Source of the DNA: Planctomycetaceae bacterium
GTDB taxonomy: Bacteria; Planctomycetota; Planctomycetia; Planctomycetales; Planctomycetaceae
Length of the DNA stretch: 64,000 nt
Reading direction: 5' to 3'
NCBI GenBank assembly: GCA_021732415.1
Contig: JAKFVC010000044.1
Location: 18,327-82,326, forward strand
Positions 1-64,000 of this stretch are shown one piece after another. A program made the translations under genes and the position numbers. Numbering within the stretch: position 1 is the first letter of the stretch; every line of letters begins with the position of its first letter. The notes under the pieces are model-generated. The model did not search any database and was not told the DNA's origin. It worked only from the letters and a program-made list of their open reading frames with translations.

Positions 1-3000
1 CGGCCAACTGGGTGGGGGACATCGCACCACAGGGTGGTGATAGCCTCGTATTCCCCGTGGGGGCTCCACGACAGACCACGACTAACGACTTCGACTCAGG
101 CACGTGGTTTGACGGGATTACGATTGCCGATCCGAACTATGTGCTCGGCGGCAACGCGATCGAATTGGATGGCGATATTGCGGCAACGTATTCAGCCGGC
201 GTGGCGCTCATCAATCTCAATATGGAACTTGGTTCAAACGTTGTGATTGACGTCGCGGCTGGTGGTGTGTTGGCTCTCAATGGAGTGATTTCTGAGGGGC
301 CGCACAGTACCGTCACGAAAACGAACGCTGGCCAGTTGACGCTGGCCGGGGCCAATACCTTTGGGAACGGAGTGAATGTTAATGGTGGAACACTGCTGAT
401 CAGCAATGGAAATGCCCTGGGCAGCGGTAACACAGTTGTCGATTCCGGGGCCAGTCTGCTACTGACCAATAATATTACTGTGAGCAATTCCATTGATCTG
501 CGCGGAGTAACGGCTCCGGGAATGAGCAAGGTCGAGAATGTCTCTGGCGACAATGAGCTCCAGGGGCTCATCTCGCTCTACTTTAATAATCAATCATTTG
601 ATGTGCCCAGCGGCACGACATTGACTCTGTCGAATGCGATCAGTGGGTCAGTTGATTGGGATAAAAATGGGCCCGGTATCCTGAGCCTGACTGGTACCAG
701 CACGCAGACGGGGAATGTCAATGTTGGCGATGGAGTTCTACTCGTTGATGGTGATATCTCTGCCAGTCACCAGGTCTTCGTTGACGGCCGGCTCAGTGGA
801 TCGGGTACGGTCCCGACCGTCATTATTTCCAATATTGGCACATTGGCGCCAGGCAGCACGCTCAACTCGTCCTCAAAGATTCTCCATACCGGCGATCTGT
901 CATTCATGAGTAGTGGATCGACATACAGTGTTGGGATCTACAGCCAAGGACTAGGTCCGGCAGATTTCGATCAGACCGTTGTCACTGGCACGGTTGATCT
1001 GGCGAGCGCGACGCTCAACGTTTCGTTGAACTATACGCCGACCATCGGTAATGAGATTCCGATTATCGAAAACGAGGGCAGCGGCGCAATTTCCAACACA
1101 TTTTCGGGACTGCCCGAAGGATCGCTGCTGACGTTTGGCAACGTGACGATGCAGATCAGCTATGTGGGGGGCATAGGCAGTAATGATGTCGTCTTGACCG
1201 TAACCGACGTGACCTATACCTGGGACGGCGGCGGAACCGATGACAACTGGAGCACGGCTGCGAACTGGGTGGGCGACGTGGTCCCCACGCCGGGCTCCAA
1301 TCTGGTATTTCCGAATGGTGCCGCGCGACAGACCAACTTTAACGACATGATCGGGAGGGATTACCACTCTATCACGATTGCGTCTGCGGGCTACGATCTT
1401 TTTGGTCACCCGATTGTTTTAGACTCTGGAATCACCACGACCTACGGTTCTGGCAGCTCGCGTTATGATATTGACACCTATTCCATGGTCGACCAGACCA
1501 TTGACGTGGCTGCGGGCGGAACGCTGAAATTCGACAGTCAATTCTCTGATGACTTGCTCACGGCAGGTTTGATCAAGACCGGTGCGGGCACTCTGATTCT
1601 CTCCGGTGGCAACTCGTTCGATGGGGGCATGACTGTCAGCGATGGCTTGCTGATCGTGTCGAATGGTTTGGCGCTTGGTAGTGCAAACGCCACGATCTCC
1701 GATGAGGCCTCACTGGAGGTTAGAGACGGAATTACGATACCCAATGGGATCACTTTCAATGGGCTGGCGACCAGCGGCACAGTCAAGCTGGTGAGCAGCG
1801 GCGGTGATAACGTCGTGCAGGGGGATGTCTCCTTTAACGTCAATAATAATTCGATCGAAGTCACTGCTGGCTCGACCTTGACTCTGTCTGGTGCCCTTTC
1901 TGGCCATCTCGATCTGGGCAAAGAGGGTGCGGGGACACTGATCCTGTCGGGAACCAGTACGTATTCGGGAGAGATGGGTGTTCTGGTTGGAACGGTCCTG
2001 GTGAATGGATCTTTGGCAGACTGTCGACTCATATACGACAATAGTGTGCTGGGCGGCTCGGGCACGGTGTCGACCGTTGTCGTGTCGAATGTCGGTACGC
2101 TGACGCCGGGCAGTGCGCTGGGCAATTCTCCGGCTATTTTAAGCACGGGCAACCTCACGTTCAACGCAGGCGCGACGTACAAAGTCGACCTGGATGGTAC
2201 GACGGAGGGAACTGGCTACGACCAGGCGAATGTGACCGGCAGCGTCGTTCTCAACAATGCGACTCTGGTGGCCTCGTTGGGCTTTGCAGCAACGGTCGGC
2301 GATACTTACACAATCATCGATAATGATGACAGCGATGCGGTTTCGGGCACGTTCTCCGGGTTGTCCGAAGGGGCGACATTCACGGTCGGCAATGCGACGA
2401 TGTCGATCAGTTATACCGGAGGAACCAACAGCAACGATGTCGTCCTGACTGTCGTCGACGTGACATACACTTGGGACGGTGGGGGTGGAGATAACAATTG
2501 GACGACCGCCCAAAACTGGGTGAGTGACCTGGTTCCGACACCCGGCTCAAATCTGGTCTTCCCGGCTGGCGCTGCGCAGAAATCCAATGCGAATGATTTC
2601 CCGATCGACACCCCTTTCGGAGACATTACGATTGCCGCCAACGGTTATGGGCTGAGTGGCAGCCGGGTGGCACTGGATGGAGACCTGTTCTACACCGGGG
2701 GCGCCGCCACAGTTGGGCAACTCTATTTTGATATCAACTTGCAACATGACACGACGGTTGAAGTTGATCCAGGAACCGGACTGCAGATTTATGGAGCGAT
2801 CTCCGGCGGCAGCCATGGATTGACTTTAGATGGTGGCGGAGCACTTGTTCTTGGAGGCAATTTTTCAAACACGTACACCGGCACCACGACTCTTAATGCA
2901 GGCAGCTTGAGTCTGACGAAGGACTCGGGAGCGATCGCGATCGCCGGCGACTTGACTGTGAATGCAGGGGTGACTGCGTATGAGTACCACGACGATCAGA

Positions 3001-6000
3001 TCGCTGATTCGTCGGATGTCACGCTGACCGGGGCCAGCCTCTACTTAATGAATCACAATGACACCGTCGGCTCTTTGACACTGACGGGCGGATATGCGCA
3101 GTCAGGTGCCGGGACCTTGACGATCGCCTCGGGTGGATTCATCACGACGAACGCGGATTCGCAGGTCTCTGTGATTGGCGGCACCCTGGCATTTGCCGGT
3201 CCAAACAATACCTTCACGGTCGCCCAGGGAACCACTCTGGGCGGAAGAGACCTGGTGGTCGAGGCCGCCGTTACCTCTGGGATGAACATCATTAAGGACG
3301 GTGCCGGTAAGATGCTGTTGTATGGTGCCAACTCCTATTCGGGTGGCACAAATATTAATTCCGGGATTCTAGAGATTCAAAATAGTGCCGGTGCAGGCAC
3401 CGGAGTCGTGAATATCCTGGGCACCGGGACGCTCGAAGTTTCCGGTAACATCACGGTGAATAATCCGATCTTGATTACGACGACCAGTGCCGCCATTCAT
3501 AGTACGGGCGGCGTCAACACCTTCGGGGACAACGTCACAATTCTCGCAGACACCACTTTAAACGTGGATGCGGGCGCGTATCTCGCATTTTCCGGAACGA
3601 TTTCCGATTCGAGCGAGACACACAGTTTGATCAAGACGGGTCTCGGCACGCTCGTGCTGAATGGGACCAATGACTATGAGGGCATTACGACGGTCGTCGG
3701 TACGTTGGTGGTGAATGGCTCGATTGCCACGAATCAGCACGTGTATGTTAACGGTACACTCGGGGGTTCAGGAACCGTTCCCGCCGTGTCGTTGGCATCC
3801 ACGGCGACGCTCGCCCCGGGAAATTCTCCCGGGATTCTGAACACCAGGAACCTCGCATTTATTATCGGGGCCACCTATAGCGTAGAGATTGACGGAAGCT
3901 CCGTGGGTACTGAATACGATCAAACGAATGTTACGGGCACCGTTGATCTGGACAACGCAACGCTGTCGTTGTCGCTGGGATACACGCCGACAATTGGTGA
4001 CACATTTACAATCATTGACAATGATGATTTCGATCCAATTACTGGCACCTTTAATGGGCTGTCTGAAGGCTCGACCTTGACGATCGGGAACGTCACGTTC
4101 ACGATCAGCTATCAGGGGGGCACCAATAATAATGATGTTGTGTTGACGGTGACTGATGTCACTTTTGTCTGGTCGGGTGCCAGCCCTGACGACAGCTTCT
4201 GGACCAATCCGGACAACTGGGTAGGCGGGCTGGTGCCGACCCCTGGTTCTAATCTGATCTTCCCGAGTAACCCTGATAATACTGAGAGCGTCGACAATTT
4301 GGCCTCTGGCATGGTCTTCCATTCGATTACCGTTGCCGGCAGTAACTACGACATTTACGGAAATGATATCGCCCTCGCGAACGGGTTGACGACGCTCTAT
4401 TCGTCCGGGACTTCCAGATTCGAACTCAACACGCAGTTGCTCGCCAACACGGCGATCGACGTGGCGAGTGGTGGCACGCTGAATTTCGGCGGTGCGATCT
4501 CCGGTGCATTCAGCCTGTCTAAGACAGGGCAAGGCACGTTAGATCTGACTGCGGATAATTCTTATACCGGCGTTACTAATGTCAGTGCGGGCAAATTACT
4601 GGCGAATGCATTCATTACGTCGAGCAGCCACGTTTATGTCGACGGCACTTTAGGCGGCTTATCTGCTGTTCCTGCAGTCTCGATTTCGTCGACCGGCACA
4701 TTGTCACCGGGCAACTCACCAGCCATTCTGAATACGGGTGACTTGGATTTTAGCAACAATTCGAGCTACATCGTTGAACTGGATGGAACCACCGCCGGTG
4801 ATGATTACGATCAGACCAAGGTAACCGGTACCGTCGATCTGACGGGAGCTATTCTGGATGTTTCTCTGGGCTATAGTCCGACGAGTGGTGACTCGTGGAC
4901 AATCATTGACAACGACGATAGCGATCCGGTCGTCGGTACCTTCCTCGGATTGCCCGAAGGGAGCACCCTCGCAGTTGATACCTACACATTTGTCATCACG
5001 TACGTTGGCGGTACCGAACACAATGACGTCGTCTTGATCTCGAATCAGGCCCCAACGGCTGTCGGCCTGAGTAGCGCCAGCGTCCCCGAAAACGAGCCTT
5101 CTGGCACTGTGGTTGGTACTTTCAACACGACCGATCCGGATGTGGGAGATACGTTTGCCTACACCCTCGTAAGTGGCTCTGGAGATGACGATAACACGTC
5201 GTATACGATCGACAGCACCGGCCAACTCCTGACTGCTGCGAGTTTTGATCGTGAGACGAAAGAGTTCTACTCGATCCTTGTCCGTAGCACCGATGTAGGC
5301 GGACTGTATGTCGAGCAACAGTTCACGATTACTGTATTGCCGGTGAATGACAATGCCCCGGTGTTTACCTCGTCGGCAACATTCGACGTTGAGGAAAACA
5401 CTTCCACAGTGGGCACCGTTGCCGCCAGCGACGCCGATCTGCCGGCACAGACTGTCACCTACAGCATTACTGGTGGAACTGATAAGGCGTTGTTCCACAT
5501 TGATTCTGACAGTGGAGCATTGACCTTCATCACATCACCCGACTATGAGTTGCCGGGCAATGCGAATGCGGACAATGTTTATCTGGTCGATGTGACGGCT
5601 GACGATGGCTTAGGTCAGACGACGGTTCAGCATCTCTCCGTCACGGTGACACCGGTGAATGACAGCTTCCCGATCTTCACGTCAGCCACTTTATTTAATG
5701 TGCCAGAGAACACGACCCTCGTCGGGACGATGTCGGCCACCGATGACGATCTCCCGGCTCAGACGCTCACGTACAGTCTGGTGCCGAATCCGGACTCGGC
5801 GCTGTTTACGATCGACCCTGCGACGGGAGTCTTGGAATTCGTCAGTGCTCCAAACTATGAATCTCCGTCGGACAGCGACGCGAATAACACCTATTTTCTG
5901 TTGATTAGCGTTGCCGATGGAATTAGTTCGCTTCAGAATCAATTCATCGAGGTCATCGTAACTCCGGTGAATGAATTTGCGCCGGCCTTTAGTTCGTCGG

Positions 6001-7706
6001 CCACATTTAATGTCCCTGAGAACACCACGGCAGTTGGGACAGTTTCGACGACCGATGCCGATTTGCCGGCTCAGTCGGTGACTTATGGCCTGGGTGGTGC
6101 CGATGCCGCGTTGTTCACAATCAATGCGACCTCAGGAGTCCTGGCGTTTATCACGGCGCCCGACTACGAACTGCCGCCTGGCGCGAACAGCGACAATGTG
6201 TATCACGTCGATGTGATCGCCAACGACAACGCGGGCCGTACGTCGACCCAGAACGTGACCGTCACAGTTACTCCGATGAATGACAATGCTCCCATCTTTA
6301 CTTCCCTGGCGGCGGCGATCATTCCCGAAAACTCAACCATCGTTGAAACAGTCCATGCTACAGATGCAGATTTTCCCGCGCAATCGTTGATCTACAGCAT
6401 CACCGGCGGTCTCGATTCTGCATTGTTCCATATTGATTCTGCGACTGGCGTTCTGTCGTTCATCACAGCTCCGGACTACGAAGTGCCCACCGACAACGGC
6501 ACGAACAATTCGTACTTTGTGGACATTACCGCCAGTGACAATGCGGGCCAGTCCACGGTGCAGCACATCGCCATCACCGTGACACCACTCAACGACAACG
6601 CTCCGTTCTTCACCTCTCCCGGTGCGTTCAACGTTGCCGAAAACGCGACATCCGTGGGGACAGTTGCCGCCACCGACGCCGATAGGCCGGCTCAACCGAT
6701 CACGTACAGCATCACAGGAGGAGCCGATGAGACGCTGTTCACAATCAATCCTACGACTGGCGTGCTTACCTTTAATACTGCCCCCAATTATGAGTCACCA
6801 GCCGATGACTTAACGGACAATGTTTATCACGTCGATGTGACGGCGAACGACAACTCGGGACTGACGACGATTCAGCTGATCGCGGTCACTGTAACGCCAG
6901 TCAATGACAACGCCCCGGTCTTTAGCTCGGCGACGAGCTTTACCATCGCCGAGAACACGACGATTGCCGGGACGGTGTCTGCGACGGATGCCGATTTGCC
7001 TGCTCAGGCAATGGCTTACAGCATCACAGGTGGAGTCGATCGAACACTCTTTAGTATTAATCCGAATACTGGCGTCTTGTCGTTCCTGACCGCACCGGAT
7101 TACGAACATCCCGCAGATGTCGGAGCTGACAATTCCTATGAAGTTCAAGTCACGGCAAATGATGAAGCAGGGATGTCGACGGCTCAAGATGTGACGGTGA
7201 ATATCACAAATGCCGTCGAAGACCCCGTTATCACCTTGAATCCAGTCGATGGGTCGTATTACCTCGATAAAGAGAACGCGTACGTTGATCCGACCGCTCA
7301 GTATCAGGCTGATGTCACTGAAACTGATTATTCTGTAGCCGTGCTGACGGTGTCGATTACTGCCAATCGCCAGTCGAAGGACGTGCTGGGCATCAATCCT
7401 CAGGGCAATAGACCAGGCCAGATAAGTCTGAAGGGGAAAAGCGTGTTCTTCGGTGGAGTGGTCATCGGCACCTTCCAGGGTGGCTCGAAATCTCAACCTG
7501 ATCTGGTTATCACGTTTAATTCATCTGCTTCGGAGGCGGCGGTCCAGGCGCTGGTGAAACGCATCACGTTCTTCGCGAAGAACGAGCGTCGGGCGTCACA
7601 TGATCCCCGGACGGTTCAAATGCAGATCACGAATGTCAGTGGCCATAATAGCAACGCGGCGACTCGGCAGATCAATATCGACGGCACGATGGCGCGAGGC
7701 CGGTAG
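1..7706 (+). CDS. Giant secreted adhesin-like protein with autotransporter-type repeats and seven cadherin repeats (5' end outside window)
   Basis: The reading frame is open to the left edge (codons from nt 3), and the first residues, ANWVGDIAP, match the middle of a repeat that recurs downstream, so the true start lies upstream. Three further blocks open with a WDGGG..NW..A.NWV-type motif near nt 1209, 2460 and 4155. Each is a Gly/Thr/Asn-rich beta-solenoid stretch with GTLTLSG-like repeats, as in autotransporter passengers, and ends with a conserved TYTIIDNDDSD..GTF.GL-type module. From about nt 5047 to 7215 come seven cadherin-like repeats with PEN and DADLPAQ motifs, the last six starting with NDNAPVF-like boxes about 312 nt apart (nt 5346, 5658, 5970, 6279, 6591, 6903). 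A different C-terminal domain fills 7216-7703. Surface adhesion and calcium binding are inferences. I see no autotransporter barrel and no PEP-CTERM tail. Confidence 0.85.
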   Translation, partial: ANWVGDIAPQGGDSLVFPVGAPRQTTTNDFDSGTWFDGITIADPNYVLGGNAIELDGDIAATYSAGVALINLNMELGSNVVIDVAAGGVLALNGVISEGPHSTVTKTNAGQLTLAGANTFGNGVNVNGGTLLISNGNALGSGNTVVDSGASLLLTNNITVSNSIDLRGVTAPGMSKVENVSGDNELQGLISLYFNNQSFDVPSGTTLTLSNAISGSVDWDKNGPGILSLTGTSTQTGNVNVGDGVLLVDGDISASHQVFVDGRLSGSGTVPTVIISNIGTLAPGSTLNSSSKILHTGDLSFMSSGSTYSVGIYSQGLGPADFDQTVVTGTVDLASATLNVSLNYTPTIGNEIPIIENEGSGAISNTFSGLPEGSLLTFGNVTMQISYVGGIGSNDVVLTVTDVTYTWDGGGTDDNWSTAANWVGDVVPTPGSNLVFPNGAARQTNFNDMIGRDYHSITIASAGYDLFGHPIVLDSGITTTYGSGSSRYDIDTYSMVDQTIDVAAGGTLKFDSQFSDDLLTAGLIKTGAGTLILSGGNSFDGGMTVSDGLLIVSNGLALGSANATISDEASLEVRDGITIPNGITFNGLATSGTVKLVSSGGDNVVQGDVSFNVNNNSIEVTAGSTLTLSGALSGHLDLGKEGAGTLILSGTSTYSGEMGVLVGTVLVNGSLADCRLIYDNSVLGGSGTVSTVVVSNVGTLTPGSALGNSPAILSTGNLTFNAGATYKVDLDGTTEGTGYDQANVTGSVVLNNATLVASLGFAATVGDTYTIIDNDDSDAVSGTFSGLSEGATFTVGNATMSISYTGGTNSNDVVLTVVDVTYTWDGGGGDNNWTTAQNWVSDLVPTPGSNLVFPAGAAQKSNANDFPIDTPFGDITIAANGYGLSGSRVALDGDLFYTGGAATVGQLYFDINLQHDTTVEVDPGTGLQIYGAISGGSHGLTLDGGGALVLGGNFSNTYTGTTTLNAGSLSLTKDSGAIAIAGDLTVNAGVTAYEYHDDQIADSSDVTLTGASLYLMNHNDTVGSLTLTGGYAQSGAGTLTIASGGFITTNADSQVSVIGGTLAFAGPNNTFTVAQGTTLGGRDLVVEAAVTSGMNIIKDGAGKMLLYGANSYSGGTNINSGILEIQNSAGAGTGVVNILGTGTLEVSGNITVNNPILITTTSAAIHSTGGVNTFGDNVTILADTTLNVDAGAYLAFSGTISDSSETHSLIKTGLGTLVLNGTNDYEGITTVVGTLVVNGSIATNQHVYVNGTLGGSGTVPAVSLASTATLAPGNSPGILNTRNLAFIIGATYSVEIDGSSVGTEYDQTNVTGTVDLDNATLSLSLGYTPTIGDTFTIIDNDDFDPITGTFNGLSEGSTLTIGNVTFTISYQGGTNNNDVVLTVTDVTFVWSGASPDDSFWTNPDNWVGGLVPTPGSNLIFPSNPDNTESVDNLASGMVFHSITVAGSNYDIYGNDIALANGLTTLYSSGTSRFELNTQLLANTAIDVASGGTLNFGGAISGAFSLSKTGQGTLDLTADNSYTGVTNVSAGKLLANAFITSSSHVYVDGTLGGLSAVPAVSISSTGTLSPGNSPAILNTGDLDFSNNSSYIVELDGTTAGDDYDQTKVTGTVDLTGAILDVSLGYSPTSGDSWTIIDNDDSDPVVGTFLGLPEGSTLAVDTYTFVITYVGGTEHNDVVLISNQAPTAVGLSSASVPENEPSGTVVGTFNTTDPDVGDTFAYTLVSGSGDDDNTSYTIDSTGQLLTAASFDRETKEFYSILVRSTDVGGLYVEQQFTITVLPVNDNAPVFTSSATFDVEENTSTVGTVAASDADLPAQTVTYSITGGTDKALFHIDSDSGALTFITSPDYELPGNANADNVYLVDVTADDGLGQTTVQHLSVTVTPVNDSFPIFTSATLFNVPENTTLVGTMSATDDDLPAQTLTYSLVPNPDSALFTIDPATGVLEFVSAPNYESPSDSDANNTYFLLISVADGISSLQNQFIEVIVTPVNEFAPAFSSSATFNVPENTTAVGTVSTTDADLPAQSVTYGLGGADAALFTINATSGVLAFITAPDYELPPGANSDNVYHVDVIANDNAGRTSTQNVTVTVTPMNDNAPIFTSLAAAIIPENSTIVETVHATDADFPAQSLIYSITGGLDSALFHIDSATGVLSFITAPDYEVPTDNGTNNSYFVDITASDNAGQSTVQHIAITVTPLNDNAPFFTSPGAFNVAENATSVGTVAATDADRPAQPITYSITGGADETLFTINPTTGVLTFNTAPNYESPADDLTDNVYHVDVTANDNSGLTTIQLIAVTVTPVNDNAPVFSSATSFTIAENTTIAGTVSATDADLPAQAMAYSITGGVDRTLFSINPNTGVLSFLTAPDYEHPADVGADNSYEVQVTANDEAGMSTAQDVTVNITNAVEDPVITLNPVDGSYYLDKENAYVDPTAQYQADVTETDYSVAVLTVSITANRQSKDVLGINPQGNRPGQISLKGKSVFFGGVVIGTFQGGSKSQPDLVITFNSSASEAAVQALVKRITFFAKNERRASHDPRTVQMQITNVSGHNSNAATRQINIDGTMARGR

Positions 7707-7711
7707 TCCGC

Positions 7712-7769
7712 CCCCGTGGCAGACGCTGCTAGCGTCTGCGTTCCGACGCTGGCAGAGTCGGCCACGGGG
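7712..7769. repeat. REPIN-like inverted repeat, family A, copy 1
   Basis: The outer arms are CCCCGTGGC and GCCACGGGG. Inside are two hairpins in opposite orientation, CAGACGCT-AGC-AGCGTCTG-like and CCGACGCT-GCC-AGCGTCGG-like; the right one has one mismatch (AGAGTCG). It sits between the convergent giant adhesin-like gene and the beta-helix gene, where it could also act as a bidirectional terminator. Other copies are at 13989, 48345 and 53202 (solo). Confidence 0.85.
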
Positions 7770-7787
7770 CACACGTACTGACGCGAG

Positions 7788-9848
7788 CTATTTGGCGGCC
7801 GTTTCCCCATAGAGCGGAATTCGGCCGTCGACCCCCACGCCCCACGACTTTGTATTCAGAGGCAGTGCACCGGCATCTGGCAGGCCGGCGTCGGCAGTGC
7901 GTAAGACGTCGGGCCATTCGGAAGGCAGAGCCACACCGGAGTTGACCGCCTGACTAGTAGATTTTAGCCCGAGATCCATTTTGGGCAACTCGGCGAGCGT
8001 CAAGTTCACGAACGCGGGGTCAGCCCAATGGTCCAGGGTTGTCCAACCTGGCTCAAAGAACTGCTTGCTGTCGATGAAGAGCTTTGAAGTACGAAACTTC
8101 GCGAAGGGATCCAGGTTACCGGCGGAACTTGGTGCGAAGCTCCACAGAAGATTTCCCCCTTCGCGTAAGTTGGACGCAACTCCCATACCCATGCCTGGCG
8201 ATCCTTCCAGTTGGACTAAGATGTTATTAAACACATGACGTTCGGTTTTACTGATTCCTACCGTACCGAGACCGAACAGGAAGTAGTCACGGAATACCGA
8301 GGCTCGCCGGATGATGGTGTTGTGATAGAACCGCATGACGGGATAGATCGGGCTGCCGTGGTCGCCTACCAGGACTCCTTCGTTATGCAGATATTCACCA
8401 GTTGGTTCGTCTTTCGTGGGCATTGCATAGTAGACCCCGGCCCGTGGATCGAGGACGTTGCGATAGACGAACACTCCGGTGTTCGGATCGTGATCGACTG
8501 GTGATTCGTCCTTCTCCAGTTCATGTTGTTGAAACATTCCCAGACAGGCGCCAATACGGTTCTGATAGACGAACATCGAGTGATTGCGTCGCTTGGGGCC
8601 AAACTCGAGACCATCGTCGTTGAAGTTGTCGACGTAGTTGTGATGGAACTGAAGATTCTTCACGAAGCGGAGGAAGGCGCAATCGTGGTCGTCGGTAAAT
8701 TCGCACCAGGCGAATTCAATGTTCTCATTCTCTGGCTGGCCGTTTTGGAAAATGACCTGGTAGGAAGCCGTCCCGCGATACTTCATGTGGCCGCGTCCTG
8801 TCCAGGGAGCCGCCAGTCCGCGAAAGGCGGAGTGGGTGACGCGAATCTCCTTTGAGGCGCTCACCAGCAAGGCCGGGAAGCCGCCGAAGATCGTCAGATG
8901 GTCAAGATCGATGTTCTCGGAACCGTAGAGGTTGATCATGGGGCTGCCGGTGGCACCGCGGAGAACCAGGTCGCGAATCTGCACATGCTTGATACCACTG
9001 ATGCGCAGTACTTCGCCGCCGAATCCCAAGGCCACAATCAGTGGCATTTTGCGCGGGTCAGTCTCGCCGCGATAGGCGCGATCTCCCAAGCCTGCCAGTC
9101 GATTATGACTGAGCCGGATGTGGACGCGTCCCGTTTCCCGATTGAACCACAGACCGGGACCGCAGTAGGGGCCGGCCTCGCGATCGTTACCCTTGGCTGC
9201 GGCCGGCCAAAACTCCGTTGGCGCACGCAAGTCGCCGATGGTGCGATATCCATGTAGCGGAATCATCGAGTCGGCAAAGTTCCCCAGGGCGATCGGACGT
9301 TCCGTTTCGATGCCCCACATCGGTTCCCAGGCAGTTGGCAAAAACTGATGCGGCACTTGGCGATCGTCAATCTGGGGATAAGTCTTGGTCGAGACGTACT
9401 CTCCCTCGGCACCCCCTTCGAATGGCTGCCAGCTTGTGGCGGGACTGTCGCAGAATTCACGCAATCCACCATCCAGGATGGAGATCTCGCCCGGATAGCC
9501 GCAAATGGTAATTGGTTTTGCGGCCGTTCCCGAATGGCGAAGGAACGGACGCTCGTAATACGTGCCGCCGCGCAGATAGAGCGTATCACCTGGTTTGAGT
9601 TGCCGGGTGGCGTGAGCAAGGGTTTTCCAAGGATGCAGTTGGCTGCCATCTTGGGCATCATCTCCTTTGCTCGTCGAATCGACGAAGAATGCTGGCCCTG
9701 GAGCGAGCGGTCGAGTCGATGCCGTCGGCAGCGGTCGCATCGGTGGATGAGAAAGGAGCTTGCCCTCTGCCGCTTTGATTTGGTTGGCCTGCCCCAGCAG
9801 GGCGACCAGCGAAAGGGTAACAACTTGTACAAGAGTTGAGCACGACAT
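7788..9848 (-). CDS. Secreted right-handed parallel beta-helix protein (pectate-lyase-like fold)
   Basis: The product has 686 residues. I start it at the ATG at 9848 because it gives a signal peptide (charged start, then VVTLSLVALLGQA, cleavage near residue 26) and has GGAG about 8 nt upstream; the open frame extends 52 codons further without a signal. The N-terminus holds the usual entry of secreted beta-helix proteins: a DAQDGSQ..PW.TL.HA motif followed by GDTLYLRGGTYYE. The middle shows repeated short strands with Asn and Gly turns (NLYGSENIDL, EFAWCEFTD, NLQFHHNYVDN). Such proteins commonly bind or cleave polysaccharides, but I cannot identify catalytic residues, so a lyase activity is only a possibility. 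It converges with the giant adhesin-like gene across REPIN A copy 1. Confidence 0.8.
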   Translation of the reverse strand: MSCSTLVQVVTLSLVALLGQANQIKAAEGKLLSHPPMRPLPTASTRPLAPGPAFFVDSTSKGDDAQDGSQLHPWKTLAHATRQLKPGDTLYLRGGTYYERPFLRHSGTAAKPITICGYPGEISILDGGLREFCDSPATSWQPFEGGAEGEYVSTKTYPQIDDRQVPHQFLPTAWEPMWGIETERPIALGNFADSMIPLHGYRTIGDLRAPTEFWPAAAKGNDREAGPYCGPGLWFNRETGRVHIRLSHNRLAGLGDRAYRGETDPRKMPLIVALGFGGEVLRISGIKHVQIRDLVLRGATGSPMINLYGSENIDLDHLTIFGGFPALLVSASKEIRVTHSAFRGLAAPWTGRGHMKYRGTASYQVIFQNGQPENENIEFAWCEFTDDHDCAFLRFVKNLQFHHNYVDNFNDDGLEFGPKRRNHSMFVYQNRIGACLGMFQQHELEKDESPVDHDPNTGVFVYRNVLDPRAGVYYAMPTKDEPTGEYLHNEGVLVGDHGSPIYPVMRFYHNTIIRRASVFRDYFLFGLGTVGISKTERHVFNNILVQLEGSPGMGMGVASNLREGGNLLWSFAPSSAGNLDPFAKFRTSKLFIDSKQFFEPGWTTLDHWADPAFVNLTLAELPKMDLGLKSTSQAVNSGVALPSEWPDVLRTADAGLPDAGALPLNTKSWGVGVDGRIPLYGETAAK

Positions 9849-10182
9849 CTTGAAACTCCGGGAGTTGCGAGGCGGAGACAGATCGAAAGAGAGGTCGGTT
9901 ATTTGACGGTGCAAAATTTCATTCACCCGCATAAGGGGCTGCATCGAGATGGAAATCCTGTCCCGTTTAAGTGTGATCGTACGATGAATGACGGCGAAAA
10001 CCAAGCTTTGCGATTCGGGAAGCGGGAAAGAGCTGCAATTCGCGATTTCCCGTCGGGCGACGTCATCGACTCAAGGAATTGTGCTGGACGTCGCAACTAC
10101 TTGACACGAATCTGCACCACCGTACAATCCCGGAGCGTGCCGACGCCGATCCGGCATCGGAGCAATAGAAAGAACAGGTTCA
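9849..10182. other. Intergenic region upstream of two divergent genes
   Basis: This 334-nt gap separates the divergent beta-helix gene and the acidic mini-protein gene, so both promoters should lie here. A GGAG ribosome site for the minus-strand gene is visible just beside 9848. I see no inverted repeat and no convincing open frame; the 96-codon plus-strand frame running across it shows no recognisable protein features. Confidence 0.5.
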
Positions 10183-10356
10183 ATGATGATTGACGATGAT
10201 GACGTGGACGATGAATTCGAAGATGACGATACAGAAGAACTGGACGACGACGAGTTCGACGACGACTTCGATGATGAAGGCGATGACGACCTCGACGACG
10301 ATCTGGATGACGACGATGACGATGAGGAAGACGACGACGAAGACGAAGACGATTAG
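10183..10356 (+). CDS. Tiny extremely acidic protein (57 aa, about 79% Asp plus Glu)
   Basis: The frame starts with two consecutive ATG codons (10183 and 10186) and ends at TAG 10354-10356. By my count it has 35 Asp and 10 Glu in 57 residues, with only Phe, Leu, Val, Ile, Thr and Gly as spacers and no Lys, Arg, Cys or aromatic other than Phe. A perfect 12-bp hairpin follows 46 nt after the stop. Having its own terminator and facing the esterase gene co-directionally suggests an independent transcription unit. The composition recalls DNA-mimic proteins, acidic histone-chaperone tails and cation-binding peptides, but the sequence decides none of these. The main alternative is that the tract is a GA/GAC-rich low-complexity sequence that is not translated; the clean start, Phe/Leu spacing and terminator argue against that. 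Confidence 0.65.
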   Translation: MMIDDDDVDDEFEDDDTEELDDDEFDDDFDDEGDDDLDDDLDDDDDDEEDDDEDEDD

Positions 10357-10401
10357 TTTGATCACTTCTTCGCCAATGGCGCAGAGGTCTTAGCAGAATA
10401 G

Positions 10402-10432
10402 AGAACCTCACGGAACATCCCCGTGAGGTTCT
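10402..10432 (+). terminator. Intrinsic-terminator-like hairpin after the acidic mini-protein
   Basis: AGAACCTCACGG and CCGTGAGGTTCT form a perfect 12-bp stem around the 7-nt loop AACATCC, followed by TGTGTT. The position is right for ending the transcript of the acidic protein before the esterase gene at 10499. The T-tract is weak. Confidence 0.7.
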
Positions 10433-10498
10433 TGTGTTACAATCTTCTTGCTGGCTCGTCTGTCCGAGGTCTTCCGCAAATCGTGGCAAGGGTAGTCC

Positions 10499-11374
10499 AT
10501 GTCGGTCACGAGGCTATTGTTCGCATGGTGCGTTCTCCCCGGGAAGACCCGCTCTCTTAAGGTCGGAGGGCTGAAGCGGTCCTACCTGATCCATTTGCCC
10601 GAGGGCTACGATTCTCGCACGCCCACGCCCGTGGTCGTGGCCATGCATGGGGCCACGATGAATGGACCGATGATGGCCTGGTTTTCCGGGTTGAGCAAAA
10701 AAGCGGATGAGGCTGGGTTCATTGCCGTGTACCCTGATGGCACGGGCACATTTTCCTCGTTGAATTGGAATGCCGGGACCTGTTGCGGTTCGGCCGTCGA
10801 GAAGAATATCGATGACGTGGGCTTCATCAACGCGATCCTGGACGACTTGATTCAGACCTTCAATGCGGACCCCCGTCGGATTTACATTACGGGCATGTCC
10901 AATGGGGGGATGATGGCCTACCGCATGGCGTCGGAAATGTCGGATCGCATTGCCGCCATCGCGCCGGTTTCCGGTACGATGGGAACGAGAACTTGTAACC
11001 CGAATCGTCCGGTGCCGATCTTGCACGTGCATGGGACTGACGACAAATTCATGCCGTTCGCCGGTGGTCGAAGTCCGTCCGGCAAACTGTTGTATTCAGT
11101 CGATCACTCGATTCAAGCCTGGGTGAAAGCCAACGGGTGCGATGAGACTCCTCACCGGGACGTGTTGTCCAAGGTCGATGACGACATGCGAGTCACCCGT
11201 GCAATATACGGCACGAATCCACATGGGCCCGAGGTGGTGCTGGTCGTGATTGAAGGAGGCGGCCATACCTGGCCGGGGAAGAAGTCCCCCTCGCGAAACC
11301 TCGGTAGGTCGGCGCTCAACATCTCCGCCAATGATCTGATGTGGGAGTTCTTTCAGAAACACCAACTGAAATGA
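10499..11374 (+). CDS. Alpha/beta-hydrolase, PHB depolymerase / feruloyl-esterase-like (LpqC-type)
   Basis: The product has 291 residues. The family pattern is clear: R.Y..HLP.GYD near residue 28, VVVAMHGA at 46-52 (oxyanion-hole region), DDVGFI at 105-110, the nucleophile elbow GMSNGG with Ser134, the acid region HGTDD with Asp181 or Asp182, and the catalytic His256 in GGGHTWPG. That completes a Ser-Asp-His triad of the esterase family including poly(3-hydroxybutyrate) depolymerases and CE1 feruloyl or acetyl-xylan esterases. The substrate cannot be told from sequence. Most relatives are secreted; here the first 15 residues (VTRLLFAWCVLPG) are hydrophobic but short, so export is uncertain and the annotated start may be slightly wrong. 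Confidence 0.85.
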   Translation: MSVTRLLFAWCVLPGKTRSLKVGGLKRSYLIHLPEGYDSRTPTPVVVAMHGATMNGPMMAWFSGLSKKADEAGFIAVYPDGTGTFSSLNWNAGTCCGSAVEKNIDDVGFINAILDDLIQTFNADPRRIYITGMSNGGMMAYRMASEMSDRIAAIAPVSGTMGTRTCNPNRPVPILHVHGTDDKFMPFAGGRSPSGKLLYSVDHSIQAWVKANGCDETPHRDVLSKVDDDMRVTRAIYGTNPHGPEVVLVVIEGGGHTWPGKKSPSRNLGRSALNISANDLMWEFFQKHQLK

Positions 11375-11574
11375 CCGGCTCGGCGTCCATTTTCGAGAAA
11401 TACTCTCGATGCCGACACCCTGATCTAATTCCGATTTTTCTATAGCAAGTTATCGCGATATACTACAAACTGAGATGGTGAGCGCAATCGCACAAAACGC
11501 ACTGAGTAGAATTCGCATTGTATTATTCAATCAAATTCGTGATTTTCGCTACGAACCGTTAGAAGAGAGCCAAC

Positions 11575-11769
11575 ATGAGTACTACGCTCATTCCTACCAC
11601 TGACGAACTAGAAACGATTCGGCATGAACGGTATCGGAAGGCGGCGGAACGTCTGCTCCAGTGGTCACAAGAAGATCACGAGTACGACGAACGTGTCGGT
11701 CAACTATTGGAAATTGAATTGAAAGACGCCGGTCTTCGGTGCGAGGATCGCGATGAACCTGCTGCTTGA
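11575..11769 (+). CDS. Putative antitoxin of a VapBC-like pair
   Basis: A 64-residue protein rich in Glu, Asp and Arg whose last 17 nt overlap the start of the PIN-domain gene. Small size, order (small acidic gene first) and tight overlap are those of type II toxin-antitoxin operons. The sequence runs as a probable helix (ETIRHERYRKAAERLL) followed by an acidic tail; I do not recognise a ribbon-helix-helix or AbrB DNA-binding domain, so autoregulation is unproven. The upstream 200 nt are clearly more AT-rich than the surroundings (TATTATTCAATCAAATTC region), which fits a mobile module. Confidence 0.6.
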   Translation: MSTTLIPTTDELETIRHERYRKAAERLLQWSQEDHEYDERVGQLLEIELKDAGLRCEDRDEPAA

Positions 11770-12541
11770 CACCGGCATCTTGGGCCAATTGTGTCATCCT
11801 TCTAAACAGACCAACCAAGAAGTGAGAGATTGGATTGCGGCAATTCTGACCAGTGGCTCCGAAGATCGTGTCTATTTGCCCGAGCTCTGTGACTACGAAC
11901 TGCGCCGGAAACTGCTTCATCTCGTTCGAAAAGGTCAATCGTCCCCGCGCAGCATCCAACGGCTTGATGAACTGTGTGAACTGCTGGAGTACCTGCCTCT
12001 CGACACCGAGACGCTACGAAAGGCGGCCGAGTTTTGGGCCGACTCACGATTACGAGGGAATCCGACTGCGGCTGACATCGCTCTCGACGGAGATGTTATC
12101 CTCGCAGCTCAAGCTGCAATGGTTGGTGGCACAATCGTGACGACAAATCGCAGCCATCTGTCGCAGTTTGTGTCTGCTCGTGATCGATCAGAAATACTCT
12201 GGGCCTATGTTTTCGTCTGTATCCGAGGGCCTGTTGATAACTTGGCATTCGATTGGAAAGACCATTTCGTAGTCCGAGATTCTCAAGGCCGCAATTGGCA
12301 TTGTCGTCATGAGGCAACGTGGAACAGTCGGGACGAGATGGAAAGCAACGAACTTATTGCTCGCCTTCAAATCGACTTTTCTGACGTGGGCTCAATGTAC
12401 AAAAAATTGTTCGCAACGGGCCATGGAACGGAGGACGGAACGATCATCCTAACTCCAATCACCGTCGGTACCATTCCAATCTCTCAAAAGAGACTTCGGG
12501 ACGATCTTGTTGAGTCTCTTGGCGAATCTTCGAACGATTAG
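11753..12541 (+). CDS. PIN-domain RNase toxin (VapC-like) with about 115-residue C-terminal extension
   Basis: The product has 262 residues. Residues 1-145 form a PIN domain: MNLLLDTGIL with Asp6, YELRRKL with Glu49, ALDGDVILAAQA with Asp112 and Asp114, and TTNRSHLSQF around Asn132. These are the acidic residues that bind metal in VapC ribonucleases. Typical VapC proteins stop shortly after this point; here about 115 more residues follow (from WAYVFVCIRGP), with no family I recognise. No stop or frameshift separates the two parts. The stop codon overlaps that of the convergent LRR lipoprotein gene by 4 nt. Toxin activity is inferred from the PIN fold and the antitoxin-like partner. Confidence 0.75.
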   Translation: MNLLLDTGILGQLCHPSKQTNQEVRDWIAAILTSGSEDRVYLPELCDYELRRKLLHLVRKGQSSPRSIQRLDELCELLEYLPLDTETLRKAAEFWADSRLRGNPTAADIALDGDVILAAQAAMVGGTIVTTNRSHLSQFVSARDRSEILWAYVFVCIRGPVDNLAFDWKDHFVVRDSQGRNWHCRHEATWNSRDEMESNELIARLQIDFSDVGSMYKKLFATGHGTEDGTIILTPITVGTIPISQKRLRDDLVESLGESSND

Positions 12542-13896
12542 GGCGCCCCTGCTTCACCTTCGCCCGATGCTCCAGACATTCCAAGATCCAGCTTTGACCA
12601 TTTCTTGGATTCGAGTTTCTTCAGCCCCTCGGGTGTGACCGAGCCGTTGTCTTTGAACGTCAATGATTGCAGACTGGAGATTTTCAACAGTTTGTCGATC
12701 GTACTGTCGGTGACTCCCGTTGCTCGGATTGACAGCTCTTTCAGATTAGGAAGTGTGGCGATCACGTCCACTGTGGCGTCGGTCATCTGGGGAACGGTCC
12801 AGATATCGAGCAACTCCAGCGACTTGAGATTTGCCAGATGCGTCAGGCCCGAGTCGCTGACTGAGGAGAGTTCGTGCAGGTAGAGACGGCGTAGCTTGGG
12901 GAGATCATCGAAGACTTCCATGGCCCGATCATCGACGTTCGGCAGGTCTCGCAAGGTCAACCGGATCAGTCCCATTCCCTTGAGTGCCAGGACGCCTTCC
13001 GAACCGAAGCCCTGGCAGCGGAAGATTTCGAGTTGCGAGAGTTTGCTGAGTTTGGCGAGGTGCTGGCCAGACTGATCGGAAACGGCGAAATCCTGAATCA
13101 GCAACGATTCCAGGGATTGATTGCGAGCGAGAGATTCCAATCCCGAATCGGTGACCGCCGTACTGCGATGCTTGAGAGCCGTGAGCTTCGGCAGATCCGC
13201 AACGACGTCCAGGGCCATGTCGCCCGCTTCCATGTTGCCGCGCAAGTCGAGCGAACGGAGGTCCTTCAGTTTTTCAAAGCGCTGGGACCCGATATCGTCG
13301 ACTCTGTTTTGCACCAATGTCAGACGCTGGAGTTTGCTCAAATCGCTAATGATCTTGACCACCCCTTTGGTCACGTTGGTGTTGGAGGACAGGTCCAGGT
13401 CGGTGAGATTGGGAAACGATTTGACGATCATCTGCACCGTGACGTCGTTGATCCCCGAATTGGTCAACGCCAGATTGGTGAGACCTTTCAAGCCGCTCAA
13501 CTTGGCCGCCATTTCGTCATTCAGAGTGCGGCAATTGAAGATCTGGAGTTTTTTCAGATCGCTGAGTTTACCGAACAGCGTCAAGTCCTCGGCGGTGAGA
13601 TTGGAGCCGTCTTGAATCGAGATCTCAGTCAACAAGTCGCCGTCTTTCGGCGTGTATTTGGCACGAGCCCCCAAGGCGTCGATCCGCGCCTTCGCGGCCT
13701 TCACGTCGTCTGCGTTGGCGGTGGATGGAGAGGCCGCGGCGGCGGCGGGCGGAGCTGCAGGTTTCGCAGGAGTCGGATTGGTCGTGGGGGGAGTCGCACC
13801 TCCACCAGCCCCGTCAGGTTTCGTGCATCCCGTCAGACAGAACAAACCCATTACCATGCCGGCAACGATGCCGTGCGACCAATGCGAACTCACCAT
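12538..13896 (-). CDS. Leucine-rich-repeat lipoprotein
   Basis: The product has 452 residues if started at ATG 13896; a start 12 codons upstream is possible but places extra residues before the signal. The N-terminus is a lipoprotein signal, GMVMGLFCLTGC, with the lipidated Cys24, then a Pro/Ala-rich linker. From about residue 110 to the end run roughly a dozen LRRs of 23-25 residues (L..L.L.....T and D..L..L...L..L patterns), of the cysteine-free bacterial type often seen in planctomycete envelope proteins. A protein-binding role at the membrane is likely; the partner is unknown. It converges with the PIN toxin gene. Confidence 0.85.
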   Translation of the reverse strand: MVSSHWSHGIVAGMVMGLFCLTGCTKPDGAGGGATPPTTNPTPAKPAAPPAAAAASPSTANADDVKAAKARIDALGARAKYTPKDGDLLTEISIQDGSNLTAEDLTLFGKLSDLKKLQIFNCRTLNDEMAAKLSGLKGLTNLALTNSGINDVTVQMIVKSFPNLTDLDLSSNTNVTKGVVKIISDLSKLQRLTLVQNRVDDIGSQRFEKLKDLRSLDLRGNMEAGDMALDVVADLPKLTALKHRSTAVTDSGLESLARNQSLESLLIQDFAVSDQSGQHLAKLSKLSQLEIFRCQGFGSEGVLALKGMGLIRLTLRDLPNVDDRAMEVFDDLPKLRRLYLHELSSVSDSGLTHLANLKSLELLDIWTVPQMTDATVDVIATLPNLKELSIRATGVTDSTIDKLLKISSLQSLTFKDNGSVTPEGLKKLESKKWSKLDLGMSGASGEGEAGAP

Positions 13897-13988
13897 GATT
13901 CTTGCCTTATTCAACGAAAAGATTGGGCGCACGCGAACCGCGTGCGCCCAATTTCATACAGACATAACACGTTGATCAGGTGAGTTGG

Positions 13989-14050
13989 GCCCCGTGGCCG
14001 ACGCTGCCAGCGTCGGTGTTCGCAGACGCTAGCAGCGTCTGCCACGGGGC
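13989..14050. repeat. REPIN-like inverted repeat, family A, copy 2 (best copy)
   Basis: Outer arms GCCCCGTGGC and GCCACGGGGC enclose two 8-bp, 3-nt-loop hairpins: CCGACGCT-GCC-AGCGTCGG and CAGACGCT-AGC-AGCGTCTG. One base pair differs between them in a compensated way (C-G against A-T), as expected if the folded form matters. GGTGAG and CTCACC extend the pairing outward. It lies between the LRR gene and the oxidoreductase gene, both on the minus strand. Confidence 0.9.
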
Positions 14051-14066
14051 TCACCTGCTTCACAGA

Positions 14067-15551
14067 CTAATCCAACTTGTGACCTTCGGCATACACCGGC
14101 TTGATCAGATCCGCAACCTTCGGCGTCTTGAGTGACGCGAGGTTGGTGACCTTCAGGCCCTTGGCGTCCCATTCGACCTTCTCGCCCCAGTCGCCCATCG
14201 CGCCTTCGGCACCGCCCGTGGCCGCCGCCCAGACGGCGAGATTGCCCAACAGGATCGTTTCCGTCAGCGGGCCAGCGCGATCGATGAAGTTCGACTTGGC
14301 GATCTTCGGATCGTTGGCTCGCTTGGCACGGAACAACTCGTACATGTTGTTGAGGTCGTTGTTTCCCTTGTTCTCGGCCTTTTCGTATTCAACCTTGACC
14401 TTCTCGACACCTTTCAACTGGTAGACGCCACAGTAGTCGTCCGAGCTGTAGAAGGCTCCCTTTTCACCGACGACCATCACACCGCTGTCCGAGACATTGG
14501 TGATGCCGTGCTTGGCGAAGACTTCCATGGGGGGCTTGTTGCCCTTGCGGTCATACCACCAGAAGGGAATCGCGGGCCGTTCTTTGGTCTCGGCATATTC
14601 GAACTTGATGATCGAACTGGCGGGAAAGCTGTCGAAGTCGTGTCCGGTCGACTTGGCGACCACCGAGATCGGATCACGCAATCCGCACGAAGCGAACGGC
14701 ACGGTCAACTGGTGGCAAGCCATATCACCCAGGGCACCGGTACCGAAGTCCCACCACCCGCGGTGTTGGAACGTGTGGTAGAGACCGGGCCAGTATTCGC
14801 GCGGCGGGGCGACACCCAGCCAGTTCTTCCAGTCGACGCGTTCCAGCGCCTTGGCGATTTCTTCCTTCTTCTTTTCGATCAGCTTCTCGGCATTTTCGGG
14901 ATCGTCCTTCTTCGCTTGTGCGGCGAACTTGTCGAGAGTCATCCGGCGACCGGGACCTTGTGCCCAGACGGGACGATTCGACCAGGCGAACACTTCCTTC
15001 AGCGTACCGAGGACACCCGACTGAATCTGGGCGATGGCTTCACGCGAAGAATCGAGGGCTGTGCCCTGATTACCCATCTGCGTGCAGACGCCCGTTTCCT
15101 TGGCGACTTCCGCGAGTTTCCGGGCTTCGTAGATCGTCCGGGTCAACGGCTTCTGCGTGTAGCAGCTGATTCCCAATCGCATACAGGCCAGGGTGATCGG
15201 ACCATGCATGTGGTCGGGGGTGCTGATGGTGGCGATGTCGATCTTCTTGCCGAACTTCTCCAGCAATTCGCGATAGTCGGTGAACTTCTCGGCGTCCGCG
15301 AAGCCTTTCGATTTGCCTTTGCTCTCGAGGGTATTGCGATCGACGTCGCAAATCGCGAGGACCTTACCGAATTCCGCCGCGTGGGCTGAGTCGCTACCAC
15401 CCTTACCGCCGACGCCAAAGTTGACGACATTGAGTTGCTCATTGGCCGAGCGTTCCTGGCCGCGAAGATCGACAGATCCCCCGACGAACAGCGCGGCTCC
15501 AATCGCCGATGTATTTTGAAGGAACTCGCGACGCGACGTTTGCGTTCTCAT
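14067..15551 (-). CDS. Exported Gfo/Idh/MocA-family oxidoreductase
   Basis: The product has 494 residues. The start at ATG 15551 is preceded by AGGAGAG, and the protein begins with a twin-arginine signal (SRREFLQ with Arg7-Arg8, then a hydrophobic AIGAALFVGG). An NAD(P)-binding Rossmann half follows: VVNFGVGGKGG, AICDVDR, STPDHMHGP, and TQKPLT in place of the usual EKP motif. The C-terminal half is the alpha/beta domain of the family. Planctomycete genomes carry many such twin-arginine-exported members, presumably acting on sugars or glycosides in the periplasm with a bound cofactor. The substrate is unknown. No partner gene sits within the same transcription unit. Confidence 0.85.
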   Translation of the reverse strand: MRTQTSRREFLQNTSAIGAALFVGGSVDLRGQERSANEQLNVVNFGVGGKGGSDSAHAAEFGKVLAICDVDRNTLESKGKSKGFADAEKFTDYRELLEKFGKKIDIATISTPDHMHGPITLACMRLGISCYTQKPLTRTIYEARKLAEVAKETGVCTQMGNQGTALDSSREAIAQIQSGVLGTLKEVFAWSNRPVWAQGPGRRMTLDKFAAQAKKDDPENAEKLIEKKKEEIAKALERVDWKNWLGVAPPREYWPGLYHTFQHRGWWDFGTGALGDMACHQLTVPFASCGLRDPISVVAKSTGHDFDSFPASSIIKFEYAETKERPAIPFWWYDRKGNKPPMEVFAKHGITNVSDSGVMVVGEKGAFYSSDDYCGVYQLKGVEKVKVEYEKAENKGNNDLNNMYELFRAKRANDPKIAKSNFIDRAGPLTETILLGNLAVWAAATGGAEGAMGDWGEKVEWDAKGLKVTNLASLKTPKVADLIKPVYAEGHKLD

Positions 15552-15802
15552 ACGTCTCTCCTGGCGGTATAACTTGTGATGTGGCAAATCGGTGAGCGGC
15601 AGTCTGTCTGCCCAACAACCAGAAATCCTAATCAACTCCGCCGAAACTTTACAGCAAGAGCATCATCCGCAGGCTTTCCGGTTGGTGAATGTGTCTTCAA
15701 GTTGTATGATTGGTCATGAACAAACCGTCATAATCTCGACCCGTGCCCGAGGCAGGTTAGCGGGTCTGCGTCAGTGATGGCCCGCGTTCCGGGAGTCGAA
15801 CG
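15552..15802. promoter_or_regulatory. Divergent promoter region
   Basis: This 250-nt gap lies between the divergent oxidoreductase and propeller-like genes. AGGAGAG at its left edge is the ribosome site of the minus-strand gene. I see no inverted repeat and no convincing small gene. Confidence 0.4.
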
Positions 15803-17344
15803 ATGAGACACCTGAGATCCTGCTTGTTCGCGGTATTGGCGGGGTTGATTGCTCAACCGGCCCTGGCAGTCGACCCGCAAAGTGTCGATACGTCCAAACC
15901 GATTGTCCTCGATAAGGGAGTCCATCTTCTGTTGGACGACCATCTCATTGTGAGCAGTGCCGGGGTGAATCGCCGGGTGTTCTCACCGCAGCGATTTCTC
16001 ACCGAGCCTGTCGTCACGGGCAGCCTGGAGCATCAGAACTGGCAACCGTTTTTCACCGTGTTGCGTGATCCGGCGACACCTTCCGGCAAGCCATTTCGGA
16101 TGTGGTACAACGTCGACACAGTCGATGATCCTGCCGATGGCGCCTATTTTGGCGTGACCGGCTATTTGGAGTCGTCAGATGGTATCCGCTGGCCTGGTCC
16201 CTATGAGCGTCTCAATTCGCTGACCGTTGACGGCCGAGTGCGATTTGGAGCCAGCGTGGTCGACGATGGGCCCCGAGCTCGGACGTCGGCAGAACGCTAT
16301 AAGATGCTGTACTTCGATGCCGGATCGCTCGTCGGTCCGCGTGTCGCGTTTTCGCCCGATGGTCGGCAATGGACCCTGCACAATGGCGGTAAGCCTGTGC
16401 TGCCCGTGAATAACGGCGACGACATCTGGAACGCCGGATTCGATCCCCTTCGGCAACGTTATTTCCTGATCGGCAAGATTTACGGGCCTCATACCTGGAC
16501 CAACGTGGAAGGCAAACAGGTCACCGCCACGATTCGTCGCTATTTCACGAGTTTCAGTTCGGACTTCAAGAGCTGGAGCGAGCCGAAGATGGTCTACTCG
16601 CCGGATGAAAAGGACTCGGGAATCACACAGTGGTATGGCAGTGCCGGGTTGCTGGTCCGCGGCAAGTTGATGATCTCGTTCTTGCGAGTGCTACGCGATG
16701 ATCTCTCGCCGGAAGGCGTACCCGCAGAGGCGATCGAGGCCAACACGCGCGGCAAAGCTGGGCTGGGGGCTTCCGGATTGGGAGCCTCGGGAGGCTCGGG
16801 AATGGGTTATACGGTCCTGACGTGGACCCGCGACGGCGAGACGTGGCACCGCGATCGGCACACCAACAAGTTTCTGGGGCCTGACCCTCGAGTCGGAACT
16901 TGGGACCATGCCATGTCATGGGTGGGAAGTTCGGTTGAAGTGGGAGATGAGGTCTACCTCTACTACGCCGGCTATCGTTGGGGCCATAAGTATCGACACT
17001 CAGTCGACCGGCAGTTGGGCGTGGTGAAAATGAAGCGGGATCGGTATGTCGCACGCGAGGCGGGAGAAAAAAAAGGAACCTTTACGACGCCGACAGTCAC
17101 CGTGGAGGGAGATGCTTTGAGGCTCAATGTCGACTCCCCCAACGGCGAAGTACGAGTTCAGATCACCAATGTTGCTGGCGAACCAGTCCCTGGTTTTGGT
17201 TTTCAGGATTGTCAGCCCATCGCGACCGATTCCCTGACTGCGGAGGTGGCGTGGGCCAAACCCCTGTCTACGCTACGCGGGAAGTCGGTTCGTTTGGTGT
17301 TCGAACTTTCGAATGCACGTCTGTTTGCATTCGAAGTTCAATAG
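15803..17344 (+). CDS. Secreted protein, probable five-bladed beta-propeller glycoside-hydrolase-like
   Basis: The product has 513 residues with a clear signal peptide (MRHLRSCLFAVLAGLIAQ, cleavage near ALA-VD, about residue 22). Repeated patterns of short strands with Asp and Trp (FRMWYNVDT, MLYFDAG, SPDGRQWTLHNGG, NAGFDPLRQRYFLIGK, DEVYLYYAGYRWG) look like the blades of GH32/GH43-type propellers, and the C-terminal 90 residues read as a beta-sandwich (VTVEGDALRLNVDSPNGEVRV). This two-domain shape is common in secreted planctomycete proteins next to carbohydrate genes. I cannot name the catalytic acids with confidence, so an enzymatic role is inferred only. Confidence 0.65.
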   Translation: MRHLRSCLFAVLAGLIAQPALAVDPQSVDTSKPIVLDKGVHLLLDDHLIVSSAGVNRRVFSPQRFLTEPVVTGSLEHQNWQPFFTVLRDPATPSGKPFRMWYNVDTVDDPADGAYFGVTGYLESSDGIRWPGPYERLNSLTVDGRVRFGASVVDDGPRARTSAERYKMLYFDAGSLVGPRVAFSPDGRQWTLHNGGKPVLPVNNGDDIWNAGFDPLRQRYFLIGKIYGPHTWTNVEGKQVTATIRRYFTSFSSDFKSWSEPKMVYSPDEKDSGITQWYGSAGLLVRGKLMISFLRVLRDDLSPEGVPAEAIEANTRGKAGLGASGLGASGGSGMGYTVLTWTRDGETWHRDRHTNKFLGPDPRVGTWDHAMSWVGSSVEVGDEVYLYYAGYRWGHKYRHSVDRQLGVVKMKRDRYVAREAGEKKGTFTTPTVTVEGDALRLNVDSPNGEVRVQITNVAGEPVPGFGFQDCQPIATDSLTAEVAWAKPLSTLRGKSVRLVFELSNARLFAFEVQ

Positions 17345-17429
17345 ATCGCGTCGACAGGTCGGCGCGGCTGGGTTCGGATGGAAAGTGTCACAGCCTGAAT
17401 CTTAAGTTGCTTACGATGGTGGACCAATC

Positions 17430-18775
17430 ATGTTTCAGCTTTCACTGATACTCGCCGCGCTCATGATGCTGACTGCTCATATTCCATACCTGTTGCGACC
17501 GCGCTGGATGCCGGTGGTGGCCTTTCTGATCTGGGGCAGCCTGTGGTTCTGTGTGGTGTATATCGCGAATAACGCGGGCCATCCACCGGCTGTCGTATGG
17601 CTGTTTTGGATATTACTGCTGGCCACTCCGATTGCTCGTTTGGCGAAACTGCATTGGGGTTGGTTTGAAGCGATCTGCCTCTCCTGCACGTTGGTCGCCT
17701 ATGGCATCTCCCTGTACGAGTTCATGCCGGCCTACCACGAGCATCAGGAATTGCTCGCCAGGTACCCCGCGACTGATCTGAAACCCAGGCTCGCATATGA
17801 GCACCGTACCGCCCTGTCGACCCCGGCTGATTCCAACAGCACCGCAGACGTCTTCAGCACGGCGACCAGCGAGCGGCCACTTTACAGCATGAAAATGCTC
17901 AAGGAACTGGACGACAGATCGCGAGAATACCTCGACCTGGGGACTTTCCGCATCGAGTACCGTAAGAACGACCGCCGTCTGGCGTTTGGAGCGTTGATGA
18001 AAGTCCACGTGGGTTTCGTCGCCGACTTCATCGCCCAACCGGGGCTCGGGCGTAGTCGTTTGCCAGGTATCAAACTTCTCCGCAAAGCCGACTTGAAATC
18101 AAGTTTTGAAGACATCGATTTGGACGCACCTCCCGAGCGGATTGACCAACCTGACCGTCAGCATGATGAAATTGACTCATCGAGCAACGGACCTCATGCG
18201 GATCAGGCCGCGGGGCAGGACCCGGCGGCGCTACAAAAACATGATTTAACCGCATCCGACCGACTTCCGGGAAACGACACCCTGGAGTCGTTTCATCGTG
18301 ACAGCATCACCAATTTCGTGCCACTGAATTCATTAGGTGGAGTCAACGACAGGCTGGAGGCCAGAGGCTTTCTGTCACACGCGTTTCATCTCGCCCCTGA
18401 TAACCTAAACGTCAGTTATGAGACGTTCGGGTGGAGATTCGCGCGATTAGAACTGGTCAGCCTCCTCAAGCATCAACCACCAGCGGCGTATGTGTCGGAG
18501 CACCTGCCATGGATGAACTACGGGACGCTCCAACTCGCGCCATCACACGGTTTGAGTCGGACGCAATTGCAAAACTGGTTGCCGGCGAAGAACTGGTTCT
18601 CGACCAGCCCAATGGTCGTGAGCTTCACGTGCTGGGCTCAATTCGAGCGATCGCCGCGTGCCGCGAATGCCATCAGGTTCCGCTGGGAGGACTCCTCGGA
18701 GCGTTTACTTACACGTTCACACTCGAATCGTTCCGCAGACCAGGCGAAGAGAAAAAGGTGGCCACGCGAGAGTGA
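17430..18775 (+). pseudogene. Membrane protein with C-terminal CxxCH motif, broken by a 1-nt frameshift
   Basis: From 17430 the frame encodes three or four membrane helices in the first 95 residues (LSLILAALMMLTA, VVAFLIWGSLWFCVVYI, VVWLFWILLLATPI, AICLSCTLVAYGI), then a soluble domain up to ELVSLLKHQPPAAYVSEHLP. There it shifts into nonsense ending at 18794. The sensible continuation is in the +2 frame from about 18509: MDELRDAPTRAITRFE, then a Cys-Arg-Glu-Cys-His haem-c type motif and GGLLGAFTYTF, ending at 18775. Loss of a single base in the CCN codon at 18507-18509 explains this. Either the gene is decaying or the assembly has an indel. The function is unknown; a membrane-anchored c-type haem protein is my inference. 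Confidence 0.7.
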
Positions 18776-18789
18776 TCACTCGCGTGGCC
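18760..18789 (+). terminator. Hairpin at the 3' end of the frameshifted gene
   Basis: GGCCACGCGAG and CTCGCGTGGCC form a perfect 11-bp stem around AGTGATCA. It overlaps the last codons of the restored frame and has no T-tract on either side. Confidence 0.5.
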
Positions 18790-18790
18790 T

Positions 18791-18866
18791 GTAGGATGGC
18801 CGCCCCGGCCGTCTTCTTCGTATTCTCAAGATCTCAAAAAGGGACGGGCAAGAGTGCCCATCCTAC
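18791..18866. repeat. REPIN-like inverted repeat, family K, copy 1
   Basis: The arms start GTAGGATGG and end CCATCCTAC. The left hairpin is GATGGCCG-CCC-CGGCCGTC; the right one, read on the minus strand, is GATGGGCA-CTCT-TGCCCGTC. Stem bases differ but both pair over 8 positions with a shared T-G wobble. GTAG stands at the foot of both hairpins. It ends 2 nt before the DUF1552 stop codon. Confidence 0.75.
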
Positions 18867-18867
18867 G

Positions 18868-20154
18868 TTACAGACCGGCGAGATGCTCGGTCGCATCGCC
18901 GAATTCCGCCCGTTCGATCCCCATGCGATTGAGCAGCGCCAAATACATGCTGCACAGTTTGCGGCGATCATTCCCGGCATCCATGAAGTCCATCGTACGC
19001 CCGGTCTTCAATGTGCCACTGAGACCACCCGCGAGGACCACCGGCAGTTGGTTCGAGTTGTGGGCATCCCAGTGTTCCGAAATGAACTGGATACAAGAGT
19101 TGTCGAGGACGGTCCCGTCACCTTCCTGCATCGAGGCCAGTCGCCCGATGAGATACGCGTATTGTTCCACGTGGAACTTGACGATCTTCTTGTAGTCGGG
19201 CCCCGTATTGGCGTGCGAGTAACTGTGATGGTCATCGCGAATCCCCAGGAAGGGATAGACCTGGCCAGAAAGATCTCGCGACAACAGCAGCGTGGCGACG
19301 CGGGTGCGGTCGGTCTGGAAGGCCAACGCAATCACATCGCACATGGAGCGGGCGTAGTCCCGCAGATCGCCCGGCAACCCGTCGGGCGGACGCTGAGCCG
19401 ACCGAGCCTTGGTCTGGGCTTCATCTGTTGATTGGGACTGCAGCTTTTTCACCCGTTGTTCGGTTTCCCGAACGGACGAAAAATACTCGTCGACTTTCAC
19501 CTTATCCGAGCCACTTAACTGCCGGCGCAGATCGTTCGCCTGCTCGAGCACATGGTCGAGAATGCTGCCCTGTAGCTTGCCGGTCTTGCTGCCAAACAGG
19601 CTATCGAAGGCGAGCGACGGATAGAGTTCGATCGGCACCGGGGACTCGGAATTCTGCCACGAGATATGAGAAGCATAGACCATCGAATACTGGCTCTCGT
19701 GGAAGCCGCTGACCGGGTGTTCGCAGCCCAGCACGAGGCTCGGCATGGCCGAAGCTTCTTCGTTGTGCTTGGCCAACATCTGATCCATGCTGGCCGCTCC
19801 GCGAATGATTCGGCCGCGCTGCAATGCGACACCCGAGAGGATGTTGCCGGTACACTTCGCGTGTCCGCCGCCGGCATTCCGGTTGAACAGGCCGTTGATG
19901 ACGTTGAGTTTCGATTTGTACGGAGCGAGTGCCTCGAGGCTGGGGCCCAACTCCAGTGTGTCCCCCTGCCCTTTGGCCCACCAGTCGGGGGGAGAAATGC
20001 CGTCTCCCTGGAACAAGCAGGCGAACCGCTTGGGAGGCGTGTTACCTTTTGCTGCTTCATTTCCGAAGACGCGGACAGACTCCAACCACGGGAGCGCCAC
20101 CGTGACGCCCAGACCCTTGAGTACCGTGCGTCGGGAAACGTTATTATGGCTCAT
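18868..20154 (-). CDS. DUF1552 domain-containing protein (twin-arginine exported)
   Basis: The product has 428 residues. The twin-arginine signal is NVSRRTVLKG followed by LGVTVALPWLES. Family features are visible in order: PKRFACLFQGDGISPPDWW, LNVINGLFN, GHAKCTGNILSG, SMDQMLAKH, SLVLGCEHP, an RQLSGSDKVKVDEYFSSVRE helical segment, and the C-terminal FISEHWDAHNSNQLPVVLAGG. DUF1552 proteins are almost always encoded beside a DUF1587/1592/1588-type cytochrome, as here: the ATG of this gene overlaps the upstream stop by 4 nt, so translation is probably coupled. The biochemical function is unknown. They are proposed to be phosphatase-fold relatives of DUF1501, which I cannot test here. Confidence 0.9.
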   Translation of the reverse strand: MSHNNVSRRTVLKGLGVTVALPWLESVRVFGNEAAKGNTPPKRFACLFQGDGISPPDWWAKGQGDTLELGPSLEALAPYKSKLNVINGLFNRNAGGGHAKCTGNILSGVALQRGRIIRGAASMDQMLAKHNEEASAMPSLVLGCEHPVSGFHESQYSMVYASHISWQNSESPVPIELYPSLAFDSLFGSKTGKLQGSILDHVLEQANDLRRQLSGSDKVKVDEYFSSVRETEQRVKKLQSQSTDEAQTKARSAQRPPDGLPGDLRDYARSMCDVIALAFQTDRTRVATLLLSRDLSGQVYPFLGIRDDHHSYSHANTGPDYKKIVKFHVEQYAYLIGRLASMQEGDGTVLDNSCIQFISEHWDAHNSNQLPVVLAGGLSGTLKTGRTMDFMDAGNDRRKLCSMYLALLNRMGIERAEFGDATEHLAGL

Positions 20155-23100
20155 CGACTTGCTCCCTGATTCTTGATCCGAAATTGGGCCGTCGTAAAGT
20201 CGCGACCGCGCTGAGTACGGAACTGCGGACTGCGGACAATAGTTTCAAATAACGGGACGATACGATCGCCGTTCTTGTCGAGGGCGACTCGCATTTCTTC
20301 TAACAGGACTTGATCCGACAACTGCAACGACCGGCCGAGTGCATAGCCGAGCAACTTGCGACAGAGGGTATTCACGTAGTCCCCACGCCGTTCCTTCAGG
20401 AGATGCTGGGCAAATTCGGGGATGCCATGTGCCTCGGCGCCATCGGTGAGCTTGATGACATTATCGACCAGACGACCGGCCAGGTCTTTAGTGCGTTGTC
20501 GTCCAATCGGATCGAAACCTTCCATCGCCAGACCAACACCGTCAAACCGGACATGGCAGCGGGCACACTTGGCCGATTCGACGTGCATCGCGAGGAGTTC
20601 GCGAACCGTCTTGCCATTCGTATCAGTCTCTTTGGCAGGCAGAGCAACGACATCGGCTGGCGGAGCAGGAATGTGTTCTCCAAGAACCTTGTGGACGACC
20701 CAGAAGCCGCGTTTCACAGGACTAGTCCGTTGCGGTTGCGAGTTCTTCGTGAGAAACACCGCCATGCCGAGGATGCCGCCCCGACCTTGTTTCTGCAGTC
20801 CTTCGACTGCCGCCCACTCGCCCTTCTGGCCGCTGAATGGCAGGCCGTAATGCTGGGCCAATCGTTGATCCACGAACGTCATGTCGGAGTCGAGCAGTTT
20901 CGTAACGGGGAGATCATTGCGAATGAGATGTGCCGCCAGTCGCGTCGGCTCCTCGAACATCGCCTCTTTGAGAGGTTCGTCAAACTCTTTGAAAACGGCG
21001 CGATCAACAGCTTCCCGCTGCGGGAAGTCACGATACCCGAGCCACTGCCCGTAAAATTCGCGGGCGAAGTCAGTCACCTTGACGTCCTTCAACATCCGCC
21101 GAGTCTGTGCCAGCAACACTTGTTCGTCATGAAGTTTGCCGGATTCGGCAAGGCCGCGCAGTTCGGCATCGGGCATTGAAGACCACAGGAAGTAGCTCAG
21201 CCGTGAAGCCAGGGCCATGTCGTTGATTGCTTGGACGGTGTTTCCATCCGGTGACGGATCGATCCGGCAGCCGAAATAGGGCGAGACCAGAATGCGGACG
21301 ATGGACGCTCGCACGGCTTGTTCCAAGCCCTGGTCTGCCTGACCGGCGGTCTCGTGGAAGAACTTTCGGAGGTCGTCCAGTTCCTTCGTCGAGAGCGGCC
21401 GACGATAGGCTGCCGTCGCGAATTCCTCGAGATTCTTGAGGTAGGTCGACTCAGCCTGCCGCAACTGGTCATGGCGGAGTTTCAGTCCGTTCCGGATCTG
21501 CTCGAAGAAGAGGTGAATCGGGTGCGTCGTTAATTCGTCAATCGGCTTCTTGAGACCCGCCTGATTCAAATACAACCGTTCGAACTTGGTGAGCATCTCG
21601 GTCTCGACGAGTTTCGGATCATCTTCCTTGATGATATCGAACGACTCATCTTTAATGAAATTCCGTTCGGAGCGTTCGAAGAAGACGAACCCGCGGAGCA
21701 TCTTCTCGGTGATCTCAGTGACAAATTCGAGTTCGGTCCACAGCCGGTTCAATTCGCGATTTTCATCGTCGCTGAGAACGCTCTTGCACAGCGGCTGGTC
21801 GTCGCGGAAGAAGCCTTCAATCAAGTGGAAGCCAGCCGACAGACCGCGGGTGTCGTCGGCGTAATAGAATCTGTTGGGAAACACTTTGCAGAAGGCCGCA
21901 CCGGATGTGGCGATATCGCGAGCCGATGGTTGATCGGGATCGACCAGCATCGTCAACAGTTCGTTCGGCTTGGCCTCCGGGGTTTTGTCGTCGCTTTTCC
22001 GTTCCGACAGCGAGACCGCAATCAAATTCGATTTCGTGTGTTGGCGATCGAGTTCTGCTTCGGCAAAAAAGCGAATCTCTTTCAGGGTGGCAAACGCGGT
22101 GACGGGAATTTCAAATTCCAATGAGCTACCCGCCGCCAGTACACAGGAGTCAGCGTCGACGGTCTCGCCCTTCGGGTGTATTCCGAATTGCAGTTTCTCC
22201 AATTGGTTCGGAGCGTGGTCGGTCAGCAGTTTTCGCAGCGAGAAATTTCGCTTCTCGTCCTTCGGCTGATAGTTGTCGAAGGGGGCCATGCTGAAGTTCA
22301 GCGACTTCAGGATGATGTATCCCCGACCTGCCGGAGCACCACCGAACTGCGAAGCCGTGACCACGATGACGACCTTATCGCGGCGATCGAGGTTCTTGAA
22401 CTCCCGCTGCAATCGCCGAGTGGGCTGCAGTGACTGCGAGCTGAACGTGTCACGCTCGGCCGCAGTCTTGGCTCGCTTATCGAGATGTTCAATCGGAGCA
22501 TTCCCCGCGTTGGCGACGATCGCCTCGGTCTCTTTGGGACACAACTGCTTGCTGAGTGCCGGGATCTCTTGCGCAAGGCGCTGGATTGAATCCCGTCCCT
22601 CACCGGAGAGGCCGGGATTCGCGGCATCTGCCGGAGCGGGAATCTCATTCCAGCGTTGCCGTAGCCAGCCGACATAGTATTGGTCTGCTTGAGGATCGCC
22701 CTGCAAAATCTCATACAGTGCATTCAGGTATTTCGCGCTAAGTTTCCGTTCGGCGGCCCAGTCGCCAATCGTCTTCTCTTTGAGCATCGCCGACCGGTAA
22801 CGGTACTCCCAACAGGCTGTCAGGTATTGTGCGTAATTGACCTGATGCTGCTCATAGAACTGCAGAATGGCCTGTTCGTAGAATGTGGTCTTGTCGGCCA
22901 GAGTGACGACGGGGAACGGCGCGAATTCCAGTCCCTTGGTGGTCAACACGGCATGATCGCCCACATTCTGCGCCGCCGCATACAGTTTCGAAAACAGCCC
23001 CGGCGACATCGCTAACGCTTCACCCGTATTGTCGAACCCTTCACCCGCGGCCGGATCGACCGGGAACGACCGCGTGGGACGGATATCGACTCCCGTGAGA

Positions 23101-23522
23101 TCGCGAATTGTGTGATCGTACTCGGCGTTGCTCAACCGCCGTGGGAGAACCACTCCTGGATCCCCCGCCAGCTTCTTCGCTTCACTATCGAGTACCGTTC
23201 GCACTGTCTTCAGAATCTCGGCACGTTGCTCTGCCGACGGCTGCACCTTGGCTGACTTCGGCGGCATCTCACCCCGTTGCACGAACGTGATGACGTGTTC
23301 CCACTGGCGGAAATCCTCAGCCGCCATCTCGGCAGATTCGTATTTCGCCAGATTGAGCTCCGCTTCGGACAGATCTGCGTTGTGGCAGTCAGCACAGAAT
23401 TGCTTGACGAACGGGACGATCTTCTCGCGAAATGGATCGTCTGCTCGCGCCGTTGTCGACAGGCAGGCCAGGCACGCGACGCCGACTGCAGATATGAACC
23501 GTGAAGACGGGAACGAAGGCAT
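20151..23522 (-). CDS. Planctomycete multi-domain cytochrome (DUF1587/DUF1592/DUF1588/DUF1585)
   Basis: The product has 1123 residues from ATG 23522, chosen because it opens a signal peptide (FISAVGVACLACLSTTARA). The N-terminal haem site is QFCADCHNAD (Cys43 to His47), followed by the W..V...V..GEMPP pattern of planctomycete cytochrome c-like domains. DUF1587 is visible as LPRRLSNAEYDHTIRDLTG near residue 125. The C-terminal third carries DUF1592 (LASRLSYFLWSSMPDAEL), DUF1588 (SPVKRGFWVV and a second haem-type site AKCARCH) and DUF1585 (LCRKLLGYALGRSL). It is the first gene of a two-gene operon with the DUF1552 protein. A periplasmic redox role is likely from the two CxxCH sites; the substrate is unknown. 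Confidence 0.9.
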   Translation of the reverse strand: MPSFPSSRFISAVGVACLACLSTTARADDPFREKIVPFVKQFCADCHNADLSEAELNLAKYESAEMAAEDFRQWEHVITFVQRGEMPPKSAKVQPSAEQRAEILKTVRTVLDSEAKKLAGDPGVVLPRRLSNAEYDHTIRDLTGVDIRPTRSFPVDPAAGEGFDNTGEALAMSPGLFSKLYAAAQNVGDHAVLTTKGLEFAPFPVVTLADKTTFYEQAILQFYEQHQVNYAQYLTACWEYRYRSAMLKEKTIGDWAAERKLSAKYLNALYEILQGDPQADQYYVGWLRQRWNEIPAPADAANPGLSGEGRDSIQRLAQEIPALSKQLCPKETEAIVANAGNAPIEHLDKRAKTAAERDTFSSQSLQPTRRLQREFKNLDRRDKVVIVVTASQFGGAPAGRGYIILKSLNFSMAPFDNYQPKDEKRNFSLRKLLTDHAPNQLEKLQFGIHPKGETVDADSCVLAAGSSLEFEIPVTAFATLKEIRFFAEAELDRQHTKSNLIAVSLSERKSDDKTPEAKPNELLTMLVDPDQPSARDIATSGAAFCKVFPNRFYYADDTRGLSAGFHLIEGFFRDDQPLCKSVLSDDENRELNRLWTELEFVTEITEKMLRGFVFFERSERNFIKDESFDIIKEDDPKLVETEMLTKFERLYLNQAGLKKPIDELTTHPIHLFFEQIRNGLKLRHDQLRQAESTYLKNLEEFATAAYRRPLSTKELDDLRKFFHETAGQADQGLEQAVRASIVRILVSPYFGCRIDPSPDGNTVQAINDMALASRLSYFLWSSMPDAELRGLAESGKLHDEQVLLAQTRRMLKDVKVTDFAREFYGQWLGYRDFPQREAVDRAVFKEFDEPLKEAMFEEPTRLAAHLIRNDLPVTKLLDSDMTFVDQRLAQHYGLPFSGQKGEWAAVEGLQKQGRGGILGMAVFLTKNSQPQRTSPVKRGFWVVHKVLGEHIPAPPADVVALPAKETDTNGKTVRELLAMHVESAKCARCHVRFDGVGLAMEGFDPIGRQRTKDLAGRLVDNVIKLTDGAEAHGIPEFAQHLLKERRGDYVNTLCRKLLGYALGRSLQLSDQVLLEEMRVALDKNGDRIVPLFETIVRSPQFRTQRGRDFTTAQFRIKNQGASR

Positions 23523-23677
23523 CGAGATCTCTGTTTGAAAGCCAGCAGGCAGGAAGGCTCGACGCGCCATCAGAAACAGCAGGTCGATGTAAAGGAAAGA
23601 ATTTCGAGGAACCAACATATCAATGGGTGTTGATTTTAGTCATAATAGAGACGATATTCAAGGTCTTCTGTGGCTCC

Positions 23678-23747
23678 GTAGCCCGACTCTCTGAGTCGGG
23701 TAAACTAATCTGCGGTCGAATGCTCCCGACTCAGAGAGTCGGGCTAC
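23678..23747. repeat. REPIN-like inverted repeat, family D (perfect 23-bp arms)
   Basis: The left arm 23678-23700 begins GTAGCCCGACTC and folds as CCCGACTC-TCT-GAGTCGGG. The right arm 23725-23747 is its exact reverse complement. GTAG is at the foot of each hairpin. A solo half copy lies at 42173. It sits between the divergent DUF1592 and DUF1501 genes, so it is in their promoter region. Confidence 0.9.
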
Positions 23748-23804
23748 AGGCTCGGCTGACGCCTTGCAGATGTGTGTTGACGTGACTTGTCCAGGGAGTA
23801 GTTG

Positions 23805-25226
23805 ATGGCCCCACAAACACCTTGCCGCGGCCCGATTGGGCGTCGCACCTGGCTGCAACTCGGTGGGCTGAGCCTGGGGGCTTTGGCAACCGGTGGATTT
23901 CCGAATCTCTCGCAATTATTGGCGATGGAACAAGTCGGCGGTCAACGAACGATTTCCAAGGACTTTTCGGTCATCCTGTTTTGGGCCAACGGCGGGCCCA
24001 GTCACCTCGATCTGTTTGATATGAAGCCGCAAGCCCCGGCTGAATATCGCGGCGACTTCCTTCCCATTCGCACCAATGTGCCGGGGATAGAAATCACCGA
24101 GATGATGCCGACGCTGGCCCGCATGGCGGACAAATTCGCCATCGTTCGTAGCCTGCATCACGAACGGGCCGAACATTCCGGCGGCACCAACCGCTTCCTC
24201 ACCGGATATCCGTCGCGTGCCGCGAACCTCAACCACTCTGAGTTTCCCGAAATCGGTTCCATTGTTGCCAAACAACTGGAGGCCGTCACAGACTCCATTC
24301 CGCCCTTCGTAGCCAACACAAAGTTCTACGGCAGCGGCCCGGCCTATCTCGGTCCAGCGTATGCCCCCTATATGCCGAGCCCTAATCCGCGGTCGTCGAC
24401 GGGTGACAATCGATACGACCCCATTCCGATTTATCGTGCGGGGGGATCGAACGATAGCCTGTCGATTTCGTCGGATGGTTTGCTCACGCTCAATCGGCGC
24501 CGCGACTTATTGAAATCTCTCGACACCCTGCCCCGCATCCTCGATCAGCACGGAACTCTACCAACGCTTGACGGCTTCCAACGCCGAGCCATCGAAATGC
24601 TCGCCGGCCGTCGCACGCGGGAAGCCTTTGATCTGTCTCGCGAAGATGAGACTACTCGTCAACGCTATGGCGAGACGCACTTCGGCAAGAGCTTGTTGAC
24701 CTGCCGGCGACTGGTCGAGGCCGGCGTCCGGTTTGTGCAATGCCAGGCCGAATACCGCTTGAGGCCGGAAACTGGTGTCACGAGCAACTGGGACGACCAT
24801 TCGGTCAATTCGCACATCTTCAACGCCTATCGCGAGAAGCTACCGTCATTCGACCAGTCTGTGTCCGCATTGATTGAAGACTTGGATGTGCGTGGGATTA
24901 GTAAACACGTGCTATTCGTATTCTGCGGTGAGTTCGGTCGCACACCAAAACTGTCGTATGGTGATTCCAGTCGCCGACCGGGCCGTGATCACTGGCCGCG
25001 AGCCATGAGCGTCTTCCTTGCGGGGGGCGGCCTGCGGATGGGACAAGTCATCGGTGCGACGAATCGCCGCGGAGAAGAACCGGTGGAACGTATCATGGAC
25101 AGCAACTGCCTGCTCGCCACCATCTACGAGCGTTTCGGCATCGATACGACAGCGTCGTACCTGACCAACGCCGGGCGTCCGATCCCCATCCTGACGACCG
25201 GTCATCCCATTACAGAACTGTTATAA
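23805..25226 (+). CDS. DUF1501 domain-containing protein (1 of 6)
   Basis: The product has 473 residues; ATG 23805 follows CCAGGGAG, and a TTG one codon earlier is less likely. It has a twin-arginine signal (GRRTWLQLGG with SLGALATGG). The DUF1501 marks are FWANGGPSHLDLFDMKP, PGIEITEMMP, FAIVRSLHH, LLTCRRLVEAGVRFV, the CGEFGRTP box and GRDHWP near the C-terminus. The family shares the alkaline phosphatase/sulfatase fold but lacks the sulfatase Cys/Ser active-site motif here. DUF1501 genes usually pair with DUF1549/DUF1553 cytochromes; this one does not, though a DUF1592 gene lies upstream in the opposite direction. Confidence 0.9.
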   Translation: MAPQTPCRGPIGRRTWLQLGGLSLGALATGGFPNLSQLLAMEQVGGQRTISKDFSVILFWANGGPSHLDLFDMKPQAPAEYRGDFLPIRTNVPGIEITEMMPTLARMADKFAIVRSLHHERAEHSGGTNRFLTGYPSRAANLNHSEFPEIGSIVAKQLEAVTDSIPPFVANTKFYGSGPAYLGPAYAPYMPSPNPRSSTGDNRYDPIPIYRAGGSNDSLSISSDGLLTLNRRRDLLKSLDTLPRILDQHGTLPTLDGFQRRAIEMLAGRRTREAFDLSREDETTRQRYGETHFGKSLLTCRRLVEAGVRFVQCQAEYRLRPETGVTSNWDDHSVNSHIFNAYREKLPSFDQSVSALIEDLDVRGISKHVLFVFCGEFGRTPKLSYGDSSRRPGRDHWPRAMSVFLAGGGLRMGQVIGATNRRGEEPVERIMDSNCLLATIYERFGIDTTASYLTNAGRPIPILTTGHPITELL

Positions 25227-25227
25227 G

Positions 25228-25334
25228 GTAGCCTTCACGCTCCGCGTGAAGATCGCCGAGCGTGCGGTTAACGTTGAATACGTTAGACCTTGGTCCGCGC
25301 GCCCGGCTTTCTTCGCGCGGAGCGTGAAGGCTAC
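25228..25334. repeat. REPIN-like inverted repeat, family B, copy 1
   Basis: It begins GTAGCCTTCACGC and ends GCGTGAAGGCTAC. The left hairpin is CTTCACGC-TCC-GCGTGAAG and the right one is a near-identical inverted copy (one mismatch). The centre of about 55 nt is unique. The element starts 1 nt after the DUF1501 stop codon and ends 59 nt before the next start, so it sits between two co-directional genes. The second copy is at 40817. Confidence 0.85.
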
Positions 25335-25392
25335 TATCTTGCGATGTTGGTGATTGCGCTCCATCACCGTCGCGCTGCATTCGGAGATTGAA

Positions 25393-26337
25393 ATGGAACC
25401 TATGAATCGCCGCGAAATTCTCAAGAGCGCAATCGTCACTGCAGCCGCTGCAACCCTGGGTGGGGCTTCTACGGCGATGGCCGCGCCGCCTAGATTGATT
25501 ATCGATACTCACCTGGAGGTCTGGACCTTCGATCCGAAATTTCCATTCAACCATCCTGAGAAGGGGAAGGATCTGCCGGAAAAGATCGCGGCGCCGATCG
25601 AAAATCAAGTCGAGCAAATGCGCGATTTTGGTCTACGTTACGCCGTGCTGATCAATCCGCGTTATTTCGGCTGGGACAACTCGTACATTGCTCACAGCTT
25701 AAAGAGTTATCCAAAACTCTTCGTGGCGCACGGGCTCCTGGATCCAGAAAACCCCAAGGCGGCGGAGAAGCTGCGCTATTGGGTGCAGGAACACGGGTTC
25801 CAGGGGATGCGGTTTAGTCCAATCTATCATCCCAAGTCAACCTGGCTGAATTCGAAGGAACATTACCCGCTGTGGCGTGAAGCGGAGAAACTGGGGGCCG
25901 TGTTTAACTTTTACATCGCGCCGCATCAGATGCCGATGCTGGCGGACATGGCCGGACGCTTCCCCGGTGTGAAGATCATCGTCGACCATGCGGGCAAACC
26001 CGACTTAAAGTCCCCCGATTGCTGGGCCGAGTTTCGAAAAATGTTCCCCCTCAAAAAGTTTCCGCAGGTGTGGATCAGCAATTCGGAACCTTATGAGATG
26101 TCAGAAACCAAGCGCTACCCCTACGAGGATACGTGGCCGTTTTATAAAGCGATCTATGAAGAGTTCGGCGGCAAGCAGTTGGTCTGGGGTACCGGCTATC
26201 CACGACCGCGGTGGGAGTTGCCCATGGACAAAGAGCTCGAGTTTGTCGATCGCTATTGTGACTTCTATACCAAGGAAGATCGCGTATTGATGCTCGGCAA
26301 GAACGCATTGGGAATCTGGAAGTTTCCGACCGCCTGA
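25393..26337 (+). CDS. Amidohydrolase-family (TIM-barrel) protein with altered metal site
   Basis: The product has 314 residues from ATG 25393, which has GGAG 7 nt upstream. It starts with MEPMNRREILKS and a hydrophobic Ala-rich stretch (AAAATLGGASTAMA), a weak twin-arginine-type export signal with RR. The rest reads as an Amidohydro_2 barrel: LIIDTHLEVW near residue 37, LINPRYFGWDN, FQGMRFSPIYHP, VKIIVDHAGKPDL, KQLVWGTGYPRPRWELPM and a C-terminal MLGKNALGIW. The first strand normally ends H-x-H; here it is H-L-E, so one metal ligand is replaced by Glu. Lactonase or decarboxylase activities occur in the family, but the substrate here is unknown. Confidence 0.75.
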   Translation: MEPMNRREILKSAIVTAAAATLGGASTAMAAPPRLIIDTHLEVWTFDPKFPFNHPEKGKDLPEKIAAPIENQVEQMRDFGLRYAVLINPRYFGWDNSYIAHSLKSYPKLFVAHGLLDPENPKAAEKLRYWVQEHGFQGMRFSPIYHPKSTWLNSKEHYPLWREAEKLGAVFNFYIAPHQMPMLADMAGRFPGVKIIVDHAGKPDLKSPDCWAEFRKMFPLKKFPQVWISNSEPYEMSETKRYPYEDTWPFYKAIYEEFGGKQLVWGTGYPRPRWELPMDKELEFVDRYCDFYTKEDRVLMLGKNALGIWKFPTA

Positions 26338-26538
26338 GACCTCATTTCCCGCATCGTTAACTGCAAGTGAAGCTCTCGGACTTTGGGCTATCGAAAGTGG
26401 ACGATTGGACGCGTGCAGTGGTAGAATCCCCGCGTCAACTTGCAATTGCTGTTCAAACGCTGCCAACATCGTTCGACTTGTTGTGCATGGTTGCAGAATG
26501 TTTCTCACCGAAAATGATTCCTGAGAGGACCAGTCTTC

Positions 26539-27171
26539 ATGTCGACGCGCACCAGATTCATTGGCCTGACTGCAATCGAACCGCTGCTCGCTGTTGTCGG
26601 TTCCGGGAACGAAGCCCTCGCTTCGAGATTGACGAAGGCGAACCAAAAAGAGGTCGAAGAGGCTTGGGGAGACGTGGACGACCTCGATGAGGATGATCAG
26701 GAAGAAATGCAGGAGGAAATCGACGAATTTTCGACCTACGTCACTGAGATGTTCCTGGGAGAGACCGAATCTGGGCTCGAACCGGGGGCTTGGTGCTATC
26801 TTTTCAAAGTCCTGATCGACGAACTGAAACTGGAGCTCCCCGGCAATTTGCCGATTAACAAAGGCTATAAACATTTTTATGCCTGGGGACCGTATGCTGA
26901 CATGGTTGCCACTGGATTGACACGAGGCTCGACTGCGAGCCTGAGGCATATTGAGAACGGACGACCTGTGAAGGGCCCCGGGCTGGAGGCCGATGGCTGC
27001 TTGTTTGCCTGGCTGACTCCCGCGGAAATCACGGAACTGTATCAGTCACTGGCGAAGCTCGATCAGGCCGCGATCACTAACTGCGATCTGCAGGAGTTTC
27101 ATGACGATCTGGTCAATTCACTGAAAGTGCTCTCGGAAAAACAGGCAGCGCTCTTTGTCATTGCCCATTAA
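26539..27171 (+). CDS. Unrecognised soluble protein (210 aa)
   Basis: A cytoplasmic-looking protein with no signal peptide. Residues 38-70 are very acidic (DVDDLDEDDQEEMQEE), probably helical. The remainder alternates hydrophobic helices with a Gly/Trp-rich patch (GAWCYLFKVLIDELKL, YAWGPYADMV, LFAWLTPAEITELYQSL). Good codon use over the whole length and a clean stop support a real gene. I do not recognise the family. The pattern resembles small immunity-type or DUF-type proteins, but that is only an impression. It stands alone between the amidohydrolase and the PIG-L gene. Confidence 0.7.
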   Translation: MSTRTRFIGLTAIEPLLAVVGSGNEALASRLTKANQKEVEEAWGDVDDLDEDDQEEMQEEIDEFSTYVTEMFLGETESGLEPGAWCYLFKVLIDELKLELPGNLPINKGYKHFYAWGPYADMVATGLTRGSTASLRHIENGRPVKGPGLEADGCLFAWLTPAEITELYQSLAKLDQAAITNCDLQEFHDDLVNSLKVLSEKQAALFVIAH

Positions 27172-27230
27172 GGCTGCCGTATGAAACTTAGCCGCCAACC
27201 AGGTGCAGCTTCCTTGATGAAAGTGTGATC

Positions 27231-27923
27231 ATGGCCAAGACGATTCTGGGGATTGGCGCCCATTTCGACGATTGTGTGTTCGGGATCCCGGGTATCCTGC
27301 TGAAAGCGCTACGTAAGAATTACCGCGTGGTGATCCTGACGCTGATTGGTGACTACAGCAACTGGAAGCCAGGGATGGGACGGGGGCGGGAAATTGTTGA
27401 GCAGACGGTCCAGATCTCGAAGGAATTCGGCGTCGAGATGCTGTTCCTGGACTTTGCCGGAATGCGGTTCGGTGTGACCGAAGACGCGAAGCGCAAGGTG
27501 GCCGAAGCAGTGGCACTGATTGAGCCCGATATCGCGTTTCAGCTCTGGCCGCATGACAATCATCCCGACCATGAAATGGCTTCGCAGCTTTGTAAGGTGG
27601 CCTTGCGGCATGGAGACCGCGTACTGGAACCGGGGGCGAAGACGAAGTCTCCGTCGCGAATCTATTGGTTCGACAACGGTCCCGGTCATACGTTGGGTTT
27701 TGAACCGAATACTTTTGTGGATGTCACCGACGAATGGCCGCGCGCGATTGAATGGCTTGGCCGACTGATGGCCGTGCAGGCGAACAAGCCCTACGATCCG
27801 AAACAATTGGATGGAGCCCAACAAACCAAGGAAGCTCTGTCTCGCTATCGAGGTTTGGCGTGTGGAGTGAAGTACGCAGAAGCCTTGCGCTCCACGACCG
27901 CATACCCTCAAGAGATCTTTTAG
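27231..27923 (+). CDS. PIG-L (LmbE) family deacetylase
   Basis: The product has 230 residues from ATG 27231; a GTG two codons upstream is an alternative. The zinc site of N-acetylglucosaminyl deacetylases is visible: GIGAHFDD (His11, Asp13 and Asp14; the usual Pro is Phe) and PHDNHPDHE near residue 104. The motif VVILTLIGD and the C-terminal YGVKYAE-like end also fit the family, which removes acetyl groups from GlcNAc-type sugars or mycothiol and bacillithiol precursors. The actual substrate cannot be told. The gene is followed by REPIN E and then by convergent SDR genes. Confidence 0.85.
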   Translation: MAKTILGIGAHFDDCVFGIPGILLKALRKNYRVVILTLIGDYSNWKPGMGRGREIVEQTVQISKEFGVEMLFLDFAGMRFGVTEDAKRKVAEAVALIEPDIAFQLWPHDNHPDHEMASQLCKVALRHGDRVLEPGAKTKSPSRIYWFDNGPGHTLGFEPNTFVDVTDEWPRAIEWLGRLMAVQANKPYDPKQLDGAQQTKEALSRYRGLACGVKYAEALRSTTAYPQEIF

Positions 27924-27933
27924 AACCTGAAAA

Positions 27934-28011
27934 TACAAGCTCGCAGCGCAAGCGAGTGCATTGTCCCTCGGGTAAATTGCGGAATGCACTCGCTTGCGCT
28001 GCGAGCTTGTA
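27934..28011. repeat. REPIN-like inverted repeat, family E (perfect 29-bp arms)
   Basis: The arms 27934-27962 and 27983-28011 (TACAAGCTCGCAGCGCAAGC onward) are exact reverse complements around a 20-nt centre. It lies between the convergent PIG-L and SDR genes and can serve as a terminator in both directions. Confidence 0.9.
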
Positions 28012-28034
28012 ATCTCAGACACGGCTAGGTCAAT

Positions 28035-28871
28035 TCACGACTTGACGCTACGTTTGCCCGGGGCTGCGGAAACGCCCTCGAGCCCGCCGCTGACGCGCAG
28101 CGTTTCACCCGTGATCCAACCCGCTTGGGGACTACACAGGAACGCCACGGCCTGTGCGATGTCGGTAGCCTCCCCCCAGCGGCCAAGGGGAATGGCGCTG
28201 CGGACGCGGTCGATCATCTGCTGTTCCGTGAGATTCAGACTTTGGCAACGTTGAGCCATCACCGTCTGATTAAATTCGGTATACACGGGCCCCGGGCAAA
28301 CGGCATTCACACGCACGCCGTACGCTGCCAGTTCGAGAGCCAAACTGCGAGTCAAACTGAGCACCCCCGCTTTGGCGACATTGTAGGCGGCCACCAGCGC
28401 TGCAGGATTCTGGCCGTTGATCGACGAGATATTCACAATCGAACCGGACTCCTGTTTTTCCATCATGCGAGCGGCGGCCCGGCAACAGAAGAAAGTCCCC
28501 GTCAAGGTGATACCAATCACTCGTTGCCATTCTTGATCTGAGAGTTCAGAGACTGGCGTGACAGTCTGCCCGACTCCCGCGTTGTTCACTAGTATGTCTA
28601 AACGCGTCGTGGAATCTGCAATATTCTGAAAGCAGCGATCGACGGCAGCACTGTCGGCAATGTCGAGAAAGAGATAGGAGACATTGAGATCCCGCTGTTG
28701 CAGCGCGCGAGCTGCGGCGGTTCCCTTCTCTTCCTGCCGGTCGCCAATGATTACGTGAGCTCCACGTTTCGCCAGCACTTCGGCGATGCTGAGCCCCAAG
28801 CCTTGAGCTGCTCCCGTGACTAAAGCGACTTTACCATTGAGATCTCGCGGAGTGATATCCGACTCGTTCAT
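28035..28871 (-). CDS. Short-chain dehydrogenase/reductase (SDR), distal gene of the operon
   Basis: The product has 278 residues. Classical SDR marks are present: VTGAAQGLG (cofactor loop, from residue 18), DRQ after the second strand, LVNNAGVG, IVNISS and the catalytic YNVAK (Tyr-x-x-x-Lys). The C-terminus has the usual CPGPVYTE and WITGE..RVSGG motifs. Asp at the end of the second strand favours NAD over NADP. GAGG precedes the start. It is the last gene of the AraC-led minus-strand run and probably oxidises a sugar or polyol intermediate of that pathway. Confidence 0.9.
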   Translation of the reverse strand: MNESDITPRDLNGKVALVTGAAQGLGLSIAEVLAKRGAHVIIGDRQEEKGTAAARALQQRDLNVSYLFLDIADSAAVDRCFQNIADSTTRLDILVNNAGVGQTVTPVSELSDQEWQRVIGITLTGTFFCCRAAARMMEKQESGSIVNISSINGQNPAALVAAYNVAKAGVLSLTRSLALELAAYGVRVNAVCPGPVYTEFNQTVMAQRCQSLNLTEQQMIDRVRSAIPLGRWGEATDIAQAVAFLCSPQAGWITGETLRVSGGLEGVSAAPGKRSVKS

Positions 28872-28911
28872 ATAAGTGCCTCGCTAGAGATTGTTTTCTA
28901 TTGGTGACGTT

Positions 28912-29697
28912 TCAATATGGCCACGGACCTTGCGACCAGAGGCCACCGTCCACATATAGTGTTTGTGCTGAAATGTGACTTGCGGCCGGGCTGGCCAGAA
29001 AGACGACGGCGTCGGCGACATGACTTACTTCACCTATCTGGCGCAGCGGAGTCAGCGGGATCCATGTTTTGGCATAGTCGGGGGCTTCTTGTTTCGTCCG
29101 TTCGATTTCGATCGCTCCCGGGGCCACGCAATTGACTCGAATCCGATGCGGTCCCAACTCCACCGCGGCGACTTTGGTCAAGGCATCAATGCCCCCTTTG
29201 GAAGCGGAATAGTCGACGAGATTTGGGAATGGCGTCTTATTGGCTCCTGATCCGATATTGATGATCGAACCACCCTCGCCATCAGCAATCATCAGTCGTG
29301 CGGCCTGCTGGGTACACAGAAAGCAGCCTTTCAGATTGGTTCGAATGGTGCGGTCCCAGTCTTGTTCACTTAGTTCTACCAGAGATGCCCAGGTTTGCAC
29401 TCCAGCGTTGTTGACGAGGAGCTCGATGCGGCCGATCGTTTCCGAAATCTTGGCGAACATCGCCTGCACTTCCGCGCCGTCGCCAATGTCGGCTTGCATC
29501 GTCCAGCATTCGCGCTGTAATGCACGCACCGCAGTGGCTGTCTCAGCTGCGCCCGTTTCATCCCGGTTATAATTGATGATGATATTCCAGCCGGCTGCGG
29601 CGAGACCAATCGCGATCCCGCGGCCGACTCCCTTGCTGGCACCTGTGACGAGTGCCAGCTTCTGCTTGGCGTTCTCATTTAAGGGTTCAGATGGCAT
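28912..29697 (-). CDS. Short-chain dehydrogenase/reductase (SDR, FabG-like)
   Basis: The product has 261 residues with VTGASKGVG, NYNRDE after the second strand, LVNNAGVQ, IINIGS and the active-site YSASK. The C-terminus shows CVAPGAIEIE and ISAQTLYVDGG. It begins 1 nt after the stop of the Gfo/Idh/MocA gene, so the two are surely cotranscribed; 40 nt separate it from the following SDR. The two SDRs differ enough to catalyse different steps. A role in sugar acid or polyol oxidation is inferred from context. Confidence 0.9.
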   Translation of the reverse strand: MPSEPLNENAKQKLALVTGASKGVGRGIAIGLAAAGWNIIINYNRDETGAAETATAVRALQRECWTMQADIGDGAEVQAMFAKISETIGRIELLVNNAGVQTWASLVELSEQDWDRTIRTNLKGCFLCTQQAARLMIADGEGGSIINIGSGANKTPFPNLVDYSASKGGIDALTKVAAVELGPHRIRVNCVAPGAIEIERTKQEAPDYAKTWIPLTPLRQIGEVSHVADAVVFLASPAASHISAQTLYVDGGLWSQGPWPY

Positions 29698-29698
29698 A

Positions 29699-30859
29699 TT
29701 ACATCGTCACCCAACTTGAGCCGTTTTCACAAGATTCCACAGCCGCATAAATGAACTGCATACCACGCAGGCCGTCATAGACGGTTGGAAAATCATATTC
29801 TTCGGTGGTCATCGGCTTGCCATCTATCGTTCGCCGAATCGCACGCACAACATCACAGTAGATCGTGGCGAAGGCTTCTAAGTATCCCTCGGGGTGACCG
29901 GTCGGAATACGCGTGCAGGACTTGGCGGCATCGCTCAGATAGCCTTGGCCGCGGGTGAGTGTCTGCCGCGGCTCGCCATAACGATAGAGTTCCAGATAGT
30001 TTGGATTCTCTTGCGCCCAGATGACTGCACCGCGCTCGGCATAAATCTTCAGTTTGAGACCATTTTCTTCGCCCGTACAAACTTGGCTGATCACCAGCAC
30101 GCCCTTGCCTCCGGCCTTGAAACGGAGCAACGCATTGACGTCCTCGTCGAGTTTACGGTCGGGAAGAAACGTGCTCTTGTCGGCACACAAGGCGGTGATC
30201 GGATCACTGGTGACGTATTCCAGAAGATTCACGCAATGCGTGCCCACGTCTCCCAGTGTCCCGCCGATTCCCGACTGTGCCGGATCGACGCGCCAGGCCG
30301 CCTGCTTTTGTCCCAGCTTCTCGTGCGGCACCATGAGAAAGTCTTGCAGGTACTCGACGACGACTTTGCGCACCTGCCCCATTTCGCCCGAGCGAAACAG
30401 GTGTCTCGCGTGGCGCACCAGCGGGTGCCCGGTGTAGTTGTGAGTCAGGGCAAACACCAACTTCGATTGCTCGACGATCTTGACAAGCTGTCGTGCTTCC
30501 TCGAGCGTGTAGGTCATCGGCTTATCACACACGACATGAATGCCCGCTTTGAGAAACGTCTCGGCCACGGCGAAGTGCGAGACGTTCGGTGTCACGATAC
30601 TTACGAAATCAATGCGTTCCCCAGGAGGCAACGCCGCTTCGGACGCGGCCATTTCCTGATAGGTGGCGTAACACCGTTGCGGCGAGAGATAGAGTTCTTC
30701 GCCAGTGCGGAGCGTCTTTTCGTGACTTTGCGAGAAGGACCCGGCCACGAGTTCAACCTGGCCGTCCAACACTGCACACAGGCGATGCACTCCGCCAATG
30801 AATGCACCGGGTCCGCCCCCGACCATCCCCATCCGTAATTTGCGTTTCCAGCTTTCCAC
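29699..30859 (-). CDS. Gfo/Idh/MocA-family oxidoreductase (cytoplasmic)
   Basis: The product has 386 residues from a GTG at 30859, preceded by AGGTGG 5 nt upstream. The open frame reaches 30937, but that extra stretch is encoded by a family I repeat, so I reject the longer start. The Rossmann motif is MGMVGGGPGAFIGGVH, followed by VTPNVSHF and VCDKPMTYTLEEA (the DKP form of the EKP motif). The substrate domain has GGTLGDVGTHCVNL with the His expected at the active site. There is no export signal, unlike the paralogue at 14067. Position after an isomerase-like gene suggests it oxidises a sugar or inositol derivative. Confidence 0.88.
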   Translation of the reverse strand: MESWKRKLRMGMVGGGPGAFIGGVHRLCAVLDGQVELVAGSFSQSHEKTLRTGEELYLSPQRCYATYQEMAASEAALPPGERIDFVSIVTPNVSHFAVAETFLKAGIHVVCDKPMTYTLEEARQLVKIVEQSKLVFALTHNYTGHPLVRHARHLFRSGEMGQVRKVVVEYLQDFLMVPHEKLGQKQAAWRVDPAQSGIGGTLGDVGTHCVNLLEYVTSDPITALCADKSTFLPDRKLDEDVNALLRFKAGGKGVLVISQVCTGEENGLKLKIYAERGAVIWAQENPNYLELYRYGEPRQTLTRGQGYLSDAAKSCTRIPTGHPEGYLEAFATIYCDVVRAIRRTIDGKPMTTEEYDFPTVYDGLRGMQFIYAAVESCENGSSWVTM

Positions 30860-30882
30860 GAGCCACCTGTTTCTGAAACTAC

Positions 30883-30950
30883 CGTAGAAGAAGTCATAAG
30901 ACTTCTTGAATGCGAGGCTGAATGCAGGAATTCTCACGAATTCTGCTACG
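30883..30950. repeat. REPIN-like inverted repeat, family I, copy 1
   Basis: The left half CGTAGAAGAAGTCATAAGAC onward folds AAGAAGTC-ATAA-GACTTCTT. The right half, read on the minus strand, is CGTAGCAGAATTCGTGAGAA onward and folds AGAATTC-GTGA-GAATTCT. A G-C pair in one stem is replaced by T-A in the other. GTAG is at each outer foot. The second copy at 48311 is split by a family A element. It lies between the isomerase and oxidoreductase genes of one operon. Confidence 0.8.
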
Positions 30951-30952
30951 AA

Positions 30953-32002
30953 TTATTCCAAGCCAAGGATTTGGCGATTGCGTTTGAGATCGGCTGTTGA
31001 GCCGGCGAAATCATCGAATGCCACGTCGGTGGCTTCGATGATGTGGCGGGCCACAAACGGGGCTCCTTCCGCCGCTCCTTGAGCGGGGCTTTTCACGCAA
31101 CATTCCCACTCAACCACGGCCCAGCCGTCATAGCCGGCTTCGGTTAGTAGTGTAAAGACGCGGTTAAAGTCCACCTGCCCGTCGCCCAGCGATCGGAACC
31201 GTCCGGCACGCGTCGCCCATGGCTGGTAACCACCATAGACTCCGACGCGACCATTCGGGCGAAACTCGGCATCTTTCACATGGAAGCCGCTGATGCGGTC
31301 GGCGTAGAGTTCGATGAACTGGCAGTAGTCTAATTGCTGCAGAAGCAAGTGGCTGGGATCGTAATTGATGCAGGCCGCGGGGTGATCGTTGGTGTGTTCG
31401 AGAAACATTTCGAACGTAGCGCCGTCGTAGAGGTCGGAGCCTGGATGAAGTTCATAGCCGAACTTGCAGCCGTGTTCCTCGGCCAGGTCGAGCAGCGGAC
31501 GCCAGCGTTTGGCGAGTTCGCCGAAGGCCTCTTCGATCAACCCGGGGGGACGTTGCGGCCACGGATAAACCAGGTGCCAGGCAAAGCCGCCGGAGAGGAC
31601 CGGGATATTCTGCGTGCCCAGGTTGGCCGAGGCCAGAACGCACTTCTTGAGTTCACCCGTGGCCCACTCGGTGCGGGCAGTTCCGCTCAAGCCCGCGGGG
31701 TGAAATCCTGCAAACAACTGTTCGTAAGCGGGATGCACTGCCAGGACCTGCCCTTGCAAATAACCGGCGATCTCGGTCACCTGCAAACCCATCTCGGCCA
31801 ACTCGCCGCGATAGTTGTCGCAATAGGTTTTCGAGCTGGCTGCCAGGTCGAGATCGATCACTCGCCGATCCCAGGCGGGGATCTGCAAGCCCTTGTAGCC
31901 CAGGTTAGCGAACCAGTTGGCAATCGATTTGAGTGAGTTAAACGGCGGCTCATCGCGCAAAAACTGGGCGAGAAATACGGCGGGTCCCTGAATTTTCGAC
32001 AT
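30953..32002 (-). CDS. Sugar phosphate isomerase/epimerase-like TIM-barrel protein
   Basis: The product has 349 residues with AGGAGA upstream of ATG 32002. It shows the xylose-isomerase-like (AP endonuclease family 2) pattern: NLGYKGLQIPAW, LGTQNIPVLSGG, CKFGYELHPGSDLYDG, CINYDPSHLLLQQLDY (the metal-binding D-P-S-H), FHVKDAEF and GWAVVEWECC (metal-binding Glu). These are the acidic and His residues that hold a divalent metal. It is the second gene of the AraC-headed operon and likely interconverts keto and aldo sugars, or acts in inositol breakdown; which one is not visible. Confidence 0.87.
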   Translation of the reverse strand: MSKIQGPAVFLAQFLRDEPPFNSLKSIANWFANLGYKGLQIPAWDRRVIDLDLAASSKTYCDNYRGELAEMGLQVTEIAGYLQGQVLAVHPAYEQLFAGFHPAGLSGTARTEWATGELKKCVLASANLGTQNIPVLSGGFAWHLVYPWPQRPPGLIEEAFGELAKRWRPLLDLAEEHGCKFGYELHPGSDLYDGATFEMFLEHTNDHPAACINYDPSHLLLQQLDYCQFIELYADRISGFHVKDAEFRPNGRVGVYGGYQPWATRAGRFRSLGDGQVDFNRVFTLLTEAGYDGWAVVEWECCVKSPAQGAAEGAPFVARHIIEATDVAFDDFAGSTADLKRNRQILGLE

Positions 32003-32064
32003 GGATTATGTTCTCCTGAATGGATGGTACCGACATTCAAACCGTCGCCGCCAGCCATTTTCGA

Positions 32065-32997
32065 TTACGGCTTTGCTGTTTTCGATCTGCGTTGCAAATA
32101 GGTCCCGGGGGACATGCCCGTGAAGGCGCGAAACGTGGCGTTAAAATGACTTAGACTCTCAAACCCGACGGCCAACGCGGCCTGCGTCACGTTACATTCC
32201 GAGGTGCTCAGCAATGCCACCGCTTGTTGTACCCGATACCCCTGCATATAGCGCGACCACGGGACCCCCAGCGCTTCACGAAACAAGACTTTCAGTCGCG
32301 ATTCACTCACGCCAATCTCTTGGGCGATGTCCCGCGCGTAAACTGGTTCCGCAAAGTGGGCTCGCAGGTAACAGAGGGCCTGATTCACGAGTTCCCATTT
32401 GGGCGAAACTTCGGTTCCCTCAATCTCCTGACCCGTTCGACTTTCCGAACGGATCAGTTCTACGAGCATCTCCATCAGCAGGGTCCGCAGTCGAATTTCG
32501 CGTCCCAGTTCCTGGCCGGCGAATTCCACTTGAATGTCACGAAATCCCGTTAGCAGTCGATTTCGCGCGGCAGCGGGTAGACGCACCAGACGCCGATTGA
32601 GATCTTGCCGCACCGTAAACCGACGCAGGATGTGCAGTCCGTCAAAGTTCGGGCCCATTTCGCATAGCAAGCTGGGTAAGAAGTAGATCGCAGTCCCCTG
32701 TAACGGGAATTGCATGATCTTAAAGCAATGGGGCACTCCGGGGCCGGCAACAAACAGATCGCCCGGTCGACGCAGGCCCTGCTCGAGCTCCACATATTCG
32801 ATGCCGGTGCCGCTGGAGTGTAGGCCCAGTTCGCAGTAGGGATGACGCTCGGGTTGCGTCAACTGCGGGCCATCGGAAAGAACCTCGAAGTGCTTGACCG
32901 CGATCGGCGATTGTGGCGTGAGTTGAGGGCCAACTTCGTCCACCATCGACAGCCAGGAGAGATCGGTTATCGCGGTTGCGCTGGGTTTCTTGGGCAT
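32065..32997 (-). CDS. AraC-family transcriptional regulator
   Basis: The product has 310 residues. The N-terminal half is a cupin-type sensor (CELGLHSSGTGIEY, LRRPGDLFVAGPGVPHCF). The C-terminal 100 residues are the double helix-turn-helix: YARDIAQEIGVSESRLKVLF and then VTQAALAVGFESLSHFNATF, ending in the family signature FTGMSPGTYL. It lies 62 nt upstream of the isomerase gene in the same direction and likely controls that operon in response to a sugar. A family C REPIN stands 12 nt upstream of its start codon. Confidence 0.92.
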   Translation of the reverse strand: MPKKPSATAITDLSWLSMVDEVGPQLTPQSPIAVKHFEVLSDGPQLTQPERHPYCELGLHSSGTGIEYVELEQGLRRPGDLFVAGPGVPHCFKIMQFPLQGTAIYFLPSLLCEMGPNFDGLHILRRFTVRQDLNRRLVRLPAAARNRLLTGFRDIQVEFAGQELGREIRLRTLLMEMLVELIRSESRTGQEIEGTEVSPKWELVNQALCYLRAHFAEPVYARDIAQEIGVSESRLKVLFREALGVPWSRYMQGYRVQQAVALLSTSECNVTQAALAVGFESLSHFNATFRAFTGMSPGTYLQRRSKTAKP

Positions 32998-33008
32998 CGC
33001 ATTGGGCC

Positions 33009-33073
33009 GTAGCCACGCTCGCCAGAGCGTGGGAATGATGCGGCAAAGCCCACGTTCTGGCGAACGTGGCTAC
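33009..33073. repeat. REPIN-like inverted repeat, family C, copy 1
   Basis: It begins GTAGCCACGCTC and ends GAACGTGGCTAC. The left hairpin is CCACGCTC-GCCA-GAGCGTGG; the right, on the minus strand, is CCACGTTC-GCCA-GAACGTGG. The tetraloop is the same while one stem pair changes from C-G to T-A. It lies in the leader of the AraC gene. Confidence 0.9.
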
Positions 33074-33129
33074 GACGCTCAGTATAGAAATGCAGGTACT
33101 CGAATGGCAGGCTGCTTACAGGTGGTCGA

Positions 33130-33570
33130 TCACGGTTTCAGGTTCCTGTTGATCGCGGACATGCCGGACTCCACGTCCACCGTTAGGCCGGAGGTTTTGG
33201 GGTCCGTGAATTTCTCCGGGATCAGGCTTGGGCCGGGCTTGGGATAGAGGTCCTTGGGTGAAGGTTCCGGCGTATCGCGAGATTCGATACGCACGGCGTA
33301 TTTCCCGGCAACCACACCCTGAGCATCCACCGTCGTGAGCATGGTGAACTTGCCGTTGTTGATCTGGCCAGTCGCTGGCTGACCGGCTGGTTCCTCGGGG
33401 AGAAAGAACACGGTGCCGCTTTCGAGAGGCTCGTTTTCCAGAGAGACGGAGCCGCTGACAGGCACCAAGTTCTTGATCGCAGCTACGTCACTTCCGCTGC
33501 AACCCGCCAGGAAGAACAGGCACAGCACGGTCGCGATCTGCCCATTGCCTTTCGATGATAGTGTCGCCAT
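33130..33570 (-). CDS. Small lipoprotein with carboxypeptidase-regulatory-like (transthyretin-type) domain
   Basis: The product has 146 residues with a lipoprotein signal ending LFFLAGC (Cys24). The rest has the planctomycete pattern VSGSVSLENEPLESGTVFFLPE, then GKFTMLT and GVVAGKYAVRIES, a small beta-sandwich. Such lipoproteins are regularly encoded just downstream of a DUF1559 pseudopilin-like gene, as here. The function is unknown; envelope location is clear from the lipobox. Confidence 0.85.
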   Translation of the reverse strand: MATLSSKGNGQIATVLCLFFLAGCSGSDVAAIKNLVPVSGSVSLENEPLESGTVFFLPEEPAGQPATGQINNGKFTMLTTVDAQGVVAGKYAVRIESRDTPEPSPKDLYPKPGPSLIPEKFTDPKTSGLTVDVESGMSAINRNLKP

Positions 33571-33628
33571 TCTCTACTCCAGATGACGTCGGATATTGCT
33601 CTAAATAACGGGCGACTGAAGTTAACTT

Positions 33629-33661
33629 GGTGAGCCCAACCCTCACGGGAGTGGGCTCACC
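33629..33661 (-). terminator. Hairpin between the DUF1559 and lipoprotein genes
   Basis: GGTGAGCCCA and TGGGCTCACC form a perfect 10-bp stem around 13 nt. It stands in the 117-nt gap downstream of the DUF1559 gene and upstream of the lipoprotein gene, so it may set their relative expression as a partial terminator or RNA-stabilising stem. There is no T-tract. Confidence 0.5.
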
Positions 33662-33687
33662 GGGAGTGATACAACGTGGATACAGAC

Positions 33688-34638
<951 letters not shown>

Positions 34639-35179
34639 GGTAAGACTCCCTGCAGAAACTGACTACGAAAAGATCGCTATACAAGCGCGAGAAATGTCGG
34701 CAATCAAACGAAATCGAGATCTGGAAACGAATGATCGGCCACCGCCAAAATTCAGTTTTCAGGTTTACTGCTGGTTAGTTCAAATCGCGCCGCGGAAGAA
34801 CTGCGGCAGAAGTACGTGGGACCGTCAAACTCCACCATGAATATGGGCTCTCACGAAAACGATATCGCCCTTGAGGCAAGCATCGCTACCGTTTTTCGGC
34901 TAACGCTTTGCTGTTTTCGACCGTCAAGTCAACGTGGGGTCGCTGTTGACGGCTTTGTAAAGGGTTCGTCTGAGTTCCCAGTCGCAGGCCTCTGGACAGC
35001 GGACCTTGTGGAGGTTGAACCCGCATGGAGCCTGAACAGTCTTGCCAAATGATCACGTCGTGTACATAATGGAATAAGGGGAATCCATTGAGCCCCCGCC
35101 GCCGGAAATGGCATGTCAAGAGTGGCTAGCTGGGACGCAGGCAGTACGTCTCGTACACGACTTGTGGAAGGCGACAAAC
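34639..35179. other. Gene-free stretch
   Basis: This holds 541 nt between the divergent DUF1559 gene and the small plus-strand protein. Open frames of 78 and 77 codons run on opposite strands over the same bases (34816-35052 and 34886-35119), with no ribosome site and no recognisable features. I see no inverted repeat. Confidence 0.5.
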
Positions 35180-35446
35180 ATGACCGAATACCTTTTTGTC
35201 GGCGGCCCCCTCGATGGCGAGCGTCATCGAGTTCACTCTAACACGAACCGCCTGGCCATTTTCGATGAGTACGGGAGCTTGGTGTTCTATTATCCCGGCA
35301 CGTATCAGTTTCCGTCTCTGCAGCCTCACCAGGCGGCGATTGGCATTACGGCTTTTGTCGTCGATGGTCGCATTGAAGAGTTTGCCAACCGGCTGTGGCT
35401 GATGGCAAAACAACCTCAATATGCCGATCTCGTGCATCTCAGCTAG
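35180..35446 (+). CDS. Small conserved-looking hypothetical protein (88 aa)
   Basis: The ATG at 35180 is preceded by GGAAGG at good spacing; the frame extends 24 codons further upstream without one. The sequence MTEYLFVGGPLDGERHRV, then LVFYYPG and an AAIGITAFVVDG strand, looks like a compact alpha/beta protein. The GGPLDGE motif recurs in short uncharacterised bacterial proteins, including phage-related ones, but I cannot assign a function. The gene stands alone and is followed at once by REPIN F. Confidence 0.65.
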   Translation: MTEYLFVGGPLDGERHRVHSNTNRLAIFDEYGSLVFYYPGTYQFPSLQPHQAAIGITAFVVDGRIEEFANRLWLMAKQPQYADLVHLS

Positions 35447-35466
35447 TGCTTAGTCACAGCAAAGAA

Positions 35467-35549
35467 TTGGGGTGCCACTGGCTCTGCCAGTGCTTTTCGC
35501 GGGTCAACTGACACCCTGCACTGGCAGAGCCAGTGGCACCCAACCCCAA
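35467..35549. repeat. REPIN-like inverted repeat, family F
   Basis: TTGGGGTGCCACTGGC and GCCAGTGGCACCCAACCCCA form the arms (with a short bulge). Each half folds CACTGGC-TCT-GCCAGTG. It occupies the gap between the 88-residue protein and the bc cluster. Confidence 0.85.
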
Positions 35550-35759
35550 TATCACGCGTTGACAAAGCACGAGTTGAGCGTTCGATCGAGTCGTCTGGAA
35601 CGCAGGCAGGCGACTTCGAACAGGCCCCCATTGACGCCGACCATTTGGAAATTCATTTGACATCTGATCGTCCGCCGTATAATTTAGGATAAAAGGATAT
35701 GTGTATCCGGTAATCCCGTTATGTGGGTGGTCTGTCCCTGCTTTTATGCGAGGTGTCCC

Positions 35760-36461
35760 ATGTTTGGCGTCGTGTTTCTGTCGCTGTTGGTGACAACTGT
35801 CGTGGCCTGCTGCATTGTTGCGGCGATGTTTGCGGATGTGGCATTTGCCCGTCCGGCGGTGGGATTGCGGTCCGCGATTGCGGCAAACAGGAGGCGTGGT
35901 GATTCTGCTCCTGGAAGTTTTGACGGTGCCGGGCTGGCGCTGCGGTTGGAGCAGACGGTCAGCCGGGTGATCACCAAGCTCGGGATGAAACCTGCAGTCG
36001 TCGCCACGTGCGATGCCGCCTGTCACGAGCGTGAAATTCAAGTCACGACGCCAGAAGTGCTGGCCATCGTGCAGGAATTGTACGACCAAAAACCGCCGGG
36101 GTTGGTCGATTCGATTCGTATGCAGGCACAACGGAATCAACTCGACCAGGATGGCAGATACCACTGCCCGCTGTTGATGTCCGGCGGCTTCTGCGCCTGT
36201 CAAACGGCCCGACCGGTTTCATGCAGAACCCGCTGCGTAGCAGGTGCCGACTCACCGGTTGAGGCCCAGTTGCTGGCGGATGCTGTCGGAACTGGCGTCA
36301 CCGAGGTCTTTCAAGACTGCCTGCAAGCATCGGGTCTGGACGATTCCCGATATGAATTGAATTATGCGCTGGCGCATGTTCTGGAAACCCCGCAAGCTGC
36401 CCGTCGCTGGGCGCGGGGAGAACAAATTCTCAAATCCGCAATAACGACCAGTAATGCCTGA
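35760..36461 (+). CDS. Cys-rich membrane-anchored protein, YkgJ-like metal-binding motif
   Basis: The product has 233 residues from ATG 35760 (GAGGTG upstream). One N-terminal membrane helix (VVFLSLLVTTVVACCIVAAM) leads into a soluble domain. The central stretch YHCPLLMSGGFCAC followed by RPVSCRTRC matches the spacing of YkgJ-type zinc- or iron-chelating proteins (CP.L..G.C....RP..CR). The gene directly precedes the Rieske and cytochrome b-c genes (130 nt to the Rieske start), so a role in assembling or maturing the iron-sulfur or haem subunits is a reasonable inference. I know of no characterised homologue in a bc operon. Confidence 0.65.
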   Translation: MFGVVFLSLLVTTVVACCIVAAMFADVAFARPAVGLRSAIAANRRRGDSAPGSFDGAGLALRLEQTVSRVITKLGMKPAVVATCDAACHEREIQVTTPEVLAIVQELYDQKPPGLVDSIRMQAQRNQLDQDGRYHCPLLMSGGFCACQTARPVSCRTRCVAGADSPVEAQLLADAVGTGVTEVFQDCLQASGLDDSRYELNYALAHVLETPQAARRWARGEQILKSAITTSNA

Positions 36462-36590
36462 TTCTGCCTGATATCGCCCCCGCTATGTTGTCCCTCGCCT
36501 GTGCCAGCCTTGCGAATTGCACCTACTCCGCCCTGCCCCCGCCGAGAGCCCAGTGCTTGTGGTCTCGCCTACCGTCCTGAGGCATCCATT

Positions 36591-37148
36591 ATGCAACGAC
36601 GAAATTTTCTGATCTGGGTCAGCCGCATGCTGGGATCCGCTGTTGCGGCACTCGTAGCATTGCCCGGAATACAGTACGTCTGGAGTACGCTGAGTTCCGA
36701 CACCTCGGTGTCTAATACTCGCCGTCGCATCGTCCGCTGGAAAGATTTGCGTCCGGGTGAACCGGTGCAGTTTTCGATTTACGGTGAACGGCGCGATGCC
36801 TGGCACATCGAACCGCAGCAGGTTATCGGCAGGGTCTGGCTGGTTCGTCAGCCGGAAGGAACATCTCCTGCCGCCCAGGGCGTGACGGCATTCACCAGCA
36901 TTTGCCCGCATATGGGGTGCCAGGTGCAAAAGTCGGCGGCGGATGCCAGCTTCGTCTGCCCCTGTCATCGCGCTGCGTTCAAACTCGACGGAAACCCATT
37001 ACAGCAGGGGGCCGAACGGAACCACACCCCCCGTGGTCTCGATCAACTGCCCTGTGAACTTGTCAAAGATGACGCGGGTGACTTGTGGGTCGAAGTCGAG
37101 TACCAACGGTTCGAACCTAGCTTGACCCGCAAAGTGATCAAGGCTTGA
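36591..37148 (+). CDS. Rieske [2Fe-2S] protein of a bc-type complex
   Basis: The product has 185 residues. RNFLIWVSR plus a membrane helix at about 12-32 (LGSAVAALVALPGIQYVW) anchor it. The cluster ligands are Cys105 and His107 in CPHMGC and Cys123 and His126 in CPCH, with Cys110 and Cys125 placed for the stabilising disulfide of high-potential Rieske proteins. The fold ends in GDLWVEVEYQRF. GAGG precedes ATG 36591. It is encoded 172 nt upstream of cytochrome b-c and would transfer electrons from quinol to the fused cytochrome c. The start is CPH rather than the more usual CTH, which does not affect ligation. Confidence 0.93.
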   Translation: MQRRNFLIWVSRMLGSAVAALVALPGIQYVWSTLSSDTSVSNTRRRIVRWKDLRPGEPVQFSIYGERRDAWHIEPQQVIGRVWLVRQPEGTSPAAQGVTAFTSICPHMGCQVQKSAADASFVCPCHRAAFKLDGNPLQQGAERNHTPRGLDQLPCELVKDDAGDLWVEVEYQRFEPSLTRKVIKA

Positions 37149-37204
37149 ACGAGCGCTGTGTTGCGCGTTGCGTTGAGCGCTCAGTCGAGATTGTCGCATT
37201 CAAC

Positions 37205-37269
37205 TTTCGCCATGCTCGCCAGAGGGTATGTTGACGGCATATCGCCCACACTCTGGCGAGCGTGGCAAA
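37205..37269. repeat. REPIN-like inverted repeat, family C, copy 2 (degenerate)
   Basis: TTTCGCCATGCTCGCCAGAG faces CTCTGGCGAGCGTGGCAAA. The GCCA loop of family C is kept in both halves, while the GTAGCC ends are eroded. It lies between the Rieske and cytochrome b-c genes. Confidence 0.65.
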
Positions 37270-37320
37270 TCCAGTGAGTGATGCCCCGATCCTGAAATTC
37301 CGTTTTGCGAGACCCTCCTC

Positions 37321-39183
37321 ATGCGGCATTACTTTGATTGGCTCGACAGTCGTCTGGGATATCGGTCGTTTCTGGAACTGCTGCGCGGGCGCGTCCTGCC
37401 CAACGGCCCCAGTTGGTTATCGACCAGTGCGTCCTGCTTGTTTTGGCTGCTGGTGATCCAGGTGGTGACCGGACTGTTGATGATGGCATCGTACAGTCCT
37501 TCGATCACGAGTGCCTGGGCCAGCGTGCATTTTATCGATCAGACAGCGGCTGGCCGATTCATCCGAGGTCTGCACCACTTCGCCTCGCACGCGATGATCG
37601 TGGTCCTGATACTGCACGTGACCCGGGTGCTAATTGCGGCGAAATTCCGGCAGCCGCGAGAATTGATCTGGGTGACGGGCTTGTTGATGATACCGTTAGT
37701 GATCGTGTGGACTGTAACCGGAAATCCGCTGTCGGGCAGCCAGAAGGGATTGGTTCAGATCGAGGTAGAAGGACATATCCTGGGGGCAATACCATTGGTG
37801 GGCCCGCCCCTGCAACGGTTGCTGATCGGCGGGGATGAGGTTGGCAACTTGACCTTAACGCACCTGTATTTCCTGCACGTCGGGTTGCTGCCGCTGATCG
37901 TGGGTGGTCTGTGCGCGGTGCATCTGCACCAGGTCTTGCGGCACAGTGATCGCGTGGTTGTGGTGGACGGTCCCGCGCCTTTGCCGTATTGGCCGTATCA
38001 ATCGGTCCGCAACTGGACGGTACTCGCTGGGGTCATGGGAATCATCTCCTGGTGGGCCTGGATGCATGGCGCACCGTTGGATGCGCCCGCCGACGCTGCG
38101 CTCCCCAGCATGCCGCGTCCGGAATGGTATTTCCGGTGGATTTTCGAATTGCGGCGATCATTCACCGGAGATTCGGAGTTTCTGATCACCGTAGTATTGC
38201 CCTCTGTGATCCTTGGCTGTTTTATGATCGTCCCCTTGTTCGACCGCTGGTTGTCGCGGCGGATGAGTGCTGTGTTCCGCGTCGCAATTGTATTGGGAGC
38301 GTTGGGGGGCTGGTCGTGGCTCACGTTTGCATCATTGTCACGGGATTGGAATGATCCCGAGTACCTGGCCGCTCAACAGAAGTCCCTCGAACTGGCTGAC
38401 CGGGCTCGGTTCCTGGCTGACCGGCAACATGTCACGGCGACGGGAGCAGCGGCTTTGCTCCGTGGTGACGCCCGCACCCAGGGACCGCTGCTGTTCGCCC
38501 GGCATTGCACGGCGTGTCACAGCCATGTCGACGGCCAGGGACATGGCATTGTGGCCGAGAATCCTTCGGCGCCAAACCTGTATGGATTTGGATCACCGGA
38601 TTGGATTCAGGGGATGCTCGATCCGGAACGCATTGTGTCGCCTCAGGTGTTTGGTAACACAAAATTCAAGAAGGGAGAAATGGCGGCCAAGGTCCGCAGC
38701 CTGTTCAAGAAGGCGGGGCCCGACGGGGTCGCCGAGCTCAAGTGCCAGTTGGAGTTGATCGCGCGGGCGCTTTCCGCAGAGGCCCGCCGTCCGGACCAAA
38801 TCGCCCGGGATAAGCATGAGCAGGCTGATATTAAGCAGGGACGAGAGCTGCTCGTCGAGGTCGGCTGCACCGAGTGTCACAAATATCATGACGAAGGAGA
38901 CCTGGGCCAGGCTCCGGACCTTACAGGGTATGCCTCGCGAGAATGGCTGACGGGGATCATCAGTAATCCTGCGCAGGAGCGATTCTACCCCGACGATCAG
39001 AACGACCGGATGCAGCAATTCGCCGCAGACGCACTACATCCTGAGTTGAATCTGCTGAATGCGAACGAACTGCGACTGATTGTGGACTGGTTGCAAGGGG
39101 AATGGGTCCAGCCCGATCCGCCACGTGAAACCTCAAAGCCGTCTGGGGCGATCCCCAAACGGCAACTGGCAAAAGGGGACTAA
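37321..39183 (+). CDS. Cytochrome b fused to two cytochrome c modules
   Basis: The product has 620 residues. Residues 1-350 are a full cytochrome b: a helix with FIRGLHHFASHAMIVVLILH (first haem-b His pair), HLYFLHVGLLPLIVGGLCAVHLHQV (second pair), and the quinol-site PEWYF at 267-271. The C-terminal third carries two CxxCH sites, CTACH at 396-400 and CTECH at 516-520; the second is followed by APDLTGYASREWLTGIISNP, typical of small class I cytochromes c. So the quinol-oxidising subunit and its electron-exit cytochromes are one chain, as in some Gram-positive and planctomycete bc complexes. With the Rieske protein upstream this completes a minimal complex III. No strong ribosome site is visible. 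Confidence 0.92.
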   Translation: MRHYFDWLDSRLGYRSFLELLRGRVLPNGPSWLSTSASCLFWLLVIQVVTGLLMMASYSPSITSAWASVHFIDQTAAGRFIRGLHHFASHAMIVVLILHVTRVLIAAKFRQPRELIWVTGLLMIPLVIVWTVTGNPLSGSQKGLVQIEVEGHILGAIPLVGPPLQRLLIGGDEVGNLTLTHLYFLHVGLLPLIVGGLCAVHLHQVLRHSDRVVVVDGPAPLPYWPYQSVRNWTVLAGVMGIISWWAWMHGAPLDAPADAALPSMPRPEWYFRWIFELRRSFTGDSEFLITVVLPSVILGCFMIVPLFDRWLSRRMSAVFRVAIVLGALGGWSWLTFASLSRDWNDPEYLAAQQKSLELADRARFLADRQHVTATGAAALLRGDARTQGPLLFARHCTACHSHVDGQGHGIVAENPSAPNLYGFGSPDWIQGMLDPERIVSPQVFGNTKFKKGEMAAKVRSLFKKAGPDGVAELKCQLELIARALSAEARRPDQIARDKHEQADIKQGRELLVEVGCTECHKYHDEGDLGQAPDLTGYASREWLTGIISNPAQERFYPDDQNDRMQQFAADALHPELNLLNANELRLIVDWLQGEWVQPDPPRETSKPSGAIPKRQLAKGD

Positions 39184-39240
39184 ATCTACTCACCCGGTCG
39201 CGGGCCAGTCTCCAACATTCAAGGACTCGTTATGGGAGTG

Positions 39241-39684
39241 CTACTGCTGCTTATTTTCCAACGGAAAACGGCAGAGTGGTTTGCGGGTCTGAGGCACATC
39301 GAGCAGCGAGCTGATGGTCGTGGTGCCAAATGCCTGCTCGGCAAGAATTGCGGTGTCGTCCAGTTTCCGATGCAGGGGGCAGAGATTTTTGCCATGATGC
39401 GGCAGTTTCAGCGGGCACTCCGGAAATCGGCGGATGGGATCGACGGCATTGATGACTTCCAGCACCGTCAGGAGATGGCCCGGTTTGGCCAGAATAAATC
39501 CGCCGTTGGGCCCCCGCTGGGCATGCACGAGCTTGGCTTTGCTCAGGGCCTGCATCACTTTCGCCAGGTAGTTGACCGGGACGAAAGTCTCCTCCGCGAT
39601 CTGGACTGTCGTCTGCGGAACTTCGTTTCGATCGGCCAGATAGACAATCGCCCGAAGAGCATATTCAGCCGTTTGCGAGATCAT
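39241..39684 (-). CDS. Rrf2-family transcriptional regulator
   Basis: The product has 147 residues from ATG 39684 (MISQTAEYALRAIVYLA), the canonical Rrf2 start; five extra codons upstream are unlikely. The winged-helix segment is VQIAEETFVPVNYLAKVMQAL followed by HAQRGPNGGFILAK. IscR/NsrR-type members hold an iron-sulfur cluster on three Cys in the next loop. Here I see only Cys90 and Cys102 there, with His96 and His97 between them, plus one Cys near the C-terminus, so cluster binding is possible but altered. It converges on the cytochrome b-c gene (57 nt apart), which makes bc genes or nitrosative/redox stress genes candidate targets. Confidence 0.9.
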   Translation of the reverse strand: MISQTAEYALRAIVYLADRNEVPQTTVQIAEETFVPVNYLAKVMQALSKAKLVHAQRGPNGGFILAKPGHLLTVLEVINAVDPIRRFPECPLKLPHHGKNLCPLHRKLDDTAILAEQAFGTTTISSLLDVPQTRKPLCRFPLENKQQ

Positions 39685-39831
39685 ACAGCAAGGTCCCAAT
39701 TCGTGACGCGTTGTCCATACACTCCTGGAGTAGGGACCTGAGCATTCAGATTAGAAGTCCAGTCGGAATCTGTCAAACACCGAGTGCTCGATCGTGCCGT
39801 TTGTTCCCATTGGGTTAAGGCGGCGAACCGC

Positions 39832-40764
39832 CTAATGCAAAATCGACGCGGGAATCCAATCAGGCAGACGTTCGCCCAGCAATCGGACGAAGGTGTGAAA
39901 TTCATCATCGGTGGATCCGACATACGGGGGGAGCAGGCGAAGCGGGACTTCCGGGTCGTACATCTTTTCGAACAACTTGTCGTACGAACCGTCAATGCGG
40001 CCGTCGGGAACGGCTTCGAAGAGCGTCTGGATGACGATGTTGATTTCGCGATTAATGGCGGTTGCGGTTGCGATGTCGCGGCGTTTGCCCGCTTCTAGCA
40101 GAGCATTCAGCTTGGGCCAGTTCATGATGAAGGAAGCCAGGATACTGCATTCTCCGAACATTGACCCGTAGACGTAGCCCGCTTCCGACAGGAAGTGTTG
40201 CAACTGCGGGGCTTGCTCAACCAGGCCTTGCAGGAGTGACAACGAGTCGCCGCAGTTCTTGGTCGCGACGAGGTTCGGGTGGGCGGCTGCCAGCTTGCCG
40301 TATTCTTTGCCGGTCACCAGGCGTTTGGTTCGCGGCAGGTTGTAGTGCATAAATTGACAGTCAGGAAAACTGTCGCAGACTTGATCGAAAAAGAGAAACA
40401 ATTCTCGATCACTGAGGGCCGCCCAACTGGGGAGCGACACCTGGAACCGAGTGACCCCCAGATCCCGGCTGCGTCGAATGCGTTCGAGCATGGTTCCAAG
40501 TGACAGGTGGATGATGCCGACCATGGGCTCGGCGCCACCCGAGTGCATCTCGCTGGCAAACGCCTTGACGATCTGATCGAACTGCTGATCGGTGATCGCA
40601 TAGCCTTCCCCCGCTGTGCCGAAGACATAGAGGTGTGGCGTGGCCGTCAGGGAGTGGCGTACGGTTCGGCGAAAGATTGTTTCGGCAAATTGAAATCGTT
40701 CGTCCCAATGAATGCAGCACGTGCTCATGATGCCTTGGGGGTAACGTTTGGTCGCGTTTGACAT
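39832..40764 (-). CDS. DapA-like (dihydrodipicolinate synthase/N-acetylneuraminate lyase family) aldolase
   Basis: The product has 310 residues from ATG 40764. The family pattern is present: FGTAGEGYAITDQQF (the GT.GE box), MHYNLPRTKRLV (the YN.P motif with the proton-relay Tyr) and NLVATKNCGDS with the Schiff-base Lys. The class splits or joins pyruvate-type units; members include DapA, NanA and sugar-acid dehydratases. The usual GTTGE is GTAGE here and there is no lysine-pathway neighbour, so a sugar-acid or hydroxyproline-type substrate is more likely than lysine synthesis. PhyH-like is the next gene upstream on the same strand. Confidence 0.87.
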   Translation of the reverse strand: MSNATKRYPQGIMSTCCIHWDERFQFAETIFRRTVRHSLTATPHLYVFGTAGEGYAITDQQFDQIVKAFASEMHSGGAEPMVGIIHLSLGTMLERIRRSRDLGVTRFQVSLPSWAALSDRELFLFFDQVCDSFPDCQFMHYNLPRTKRLVTGKEYGKLAAAHPNLVATKNCGDSLSLLQGLVEQAPQLQHFLSEAGYVYGSMFGECSILASFIMNWPKLNALLEAGKRRDIATATAINREINIVIQTLFEAVPDGRIDGSYDKLFEKMYDPEVPLRLLPPYVGSTDDEFHTFVRLLGERLPDWIPASILH

Positions 40765-40816
40765 GGTGCGGATTCCCATTTTGGATTGGGGGGGAACTCT
40801 ATAAGGATTCAGGATA

Positions 40817-40921
40817 GTAGCCTGCACGCTCGGCGTGAAGTATGCCGTGCACGCGGACAAGGTACAGGTATTTCACGTCAACTGTGCGCTCGGCTATCTT
40901 CACGCGGAGCGTGAAGGCTAC
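40817..40921. repeat. REPIN-like inverted repeat, family B, copy 2
   Basis: It begins GTAGCCTGCACGC and ends GGAGCGTGAAGGCTAC. The right half is an intact family B hairpin (CTTCACGC-TCC-GCGTGAAG on the minus strand); the left is slightly eroded. The unique centre differs from copy 1. It stands between PhyH-like and DapA-like genes. Confidence 0.85.
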
Positions 40922-40923
40922 TT

Positions 40924-41829
40924 TCATACGTCCCACCGACTCGGATTGATGCCAGGGGCTTCCGTGCGCATATTGGCCGGTCGGTTGGCGACGTGGAAAT
41001 CGATCTTGCGTGTGTTGGGGCTGTTGAAGAGCGGTCGCACGTGTGCTGGCAATTGCGAGACCTTGTCAGCAGGCCATTCAGGAACTTCAGCGATGGGGCC
41101 AGCCCACGCGGGGCGATAAGCGATGGCCAGCAGGCGGCGATCTTCCTGGCTGACGTTAGGGTAATTTGCGTGAAAGACGGTCTGGTTGATAATGGCTGCA
41201 GTGCCCGCCTGGCAGGTGATCATCACTTCTTCGGGGTGTCGCAAGAAGCGATGGTAGGGATTGCCATCAGCGTGCAGCGAGAGGTGCGAATGCGGGATCA
41301 CTTTCAGCGGGGCTCGCTCCGGAGTCAGGTCGTCCAGATAATAGAGGACTCGGACGAGCCGCGGGCTGCTGGCCTGGGCGCCGAAGATTTCTGAGCCATA
41401 CGGTTGAGCATCCGTGTGGATGGCGATTCCCGGATGTCCGGGGCGCGACAAGGCGAAGTGGCAACTTGTGCAAAGCAGTTCGTCGCCGAACAGCGCGGTC
41501 AGAAAATCCAGCATTGCCGGCAAGGCAATCAAGTTGATGCACGTGGGCGAATCGGACCACTGCACGTCGCGATGTCCGCGCTGGTTTTCGCTGTAATCGG
41601 TGCCGATGGTGGGGAGGCGGTCGAGTTCTTCACGGATTTTCAGGACTTCATCGGGCGGAATCACATCGGGCAAGACGACGTAGCCTTCGATCTCCAGATG
41701 CTTGATCTGCTGCGCGGTGGTCAGCGTCGACCAGTCGGTATTGACCCGGATTGCGTCGGTGGTCGAGTTCGTTGGTTCGACAGAGGGCGTTGCCGTAATG
41801 GGGGGAGGCATCGCAGAGTCTTTCGTCAA
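40924..41829 (-). CDS. Phytanoyl-CoA dioxygenase (PhyH)-like Fe(II)/2-oxoglutarate oxygenase
   Basis: The product has 301 residues. After a 35-residue Thr/Pro-rich start come HLEIEGYVVLPDVIPPDEV (family entry), a double-stranded beta-helix core with the iron ligands IHTDAQPYG (His-x-Asp), and the distal QTVFHANYPNVS His, followed by RRLLAIAYRP where the 2-oxoglutarate-binding Arg is expected. PhyH-type enzymes hydroxylate small molecules or lipids; planctomycetes have many. The substrate is unknown. It is separated from the DapA-like gene only by a family B repeat and may be cotranscribed. Confidence 0.88.
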   Translation of the reverse strand: MTKDSAMPPPITATPSVEPTNSTTDAIRVNTDWSTLTTAQQIKHLEIEGYVVLPDVIPPDEVLKIREELDRLPTIGTDYSENQRGHRDVQWSDSPTCINLIALPAMLDFLTALFGDELLCTSCHFALSRPGHPGIAIHTDAQPYGSEIFGAQASSPRLVRVLYYLDDLTPERAPLKVIPHSHLSLHADGNPYHRFLRHPEEVMITCQAGTAAIINQTVFHANYPNVSQEDRRLLAIAYRPAWAGPIAEVPEWPADKVSQLPAHVRPLFNSPNTRKIDFHVANRPANMRTEAPGINPSRWDV

Positions 41830-41881
41830 GACAAGGTTAGTGGACGTAAGAGTTTAAAGTGATGGTCCGTATTACGAGGTT

Positions 41882-41946
41882 GTAGCCACGCTCGCCAGCG
41901 CGTGGGCATTCACCGTCGTTTCTCACGTTCTGGCGAACGTGGCTAC
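41882..41946. repeat. REPIN-like inverted repeat, family C, copy 3
   Basis: It begins GTAGCCACGCTCGCCA and ends TGGCGAACGTGGCTAC. The right hairpin is intact; the left has GCG in place of GAG, weakening its stem. It lies 53 nt upstream of the PhyH-like start codon, in the divergent promoter region. Confidence 0.88.
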
Positions 41947-42172
41947 TCTCCAGATGGTTCCGAAGATCGTAATCTTTCACTTCAGCGAATCAAGCGGTCC
42001 CGTGGATATCAATGGTTCGGACCAATTGGCAGGTTGAGAGGCCGAAATCTCGGGAATTCACGACGGATCGAACGTATGCCGATATTGTGATGTGACTTGG
42101 TTTCGGTGAGAATAGTTGAAGATGAGTGACATCGGCTGACGCGCTAAGCCGGGTGTACGAATACGAAGAAGA

Positions 42173-42196
42173 CCCGACTCGGAGAGTCAGGCTACA
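42173..42196. repeat. Solo half copy of REPIN family D
   Basis: CCCGACTC-GGA-GAGTCAGGCTAC is one family D hairpin with one mismatch and the terminal GGCTAC kept. No partner half is present within the 386-nt gap. It stands 20 nt upstream of the DUF1501 start. Confidence 0.7.
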
Positions 42197-42216
42197 GGTT
42201 CGGTGGAGTTGAAGTG

Positions 42217-43665
42217 ATGCTCACGATCCAAGGTCATCCGCGGCGGTTGTGTGATGGAGTTCACCGGCGGGACGTATTGCGCGCCGCCGGGGCGGGCATG
42301 CTGGGGACGAGTCTCAGCGGTCTGCTGGCTGCGGAAGAGGCCGGGGAGATCGTGCAGCCGCGGGCCAAGTCGGTGCTGTTCCTCTATCTGTTCGGCGGAC
42401 CGAGTCAGCTCGATACGTTCGATATGAAGCCGCAGGCGCCGCAGCAGATTCGCGGGCCGTATCAGCCGATCGCGACGCGTTCGCCCGGTTTGCTGATGTG
42501 CGAGCATATGCCGAAGCTGGCAGAATTGTCCGATCGGTACGCCGTCATTCGCACGATGACTCACGGGCAGAACGATCACAATGCCTGTCACATTATTCAA
42601 ACCGGTCACGCCATGCCCCCCGCGGATCGCGGGCCCGCTCGGGTGAACGCGACCGAAATCGACTGGCCGGCGTATGGGTCGGTGGTCGAGTATCTCGATC
42701 ATCAGGCCGACCAGTTGCGTCCGGCGCACCTGCGACGTGATTTTCCCAGCTTCGTGTATCTTCCGAATCGGCTGGGGCACATTCAGGGGTATGATCGTTC
42801 GGGGCAGTACGCCGGCTGGTTGGGGCGAAGTTACAACCCGTTGGCGACGAAGGTCGGAAAGCGCGACGCCAAAGACAATCCGTACTTTCGCAATTGCACC
42901 GATGAAGACCTGAACTTCCGGGTGGAAGGTGTCGAGTCGCATGCCGATGTGACGCTCGACCGGATGAATCGCCGCGTCAGTTTGCTGGAGCAATTTGACG
43001 GTGCCCGGCGCGAGCTGGATCGTTCGCAGTCAGTGCGTGAGTTTGGCCGGTTGCAGGGGCGGGCCCTGGATCTGGTCACGTCGGCGAAGATGCGGGCGGC
43101 CTTCGATCTCACCAAGGAATCACCGGAGCTGCGCGACCGGTATGGCCGGCATCTGTTTGGTCAGTCGGTCCTGATGGGACGACGGATGATTGAAGCCGGT
43201 GCGCGTTTCGTGACCGTCCTGTGGGATTCTCCCGACGGTTATGGATGGGACAGCCACACGCATTCCAACGACGTCCGCCAGCACTTGTTGCCGGGGTTGG
43301 ATCAAAGCCTGTCGGCCTTATTGGGAGACATGCAGGACCGGGGTCTGCTGGATGAGACTCTCGTGGTTTGCATGGGAGAAATCGGCCGGACACCCAAGCA
43401 GGACACCGCTCAATGGGGACGTGGACATTGGAGCTATTGCTTCCCGGCCGTGCTCGCCGGCGCCGGGATTCGCGGGGGAACCGTTTATGGTCGCTCGGAT
43501 AAGGATGCCGGGTTTCCGCATGAGAAACCGGTGAGTCCTGAGACCCTGGCGGCGACAGTGTTCCATGCTTTGGGGATCTCACCGGACACGCGTCTGCACG
43601 ATGCGTTTGGCCGGCCCGTGTCGGTCATCGAGGGTGGCCAGCCGCTGCTGGACTTGTTCGGGTAG
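42217..43665 (+). CDS. DUF1501 domain-containing protein (2 of 6)
   Basis: The product has 482 residues with GGAG upstream of ATG 42217. It has a twin-arginine-like signal (HRRDVLRAAGAGML). DUF1501 boxes are LFGGPSQLDTFDMKP, YAVIRTMTHGQNDHNACH, RRMIEAGARFVTVLWDS, DSHTHSNDVRQHLLPGLDQ, a GEIGRTP variant of the GEFGRTP box and GRGHWSY. It is followed 36 nt later by an FG-GAP/VCBS protein on the same strand, so the two probably form an exported pair. As with the other five family members here, no DUF1549/DUF1553 cytochrome is adjacent. Confidence 0.9.
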   Translation: MLTIQGHPRRLCDGVHRRDVLRAAGAGMLGTSLSGLLAAEEAGEIVQPRAKSVLFLYLFGGPSQLDTFDMKPQAPQQIRGPYQPIATRSPGLLMCEHMPKLAELSDRYAVIRTMTHGQNDHNACHIIQTGHAMPPADRGPARVNATEIDWPAYGSVVEYLDHQADQLRPAHLRRDFPSFVYLPNRLGHIQGYDRSGQYAGWLGRSYNPLATKVGKRDAKDNPYFRNCTDEDLNFRVEGVESHADVTLDRMNRRVSLLEQFDGARRELDRSQSVREFGRLQGRALDLVTSAKMRAAFDLTKESPELRDRYGRHLFGQSVLMGRRMIEAGARFVTVLWDSPDGYGWDSHTHSNDVRQHLLPGLDQSLSALLGDMQDRGLLDETLVVCMGEIGRTPKQDTAQWGRGHWSYCFPAVLAGAGIRGGTVYGRSDKDAGFPHEKPVSPETLAATVFHALGISPDTRLHDAFGRPVSVIEGGQPLLDLFG

Positions 43666-43701
43666 TTGACTTCTGCTTTCTCTTGGGGGGAGTGACTGAC
43701 G

Positions 43702-44892
43702 ATGATTCTGCGCACCTGCGTCGTGCTGTTGTTTTGCCTGTTTTTGTTGGCCGCGAATAAGAAGGCTGCGACTCCGACGGTCACCTTCTCTGAAGAGTTG
43801 ATCGCCGACAAGTACGGCTATGCGTATGGTGTCGCGGCGGCTGACCTGGATGGCGATGGCGATCTGGATCTGACCAGTTGCAACACGACGGGCAACGCCA
43901 TGTACTGGTTTGCGAATGACGGCAAAGGGGCTTTTAAGCGACACTTCATCCAGCAGAACGAGGCGGGCTGGTTTGAACGGCACGCGATCGGTGATATCAA
44001 CGGGGACAAACTGCCGGATGTGGCCATCGTGAAGAATCTGCACGGGCATCTGGTCTGGTTCGAAAACAGCGGCCACCCGGCAACCGACGAACAATGGAAG
44101 AGGCATGTGATCTCGACCGATATCAAACGGGCTTACGACGTGGCACTGGTCGATCTCAATGGCGATGGAAAACTGGATGCCGTCGCCACAGCGTGGGTGG
44201 GCAATCATCTGGCCTGGTTTGCCAATCCGGGGACGACCACGGCAGATCAAGAGTGGAAGAAAGAGATCATTGATCCGCAGATTCTTGAGTCGCGGGCGAT
44301 TCGGATTGCAGACTTCAACGGAGATGGAAAATCAGATCTGATGAGCACCGGTCGCGTGAGTAACTTGACAGCGTGGTATGAACAGGCTGCCCCGGGCCAA
44401 CCGTGGAAGAAGCACGTCGTGGATGAGAAATCTCTACAACCAATTCACGGTGAACCAGCCGACATGGATGGAGATGGCGACTCGGACATCGTGATGGCAT
44501 TCGGGATGCTGGCCGTACCAGAGCAGCGCGAGTCCAATCAAGTGGCCTGGTATGAAAACGTCGGCAAACCCGGTACTGGAGGCGAGTGGAAGAAGCATCT
44601 CGTCGGTCCCCTGCCCTATGCATTTGAAGCAGTTGCGGCGGACTTGGATGGCGATAAAGACTTGGACGTCGTCGCGACAGCCTGGGGAGGTACCGGGAAG
44701 GTCGTCTGGTTTGAGAATTCGGGCGACTCGAAGCTGGGCTGGAAGGAACATGTCCTCAAGGAAAAATGGAATCGGGCCAATCAGCCGATCGTGGCCGACC
44801 TGGATGGCGACAAGCGACCGGACATCGCGGCGACCGCCGAGAACGGGTCGAATGAACTGCGCTGGTGGCGTAATCAAGGAAAAAGCAAGTAA
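43702..44892 (+). CDS. Secreted FG-GAP/VCBS-repeat protein
   Basis: The product has 396 residues with a signal peptide (LRTCVVLLFCLFLLAANK). At least six repeats carry the calcium-loop motif DxDGDxxxD: AADLDGDGDLDL, IGDINGDKLPDV, VDLNGDGKLDA, ADFNGDGKSDL, ADMDGDGDSDI and ADLDGDKDLDV, each with a following WFEN strand. This builds an integrin-like beta-propeller with bound Ca2+. A role in surface adhesion or carbohydrate binding outside the cell is typical; the ligand is unknown. It is likely cotranscribed with the DUF1501 gene 36 nt upstream. Confidence 0.9.
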   Translation: MILRTCVVLLFCLFLLAANKKAATPTVTFSEELIADKYGYAYGVAAADLDGDGDLDLTSCNTTGNAMYWFANDGKGAFKRHFIQQNEAGWFERHAIGDINGDKLPDVAIVKNLHGHLVWFENSGHPATDEQWKRHVISTDIKRAYDVALVDLNGDGKLDAVATAWVGNHLAWFANPGTTTADQEWKKEIIDPQILESRAIRIADFNGDGKSDLMSTGRVSNLTAWYEQAAPGQPWKKHVVDEKSLQPIHGEPADMDGDGDSDIVMAFGMLAVPEQRESNQVAWYENVGKPGTGGEWKKHLVGPLPYAFEAVAADLDGDKDLDVVATAWGGTGKVVWFENSGDSKLGWKEHVLKEKWNRANQPIVADLDGDKRPDIAATAENGSNELRWWRNQGKSK

Positions 44893-44953
44893 TACGCTCA
44901 ACTGATTCGCGCTCTTTGAAGCTGGAATGGGTGATCGCGGTTTACCACAGGGT

Positions 44954-45763
44954 TCACGACGATTCGTCGAGTTTGAATCCAAACAACCGAATGGCGTTAT
45001 CGCGTAAAATCTGTTGCTTGACGGCATCGGACAGGTCGGCATGATCGATGCGATTACGCTGCATGCTGGTCATATAGAGCGGCGTGTCGGTTCCGAACAG
45101 CACGCGGTCGGCTCCGACTTTTTCTACGGCCCATTCAATCAGCTTGGGAGTAATCGAACGGGCACTGGAAGTATCGGCGAAGACGTTGCCGTGGCGGCTC
45201 TGCTGAATGCCGCGGACTTGATGAGTGCAATCGCCGTCCCAGCCGCAGCCGATGTGTGCCAGGATCAGTTTCATCTCGGGAAAACGATTGGCCCAGTCAA
45301 CCAGATCCGAGGCCTGACTGTTCCGTTCGCTGCTATGCGACAGGACGACTGCGCGATGCTGAGCGGCGAAGGCAAACAGGGCCTCGCCGAATTCGTTGAT
45401 GTGATAGATGTGCTCTTCGGGGTGAATCTTGATCCCCACGCACGTCGGCAATTTCAGCATCTCCTCAGCTTGGCGATAGGTCTCGGGCTGTCGAGGGTCG
45501 ATGACCACGTACTGCCTCAGACCCGGCGTTTCTGGGATTACCCGAGCGGCATCGAGATTGCCCGAGATCGCATTGCCGTGGCCGCGGGGAAGCAATGCCT
45601 CCAACGGTGAGACGATCGTGAGTTCGATGTTCGCGCGCCGGGCCCGTTCGGCCACGACGTTGGCGTCTCCGGTCATTAGCTCATTGATCAGGCCGGGCTT
45701 ATCGCTCTTGTATTCGCCATAGTGACCATGGACATCGATGGCTTGAATTGATTCGGTGGACAT
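44954..45763 (-). CDS. Amidohydrolase-family metal-dependent hydrolase
   Basis: The product has 269 residues. The metal site starts with AIDVHGHYGEY (His-x-His), followed by VGIKIHPEEHIYH, VVLSHSS, KLILAHIGCGWDG (His) and LFGTDTPLY (Asp), the full set of an Amidohydro_2 barrel, unlike the paralogue at 25393. Its start codon overlaps the stop of the MFS transporter gene in TGATG, so translation is coupled. The pair suggests uptake of a small molecule followed by hydrolysis or decarboxylation. The substrate is not apparent. Confidence 0.87.
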   Translation of the reverse strand: MSTESIQAIDVHGHYGEYKSDKPGLINELMTGDANVVAERARRANIELTIVSPLEALLPRGHGNAISGNLDAARVIPETPGLRQYVVIDPRQPETYRQAEEMLKLPTCVGIKIHPEEHIYHINEFGEALFAFAAQHRAVVLSHSSERNSQASDLVDWANRFPEMKLILAHIGCGWDGDCTHQVRGIQQSRHGNVFADTSSARSITPKLIEWAVEKVGADRVLFGTDTPLYMTSMQRNRIDHADLSDAVKQQILRDNAIRLFGFKLDESS

Positions 45764-47100
45764 CAGGGTGCTCCTGGCATTCCAGCAGGGGTTTGGGGAT
45801 CTGTGGAATCTTCTTTGGGGGTTGGATTGGGGGGCAGCAGGAAGCAGATCAAGACCAGTGCGCTGACGAGTATACCTGCCGATGTGTAAAAACTGGCGAT
45901 ACGCCCGTAGCGGTCAGAGATCGCGCCGAAGAGTACCGACGAGAAACCCGTGATGGCGGTCAGAAAACTTAAGTAGGCCATGTTGATGCGGACAAACGAT
46001 TTCTGGGAAGCGGTCGTCACATAGTTCGGGAAGTAGGCGCCAAATAGTTCCCCCGCGCCCAACAGGCCAAATGTCAGCATGAACCACCAGCCGGTACTGG
46101 AGAGCGCCCAGGTCATGCCAATCAGCAGAATCGAGGTTGTGGCCAGCAACGTGGCTCGCGGACTGGCTTTCGCCAGTAACAGCCCCAACAGGACCCCGGC
46201 GACCGCCTTGAAGCCGAAGCGGAGAAAGCTTTGCAGGCCCAGCGTATCGCTGTCCTTGCCCAGGATGTCAGTCGCATGCAACGAGACATTCTGAAAGATG
46301 GCATTGCCGCCCGAATAGACGATGACATAGATCACCACGGCACGCAGGACATTGCGGTTCCGGACAAACTGCCGCACCCCGGCGACAATCTCAGCCCAGG
46401 GGGTTCCCGTGTCTTTCTGCCAATCAGCGTCGATGGGGATCCGGAACATGGCCACGGCGATCCCCGCGACCAGCAACAAGGGGGAGACGGCGGCGAACAT
46501 GGCGAGGTAATTGTTGGGAAACGTCAGCCCAAACGACCATCCACCGAGCAGCTTGCCGCCGAACAGGGCATCTTGCAGAAGTGCTCCCACGCAGGCGAGC
46601 AACGGACCAATCCCGAAGGTCAGTCCCAGCGCTTTGCCGCGGCGCGAGGTCGAGACACCACGGCGGAGAAAGTCCCACATGGCGGTCAGCAGGACACCAT
46701 TGGCGGCGCCGAAGACAGCTCCATGTGCGATCACGACCACGGTGGCAACGGTCGCGGAGGCCCCACTGCCGAGAGTCACCGCAACGGCCGCTGTCACCGA
46801 CACCATCAATCCGACGGCGGTCAGCGCGAGCGGCTTGAGAAAGCGTGGATGCGGAAACAACCAGGCTGCAATCACCGGTAGTGCAGTCAGCCAGAGATAC
46901 ATCGCCGACGGCATGTTGCTGATGGTATCGGTGTTGCCGAAAGCCTTCAGCAGGTTCGCATGTGTCAATCCAATGTACGACACGGGTGCCGCGAGATAAT
47001 AGACGCTCCAGAAGGTGGCGAAACACCAGATGTTCCGGTTCTGCAGAGCCACGGGCAGCGGGCAGTCGTCGACCGGCGGCGATTCGGTGGGTTCGGTCAT
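45763..47100 (-). CDS. Major facilitator superfamily transporter
   Basis: The product has 445 residues and about 12 hydrophobic segments; examples are FGNTDTISNMPSAMYLWLTA, VVIAHGAVFGAANGVLLTAM and AVVIYVIVYSGGNAIF. The N-terminal domain covers about 1-210, a central loop with SDWQKD-like polar residues joins it to the second half, and the tail is Pro-rich (LLPPNPTPKEDS). It is probably a proton-coupled importer or exporter of an organic solute. It is the first gene of a two-gene unit with the amidohydrolase; the overlap supports joint function. Confidence 0.87.
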   Translation of the reverse strand: MTEPTESPPVDDCPLPVALQNRNIWCFATFWSVYYLAAPVSYIGLTHANLLKAFGNTDTISNMPSAMYLWLTALPVIAAWLFPHPRFLKPLALTAVGLMVSVTAAVAVTLGSGASATVATVVVIAHGAVFGAANGVLLTAMWDFLRRGVSTSRRGKALGLTFGIGPLLACVGALLQDALFGGKLLGGWSFGLTFPNNYLAMFAAVSPLLLVAGIAVAMFRIPIDADWQKDTGTPWAEIVAGVRQFVRNRNVLRAVVIYVIVYSGGNAIFQNVSLHATDILGKDSDTLGLQSFLRFGFKAVAGVLLGLLLAKASPRATLLATTSILLIGMTWALSSTGWWFMLTFGLLGAGELFGAYFPNYVTTASQKSFVRINMAYLSFLTAITGFSSVLFGAISDRYGRIASFYTSAGILVSALVLICFLLPPNPTPKEDSTDPQTPAGMPGAP

Positions 47101-47185
47101 CCGGGGGGCTTTCGCACAAATGTGACGTGGACTCGGAACTTAGACGATTCAGACTATTGCGTCGTCCCGACGGAATGCAGTTTTC

Positions 47186-48295
47186 TCACAGAACCAATCT
47201 CAATTTGACGTAACGGATCCCGGAGCCTGACGGTTGGATGCACCAGATTGCGGCCAGCCATGTTCCATCCGTCAATCGGGCAATACTGGGTTCTCCAAAC
47301 GAAAAATCGCTCCACTCGCTGAGATTTCCAGACGACGCCGATTGTGTTCGTGTTTCTGCTCGCCAGAGATAGTCATCGTGCTCGATTCCAAAGTCGGTGT
47401 CGGTGGGACGAACGATGGCGGCCTTGACGCCGGGGTCACCATGCTTGCGTTGGTTGTAGAGAAATACGGCGCGACCATCAGGGAGTGGGGCTAATGCGGT
47501 GGTCTGTCCGAGAATTCCCGTGGACGTTGTCGGAGTCCAGGTTGCTCCGCCGTCGTGCGATAACGCGAAGGCATTGGGCAATTCTCCGCCGGGTGCCGCC
47601 ACCTGCCAGCAGGTTCCCAGCAGGCGACCGTCGGTCAGTTCGATGATCCAGGCTTCGGCACCGCAACTGGTGGGGTGAGTAAAGCGGAGCATCGACGTGT
47701 GCCGCCAGGTACCGCCCTGATCATCAGAAAAGACAACCACGACCTGGCTGTGATCAACCTTCAATCCTGGGTCAAACGTATTGCCCGGTGAATAACAGGC
47801 CAGCCAGCGGCCCGTCCGCGTAACGCAGAGCGGACCCGGGGCTTCAGCGGAACCCGGGATCGGCATGGGGATCACGGTCGGATCCGTCCACGAATGCCCG
47901 TCGTCGGACGATGACGACCAGATTAGTTCGTTGGCTTTCAGGCCGAGAGTGACCGTGCTCCAGTTGGATTCGCCGGGGATGTCGATCTTCGTCCGTGTGC
48001 CATAGAGGAACAGTTTCCCGGAATAGGGATCGCGGCTGATGGCGGTGAAGTTCGACCATTTTGAACTGAGGTGTGGCCAGACAATGCAGGGTTCGGTCCA
48101 CGTTTTGCCGTTGTCGATCGAGCGGGCTAATGCTGGAACAAAATCATTCGTTGCCGTTTGTGCGGAGTACATGAAGGAACAAATCACGTCGCCGCTGGGC
48201 AGGACCGCCAACCTGGGACCGATGGCAATGTCGGTCCCGCGAGCGACCGGCGACTGTTGTCGGATGAAGCCTTGTTCCAGCGTTTCCCAATGCAT
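47186..48295 (-). CDS. Sialidase-like (BNR/Asp-box) beta-propeller protein
   Basis: The product has 369 residues and no visible signal peptide. Four Asp-boxes are clear: SIDNGKTW, SSDDGHSW, SDDQGGTW and SHDGGATW. These mark the turns of a six-bladed sialidase-type propeller. N-terminal RGTDIAIGPRLAVLPSG and C-terminal FSFGEPSIARLTDGTWLAAIWC fit the fold, and an Arg near the start could be part of the carboxylate-binding triad. Without an Arg triad confirmed by alignment, sialidase activity is not shown. Family A and I repeats lie directly upstream. Confidence 0.8.
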   Translation of the reverse strand: MHWETLEQGFIRQQSPVARGTDIAIGPRLAVLPSGDVICSFMYSAQTATNDFVPALARSIDNGKTWTEPCIVWPHLSSKWSNFTAISRDPYSGKLFLYGTRTKIDIPGESNWSTVTLGLKANELIWSSSSDDGHSWTDPTVIPMPIPGSAEAPGPLCVTRTGRWLACYSPGNTFDPGLKVDHSQVVVVFSDDQGGTWRHTSMLRFTHPTSCGAEAWIIELTDGRLLGTCWQVAAPGGELPNAFALSHDGGATWTPTTSTGILGQTTALAPLPDGRAVFLYNQRKHGDPGVKAAIVRPTDTDFGIEHDDYLWRAETRTQSASSGNLSEWSDFSFGEPSIARLTDGTWLAAIWCIQPSGSGIRYVKLRLVL

Positions 48296-48310
48296 GTCGT
48301 GATTTCCATT

Positions 48311-48428
48311 CGTAGAAGAATTCGTGAGAATTCTTGCGTCGTCGGCCCGTGGACGACGCTGCCAGCGTCGGATCCCAGACGCTAGCAGCGTCTGCCACGG
48401 GCTGTGGAATTCTTACGAATTCCGCTAG
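48311..48428. repeat. REPIN-like inverted repeat, family I, copy 2, interrupted by a family A element
   Basis: The left half is CGTAGAAGAATTCGTGAGAA onward (fold AGAATTC-GTGA-GAATTCT). The right half, on the minus strand, is CTAGCGGAATTCGTAAGAAT onward (loop GTAA). A complete family A element (48345-48402) lies between the halves where copy 1 (30883-30950) has only a short linker. The outer end reaches the TAG stop codon of the large secreted protein. Confidence 0.75.
48345..48402. repeat. REPIN-like inverted repeat, family A, copy 3 (nested)
   Basis: CCCGTGG and CCACGGG arms hold the two family A hairpins (GACGCTGCCAGCGTC and CAGACGCT-AGC-AGCGTCTG). It lies inside a family I element, which implies that family A moved after family I was in place. 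Confidence 0.85.
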
Positions 48429-50206
48429 TTGGGTTTTGTCTCAAACGTGGCATCGGCCCCAAGGGAAGTTCCAGTCTCATTCACTCCCACCAGGCGATAG
48501 TGATAGACCTTTCCGGGCTGCAAGCCGACTAAATTGCCGATCGCGGTGCGCGGCACAATTTGCAGGCCGCCGTACTGCGGCTCGGACTTCTGTCCGTACT
48601 GCGTATCGAGGCCATATTCAAAATAAAACTGCGTCTTCTTGCCGAGTGGATTCAGTCGCCCTTCGACCTTGGCCGTCGTGCTGCTGATGCGGCTGGAAGG
48701 GCCGGTGATGACTTGCGGTTTGGTGTCCGCGGGGAGCTCAGTGATTTGATCTGCTCCGGTTTTTGTGCCGGCGGAATTCGTGGCCACCAGTCGATAATGA
48801 ATTGGTTTTCCTGATGGCAGATCGCTCACATCAAGGGTCACATGGTACCAGTCATCATCAGTCTGCATGGTCGCCCCGGTGCCGAAGAGTTCTATCTCAC
48901 CGAGTCCCCAATGTTTCGGCTGATAACCAGAGAGAATTCGCACCTTGGCCTGCCGCGCGGGAGCCTGTAATTTCCGTTGCAGCAAAAAGGCATAGTTGGC
49001 TCCGATGGGCGAGTCTTTCGGCATCTCCTTCTTCAGCAGCGGCTTCCAGGCTTGGCCATCGTCGGAGACCAGCACTTCGATCTCGCGGCTGGGCCATTGC
49101 GGGTGTTGATGAATCTGGGCGGACTCAATGGTGACGGGTGAATCGAATTCGTAGGTAAATTCCAGCGGACCTTGTGGTTGGGCGGCGCTGTGCCACATCT
49201 TGCCGGCTCCATGTCGCCAGCCGTCCTGGAGCGTGGCGGGATCGGTGCTGGAGCCGGCGGGGGAGCTCAATAGCTTGCCGCCGTTTGAAGGAAGCAGCAG
49301 CGAATAGTTGCGGTAGGCGACTTCAAACTCATCGAAATCGATCGAGCCTGTTGGGTGTTTGGCGGGATCGACGAAGATCACCATGTGGAAGAAGTCTAGA
49401 TTGAGATGCCGTTGGACGTCGTCGATGGGCCAGTAGATGTAGCGGGCCTCACCGCGGTTGTTCCCGGCGAAGCTCCAGTAGTTGGTGTCGTGGACTAGAC
49501 GATATTCGGATCGCTCCCAATTGCCGGTCAGCAGGAGGTCCGTGAGGTAATGTCCGGTGTAGGCCCAGTTGGAATGGCGATAGTTCGGGTGGAGGGTGGA
49601 CTCGTTGGGATTGATGTCGATGTTGCTTTGGCTCTGCGACCACCAGGCCAGTTCGGTCCCGTTTGGAATCCACTTGTTGCCCCGCACGGCGATCTTGATT
49701 CGTGCATCGCGAAAGTCAGGATCTCCGGCCGCGAGAAAGGCACTCGGCAAGGCCGGCATGCTGACACCACCCGGATACATGTATTTGGCAAGATGGACCG
49801 TGCCGACGGCATCGTCATGGTTGTGATCATCGCGCGACTTGGAATAACGAATGAAGCCGCGCGAGGCTCCCCCTTCCTTAAAATGTTCGCGCACGGCGGA
49901 CCACGAACCCCAGCCGTTCCAGCCTTCGTCCCAGGTCTCGTGATAGAATGCCGCGAGCTTGGGAGGCAGGGTTTGCTCGGGAGTGCGATGCCCGTATTGC
50001 GCCGTCGGTCCGTATTCGAAATAGTATTTTGTCGGGAGCGAATGCGGCTGTATGCGACCGTTAACGCTGAGGCCGGTGATCCCCAGCAGTGTCGCCGGAC
50101 GGGTTTCGACCTCGGCCGGCGGGTCTGCCGCGTGGAGCGGAACTAGCGTGACCATTAGCCCAAGCAGGCAGATAGAGCAGGACATTGCCGTATAGCGGCG
50201 GGCCAT
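48425..50206 (-). CDS. Large secreted protein with duplicated YFEYG module and discoidin-like domain
   Basis: The product has 593 residues from ATG 50206 (GGAGAT upstream; the longer frame lacks a signal). The signal peptide is CSICLLGLMVTLVPLHA. A fibronectin-like module occurs near the start (GRIQPHSLPTKYYFEYGPTA) and again near the C-terminus (GRLNPLGKKTQFYFEYGLDT), an internal duplication. The middle has a Trp-rich domain (ETWDEGWNGWGSWSAV, RGEARYIYWPIDDVQRHL) and a jelly-roll-like part (PLEFTYEFDSPVTIESAQIH, AKVRILSGYQ..HWGLGEIELFG) typical of discoidin or F5/8-type carbohydrate-binding domains. It probably binds extracellular glycans; no enzyme motif is recognised. Confidence 0.75.
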   Translation of the reverse strand: MARRYTAMSCSICLLGLMVTLVPLHAADPPAEVETRPATLLGITGLSVNGRIQPHSLPTKYYFEYGPTAQYGHRTPEQTLPPKLAAFYHETWDEGWNGWGSWSAVREHFKEGGASRGFIRYSKSRDDHNHDDAVGTVHLAKYMYPGGVSMPALPSAFLAAGDPDFRDARIKIAVRGNKWIPNGTELAWWSQSQSNIDINPNESTLHPNYRHSNWAYTGHYLTDLLLTGNWERSEYRLVHDTNYWSFAGNNRGEARYIYWPIDDVQRHLNLDFFHMVIFVDPAKHPTGSIDFDEFEVAYRNYSLLLPSNGGKLLSSPAGSSTDPATLQDGWRHGAGKMWHSAAQPQGPLEFTYEFDSPVTIESAQIHQHPQWPSREIEVLVSDDGQAWKPLLKKEMPKDSPIGANYAFLLQRKLQAPARQAKVRILSGYQPKHWGLGEIELFGTGATMQTDDDWYHVTLDVSDLPSGKPIHYRLVATNSAGTKTGADQITELPADTKPQVITGPSSRISSTTAKVEGRLNPLGKKTQFYFEYGLDTQYGQKSEPQYGGLQIVPRTAIGNLVGLQPGKVYHYRLVGVNETGTSLGADATFETKPN

Positions 50207-50361
50207 GATCGAGATCTCCATGGTCGTAGGCGGGTCGATTCGGTCGATCAGACATTTTTCAAAATGCCGAGCGAAGGCGGAGTCATGGTAGCACGTGAAT
50301 AACACGGAATCGACGCACTAGGCAGGTCGGTGGTGCGTACCATTGAATGGTGCGAGATCAG

Positions 50362-50383
50362 GTAGCCACGTTTGCCAGAACGT
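50362..50383. repeat. Solo half copy of REPIN family C
   Basis: GTAGCCACGTTTGCCAGAAC onward is a single family C hairpin with the terminal GTAGCC and the GCCA loop. No inverted partner is nearby. Confidence 0.7.
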
Positions 50384-50500
50384 ATCTGCTGTGCGTGACA
50401 TTCGAACTTCGTTTTACATGGAATAATTTCATCTTCAGATTTCGGTAACTCATTAGCCGAACGATGAGAGTGACCTTCCACTATCCCAATTTTTGTATTT

Positions 50501-50569
50501 CTTCGTGTCCTTTGTGACCTTCTGTTCCAATCGCATTCTTTTGAACAGAAGGTCACAAAGGACACGAAG
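50501..50569. repeat. Inverted repeat family H, copy 1 (perfect 27-bp stem)
   Basis: The left arm starts CTTCGTGTCCTTTGTGACC; the right arm 50543-50569 is its exact reverse complement; the loop is 15 nt. There are no inner hairpins, so the type differs from families A-F. Copy 2 is at 54927. Confidence 0.9.
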
Positions 50570-50778
50570 ATTTGCCAAAGAGATTCAAGAGGATGCGGGG
50601 ATCGTAAGTCTTCTGAACTCTCAAGTGGCAGGCTATTGCAGCGGAGCGAGCTTCCTCTAATTCTCGCCGATCCGAGTTTTGCTCTTGGTTCCGCGCACGC
50701 ATAAAGATATGCTTAAACGTAATCTGGACAAGTTGAGTCAGTGCGTTTCTGGGTATTCCCCTGCCGGAGGTCGCTACG

Positions 50779-52098
50779 ATGAGTTCAATTTTAGGTACTC
50801 ACCTAAACAATGGCGTATCGCGTCGCGGTGTGTTGCAGGCTGGATTGGCCGGGATGTTCGGCCTGTCACTGCCAGAGATGTTGCGATTGCAGGCTCAGGG
50901 GGCCGAACCCGGACGCAAACCGCGTGACGCGGCCGTGATTTTTGTGGAGCTCGCGGGCGGACCGACTCAGCACGAGACCTACGATCCCAAGCCGGATGCT
51001 CCACTGGAATACCGCGGACCACTGCAGGCCATCGACACTCAACTGCCAGGTGTGTACTTCAGTGAATTGATGGTCGAGCAGGCTCGGATCGCCGACAAGT
51101 TGGCGATTATCCGCTCGATCACCCATGATTCCGGCAGTCACAGTACGAGCACCCATCTCACGCAGACCGGCTACTATCTTCGCAATCCACAGAACCGCGA
51201 GAACGAAATGCCTTCCGCGGGGTCGATAGTTGCCAAGCTGCGCGGTTCGAGTGACGAAGGTGTGCCAGCCTATGTTTCCATTCCCTCTAGTACGCGGTTC
51301 GGTCGCGCGGCGTGGATGAGTCGCGCCTACAATCCGTTCGAGACGGTCAACAACGGGGATGTCGCTGATTTCCAGGTTCCAAACCTGACCTTAAATCAAA
51401 ATTTGACCGGTGATCGACTGCATGATCGCCGCAGTTTGCTGACGGCATTCGACGGGTCACGCAAGCAAGTCGACAATCAGGGTGTCGCTGACGCCATGGA
51501 TCAGTTCACGCGGCAGGCGTTCGAACTCGTAACGGGACCGGCGGCGAGAAAGGCGTTCAATCTGGGGGCGGAAGATCCTCGCATTCGTGCTAAGTATGGT
51601 CAGAACCCGACCGGCCAAAACATGTTGCTGGCCCGCCGACTGGTGGAACATGGAGTGCCCTTCGTCACAGTCCGAGTCAATGGGTGGGATGACCATGGAA
51701 ATATCGCCCAGGCCATGAAAGGCAAAGGCCCATCTTACGATCAAGGTGTCGCAGCCCTGGTGGAAGACATTTACGCACGCGGTCTCGACAAACAGGTGCT
51801 CGTCGTCTGTATTGGTGAATTCGGCCGCACTCCGCGCGTGAATGCCAGTGCGGGTCGTGATCACTGGGGTCAGGTGATGAGTGTTGTCCTAGCGGGTGGC
51901 GGTTTGAAGACGGGCCAGATTGTGGGTTCCTCGGACCGCCAAGGTGCGATTCCCTTGACGCGACCCTATCGTCCGGAAAACGTGCTGGCGATGATCTATC
52001 GCCATTTGGATATCGATACGACCGCCTCGTTCATCGACAACTCGGGCCGGCCGCGTTTCATCTTGGAACGTCGCGAATTGATCACGGAACTGATCTAA
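50779..52098 (+). CDS. DUF1501 domain-containing protein (3 of 6, short form)
   Basis: The product has 439 residues, the shortest of the six. It has a twin-arginine signal SRRGVLQAGLAGMFGLSLPE. Family boxes: VELAGGPTQHETYDPKP, LAIIRSITHDSGSHS, QNMLLARRLVEHGVPFVTV, GWDDHGNIAQAM, VCIGEFGRTPRVN and GRDHWGQVMSVVLAGGGL. It starts the DUF1501-rich stretch that runs to 58.2 kb. GGAGGTCGCTACG stands just before ATG 50779. A short esterase gene follows on the same strand after a 205-nt gap. Confidence 0.9.
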   Translation: MSSILGTHLNNGVSRRGVLQAGLAGMFGLSLPEMLRLQAQGAEPGRKPRDAAVIFVELAGGPTQHETYDPKPDAPLEYRGPLQAIDTQLPGVYFSELMVEQARIADKLAIIRSITHDSGSHSTSTHLTQTGYYLRNPQNRENEMPSAGSIVAKLRGSSDEGVPAYVSIPSSTRFGRAAWMSRAYNPFETVNNGDVADFQVPNLTLNQNLTGDRLHDRRSLLTAFDGSRKQVDNQGVADAMDQFTRQAFELVTGPAARKAFNLGAEDPRIRAKYGQNPTGQNMLLARRLVEHGVPFVTVRVNGWDDHGNIAQAMKGKGPSYDQGVAALVEDIYARGLDKQVLVVCIGEFGRTPRVNASAGRDHWGQVMSVVLAGGGLKTGQIVGSSDRQGAIPLTRPYRPENVLAMIYRHLDIDTTASFIDNSGRPRFILERRELITELI

Positions 52099-52114
52099 AT
52101 TCGAGACCTGTGTC

Positions 52115-52257
52115 GGACGGTCACTCTTGCCCGTCCATGTTGCGGTTCTGAAATCCAGAACAGTCGCAATCGCGTGACCATTGTTGGTCGCGGCGTTTCT
52201 CGTCATCATCGCTCAACTGTCTCTGGAACTCATCGGGGACGGGCAAGCGCGCCCCTC
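52115..52257. repeat. Degenerate inverted repeat, family K, copy 2
   Basis: GGACGGTCA-CTCT-TGCCCGTCC on the left and GGACGGGCAAGCGCGCCCC on the right recall the family K hairpin (CTCT loop, TGCCCGTC stem arm). The halves lie about 100 nt apart and both are eroded; GTAG ends are missing. Confidence 0.45.
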
Positions 52258-52303
52258 TAACAGCCTGCGTTCGGCTGAGCCTTGCTCCTGGGAGGAACCA
52301 ACC

Positions 52304-53188
52304 ATGAAAAAATTGTTGCTATTACTGGCGGTCGTTGTTTGTGAAGCGAACGGTGTCCTGCTCGCGGCTGATCAGCCCGAGATTCTGCTGTGGCCGAAGG
52401 GGATGCCGGAACCGGTCGTTCCCGCCGAGCCCGCGGAGATTGTCGACATGGGGAAGGATGGAATCCAACGCCGGACGAATATCTCGCGACCGCGGTTGTT
52501 CGTGCATGTTCCGCCCGAGGGTACGGCTCGAACTGGGACGGGAATCATCGTGGTGCCAGGCGGAGGTTTTGGGCGATTGGCGGATGGGCATGAAGGCTCG
52601 GAAGCTTGCGAATGGCTGGCGAAGCAAGGCATCGTTGCCTTTCAACTGGCCCATCGAACTCCCACGACCAATCATAAAGAGGTCAACGCCGGCCCGGTTC
52701 AGGATGCTCAAAAGTCCGTGATTGAAGTGCGGTTGCGAGCCAAAGAATATGGCGTTGATCCAAAGAAGGTTGGCGTACTGGGATTCTCGGCCGGCGGCCA
52801 GGTGACAATCGTCGCTGCGTCCAATGACCTGCAGTTTCCGGCGAGCGCGGGGAGTCCGTCCCACAAGCCGGATTTTCTGCTGCTGATCTATCCTTATAAG
52901 ATTTACGATCCAATGACCAAGGCGTTGCGGGCGGATATACATCTGGATTCAGGCCTGCCGCCGACATTTCTCGCGCAGATGGGTGACGATGGTGGCTCGT
53001 TGCCGCAAGGGTCTACCCTGCTCTATCTGGAACTGATCAACAGAAAAATCCCCGCCGAGATTCACATCTATGAGCGTGGTGGGCACGGGTTCGGCATGCG
53101 GGTTCGCCCCGATTCACCGGGGACCGCAGACTGGACCAAACGCGCGACCGAGTGGCTGCAACTGCGAGGCTACGTGAGCAAGTCGTGA
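52304..53188 (+). CDS. Secreted alpha/beta-hydrolase (acetyl-xylan-esterase-like)
   Basis: The product has 294 residues. ATG 52304 has GGGAGGAA upstream and opens a signal peptide (KKLLLLLAVVVCEANGVLLAA); the frame extends 41 codons further upstream without these. The hydrolase core shows IIVVPGGGFG (oxyanion loop, 81-90), the nucleophile elbow GFSAGG with Ser162, MGDDGGS near residue 227 as acid region and RGGHGFGMR with the catalytic His. The pattern fits the BD-FAE/Axe family of sugar esterases. It lies between DUF1501 genes 3 and 4 and converges with the latter across REPIN G. Confidence 0.85.
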   Translation: MKKLLLLLAVVVCEANGVLLAADQPEILLWPKGMPEPVVPAEPAEIVDMGKDGIQRRTNISRPRLFVHVPPEGTARTGTGIIVVPGGGFGRLADGHEGSEACEWLAKQGIVAFQLAHRTPTTNHKEVNAGPVQDAQKSVIEVRLRAKEYGVDPKKVGVLGFSAGGQVTIVAASNDLQFPASAGSPSHKPDFLLLIYPYKIYDPMTKALRADIHLDSGLPPTFLAQMGDDGGSLPQGSTLLYLELINRKIPAEIHIYERGGHGFGMRVRPDSPGTADWTKRATEWLQLRGYVSKS

Positions 53189-53201
53189 TTACGCCCCAAT
53201 G

Positions 53202-53228
53202 CCCCGTGGCCGACGCTGCCAGCGTCGG
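53202..53228. repeat. Solo half copy of REPIN family A
   Basis: CCCCGTGG followed by CCGACGCT-GCC-AGCGTCGG is one family A half. The inverted partner is absent; family G starts 8 nt later. Confidence 0.8.
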
Positions 53229-53235
53229 TCGCGAA

Positions 53236-53323
53236 TTTTTGTGAGCGGAATGGCGCTAGCCACCGGTTTGGTATTTCAATCGCGTTAAAAAACCGGTGGC
53301 TAGCGCCATTCCGCTCACAAAAA
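53236..53323. repeat. REPIN-like inverted repeat, family G (perfect 34-bp arms)
   Basis: The left arm 53236-53269 starts TTTTTGTGAGCGGAATGGCG; the right arm 53290-53323 is its exact reverse complement; 20 nt lie between. Each arm also folds around GGCGCTAGCC. It ends 3 nt before the stop codon of the convergent DUF1501 gene, and its A/T outer ends give T-tracts on both strands, so it should work as a bidirectional terminator. Confidence 0.92.
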
Positions 53324-53325
53324 AC

Positions 53326-54774
53326 TTACCCCGCGTAAACCGCACTGATCGGCGTCCCCACCGTCACCGGATACGGACGGTTCAGGGGATCGAAATAATG
53401 GTCGTCGCGAGAGATCCCGAGCGCGGCAAAGATCGTCGCGGCGATGTCCCAGGGGCCGTAGCTTTCTGAGGCGGGGTACGCTCCGTAGCGATCGGTCTTG
53501 CCGACGACCTTGCCCTGCGAGACCCCTGCCCCGGCCATCAGGATCGAATAGGCTGCGGCCCAGTGTTTGCGGCCGGGGCTGGATCCGAGAAAGTTGCGTT
53601 CGAGGGCCACCAACGGGGCGCGGCCGAATTCGCTCATGCAGATGACGAGCGTATCGTCCATCATGCCGCGCGATCCCAAGTCTTCCAGTAGAGCGGAAAA
53701 ACTTTGATCGAAGCGCGGTAGCAGTCGGTTCTGCAGGACGTCGAAGATGTCGTTGTGCGTGTCCCAGCCATAGTACTCATCATCTTCTGGGTGTAAGTCC
53801 TGGCCACGGCTTTGATGATTCCAGACGACCGTGATCAAGGGGACGCCAGCCTCGGCCAGGCGCCGGGCGAGGAGGCACGCCTGACCGGCACGGTGGCGTC
53901 CGTAACGGCGGCGGAGTTGGTCGGGTTCGGTGGAGAGGTCGAAGGCCTCTCGAGTACGCGGGTCGGCGAGCAACTCAAACGCCTTGTGATATTGGCCGTT
54001 GAGATCGGTCATGCGCGTGCTGGCATCGTGATTTTTTAAGGAACGATCAATGGCGGCCAGCAGGCGCTCTCGCTCGCGAATGCGGACTGACGGCAACTCC
54101 GGCTGAGAGACCAGTCCGGGGATGGCCACGGCGTCGGCGTTCACGTTGCCGACGAACATCGGGTCGAAGTCTCGTCCCAATAATCCGCCGAATTGACCGG
54201 GGGCGATATCTTGTGGTGCGACGATAGCCGGCCCATTGAGTTGAATCGCGGGCGCGATTGTTCCTTCGCCGGGACGCAGTCGTTGATAGATCGACATCAG
54301 CGACGGCAGGTCGGTCGGTTTCGGAACAGGGTTGGAAGTGATTCGAGCATGGTATTGCCCGGTCAACGATAAGTAGACCGCCGAACCATGATCCACGTCG
54401 GCATGCGACATCGTCCGGATCAGCGTGTATTTGTCGGCGAGACGTGCCATCCGCGGCAGATGTTCGGAGAGGATGGTTCCAGGCACCGAGGTGGAGATTG
54501 GGGCGAACGCACCGCGGATCTCGAGGGGAGCGTCAGGCTTCGGATCCCACATCTCAAGCTGGCTCTGGCCGCCGCTGGCGAACACCACGATCACCGATTT
54601 GGCCCGACGAACACCACCCAGCGAATTTTTCAGAGAGCTGGCGGCGACACGGTCCGCGCCCGAAGCGCTCGGCCAACCCGCGGCGGTCAGGGCACCCAGG
54701 CTGGCGATGCGGAGAAACTCCTGCCGATTGAGGTCTCTGCGGTTCCCGGTTCGCTCATCAAAGAATCGCAGCAT
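53326..54774 (-). CDS. DUF1501 domain-containing protein (4 of 6, RQ instead of RR)
   Basis: The product has 482 residues. The signal region is LNRQEFLRIASLGALTAAG: the twin-arginine pair is reduced to Arg-Gln, so Tat export is less certain. Boxes: VFASGGQSQLEMWDPKP, YTLIRTMSHADVDHGSA, ARRLAEAGVPLITVVWNH, GWDTHNDIFDVLQNRLLPRFDQ, ICMSEFGRAPLVALE and GRKHWAAAYSILMAGAG. The GRTP box is GRAP here. It is the only minus-strand member of the cluster and converges with the esterase gene. Confidence 0.9.
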   Translation of the reverse strand: MLRFFDERTGNRRDLNRQEFLRIASLGALTAAGWPSASGADRVAASSLKNSLGGVRRAKSVIVVFASGGQSQLEMWDPKPDAPLEIRGAFAPISTSVPGTILSEHLPRMARLADKYTLIRTMSHADVDHGSAVYLSLTGQYHARITSNPVPKPTDLPSLMSIYQRLRPGEGTIAPAIQLNGPAIVAPQDIAPGQFGGLLGRDFDPMFVGNVNADAVAIPGLVSQPELPSVRIRERERLLAAIDRSLKNHDASTRMTDLNGQYHKAFELLADPRTREAFDLSTEPDQLRRRYGRHRAGQACLLARRLAEAGVPLITVVWNHQSRGQDLHPEDDEYYGWDTHNDIFDVLQNRLLPRFDQSFSALLEDLGSRGMMDDTLVICMSEFGRAPLVALERNFLGSSPGRKHWAAAYSILMAGAGVSQGKVVGKTDRYGAYPASESYGPWDIAATIFAALGISRDDHYFDPLNRPYPVTVGTPISAVYAG

Positions 54775-55182
54775 GCAGTTTCTTCCGGTAGTTTCGCCAT
54801 AGAGGTGCGCTCCATCAACGATAGCTCCAGATCAGGGTGGGATCAAGCCGAGCTGATTCTGGGGATCTTGAAACACCTGAGCTGTTTGACGAGTCTCTCC
54901 GATTACCTTCAACGAACTCTTCTTTTCTTCGTGTCCTTTGTGGCCTTCTGTTCCAATCTCTTTTTTAACAGAAGGTCACGAAGGTCACGAAGGAAGAAAG
55001 AACATATCAAATCGAGACTCTGACTTTGCTGGAAGAAAACGATTTCCGAGAATTTGAGTGAGATCTTATGTCGCATCTTTTATCGAACGATTTATCGGGT
55101 TACGATGGGGTCTCTGAAATAGGGTGGTTCGATCTCCACCATGCGCTCGCTGCTCGTTCCGGAAAAATCTTGCGGAGGCCTC
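54775..55182. other. Intergenic region with family H repeat
   Basis: This 408-nt gap lies between divergent DUF1501 genes 4 and 5. It holds family H copy 2 (54927-54992) and otherwise nothing I can name. Promoters for both neighbours should be here. Confidence 0.5.
54927..54992. repeat. Inverted repeat family H, copy 2
   Basis: CTTCGTGTCCTTTGTGGCCT and AGGTCACGAAGGTCACGAAG arms match copy 1 closely. The stem now has a few mismatches (GTGGCC against GGTCAC; CCTTTG against CGAAGG). Confidence 0.85.
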
Positions 55183-56610
55183 ATGGGCAGTGCATCCACA
55201 GTGCCGAACGGTAGTTGCCAGGGATTTCAGCAGGCAGCGCAGCAGTTTCGTCGACGCGAACTGCTGCAACTGGGTGGCGTGTCGCTGTTGTCATCGGGGT
55301 TGCTGAATGTCTTGAATGCCCGGGCTCAGGGGGCTCAACGGAAGGCGCGGATTAAATCGTGCCTGCTGTTGTTCCAGGCCGGTGGTGTCAGCCAGCTTGA
55401 TACCTTTGACATGAAGCCCGATTGTGACGAAACGATCCGGGGCGAATTCCGTCCGATCGACAGCAATGTTCCCGGCATGCCGATTTGCGAACATCTGCCC
55501 AACATGGCGCGGCAGATGGATAAAGTGCTGGTGGTGCGCTCCGTGCATCATCGGATGCTCTGTCACAATCCCGCGATCTACGCCGCTCTGACGGGGCGTG
55601 AAGTGGGCGAGTCACTGGCAGTCTCGAACAAGACGTTTGCGAGCCGTGAAGACTATCCTCATATGGGATCGGTCGTGGGGCGACTGGTTGATAAGCCCGA
55701 CGCGCTGCCGCCGTTTGTGTCTCTCCCCTTCATCCTGCGGAACGGTCCCGCGATCAGTCCGGGCCAGAATGCCGGGTTCATGGGAACCGCTTACGACCCA
55801 TATCTGGTGTTACGTGATCCCAGTTCGGCCAAGTTCAAAATGGATGAACTCGAACTGCCGGCACAAATGAATGAAGACCGGGCCTTGCGACGAAAGAGCC
55901 TCCTGCAGGGTTTTGATGCGGGAATGCGGCGACTGGAAGCCACGGCCTCGGTGGAGGCGGTCGGGGAGAGCTATCGCCGGGCCTACGCGTTGCTCGATTC
56001 GAATTCGACGCGTAGCGCCTTCGATCTCAGCCAGGAAGATGACAAACTGCGTGACCGCTATGGACGCAATCTGGTTGGGCAATCAGCTCTGCTGGGCCGC
56101 CGCCTGGTAGAGGCAGGCGTGCCGTTTGTGACGGTCTACACTCCAGTTGCGGCGATTGATGAGCCCAGTTGGGATACGCACCTCAACAACTTTCCGCGGC
56201 TGAAAAAAGACTTGCTGCCGCCGGTCGATCAGGCGCTGCCCACTCTGCTGGAAGACATGCATTCTCGAGGACTGTTAGACGAGACATTAGTCATCTGGGC
56301 GGGCGAATTCGGGCGGACTCCGCTGATCGGCGCGCGACGTTCCAACAATAGTAACAATACAACCGGACGAGATCATTGGCCCGGTTGCTATACCATTTTA
56401 ATGGCGGGTGGCGGTCTGCCCGGCGGCCAGTATTTCGGATCAAGCGATCGGCTGGGCTGGTATCCGCGAGACAACCCCATCCACATCGCCGACTTAACCG
56501 CGACGATCTACTCCGCATTCGGAATCGATCCATCGCAGGTGATTCCCGATACGCTGGGACGCCCGCATACGCTTTCTGAGGGGCATGCGGTCACGGGATT
56601 GTTTGGATGA
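55183..56610 (+). CDS. DUF1501 domain-containing protein (5 of 6)
   Basis: The product has 475 residues from ATG 55183, which has CGGAGG 6 nt upstream; the ATG 14 codons earlier has none. The twin-arginine signal comes late (FRRRELLQLGGVSLLSSG, about residue 24-40). Boxes: LFQAGGVSQLDTFDMKP, VLVVRSVHHRMLCHNPA, GRRLVEAGVPFVTVYTP, WDTHLNNFPRLKKDLLPPVDQ, IWAGEFGRTPLIGARR and GRDHWPGCYTILMAGGG. A Ser/Asn run (RRSNNSNNTTGRDHW) interrupts the final box region. The next DUF1501 gene follows in the same direction after 115 nt. Confidence 0.9.
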   Translation: MGSASTVPNGSCQGFQQAAQQFRRRELLQLGGVSLLSSGLLNVLNARAQGAQRKARIKSCLLLFQAGGVSQLDTFDMKPDCDETIRGEFRPIDSNVPGMPICEHLPNMARQMDKVLVVRSVHHRMLCHNPAIYAALTGREVGESLAVSNKTFASREDYPHMGSVVGRLVDKPDALPPFVSLPFILRNGPAISPGQNAGFMGTAYDPYLVLRDPSSAKFKMDELELPAQMNEDRALRRKSLLQGFDAGMRRLEATASVEAVGESYRRAYALLDSNSTRSAFDLSQEDDKLRDRYGRNLVGQSALLGRRLVEAGVPFVTVYTPVAAIDEPSWDTHLNNFPRLKKDLLPPVDQALPTLLEDMHSRGLLDETLVIWAGEFGRTPLIGARRSNNSNNTTGRDHWPGCYTILMAGGGLPGGQYFGSSDRLGWYPRDNPIHIADLTATIYSAFGIDPSQVIPDTLGRPHTLSEGHAVTGLFG

Positions 56611-56725
56611 GGGGGCATTAGTTGTTAGCTCTTAGTTCTTTGTCAGTTGTCGCTGGCCTTGGGTTCGGAATGACAGACGGTTTGGAGGCTAGGATCGTGG
56701 GATCCTTGCGAGGGGCTTGTGCATC

Positions 56726-58210
56726 ATGATTCGTCTCTTTGGTAATCCTAAGACGCTTTGTGACGGGGTGACGCGCCGTGACTTGCTGCATCTGGGTGGT
56801 TTGAGTTTGTTCGGCCTGAATCTGGCGGACTTTTCGAGCCTCCAGGCTGCCCAGACTAGCCGTCCCGCTTCAGGTTCGTTTGGGCGGGCCAAGTCGTGCA
56901 TCCTGGTCTATCTGGTGGGGGCTCCGCCGCAACACGAAACCTTCGACCCGAAGCCCGATGCCCCGGCGGCCATTCAAGGGGAACTCAAGGCGATTTCCTC
57001 GGCGATTCCTGGAGTTCCGGTCGGCGAACTGCTCCCCCGTTTTGCGGATATCGCCGACCGCCTGACGATTGTCCGCTCGATGACCCATCAGTGGCCATTC
57101 CATGCTGTGAACTATGCGTTGGCGGGTATTCCCGAGATCAATCCGCGGAAGGAGTCGGATCCGAACGATCGCACGGAATGGCCCTTTATTGGTTCTGTTG
57201 TCGACTACCTCGATACGCGCCGAGAACCTCTCGCGCGGCCGGCGATTCCGCGGAATGTGGCATTGCCGTTTCCGGTTTATGCACACGTCAATTTCCGCTT
57301 GCTGGGTGGTCCGTATGCGGGTTTTCTTGGTCAGCAATACGATCCGCTGTGGACTGCGTTCGATGCTCCCGGCACGCGAGAAGTCCCCGTTCTGGCGGAA
57401 GGTTCTGGAAAGCTGGATCCCTTCGCCGGTATTCGGCCCGACGACCGATTCGTACTGGGACAAAAGCCGTCCGCGGATGCACCGACACTGGCTCGTGTGG
57501 GCTTGCGCCGGTCGTTGCTCGAACAATTCGATGCAACCCGCCGCGATCTCGATGCCCATCCCCGTGTGGGGGGCTATGAGCGGCTGAAACACACGGCCTA
57601 CGATCTGATGTCGAGTGCCGGGTTGGCTCGGGCGCTTGACGTTCAGCTGGAAGCCGAGGCGATGCGGCTCAATTATGGAATGAACCTGTTCGGGCAATCG
57701 CTATTAGCCGCTCGGCGGGTGATCGAGGCGGGCGGCAAGTTTGTGAGCGTTTTCTGGGACACCTACAGCCACTTCGCGAACGGCTGGGATACGCATTCGA
57801 ACCACTATCCCCGGCTCAAGGAATTTCTCCTGCCGGTGTTCGACCATTCGTTCCCGGCGTTCCTGCGCGACATGGAAAGCCGTGGCCTGCTGGACGAAAC
57901 TCTGGTGCTCTGTCTCAGCGAACATGGCCGCACGCCGCAGCTCAACAACCGACCGGGCGGCGGTCGCGAACATTGGTCGCGAGTCTATTCCGTCTGTCTG
58001 GCGGGTGCCGGAGTTGGCCGCGGTCAAGCGATTGGCGAAAGCGACAAGATCGGCGGGGACGTGAAGTCGAATCCCATTTCGCCCAAGGACATTCTGGCCT
58101 CAGCCTTCCACCTCCTGGGGATTGATCCGCACACGACCGTTCCCGACCCATTGGGCCGGCCAGTTCCGGTTGCTGGGGACGGCGTGGTGCATCATGAATT
58201 GTTCGGATAA
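56726..58210 (+). CDS. DUF1501 domain-containing protein (6 of 6)
   Basis: The product has 494 residues, with ATG 56726 after AGGGG; a TTG nine bases earlier is less likely. It has a twin-arginine signal TRRDLLHLGGLSLFGLNL. Boxes: YLVGAPPQHETFDPKP, LTIVRSMTHQWPFHAVNY, ARRVIEAGGKFVSVFWDTYS, GWDTHSNHYPRLKEFLLPVFD, the box as LCLSEHGRTPQLNN (His replaces Phe) and GREHWSRVYSVCLAGAG. It resembles copy 2 in its start (LCDGV.RRD). It shares orientation with copy 5 and may be cotranscribed. Confidence 0.9.
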   Translation: MIRLFGNPKTLCDGVTRRDLLHLGGLSLFGLNLADFSSLQAAQTSRPASGSFGRAKSCILVYLVGAPPQHETFDPKPDAPAAIQGELKAISSAIPGVPVGELLPRFADIADRLTIVRSMTHQWPFHAVNYALAGIPEINPRKESDPNDRTEWPFIGSVVDYLDTRREPLARPAIPRNVALPFPVYAHVNFRLLGGPYAGFLGQQYDPLWTAFDAPGTREVPVLAEGSGKLDPFAGIRPDDRFVLGQKPSADAPTLARVGLRRSLLEQFDATRRDLDAHPRVGGYERLKHTAYDLMSSAGLARALDVQLEAEAMRLNYGMNLFGQSLLAARRVIEAGGKFVSVFWDTYSHFANGWDTHSNHYPRLKEFLLPVFDHSFPAFLRDMESRGLLDETLVLCLSEHGRTPQLNNRPGGGREHWSRVYSVCLAGAGVGRGQAIGESDKIGGDVKSNPISPKDILASAFHLLGIDPHTTVPDPLGRPVPVAGDGVVHHELFG

Positions 58211-58258
58211 CACTCTGTTCTGACGCTGACCGTATCATGCAACATCTAGGAGTTCGAA

Positions 58259-58329
58259 ATCTCACGCAAAGGCGCTAAGAATACAGTTCATTTCTGTGTT
58301 CTTTGCGCCTTAGCGTCTTTGCGTGAGAT
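58259..58329. repeat. Inverted repeat family J
   Basis: ATCTCACGCAAAGGCGCTAAG faces CTTAGCGTCTTTGCGTGAGAT, with one mismatch in a 21-bp stem around about 29 nt. It stands between the convergent DUF1501 copy 6 and the membrane protein gene, a terminator-like position. No inner hairpins, like family H. Confidence 0.85.
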
Positions 58330-58387
58330 CATTCTTCTTCAAGCGGCCAACGGTCACCTTGGAAGTGCAGCAAAAAATCAATGCGCG

Positions 58388-60061
58388 TTAATACCATTGA
58401 TAGACGTATTCTCGAAAACGGGTCCAGTCGGCTTGTCGCTTGGCCGCGGAAACTTTCGGATTCGTCTCGTCGGGAAATTGTGAGAGCCGCTGAGCCAATC
58501 GGGCATTGACCATTTGATAGGCGGTCCAACCGGCATTCGAGTTGGTCGCCAGTTGATCCGCCAAAGCTTGGGCGCGATCGGTCAACATGCTGCGAATCCC
58601 GTCGCGAATGATCGGATCCGAGGCATACATCAGCGGCGGCAGAGTCAACAGGCCTTCGGGACTGACTTCATGCTCGGTGATCTGTACGGCAGGCGCGGGA
58701 TCGCCGGAGAGGATTCTGCGGACGTTATAGGTGTAGACCAGCCAATCGACGGGAGTGACCACATAGAGATAGGCCGCCAGGGTGACGGTTAGGATCTGGC
58801 GTCTCAACAACCACAGAAACCCGCGATTGTGTGCGATCTTCCACAGGACCAGTAAGAATCCCACCACGACTGATGAAATGCCCAAGAAGGCCACGACTCG
58901 CATGCGAGTCATCCCATTGAAACCGACATAGATCAAGATGCGGTTGTAAACGGCCAGGGCGAGCACGAAGTTTTCCACAGACCAGAGCCACGTCCAGCGG
59001 CGGAGCGACGGGAGCCGTGGGTCCTGCAGAGTGCTGCCGCGGAAGATCATGGAGAGCACCACGGTGGCCAGGCCCAACGCTACCGTCAGCCAGAAGGCGC
59101 CTTCGTGAGCATAGCCCGAGTAATGAAATCCCTTGGGAAACTTGCGAAACCACAACGTCTGGAACTCGAAAACGAGGTAGGCTGCGAATAACACGCTGAC
59201 CGCCATCACCGTGTTGCGACACGCGCTGAACATCGAGGAATTCTGGGCCGCCGCAGCCTCGGTGATTTCTATCTTTTCAGGGGGCGAGGCAAACGGATCC
59301 GGTTCCTGACTCCAGTCAGCCGGCCGCAGCATTCCGACGAGGCACCAGCCGACTGCAATACAAAAGACGACTTCCGGGGGGCTCGTGGAGAAGTTCTCCA
59401 ACCAACCTCCGAGGTCGTTCAGGAGCCTCGTGAGCGTTTGCTTGACCTGGCTCGCCAAATCGGGATTGGCGGCCACAAATAATCCGCTGAACACCAGGAC
59501 GGCTATCAGAGGCAAGATCCACTGCAGTGAGAACACCTTGGGAAAGAAGCGGAAGCGCTGTCGCAACCATTTGTCGTAGTGGCCCAGGCCATCGAAAGTA
59601 TCAATCCAGGACTTGCCGACGTACCCCAGCAATTCCAGGACGAAAGGAGCTCTTCCCGAGAGTGCCATCGCAAATGCGGCCACCACCAGGAACCCGGCAA
59701 ACGCGCTAGAGATCGACCCCTGCCAGACCAATCGGGCTGCAGTCACCCCAGCCATCACGCCCAATCCGCTCAAGGTGATCGAGAACTTTGGGGCGGGGCT
59801 ACCAATCAAGAGCAGCAACGGAGCGGCAAGTAACGACACAGCACCGCCTGCGTAGCCGGTTGCGCGGAAGATCGTGATATCAGCCAATACCACGAGGGCC
59901 AGGATTGAGAGGATTTCACGCCAGCGGACAGCGGGACGAACGGGTTCAGGCGGAGGATCGGCCCAGCTCGGTCTTTTGACCTCGACGTTGTTGGGAGTTG
60001 GAACGGGAGGGACGTTTGAGTCATCGCGTCCTGCGTCCGACGGTTCGAGGTATTCCGTCAT
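58388..60061 (-). CDS. Polytopic membrane protein, DUF4153/DUF4173-like
   Basis: The product has 557 residues. A Pro-rich cytoplasmic start (about 45 residues) is followed by some eleven to twelve hydrophobic segments (LSILALVVLADITIF, VSLLAAPLLLLIG, FAGFLVVAAFAMAL, PLIAVLVFSGLFVAANP, VVFCIAVGWCLVGML, and more). The stretch YSGYAHEGAFWLTVALGLAT followed by WSVENFVLALAVYNRILIYV and GMTRMRVVAFLG matches the core of the DUF4153/DUF4173 family. The C-terminal 130 residues are soluble. The function is unknown; no partner gene is adjacent. Confidence 0.78.
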   Translation of the reverse strand: MTEYLEPSDAGRDDSNVPPVPTPNNVEVKRPSWADPPPEPVRPAVRWREILSILALVVLADITIFRATGYAGGAVSLLAAPLLLLIGSPAPKFSITLSGLGVMAGVTAARLVWQGSISSAFAGFLVVAAFAMALSGRAPFVLELLGYVGKSWIDTFDGLGHYDKWLRQRFRFFPKVFSLQWILPLIAVLVFSGLFVAANPDLASQVKQTLTRLLNDLGGWLENFSTSPPEVVFCIAVGWCLVGMLRPADWSQEPDPFASPPEKIEITEAAAAQNSSMFSACRNTVMAVSVLFAAYLVFEFQTLWFRKFPKGFHYSGYAHEGAFWLTVALGLATVVLSMIFRGSTLQDPRLPSLRRWTWLWSVENFVLALAVYNRILIYVGFNGMTRMRVVAFLGISSVVVGFLLVLWKIAHNRGFLWLLRRQILTVTLAAYLYVVTPVDWLVYTYNVRRILSGDPAPAVQITEHEVSPEGLLTLPPLMYASDPIIRDGIRSMLTDRAQALADQLATNSNAGWTAYQMVNARLAQRLSQFPDETNPKVSAAKRQADWTRFREYVYQWY

Positions 60062-60238
60062 CTGAGCGATCCTTCAACAGAGATGGTCATCCCGGGCAGC
60101 GAGTGTCTTCGCGACCTGCACGTCGATCTTACGCCAAACAGACACCGACCGCTGAACATTTTTGCTCAGAAGTCTGTCAATTGGTGATCTCGACGGAGAT
60201 GAAACTTGTCTGAAAATCGACCACTCTCGCGTGTTCGG

Positions 60239-60262
60239 GCCAGCGTTGACGAAGACGCTGGC
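60239..60262 (-). terminator. Hairpin downstream of the LarA-like gene
   Basis: GCCAGCGT and ACGCTGGC pair over 8 bp around 8 nt, about 30 nt after the stop codon of the LarA-like gene. There is no T-tract, so its function as a terminator is uncertain. Confidence 0.4.
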
Positions 60263-60291
60263 TCGCGGGGCGAACAAGGGCACACTTTCGA

Positions 60292-61560
60292 CTATTGACT
60301 AATGCCGACCGAGGTCAGATTTCCCGTCGCGTCGAATTGCATCTCTTGCGGTTGTGAGACGATCTCGAGATCGGGACGTTTCTTGATGTCTTCCAGATAG
60401 GCTTCGGAAACCAGCACCTCGGCCATGTGCAGCGTGTCGGGAATCTGGATGACTTTGGCTCGTTCGGGAGTCGCCAGGCCGATTGTGGTCAGGGCATTCT
60501 CCAGGACTTCGCGATCGGTGTCATACCAGATTGGAGTGGCGGCGGCCGGAGCGTGGCCACCGGTGATGGAGTTGATCGACGTGATGCGGCGATCAATTGA
60601 ATTGACCGTGCGCGTGTTGGTGAATTCGGCCATGCCGATCCCGCAGGCGTTGCCGTGCGTGGCCTCGGTCAAACCGCGGACGAAGACTGTGCGCACCGCG
60701 GTATCGTCCCGATCGGTGGCTTTGTGATCGTTGTATTTGCGGCCGATGACGTTCGTATCCATGCCGGTGCCGCTGATGTTCTTGCCGATTTCGTCGACGA
60801 TGAGGAGATGGACTTGGCGGAAAGGCAAGCGGGGCAGCCATTGCTTGGCGATGACCAGCAGTTCCTTTTCACGCTGGAAGAAATCCTGGGGAGCGACGGC
60901 AGCGATCATGCCCGTTTCGTCGTAAGCGTTTTCGACGATTCCCAGCCCGGCGATGACCTTGCAGTTGCGAATGACGGCGTCAGCCACCGAACGGACGATT
61001 TCGATCCAACTGTAGTCCATAATGGCGCGGTGGTAGATCTTCGCGCCGTTATGCTTACCGAGTCCGATCAGCATCATCTTGTGCAGTCCACTCTCGATAT
61101 CGCCCACAAAGTTCGTGTGCGGCTTCACGCGTCCGCAGACGAAAACGTGATCGGCCTCGGAGGCGAACTTATCAAAGTGGACCGGAATCCCCTGCGGCGT
61201 TTCCGCGACGATGACCGTCTCCATCGAGGCTTTGATCGGGCAACCGCAGTATTCCTCGGTGACTCCGTAGCCTTCGATGATTTCTCGCTGGCCTTCAGCC
61301 GTGCCGCCGCCGTGACTGCCCATCGCGGGAACGATAAAGGGTTTGGCTCCCAGTTTCTGAAAATGCTGGACGGCCGCCTTGATGATCACGGCAATGTTGG
61401 CAATCCCACGGCTGCCGGCGGTGATCGCGACAGTCTGCCCGGGTTGAATTTTTGACTGCAGCTTCAGTGTGGCGAGCTGGCGATCGACTTCGGCTGGGAT
61501 ATTTTCCACCCGGGGCGCGTCAAACTTCTGTCGAATCCGGAGCATCCGCGGAAAAGTCAT
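60292..61560 (-). CDS. LarA-like (DUF2088, lactate-racemase-domain) protein
   Basis: The product has 422 residues from ATG 61560 (GGGAG upstream). The N-terminal domain shows VAITAGSRGIANIAVIIKA and FIVPAMGSHGGGTAEGQ, patterns of DUF2088 proteins, which include the nickel-pincer lactate racemase LarA. The middle part GRVKPHTNFVGDIESGLHKM and GLGKHNGAKIYH supplies several His and Lys where LarA binds its cofactor. The enzyme is probably a nickel-pincer-dependent isomerase of a hydroxy acid or sugar acid; I cannot name the substrate. No cofactor-synthesis genes (LarB, LarC, LarE) are in the window. Confidence 0.8.
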   Translation of the reverse strand: MTFPRMLRIRQKFDAPRVENIPAEVDRQLATLKLQSKIQPGQTVAITAGSRGIANIAVIIKAAVQHFQKLGAKPFIVPAMGSHGGGTAEGQREIIEGYGVTEEYCGCPIKASMETVIVAETPQGIPVHFDKFASEADHVFVCGRVKPHTNFVGDIESGLHKMMLIGLGKHNGAKIYHRAIMDYSWIEIVRSVADAVIRNCKVIAGLGIVENAYDETGMIAAVAPQDFFQREKELLVIAKQWLPRLPFRQVHLLIVDEIGKNISGTGMDTNVIGRKYNDHKATDRDDTAVRTVFVRGLTEATHGNACGIGMAEFTNTRTVNSIDRRITSINSITGGHAPAAATPIWYDTDREVLENALTTIGLATPERAKVIQIPDTLHMAEVLVSEAYLEDIKKRPDLEIVSQPQEMQFDATGNLTSVGISQ

Positions 61561-62299
61561 GCTGTCAACTCCCAACCAATTTCACCAAGTACCGTCAGAA
61601 CAGATGTCGCATCAACCAGAGTTTGCGCCGTCCACACCTATGAGTTTATATCTTCAACTGCAATCAAACCACTCAAGATTGAGACTTGAAACTCGTAGCT
61701 CCTCGCAATTGATCGAATGAAGACCTGTTTTTGAACCACGAATGATCCGAATAACACGAATTGTCGAAGACTTGGATTGTCTTGGGGACAGACCATACGT
61801 TTTTTCGAATGCGGTTCTGAGGGGTTAAATTCGTGTCATTTGTGTTATTCGTGGTTTATCCTCTGAGGTTCTTGCAGTGGTGTTCTGCGGATTGTGGATT
61901 TCACTCTGCACGAAATGCTCGCGGGAAACAGGATTGCGTGCCGGCAGAGATAGACGAAATCTCTGCCGGGTGGTATGACATGATGAATTCATGGGCCTTT
62001 CACAGGTTTCACCGAGTTTTCTAGGCGCTTACGATCTGGGCAGGTTGCTTGTTTACAAGGCAGTCTGGGTGGGTCCGTCGGCCACATCACAAATCCCGAA
62101 TGCGTTCGAAGAGACGTCTTGTCGGCGACGTTAGTAATTGGCAAACAGAGATTTACGAAATTATCGATGGATCCCAGTCGGGTGTTCCCAGTCCTTCACA
62201 AACAATCTGGCTGTTGGCATGAGGGTTGCTTTCACTTCAGGCAGACCCTGCCTTTTGTGGTGACTTCTTCAGCAGTCCGCAACCAGAAGTGGGTGTGTC
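61561..62299. other. Longest gene-free stretch of the window
   Basis: These 739 nt lie between the divergent LarA-like and ATP-grasp genes. The left part has inverted repeat L (61732-61858). The short open frames over 61833-62423 overlap one another in different frames and lack ribosome sites or recognisable sequence. I see no RNA gene. Confidence 0.5.
61732..61858. repeat. Inverted repeat family L
   Basis: TGAACCACGAATGATCCGAA onward faces ATTTGTGTTATTCGTGGTTTA. The arms pair over about 30 nt with a few mismatches (AATAACACGAATT against AATTCGTGTCATT and ATTCGTGGTT against AACCACGAAT). The centre is about 65 nt. The TTCGTG theme recalls families H and J. Confidence 0.65.
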
Positions 62300-63853
62300 A
62301 TGCAGCTCGAGACGTATCAAACTGATGGTTTTTTCGATGAAATGTTTCACGCCAACGGAGCCCCGCGAGGGCCCGTGCAGGCTTTGGCCAGTCGCCTGGC
62401 TGCGTTGTCTGACGGCGAGTTAGTCCAGCGCCAGAAGGCCGCCGATCTGACTCTGCTCAATATGGGCATCACGTTCGCCGTCTACGGACACGAGGCGGGG
62501 ACAGAGAAGGTCTGGCCATTCGACATCGTCCCGCGCGTCGTGGAGGCTCACGAATGGATCCGGATCGAGCGCGGGCTGAAACAACGCATTACGGCCCTGA
62601 ACCTCTTCCTGGATGACGTCTATAACGACGGCAAAATCATCAAGGATAAAGTCGTTCCGGAAGAACTCATCCTGTCCGCCCCGTGCTTTCTGAGTGAATG
62701 CAAGGGACTGAAACCGCCCGGCGGAGTCTGGTGCCATGTGACGGGGACCGATCTGGTTCGTCACGGCGACGGCGAGTTCTACGTTCTGGAAGACAATTTG
62801 CGGTGCCCGTCGGGGGTCTCGTATGTCATCGAGAACCGCGAGGTCATGAAACGCACGTTCCCGCATTTGTTCGGTGGGTTGCGTATTCAGCCGGTGGAAG
62901 ACTATCCCGAACGGTTGCTGGAAACATTGCTGCACGTGGCCCCGCCGACGTCGGGGACACCGTGCGTCGTCGTGCTGACGCCTGGAATTTATAACTCGGC
63001 CTATTTCGAACACAGCTTCCTTGCTCAGCAGATGGGTGTGGAATTGGTCGAAGGCTCCGATCTGGTGGTCTCCAACGGTTTCGTGTGGATGCGGACGACT
63101 CGCGGATTGAAACGCGTCGACGTGATCTATCGCCGGATTGATGACACCTTCCTCGACCCGCTGCACTTCAACCCCGATTCGATGCTGGGAGTACCAGGCC
63201 TGATCGATGTTTATCGTCAGGGCCGCGTGACACTTGCGAACGCACCAGGGACAGGGGTTTCTGACGATAAGGCGGTCTACGCTTACGTTCCGAAGATCAT
63301 CCAGTACTATCTGAAGCAGGATCCGATTCTGCCGAATGTCCCGACTTATGTCTGCTGGGAACCTGAGCAACGCGAATACGTGCTCTCGCATCTGGCCGAA
63401 TTGGTCGTGAAGCCGACCAACGAATCCGGTGGCTACGGCATCATGATCGGCCCGCGTGCCTCGGCCCAGGAACTGACGATGTACGCCCGCCAGATCAAGA
63501 TGAATCCACGGAATTACATTGCCCAACCGGTGCTGGCTCTCTCGCGAGTCCCTACAATCGTCGAAGATCATCTCGAAGGTCGGCATGTCGATCTGCGGCC
63601 ATATATTTTGTACGGCAAGGATGTCTTCGTGCTGCCTGGCGGGTTGACCCGCGTCGCCTTGAAGAAGGGGTCGCTGATCGTGAACTCGTCGCAGGGTGGC
63701 GGCAGTAAAGACACTTGGGTGCTGACCGATGACGCCGCCGTGGACCTTCCCCAGGATACCACTGCGGAAGGGCAGACATCGCAATCACAGACGCAATCTC
63801 AAACACAATCACAAACACAATCGCAAGTGAAAGAAGCCGTCGAGATGGCTTAG
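62300..63853 (+). CDS. Circularly permuted ATP-grasp protein (DUF404/DUF407 type)
   Basis: The product has 517 residues. The motifs follow the family: [89 protein letters not shown], the permuted ATP-grasp parts [17 protein letters not shown] and DLRPYILYG, and [23 protein letters not shown] near residue 470. Homologues are normally encoded with an alpha-E protein and a transglutaminase-like protease and are thought to ligate a small peptide or cyanophycin-like product; those partners would lie beyond the right edge. The last 35 residues are a Gln-Ser-Gln-Thr repeat tail with no counterpart in the core fold. Confidence 0.93.
63776..63829 (+). repeat. Short tandem repeat in the ATP-grasp gene tail
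   Basis: Variants of the 12-nt unit CAATCACAAACA repeat about four times, encoding (QSQT)n. The last unit changes to QSQV. It is prone to slippage and should vary between strains. Confidence 0.8.
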
Positions 63854-64000
63854 AGCCTTATCAGCCGCTGGGCGCTAGTACCGCAGATTAGAAATCTGTC
63901 CGCACCAAGAGGAAATAATTCCCAGTCTTCGCCAGCCACCCAGTTGGTGATGTCAAAATTGCTCTTCCAAGGTCTGATGAGGAATCTCACCTCACACACC

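Follow-up and report, generated by a model that had tools for sequence, protein, structure and literature searches.

Among the closest described counterparts of the palindromes analysed here is the REP/RAYT system, in which each repeat family has one gene for a Y1 HUH transposase (TnpA-REP, or RAYT), that gene carries palindromes of the family on its flanks, numerous copies lacking a gene lie between other genes, and enzyme and repeat covary. Earlier reports describe genomes in which several REP families coexist, each served by a RAYT of its own (PMC3733652, PMC6006769, PMC2817692), with Stenotrophomonas as an example (PMC2817692). The view of a previous sequence-only reading of this DNA, that a REP-type genome normally contains one family or a few, therefore needs softening. 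At TIRYT loci, as presented in two of these reports, the gene for a Y1 protein lies between long inverted repeats whose arms are moderately repeated (PMC3733652, PMC6006769). MITEs and their parent insertion sequences (ISs) offer a further comparison, since they combine gene-less inverted-repeat pairs with a full unit that has a gene between matching arms. DNA mobility is also tied to PD-(D/E)XK nucleases, namely the Rpn/PDDEXK_2 "recombination-promoting nuclease" putative transposases and TnsA of Tn7; we know of no dispersed cognate palindromes for these proteins, which belong to families other than GxxExxY (TIGR04256/PF13366), itself a widespread family that to our knowledge has no assigned function.

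We here analyzed a 64,000-nt window (G000:C19:18327-82326) from a Planctomycetaceae genome of 9.87 Mb in 350 contigs. The window probably contains two unrelated kinds of dispersed palindrome, GC-rich REPINs and A+T-richer palindromes with C[AG]CNNA units that are linked to GxxExxY genes, a judgement that includes the predicted spreading of the first kind by RAYTs and of the second by a GxxExxY nuclease.

Scanning the window for ungapped inverted repeats (+1/−2 scoring, score of at least 14) retrieved 16 strong elements, as compared to none in each of five third-order Markov shuffles. With three weaker or single copies (at 18791, 37206 and 53201) the window has 19 elements in 11 families, or 12 families if a plain hairpin at 13922-13952 is counted (a perfect 14-bp stem with an AAC loop, near the GTGG REPIN at 13989). 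The sequence-only reading, which had listed about 20 elements in about twelve families, is borne out in this respect, with small position corrections. Its placement of the elements between genes is right for most of them, which lie between the longest ORFs, but with ORF starts as called, the elements at 13922, 18791 and 40816 overlap ORF ends and those at 27927 and 35470 overlap ORFs on the opposite strand; proximity to a stop codon, also claimed, does not apply to the elements at 50500, 54927 and 61734, which sit upstream of divergent ORFs. Across a genome sample of 100 stretches that included the window (1.99 Mb, 20% of the 9.87 Mb; score of at least 15) we found 450 inverted-repeat elements, as compared to 3 in one Markov control per stretch, and these formed 78 clusters, 39 of them singletons, in a clustering that merges some families and splits others. 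Nearly all window families recur in the genome, and none of the nine examined by pattern count (six REPIN heads and the palindromes F1, F2 and F3 described below) is single-copy, all nine recurring above the control. The REPIN heads had 12-84 matches each in the 1.99 Mb, against 0-6 in a reversed-sequence control, and F1, F2 and F3 had 26, 25 and 18 matches, against 0, the F3 pattern being an ad hoc set of alternatives.

In the GC-rich elements, a hairpin with a GTAG, GTGG or GGTG head is separated by a spacer from its mirror image. They come near the REPIN form published in PMC3733652 and PMC6006769, and the GC-rich window families appear to be members of this known kind. Their layout is that of two oppositely oriented hairpins in many copies, with one single copy, and the head at the hairpin foot is GTAG in four of the six families, GTGG in one and, as a deviation, GGTG in one. 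No strand is assigned to the window elements except for the single GTGG REP at 53201-53233 (plus strand). The other GTGG elements lie at 7712-7769 (hairpin C[CA]GACGCTG..CAGCGTC; 84 matches of this head family in the 1.99 Mb, control 1), at 13989-14050 (GTGG-CCGACGCTGCC) and at 48345-48402, all three found by the window scan. The GTAG families comprise GTAG-GATGGCCG (GTAG-GATGG; 18791-18866), GTAG-CCCGACTC (23678-23747), GTAG-CCTTCACGC with two copies (25228-25334 and 40816-40922; window scan and sample clustering), and GTAG-CCACGCTC at 33008-33074, with a degenerate copy at 37206-37269 retrieved by the hairpin search and a third at 41882-41946 from the window scan. Searching the whole genome for the hairpin of this last family (CACGCTC, with 2 mismatches allowed) gave 80 matches, as compared to 6 for the reversed pattern, and many variants of the CACGCTC/GAGCGTG reference carry paired changes that preserve the stem (CACGTTC...GAACGTG, CACGGTC...GACCGTG and CACACTC...GAGTGTG). 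The GGTG-CCACTGGC element is at 35470-35541 (window scan and sample clustering, cluster 11). The window scan also detected a paired hairpin of the AAGCTCGCAGCGCAAGCGAG family at 27927-28018 (4 members in the 1.99-Mb sample, cluster 20) and a 34-bp perfect inverted repeat, GAGCGGAATGGCGCTAGCCACCGG, at 53236-53323.

Other features of the window include an ORF of 2564 aa at 12-7706, with six copies of a ~312-bp internal repeat at 60-71% identity to the reference copy, which likely encodes a repeat-rich surface protein. Among ten window proteins scanned, four are encoded by DUF1501 genes (23802-25223, 42214-43662, 50779-52095 and 55141-56607).

A profile search for RAYT genes identified 13 PF01797 (Y1) loci in the genome, and an inverted repeat brackets all 13 (scores 18-55; L009 and L011 with corrected ORF ends). 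Two of these loci, L007 and L008, are near-identical neighbours sharing one repeat, so that the 13 loci carry 12 different repeats. L006 exceeds the NCBI cut-off of the REP-associated tyrosine transposase model and L007, L010 and L012 match it below the cut-off; L001 and L004 match the IS200 model, and the IS200-like loci L001-L005 resemble the TIRYT layout. One further Y1-type gene outside the 13 (L107) has no bracket. A cognate RAYT flanked by its own REP was found for two of the six window REPIN families, GTAG-GATGG (L010, G000:C167, bracket score 39) and GTAG-CCCGACTC (L012, G000:C21, bracket score 31), and among the 13 Y1 loci none was found for the other four. The GC-rich REPINs have likely been spread by several RAYT transposases. 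The proposal of the sequence-only reading that several RAYT-like transposases have been active thus agrees with the GC-rich paired hairpins, given the bracketing of all 13 Y1 loci by 12 repeats, but not with F1-F3; and since two window families have an identified RAYT of their own, one loosely specific enzyme is not needed.

An unbiased screen of 1197 ORFs in 1.99 Mb (score of at least 14) found 25 to be bracketed by inverted repeats: 7 Y1 or GxxExxY genes, one ORF that shares sequence with L009 but is read in a different frame, and 17 others. Very long inverted repeats (scores 41-95) were seen around ORFs outside the 13 PF01797 loci, at L058:8773-10485 and L071:1859-2218 (family ATGGGAGGGCGAGG) and at L103:3560-4045 (another family); by eye, L058:10009-10485 resembles a distant Y1 relative.

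The palindromes F1-F3 have longer and A+T-richer arms, in which two or three C[AG]CNNA units follow each other in tandem ~8-11 bp apart. Direct reading of the arms at 50500, 54927, 58259 and 61734 found no GT[AG]G head. F1, with arm TCTTCGTGTCCTTTGTGACCTTCTGTTC, is present at 50500-50570 and in a second copy at 54927-54992, and its cognate GxxExxY gene is L067 (G000:C22). F2 (58259-58329, arm ATCTCACGCAAAGGCGCTAAG) has a likely cognate in L069, at the end of contig G000:C25, and its arm type is also found at GxxExxY genes of many phyla. F3 (61734-61856, arm AACCACGAATGATCCGAATAACACGAATT) is of the GxxExxY type as well, with matching arms at the gene L179 of a relative and at none of the seven GxxExxY loci of the source genome.

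All seven of these loci score above the PF13366 cut-off, and with the TIGR04256 profile (cut-off 35) L064, L067 and L070 reach 141.5, 129.7 and 62.4 bits. Arms of type CACAGAT, CACTAAT, CACAGAA and F1 surround L064, L065, L066 and L067, respectively, and the arms around L070, GACAGAAAAAT, depart from the C[AG]CNNA pattern; complete palindromes flank several of the genes (L065-L067 and L070). L068 failed the bracket test, having a palindrome on one side only, inside the predicted N-terminal reading frame, and L069 carries F2-type sequence at the contig end. At both L068:1486-2058 and L069:106-504 the palindrome is read in frame in the predicted N-terminal region, and the true starts may be further in.

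Usually, a GxxExxY gene is enclosed by sequences of a single arm type, either inverted arms or complete palindromes. PF13366 is present in 42 of 61 genomes of the host family, and a scan of a genome collection retrieved 80 PF13366 loci from at least 15 phyla or candidate phyla (by record titles, many of them MAGs). Where full flanks were available, 47 of 70 GxxExxY genes were bracketed by an inverted repeat (score of at least 14), as compared to 7 of 592 neighbouring ORFs and, among control ORFs shorter than 900 bp, 3 of 311. The 47 loci include, with titles as written, planctomycetes, deltaproteobacteria, SAR324, cyanobacteria, Bacteroidetes, Acidobacteria, Verrucomicrobia, Chloroflexi, gammaproteobacteria, KSB1 and Fermentibacteria. 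In Flavobacterium, the genus of L208, the bracket was found at 22 of 29 GxxExxY genes and at none of 8 control ORFs; a looser test that had no matched control (span or flank, score of at least 13) marked 107 of 125 distinct GxxExxY genes.

The arm sequence covaries with the sequence of the GxxExxY protein. Protein identity and arm similarity were correlated in a Mantel test (r = 0.55, 94 genes), as also within 36 host-family genes (r = 0.46) and 58 wide-set genes (r = 0.21), and for all three sets the observed value exceeded those from all 2000 permutations; these sets hold related, non-independent sequences, and the permutation results are therefore not exact probabilities. Arms of L067 homologues drift along with the protein.

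Several genomes contain dozens to hundreds of dispersed gene-less copies. In both groups tested, their number tracks whether the gene is present, though not without exceptions. The source genome has 207 F1 arms (up to 2 mismatches). Among 11 genomes whose L067 homologue is at least 55% identical, 8 have three or more F1 arms, as compared to 2 of 50 others (p = 2×10−6, Fisher's test; p = 3×10−5 with G036 moved to the others). The exceptions are G030, with 20 F1 arms and no gene, and G036, with 55 F1 arms though its homologue uses another unit; three genomes with L067 homologues (G012, G039 and G047) have no F1 matches and carry diverged arms instead. For F2 we counted exact CGCAAAGNCGCNAAG in 101 Flavobacterium genomes. 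Three or more arms were present in 32 of the 54 genomes that have a close homologue (E of at most 1e-30), 5 of 24 with distant ones only, and none of 23 without the gene (Spearman 0.64), the last group holding 3 matches in total, in 2 genomes. Genome size confounds this co-occurrence, and restricting the comparison to genomes of up to 4.3 Mb gave 11 of 32 against 0 of 23 (p = 0.0014). With one mismatch allowed, F2 counts against control were 142/3 in Nostoc, 119/0 in Dolichospermum, 122/3 in Flavobacterium rivuli and 382/13 in an Acidobacteria MAG, and in 4 of the 15 genomes so counted the pattern was barely above control.

The GxxExxY protein keeps the predicted signature of a PD-(D/E)XK nuclease, with the putative catalytic residues conserved. 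The D...ExK and QxxxY residues, which are the marks of the RecB/Cas4-like branch of these nucleases, are conserved among 60 aligned proteins, and fold comparison agrees with this assignment, with SSO0001, presumably a Cas4, as the best match. The protein shares this match and the QxxxY pair with the Cas4/RecB/lambda-exonuclease branch but differs from it in being stand-alone and ~125 aa long. An open-access literature search, with subscription journals and preprints outside it, found GxxExxY mentioned in passing in another context, in the portions of text available, and found nothing for the arm sequences or for PDDEXK_3.

Comparison with a congener, one contig of which is syntenic with window positions 46705-58209 at 72-83% identity, revealed turnover of the palindromes. 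We did not find any of six window elements (at 48345, 50500, 53201, 53236, 54927 and 58259) in the syntenic contig, where the site of the last is anchored on one side only as the contig ends. Several of the congener's gaps, including that corresponding to 48345, hold other elements, some from families common to the source genome, and the gap at 54927 measures 220 bp in the source genome and 33 bp in the congener, with diverged edges. The L064 locus is syntenic in the congener (L298, G030:C144:9000-13000), with the same arm type kept and the gene frame-broken; the gene therefore stayed in place there while palindromes elsewhere came and went.

We predict from these sequence comparisons that the A+T-richer palindromes are cut and spread by the putative GxxExxY nuclease, in a REP-like system run by an unrelated enzyme. 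The GxxExxY protein would recognize the stacked units of one arm; cutting would take place while the palindrome is single-stranded or forms an extruded cruciform, as might happen behind a replication fork, and a copy would be joined at another site. The gene, one copy per type, would largely be passed on at its existing locus as its palindromes increase in number. This would be the arrangement of a RAYT "REPtron", arrived at with an enzyme that is not related to RAYTs.

Alternatively, GxxExxY loci may be ordinary small insertion sequences of arm, gene and arm, transposing as whole units, with the solo palindromes being MITEs formed by internal deletion. Many of the genes do have a single inverted arm on each side, with ~450-700 bp between the outer arm ends, resembling IS terminal repeats, but paralogue identity does not exceed 65% in the source genome (over 6 of its 7 genes) or 60% in six other genomes, for which 2-3 copies each, though not every copy, were compared, pointing to no recent gene multiplication among the copies compared. 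The complete palindromes on both sides of some genes and the syntenic L064 locus with its broken gene also speak against transposing units, and no target-site duplication was found over 63 elements with approximate ends (2.79, as compared to 3.22 when permuted), though insertion sequences without such duplications exist. We consider this explanation unlikely, though the most serious competitor. A slightly less likely one is that the palindromes act as operators, terminators or sites for nucleoid proteins, bound by GxxExxY or a partner and spread by ordinary recombination, the nuclease not mobilizing them. The stacked units resemble a protein-binding array and three copies lie in divergent gaps (50500, 54927 and 61734), but the conserved nuclease active site, the high copy number together with turnover between congeners, and the persistence of copies without the gene in G030 all argue against it.

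That RAYT/Y1 transposases mobilize every family, F1-F3 included, as the sequence-only reading proposed, is very improbable: the genome does have its 13 Y1 loci, and long terminal repeats without GTAG flank some RAYT groups (PMC3733652), but a C[AG]CNNA arm brackets none of the 13, F1-F3-type arms bracket GxxExxY genes and covary with their protein, and F2 arms are nearly absent from Flavobacterium genomes that have no GxxExxY gene. Least probable of all is that the bracketing is an artefact of annotation or composition, such as palindromes lying anywhere near small genes, since despite a genome full of palindromes and a loose shared-word test positive for 235 of 300 control ORFs, the strict bracket test separated GxxExxY genes from controls in both comparisons, random small genes were rarely bracketed, and the covariation test does not depend on palindrome density.

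The REPIN half of the window is of a known kind; what is new is the pair of GxxExxY gene and palindrome, which fails tested defining features of both REP/RAYT and IS/MITE. GxxExxY shares the one-gene-per-family organization, flanking palindromes, dispersed gene-less copies and covariation of REP/RAYT, but F1-F3 lack the GT[AG]G head and a Y1 gene and have instead a PD-(D/E)XK-type protein and tandem C[AG]CNNA arms. The likeness to TIRYT loci is one of layout, the enzyme families being unrelated, and MITE/IS elements differ in the two points of target-site duplication and recent gene multiplication raised above.

A further palindrome-gene pair may exist. PF05635 genes, coding for four-helix-bundle proteins (23S rRNA IVP), were bracketed in 15 of 29 cases in the host family (L151, L314-L343; score of at least 14), as compared to 1 of 18 control ORFs; many of the brackets are of a heptad tandem type (AGTTGAG, TAGGAGT, CAGTGTT and similar), and the one PF05635 gene of the source genome is bracketed too (score 17). 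In a broader reading, on which we are evenly divided, GxxExxY proteins would be phylum-crossing PD-(D/E)XK enzymes, each propagating its own tandem-unit palindromes, and would form a second, independently evolved REP-like system, with 23S-IVP proteins and their heptad-repeat arms as a third.

Palindromes of the CACGAAG, CGCAAAG and CACGGAG types are intergenic repeats for which we know of no maker. With the link to GxxExxY, it becomes possible to test directly what produces untagged intergenic palindromes, a long-standing question. The link also gives the GxxExxY family a testable role and a readable recognition system, in which the arm units change with the protein. If the proposed spreading is true, an enzyme with no relation to HUH transposases would have arrived at the REP strategy by convergence.
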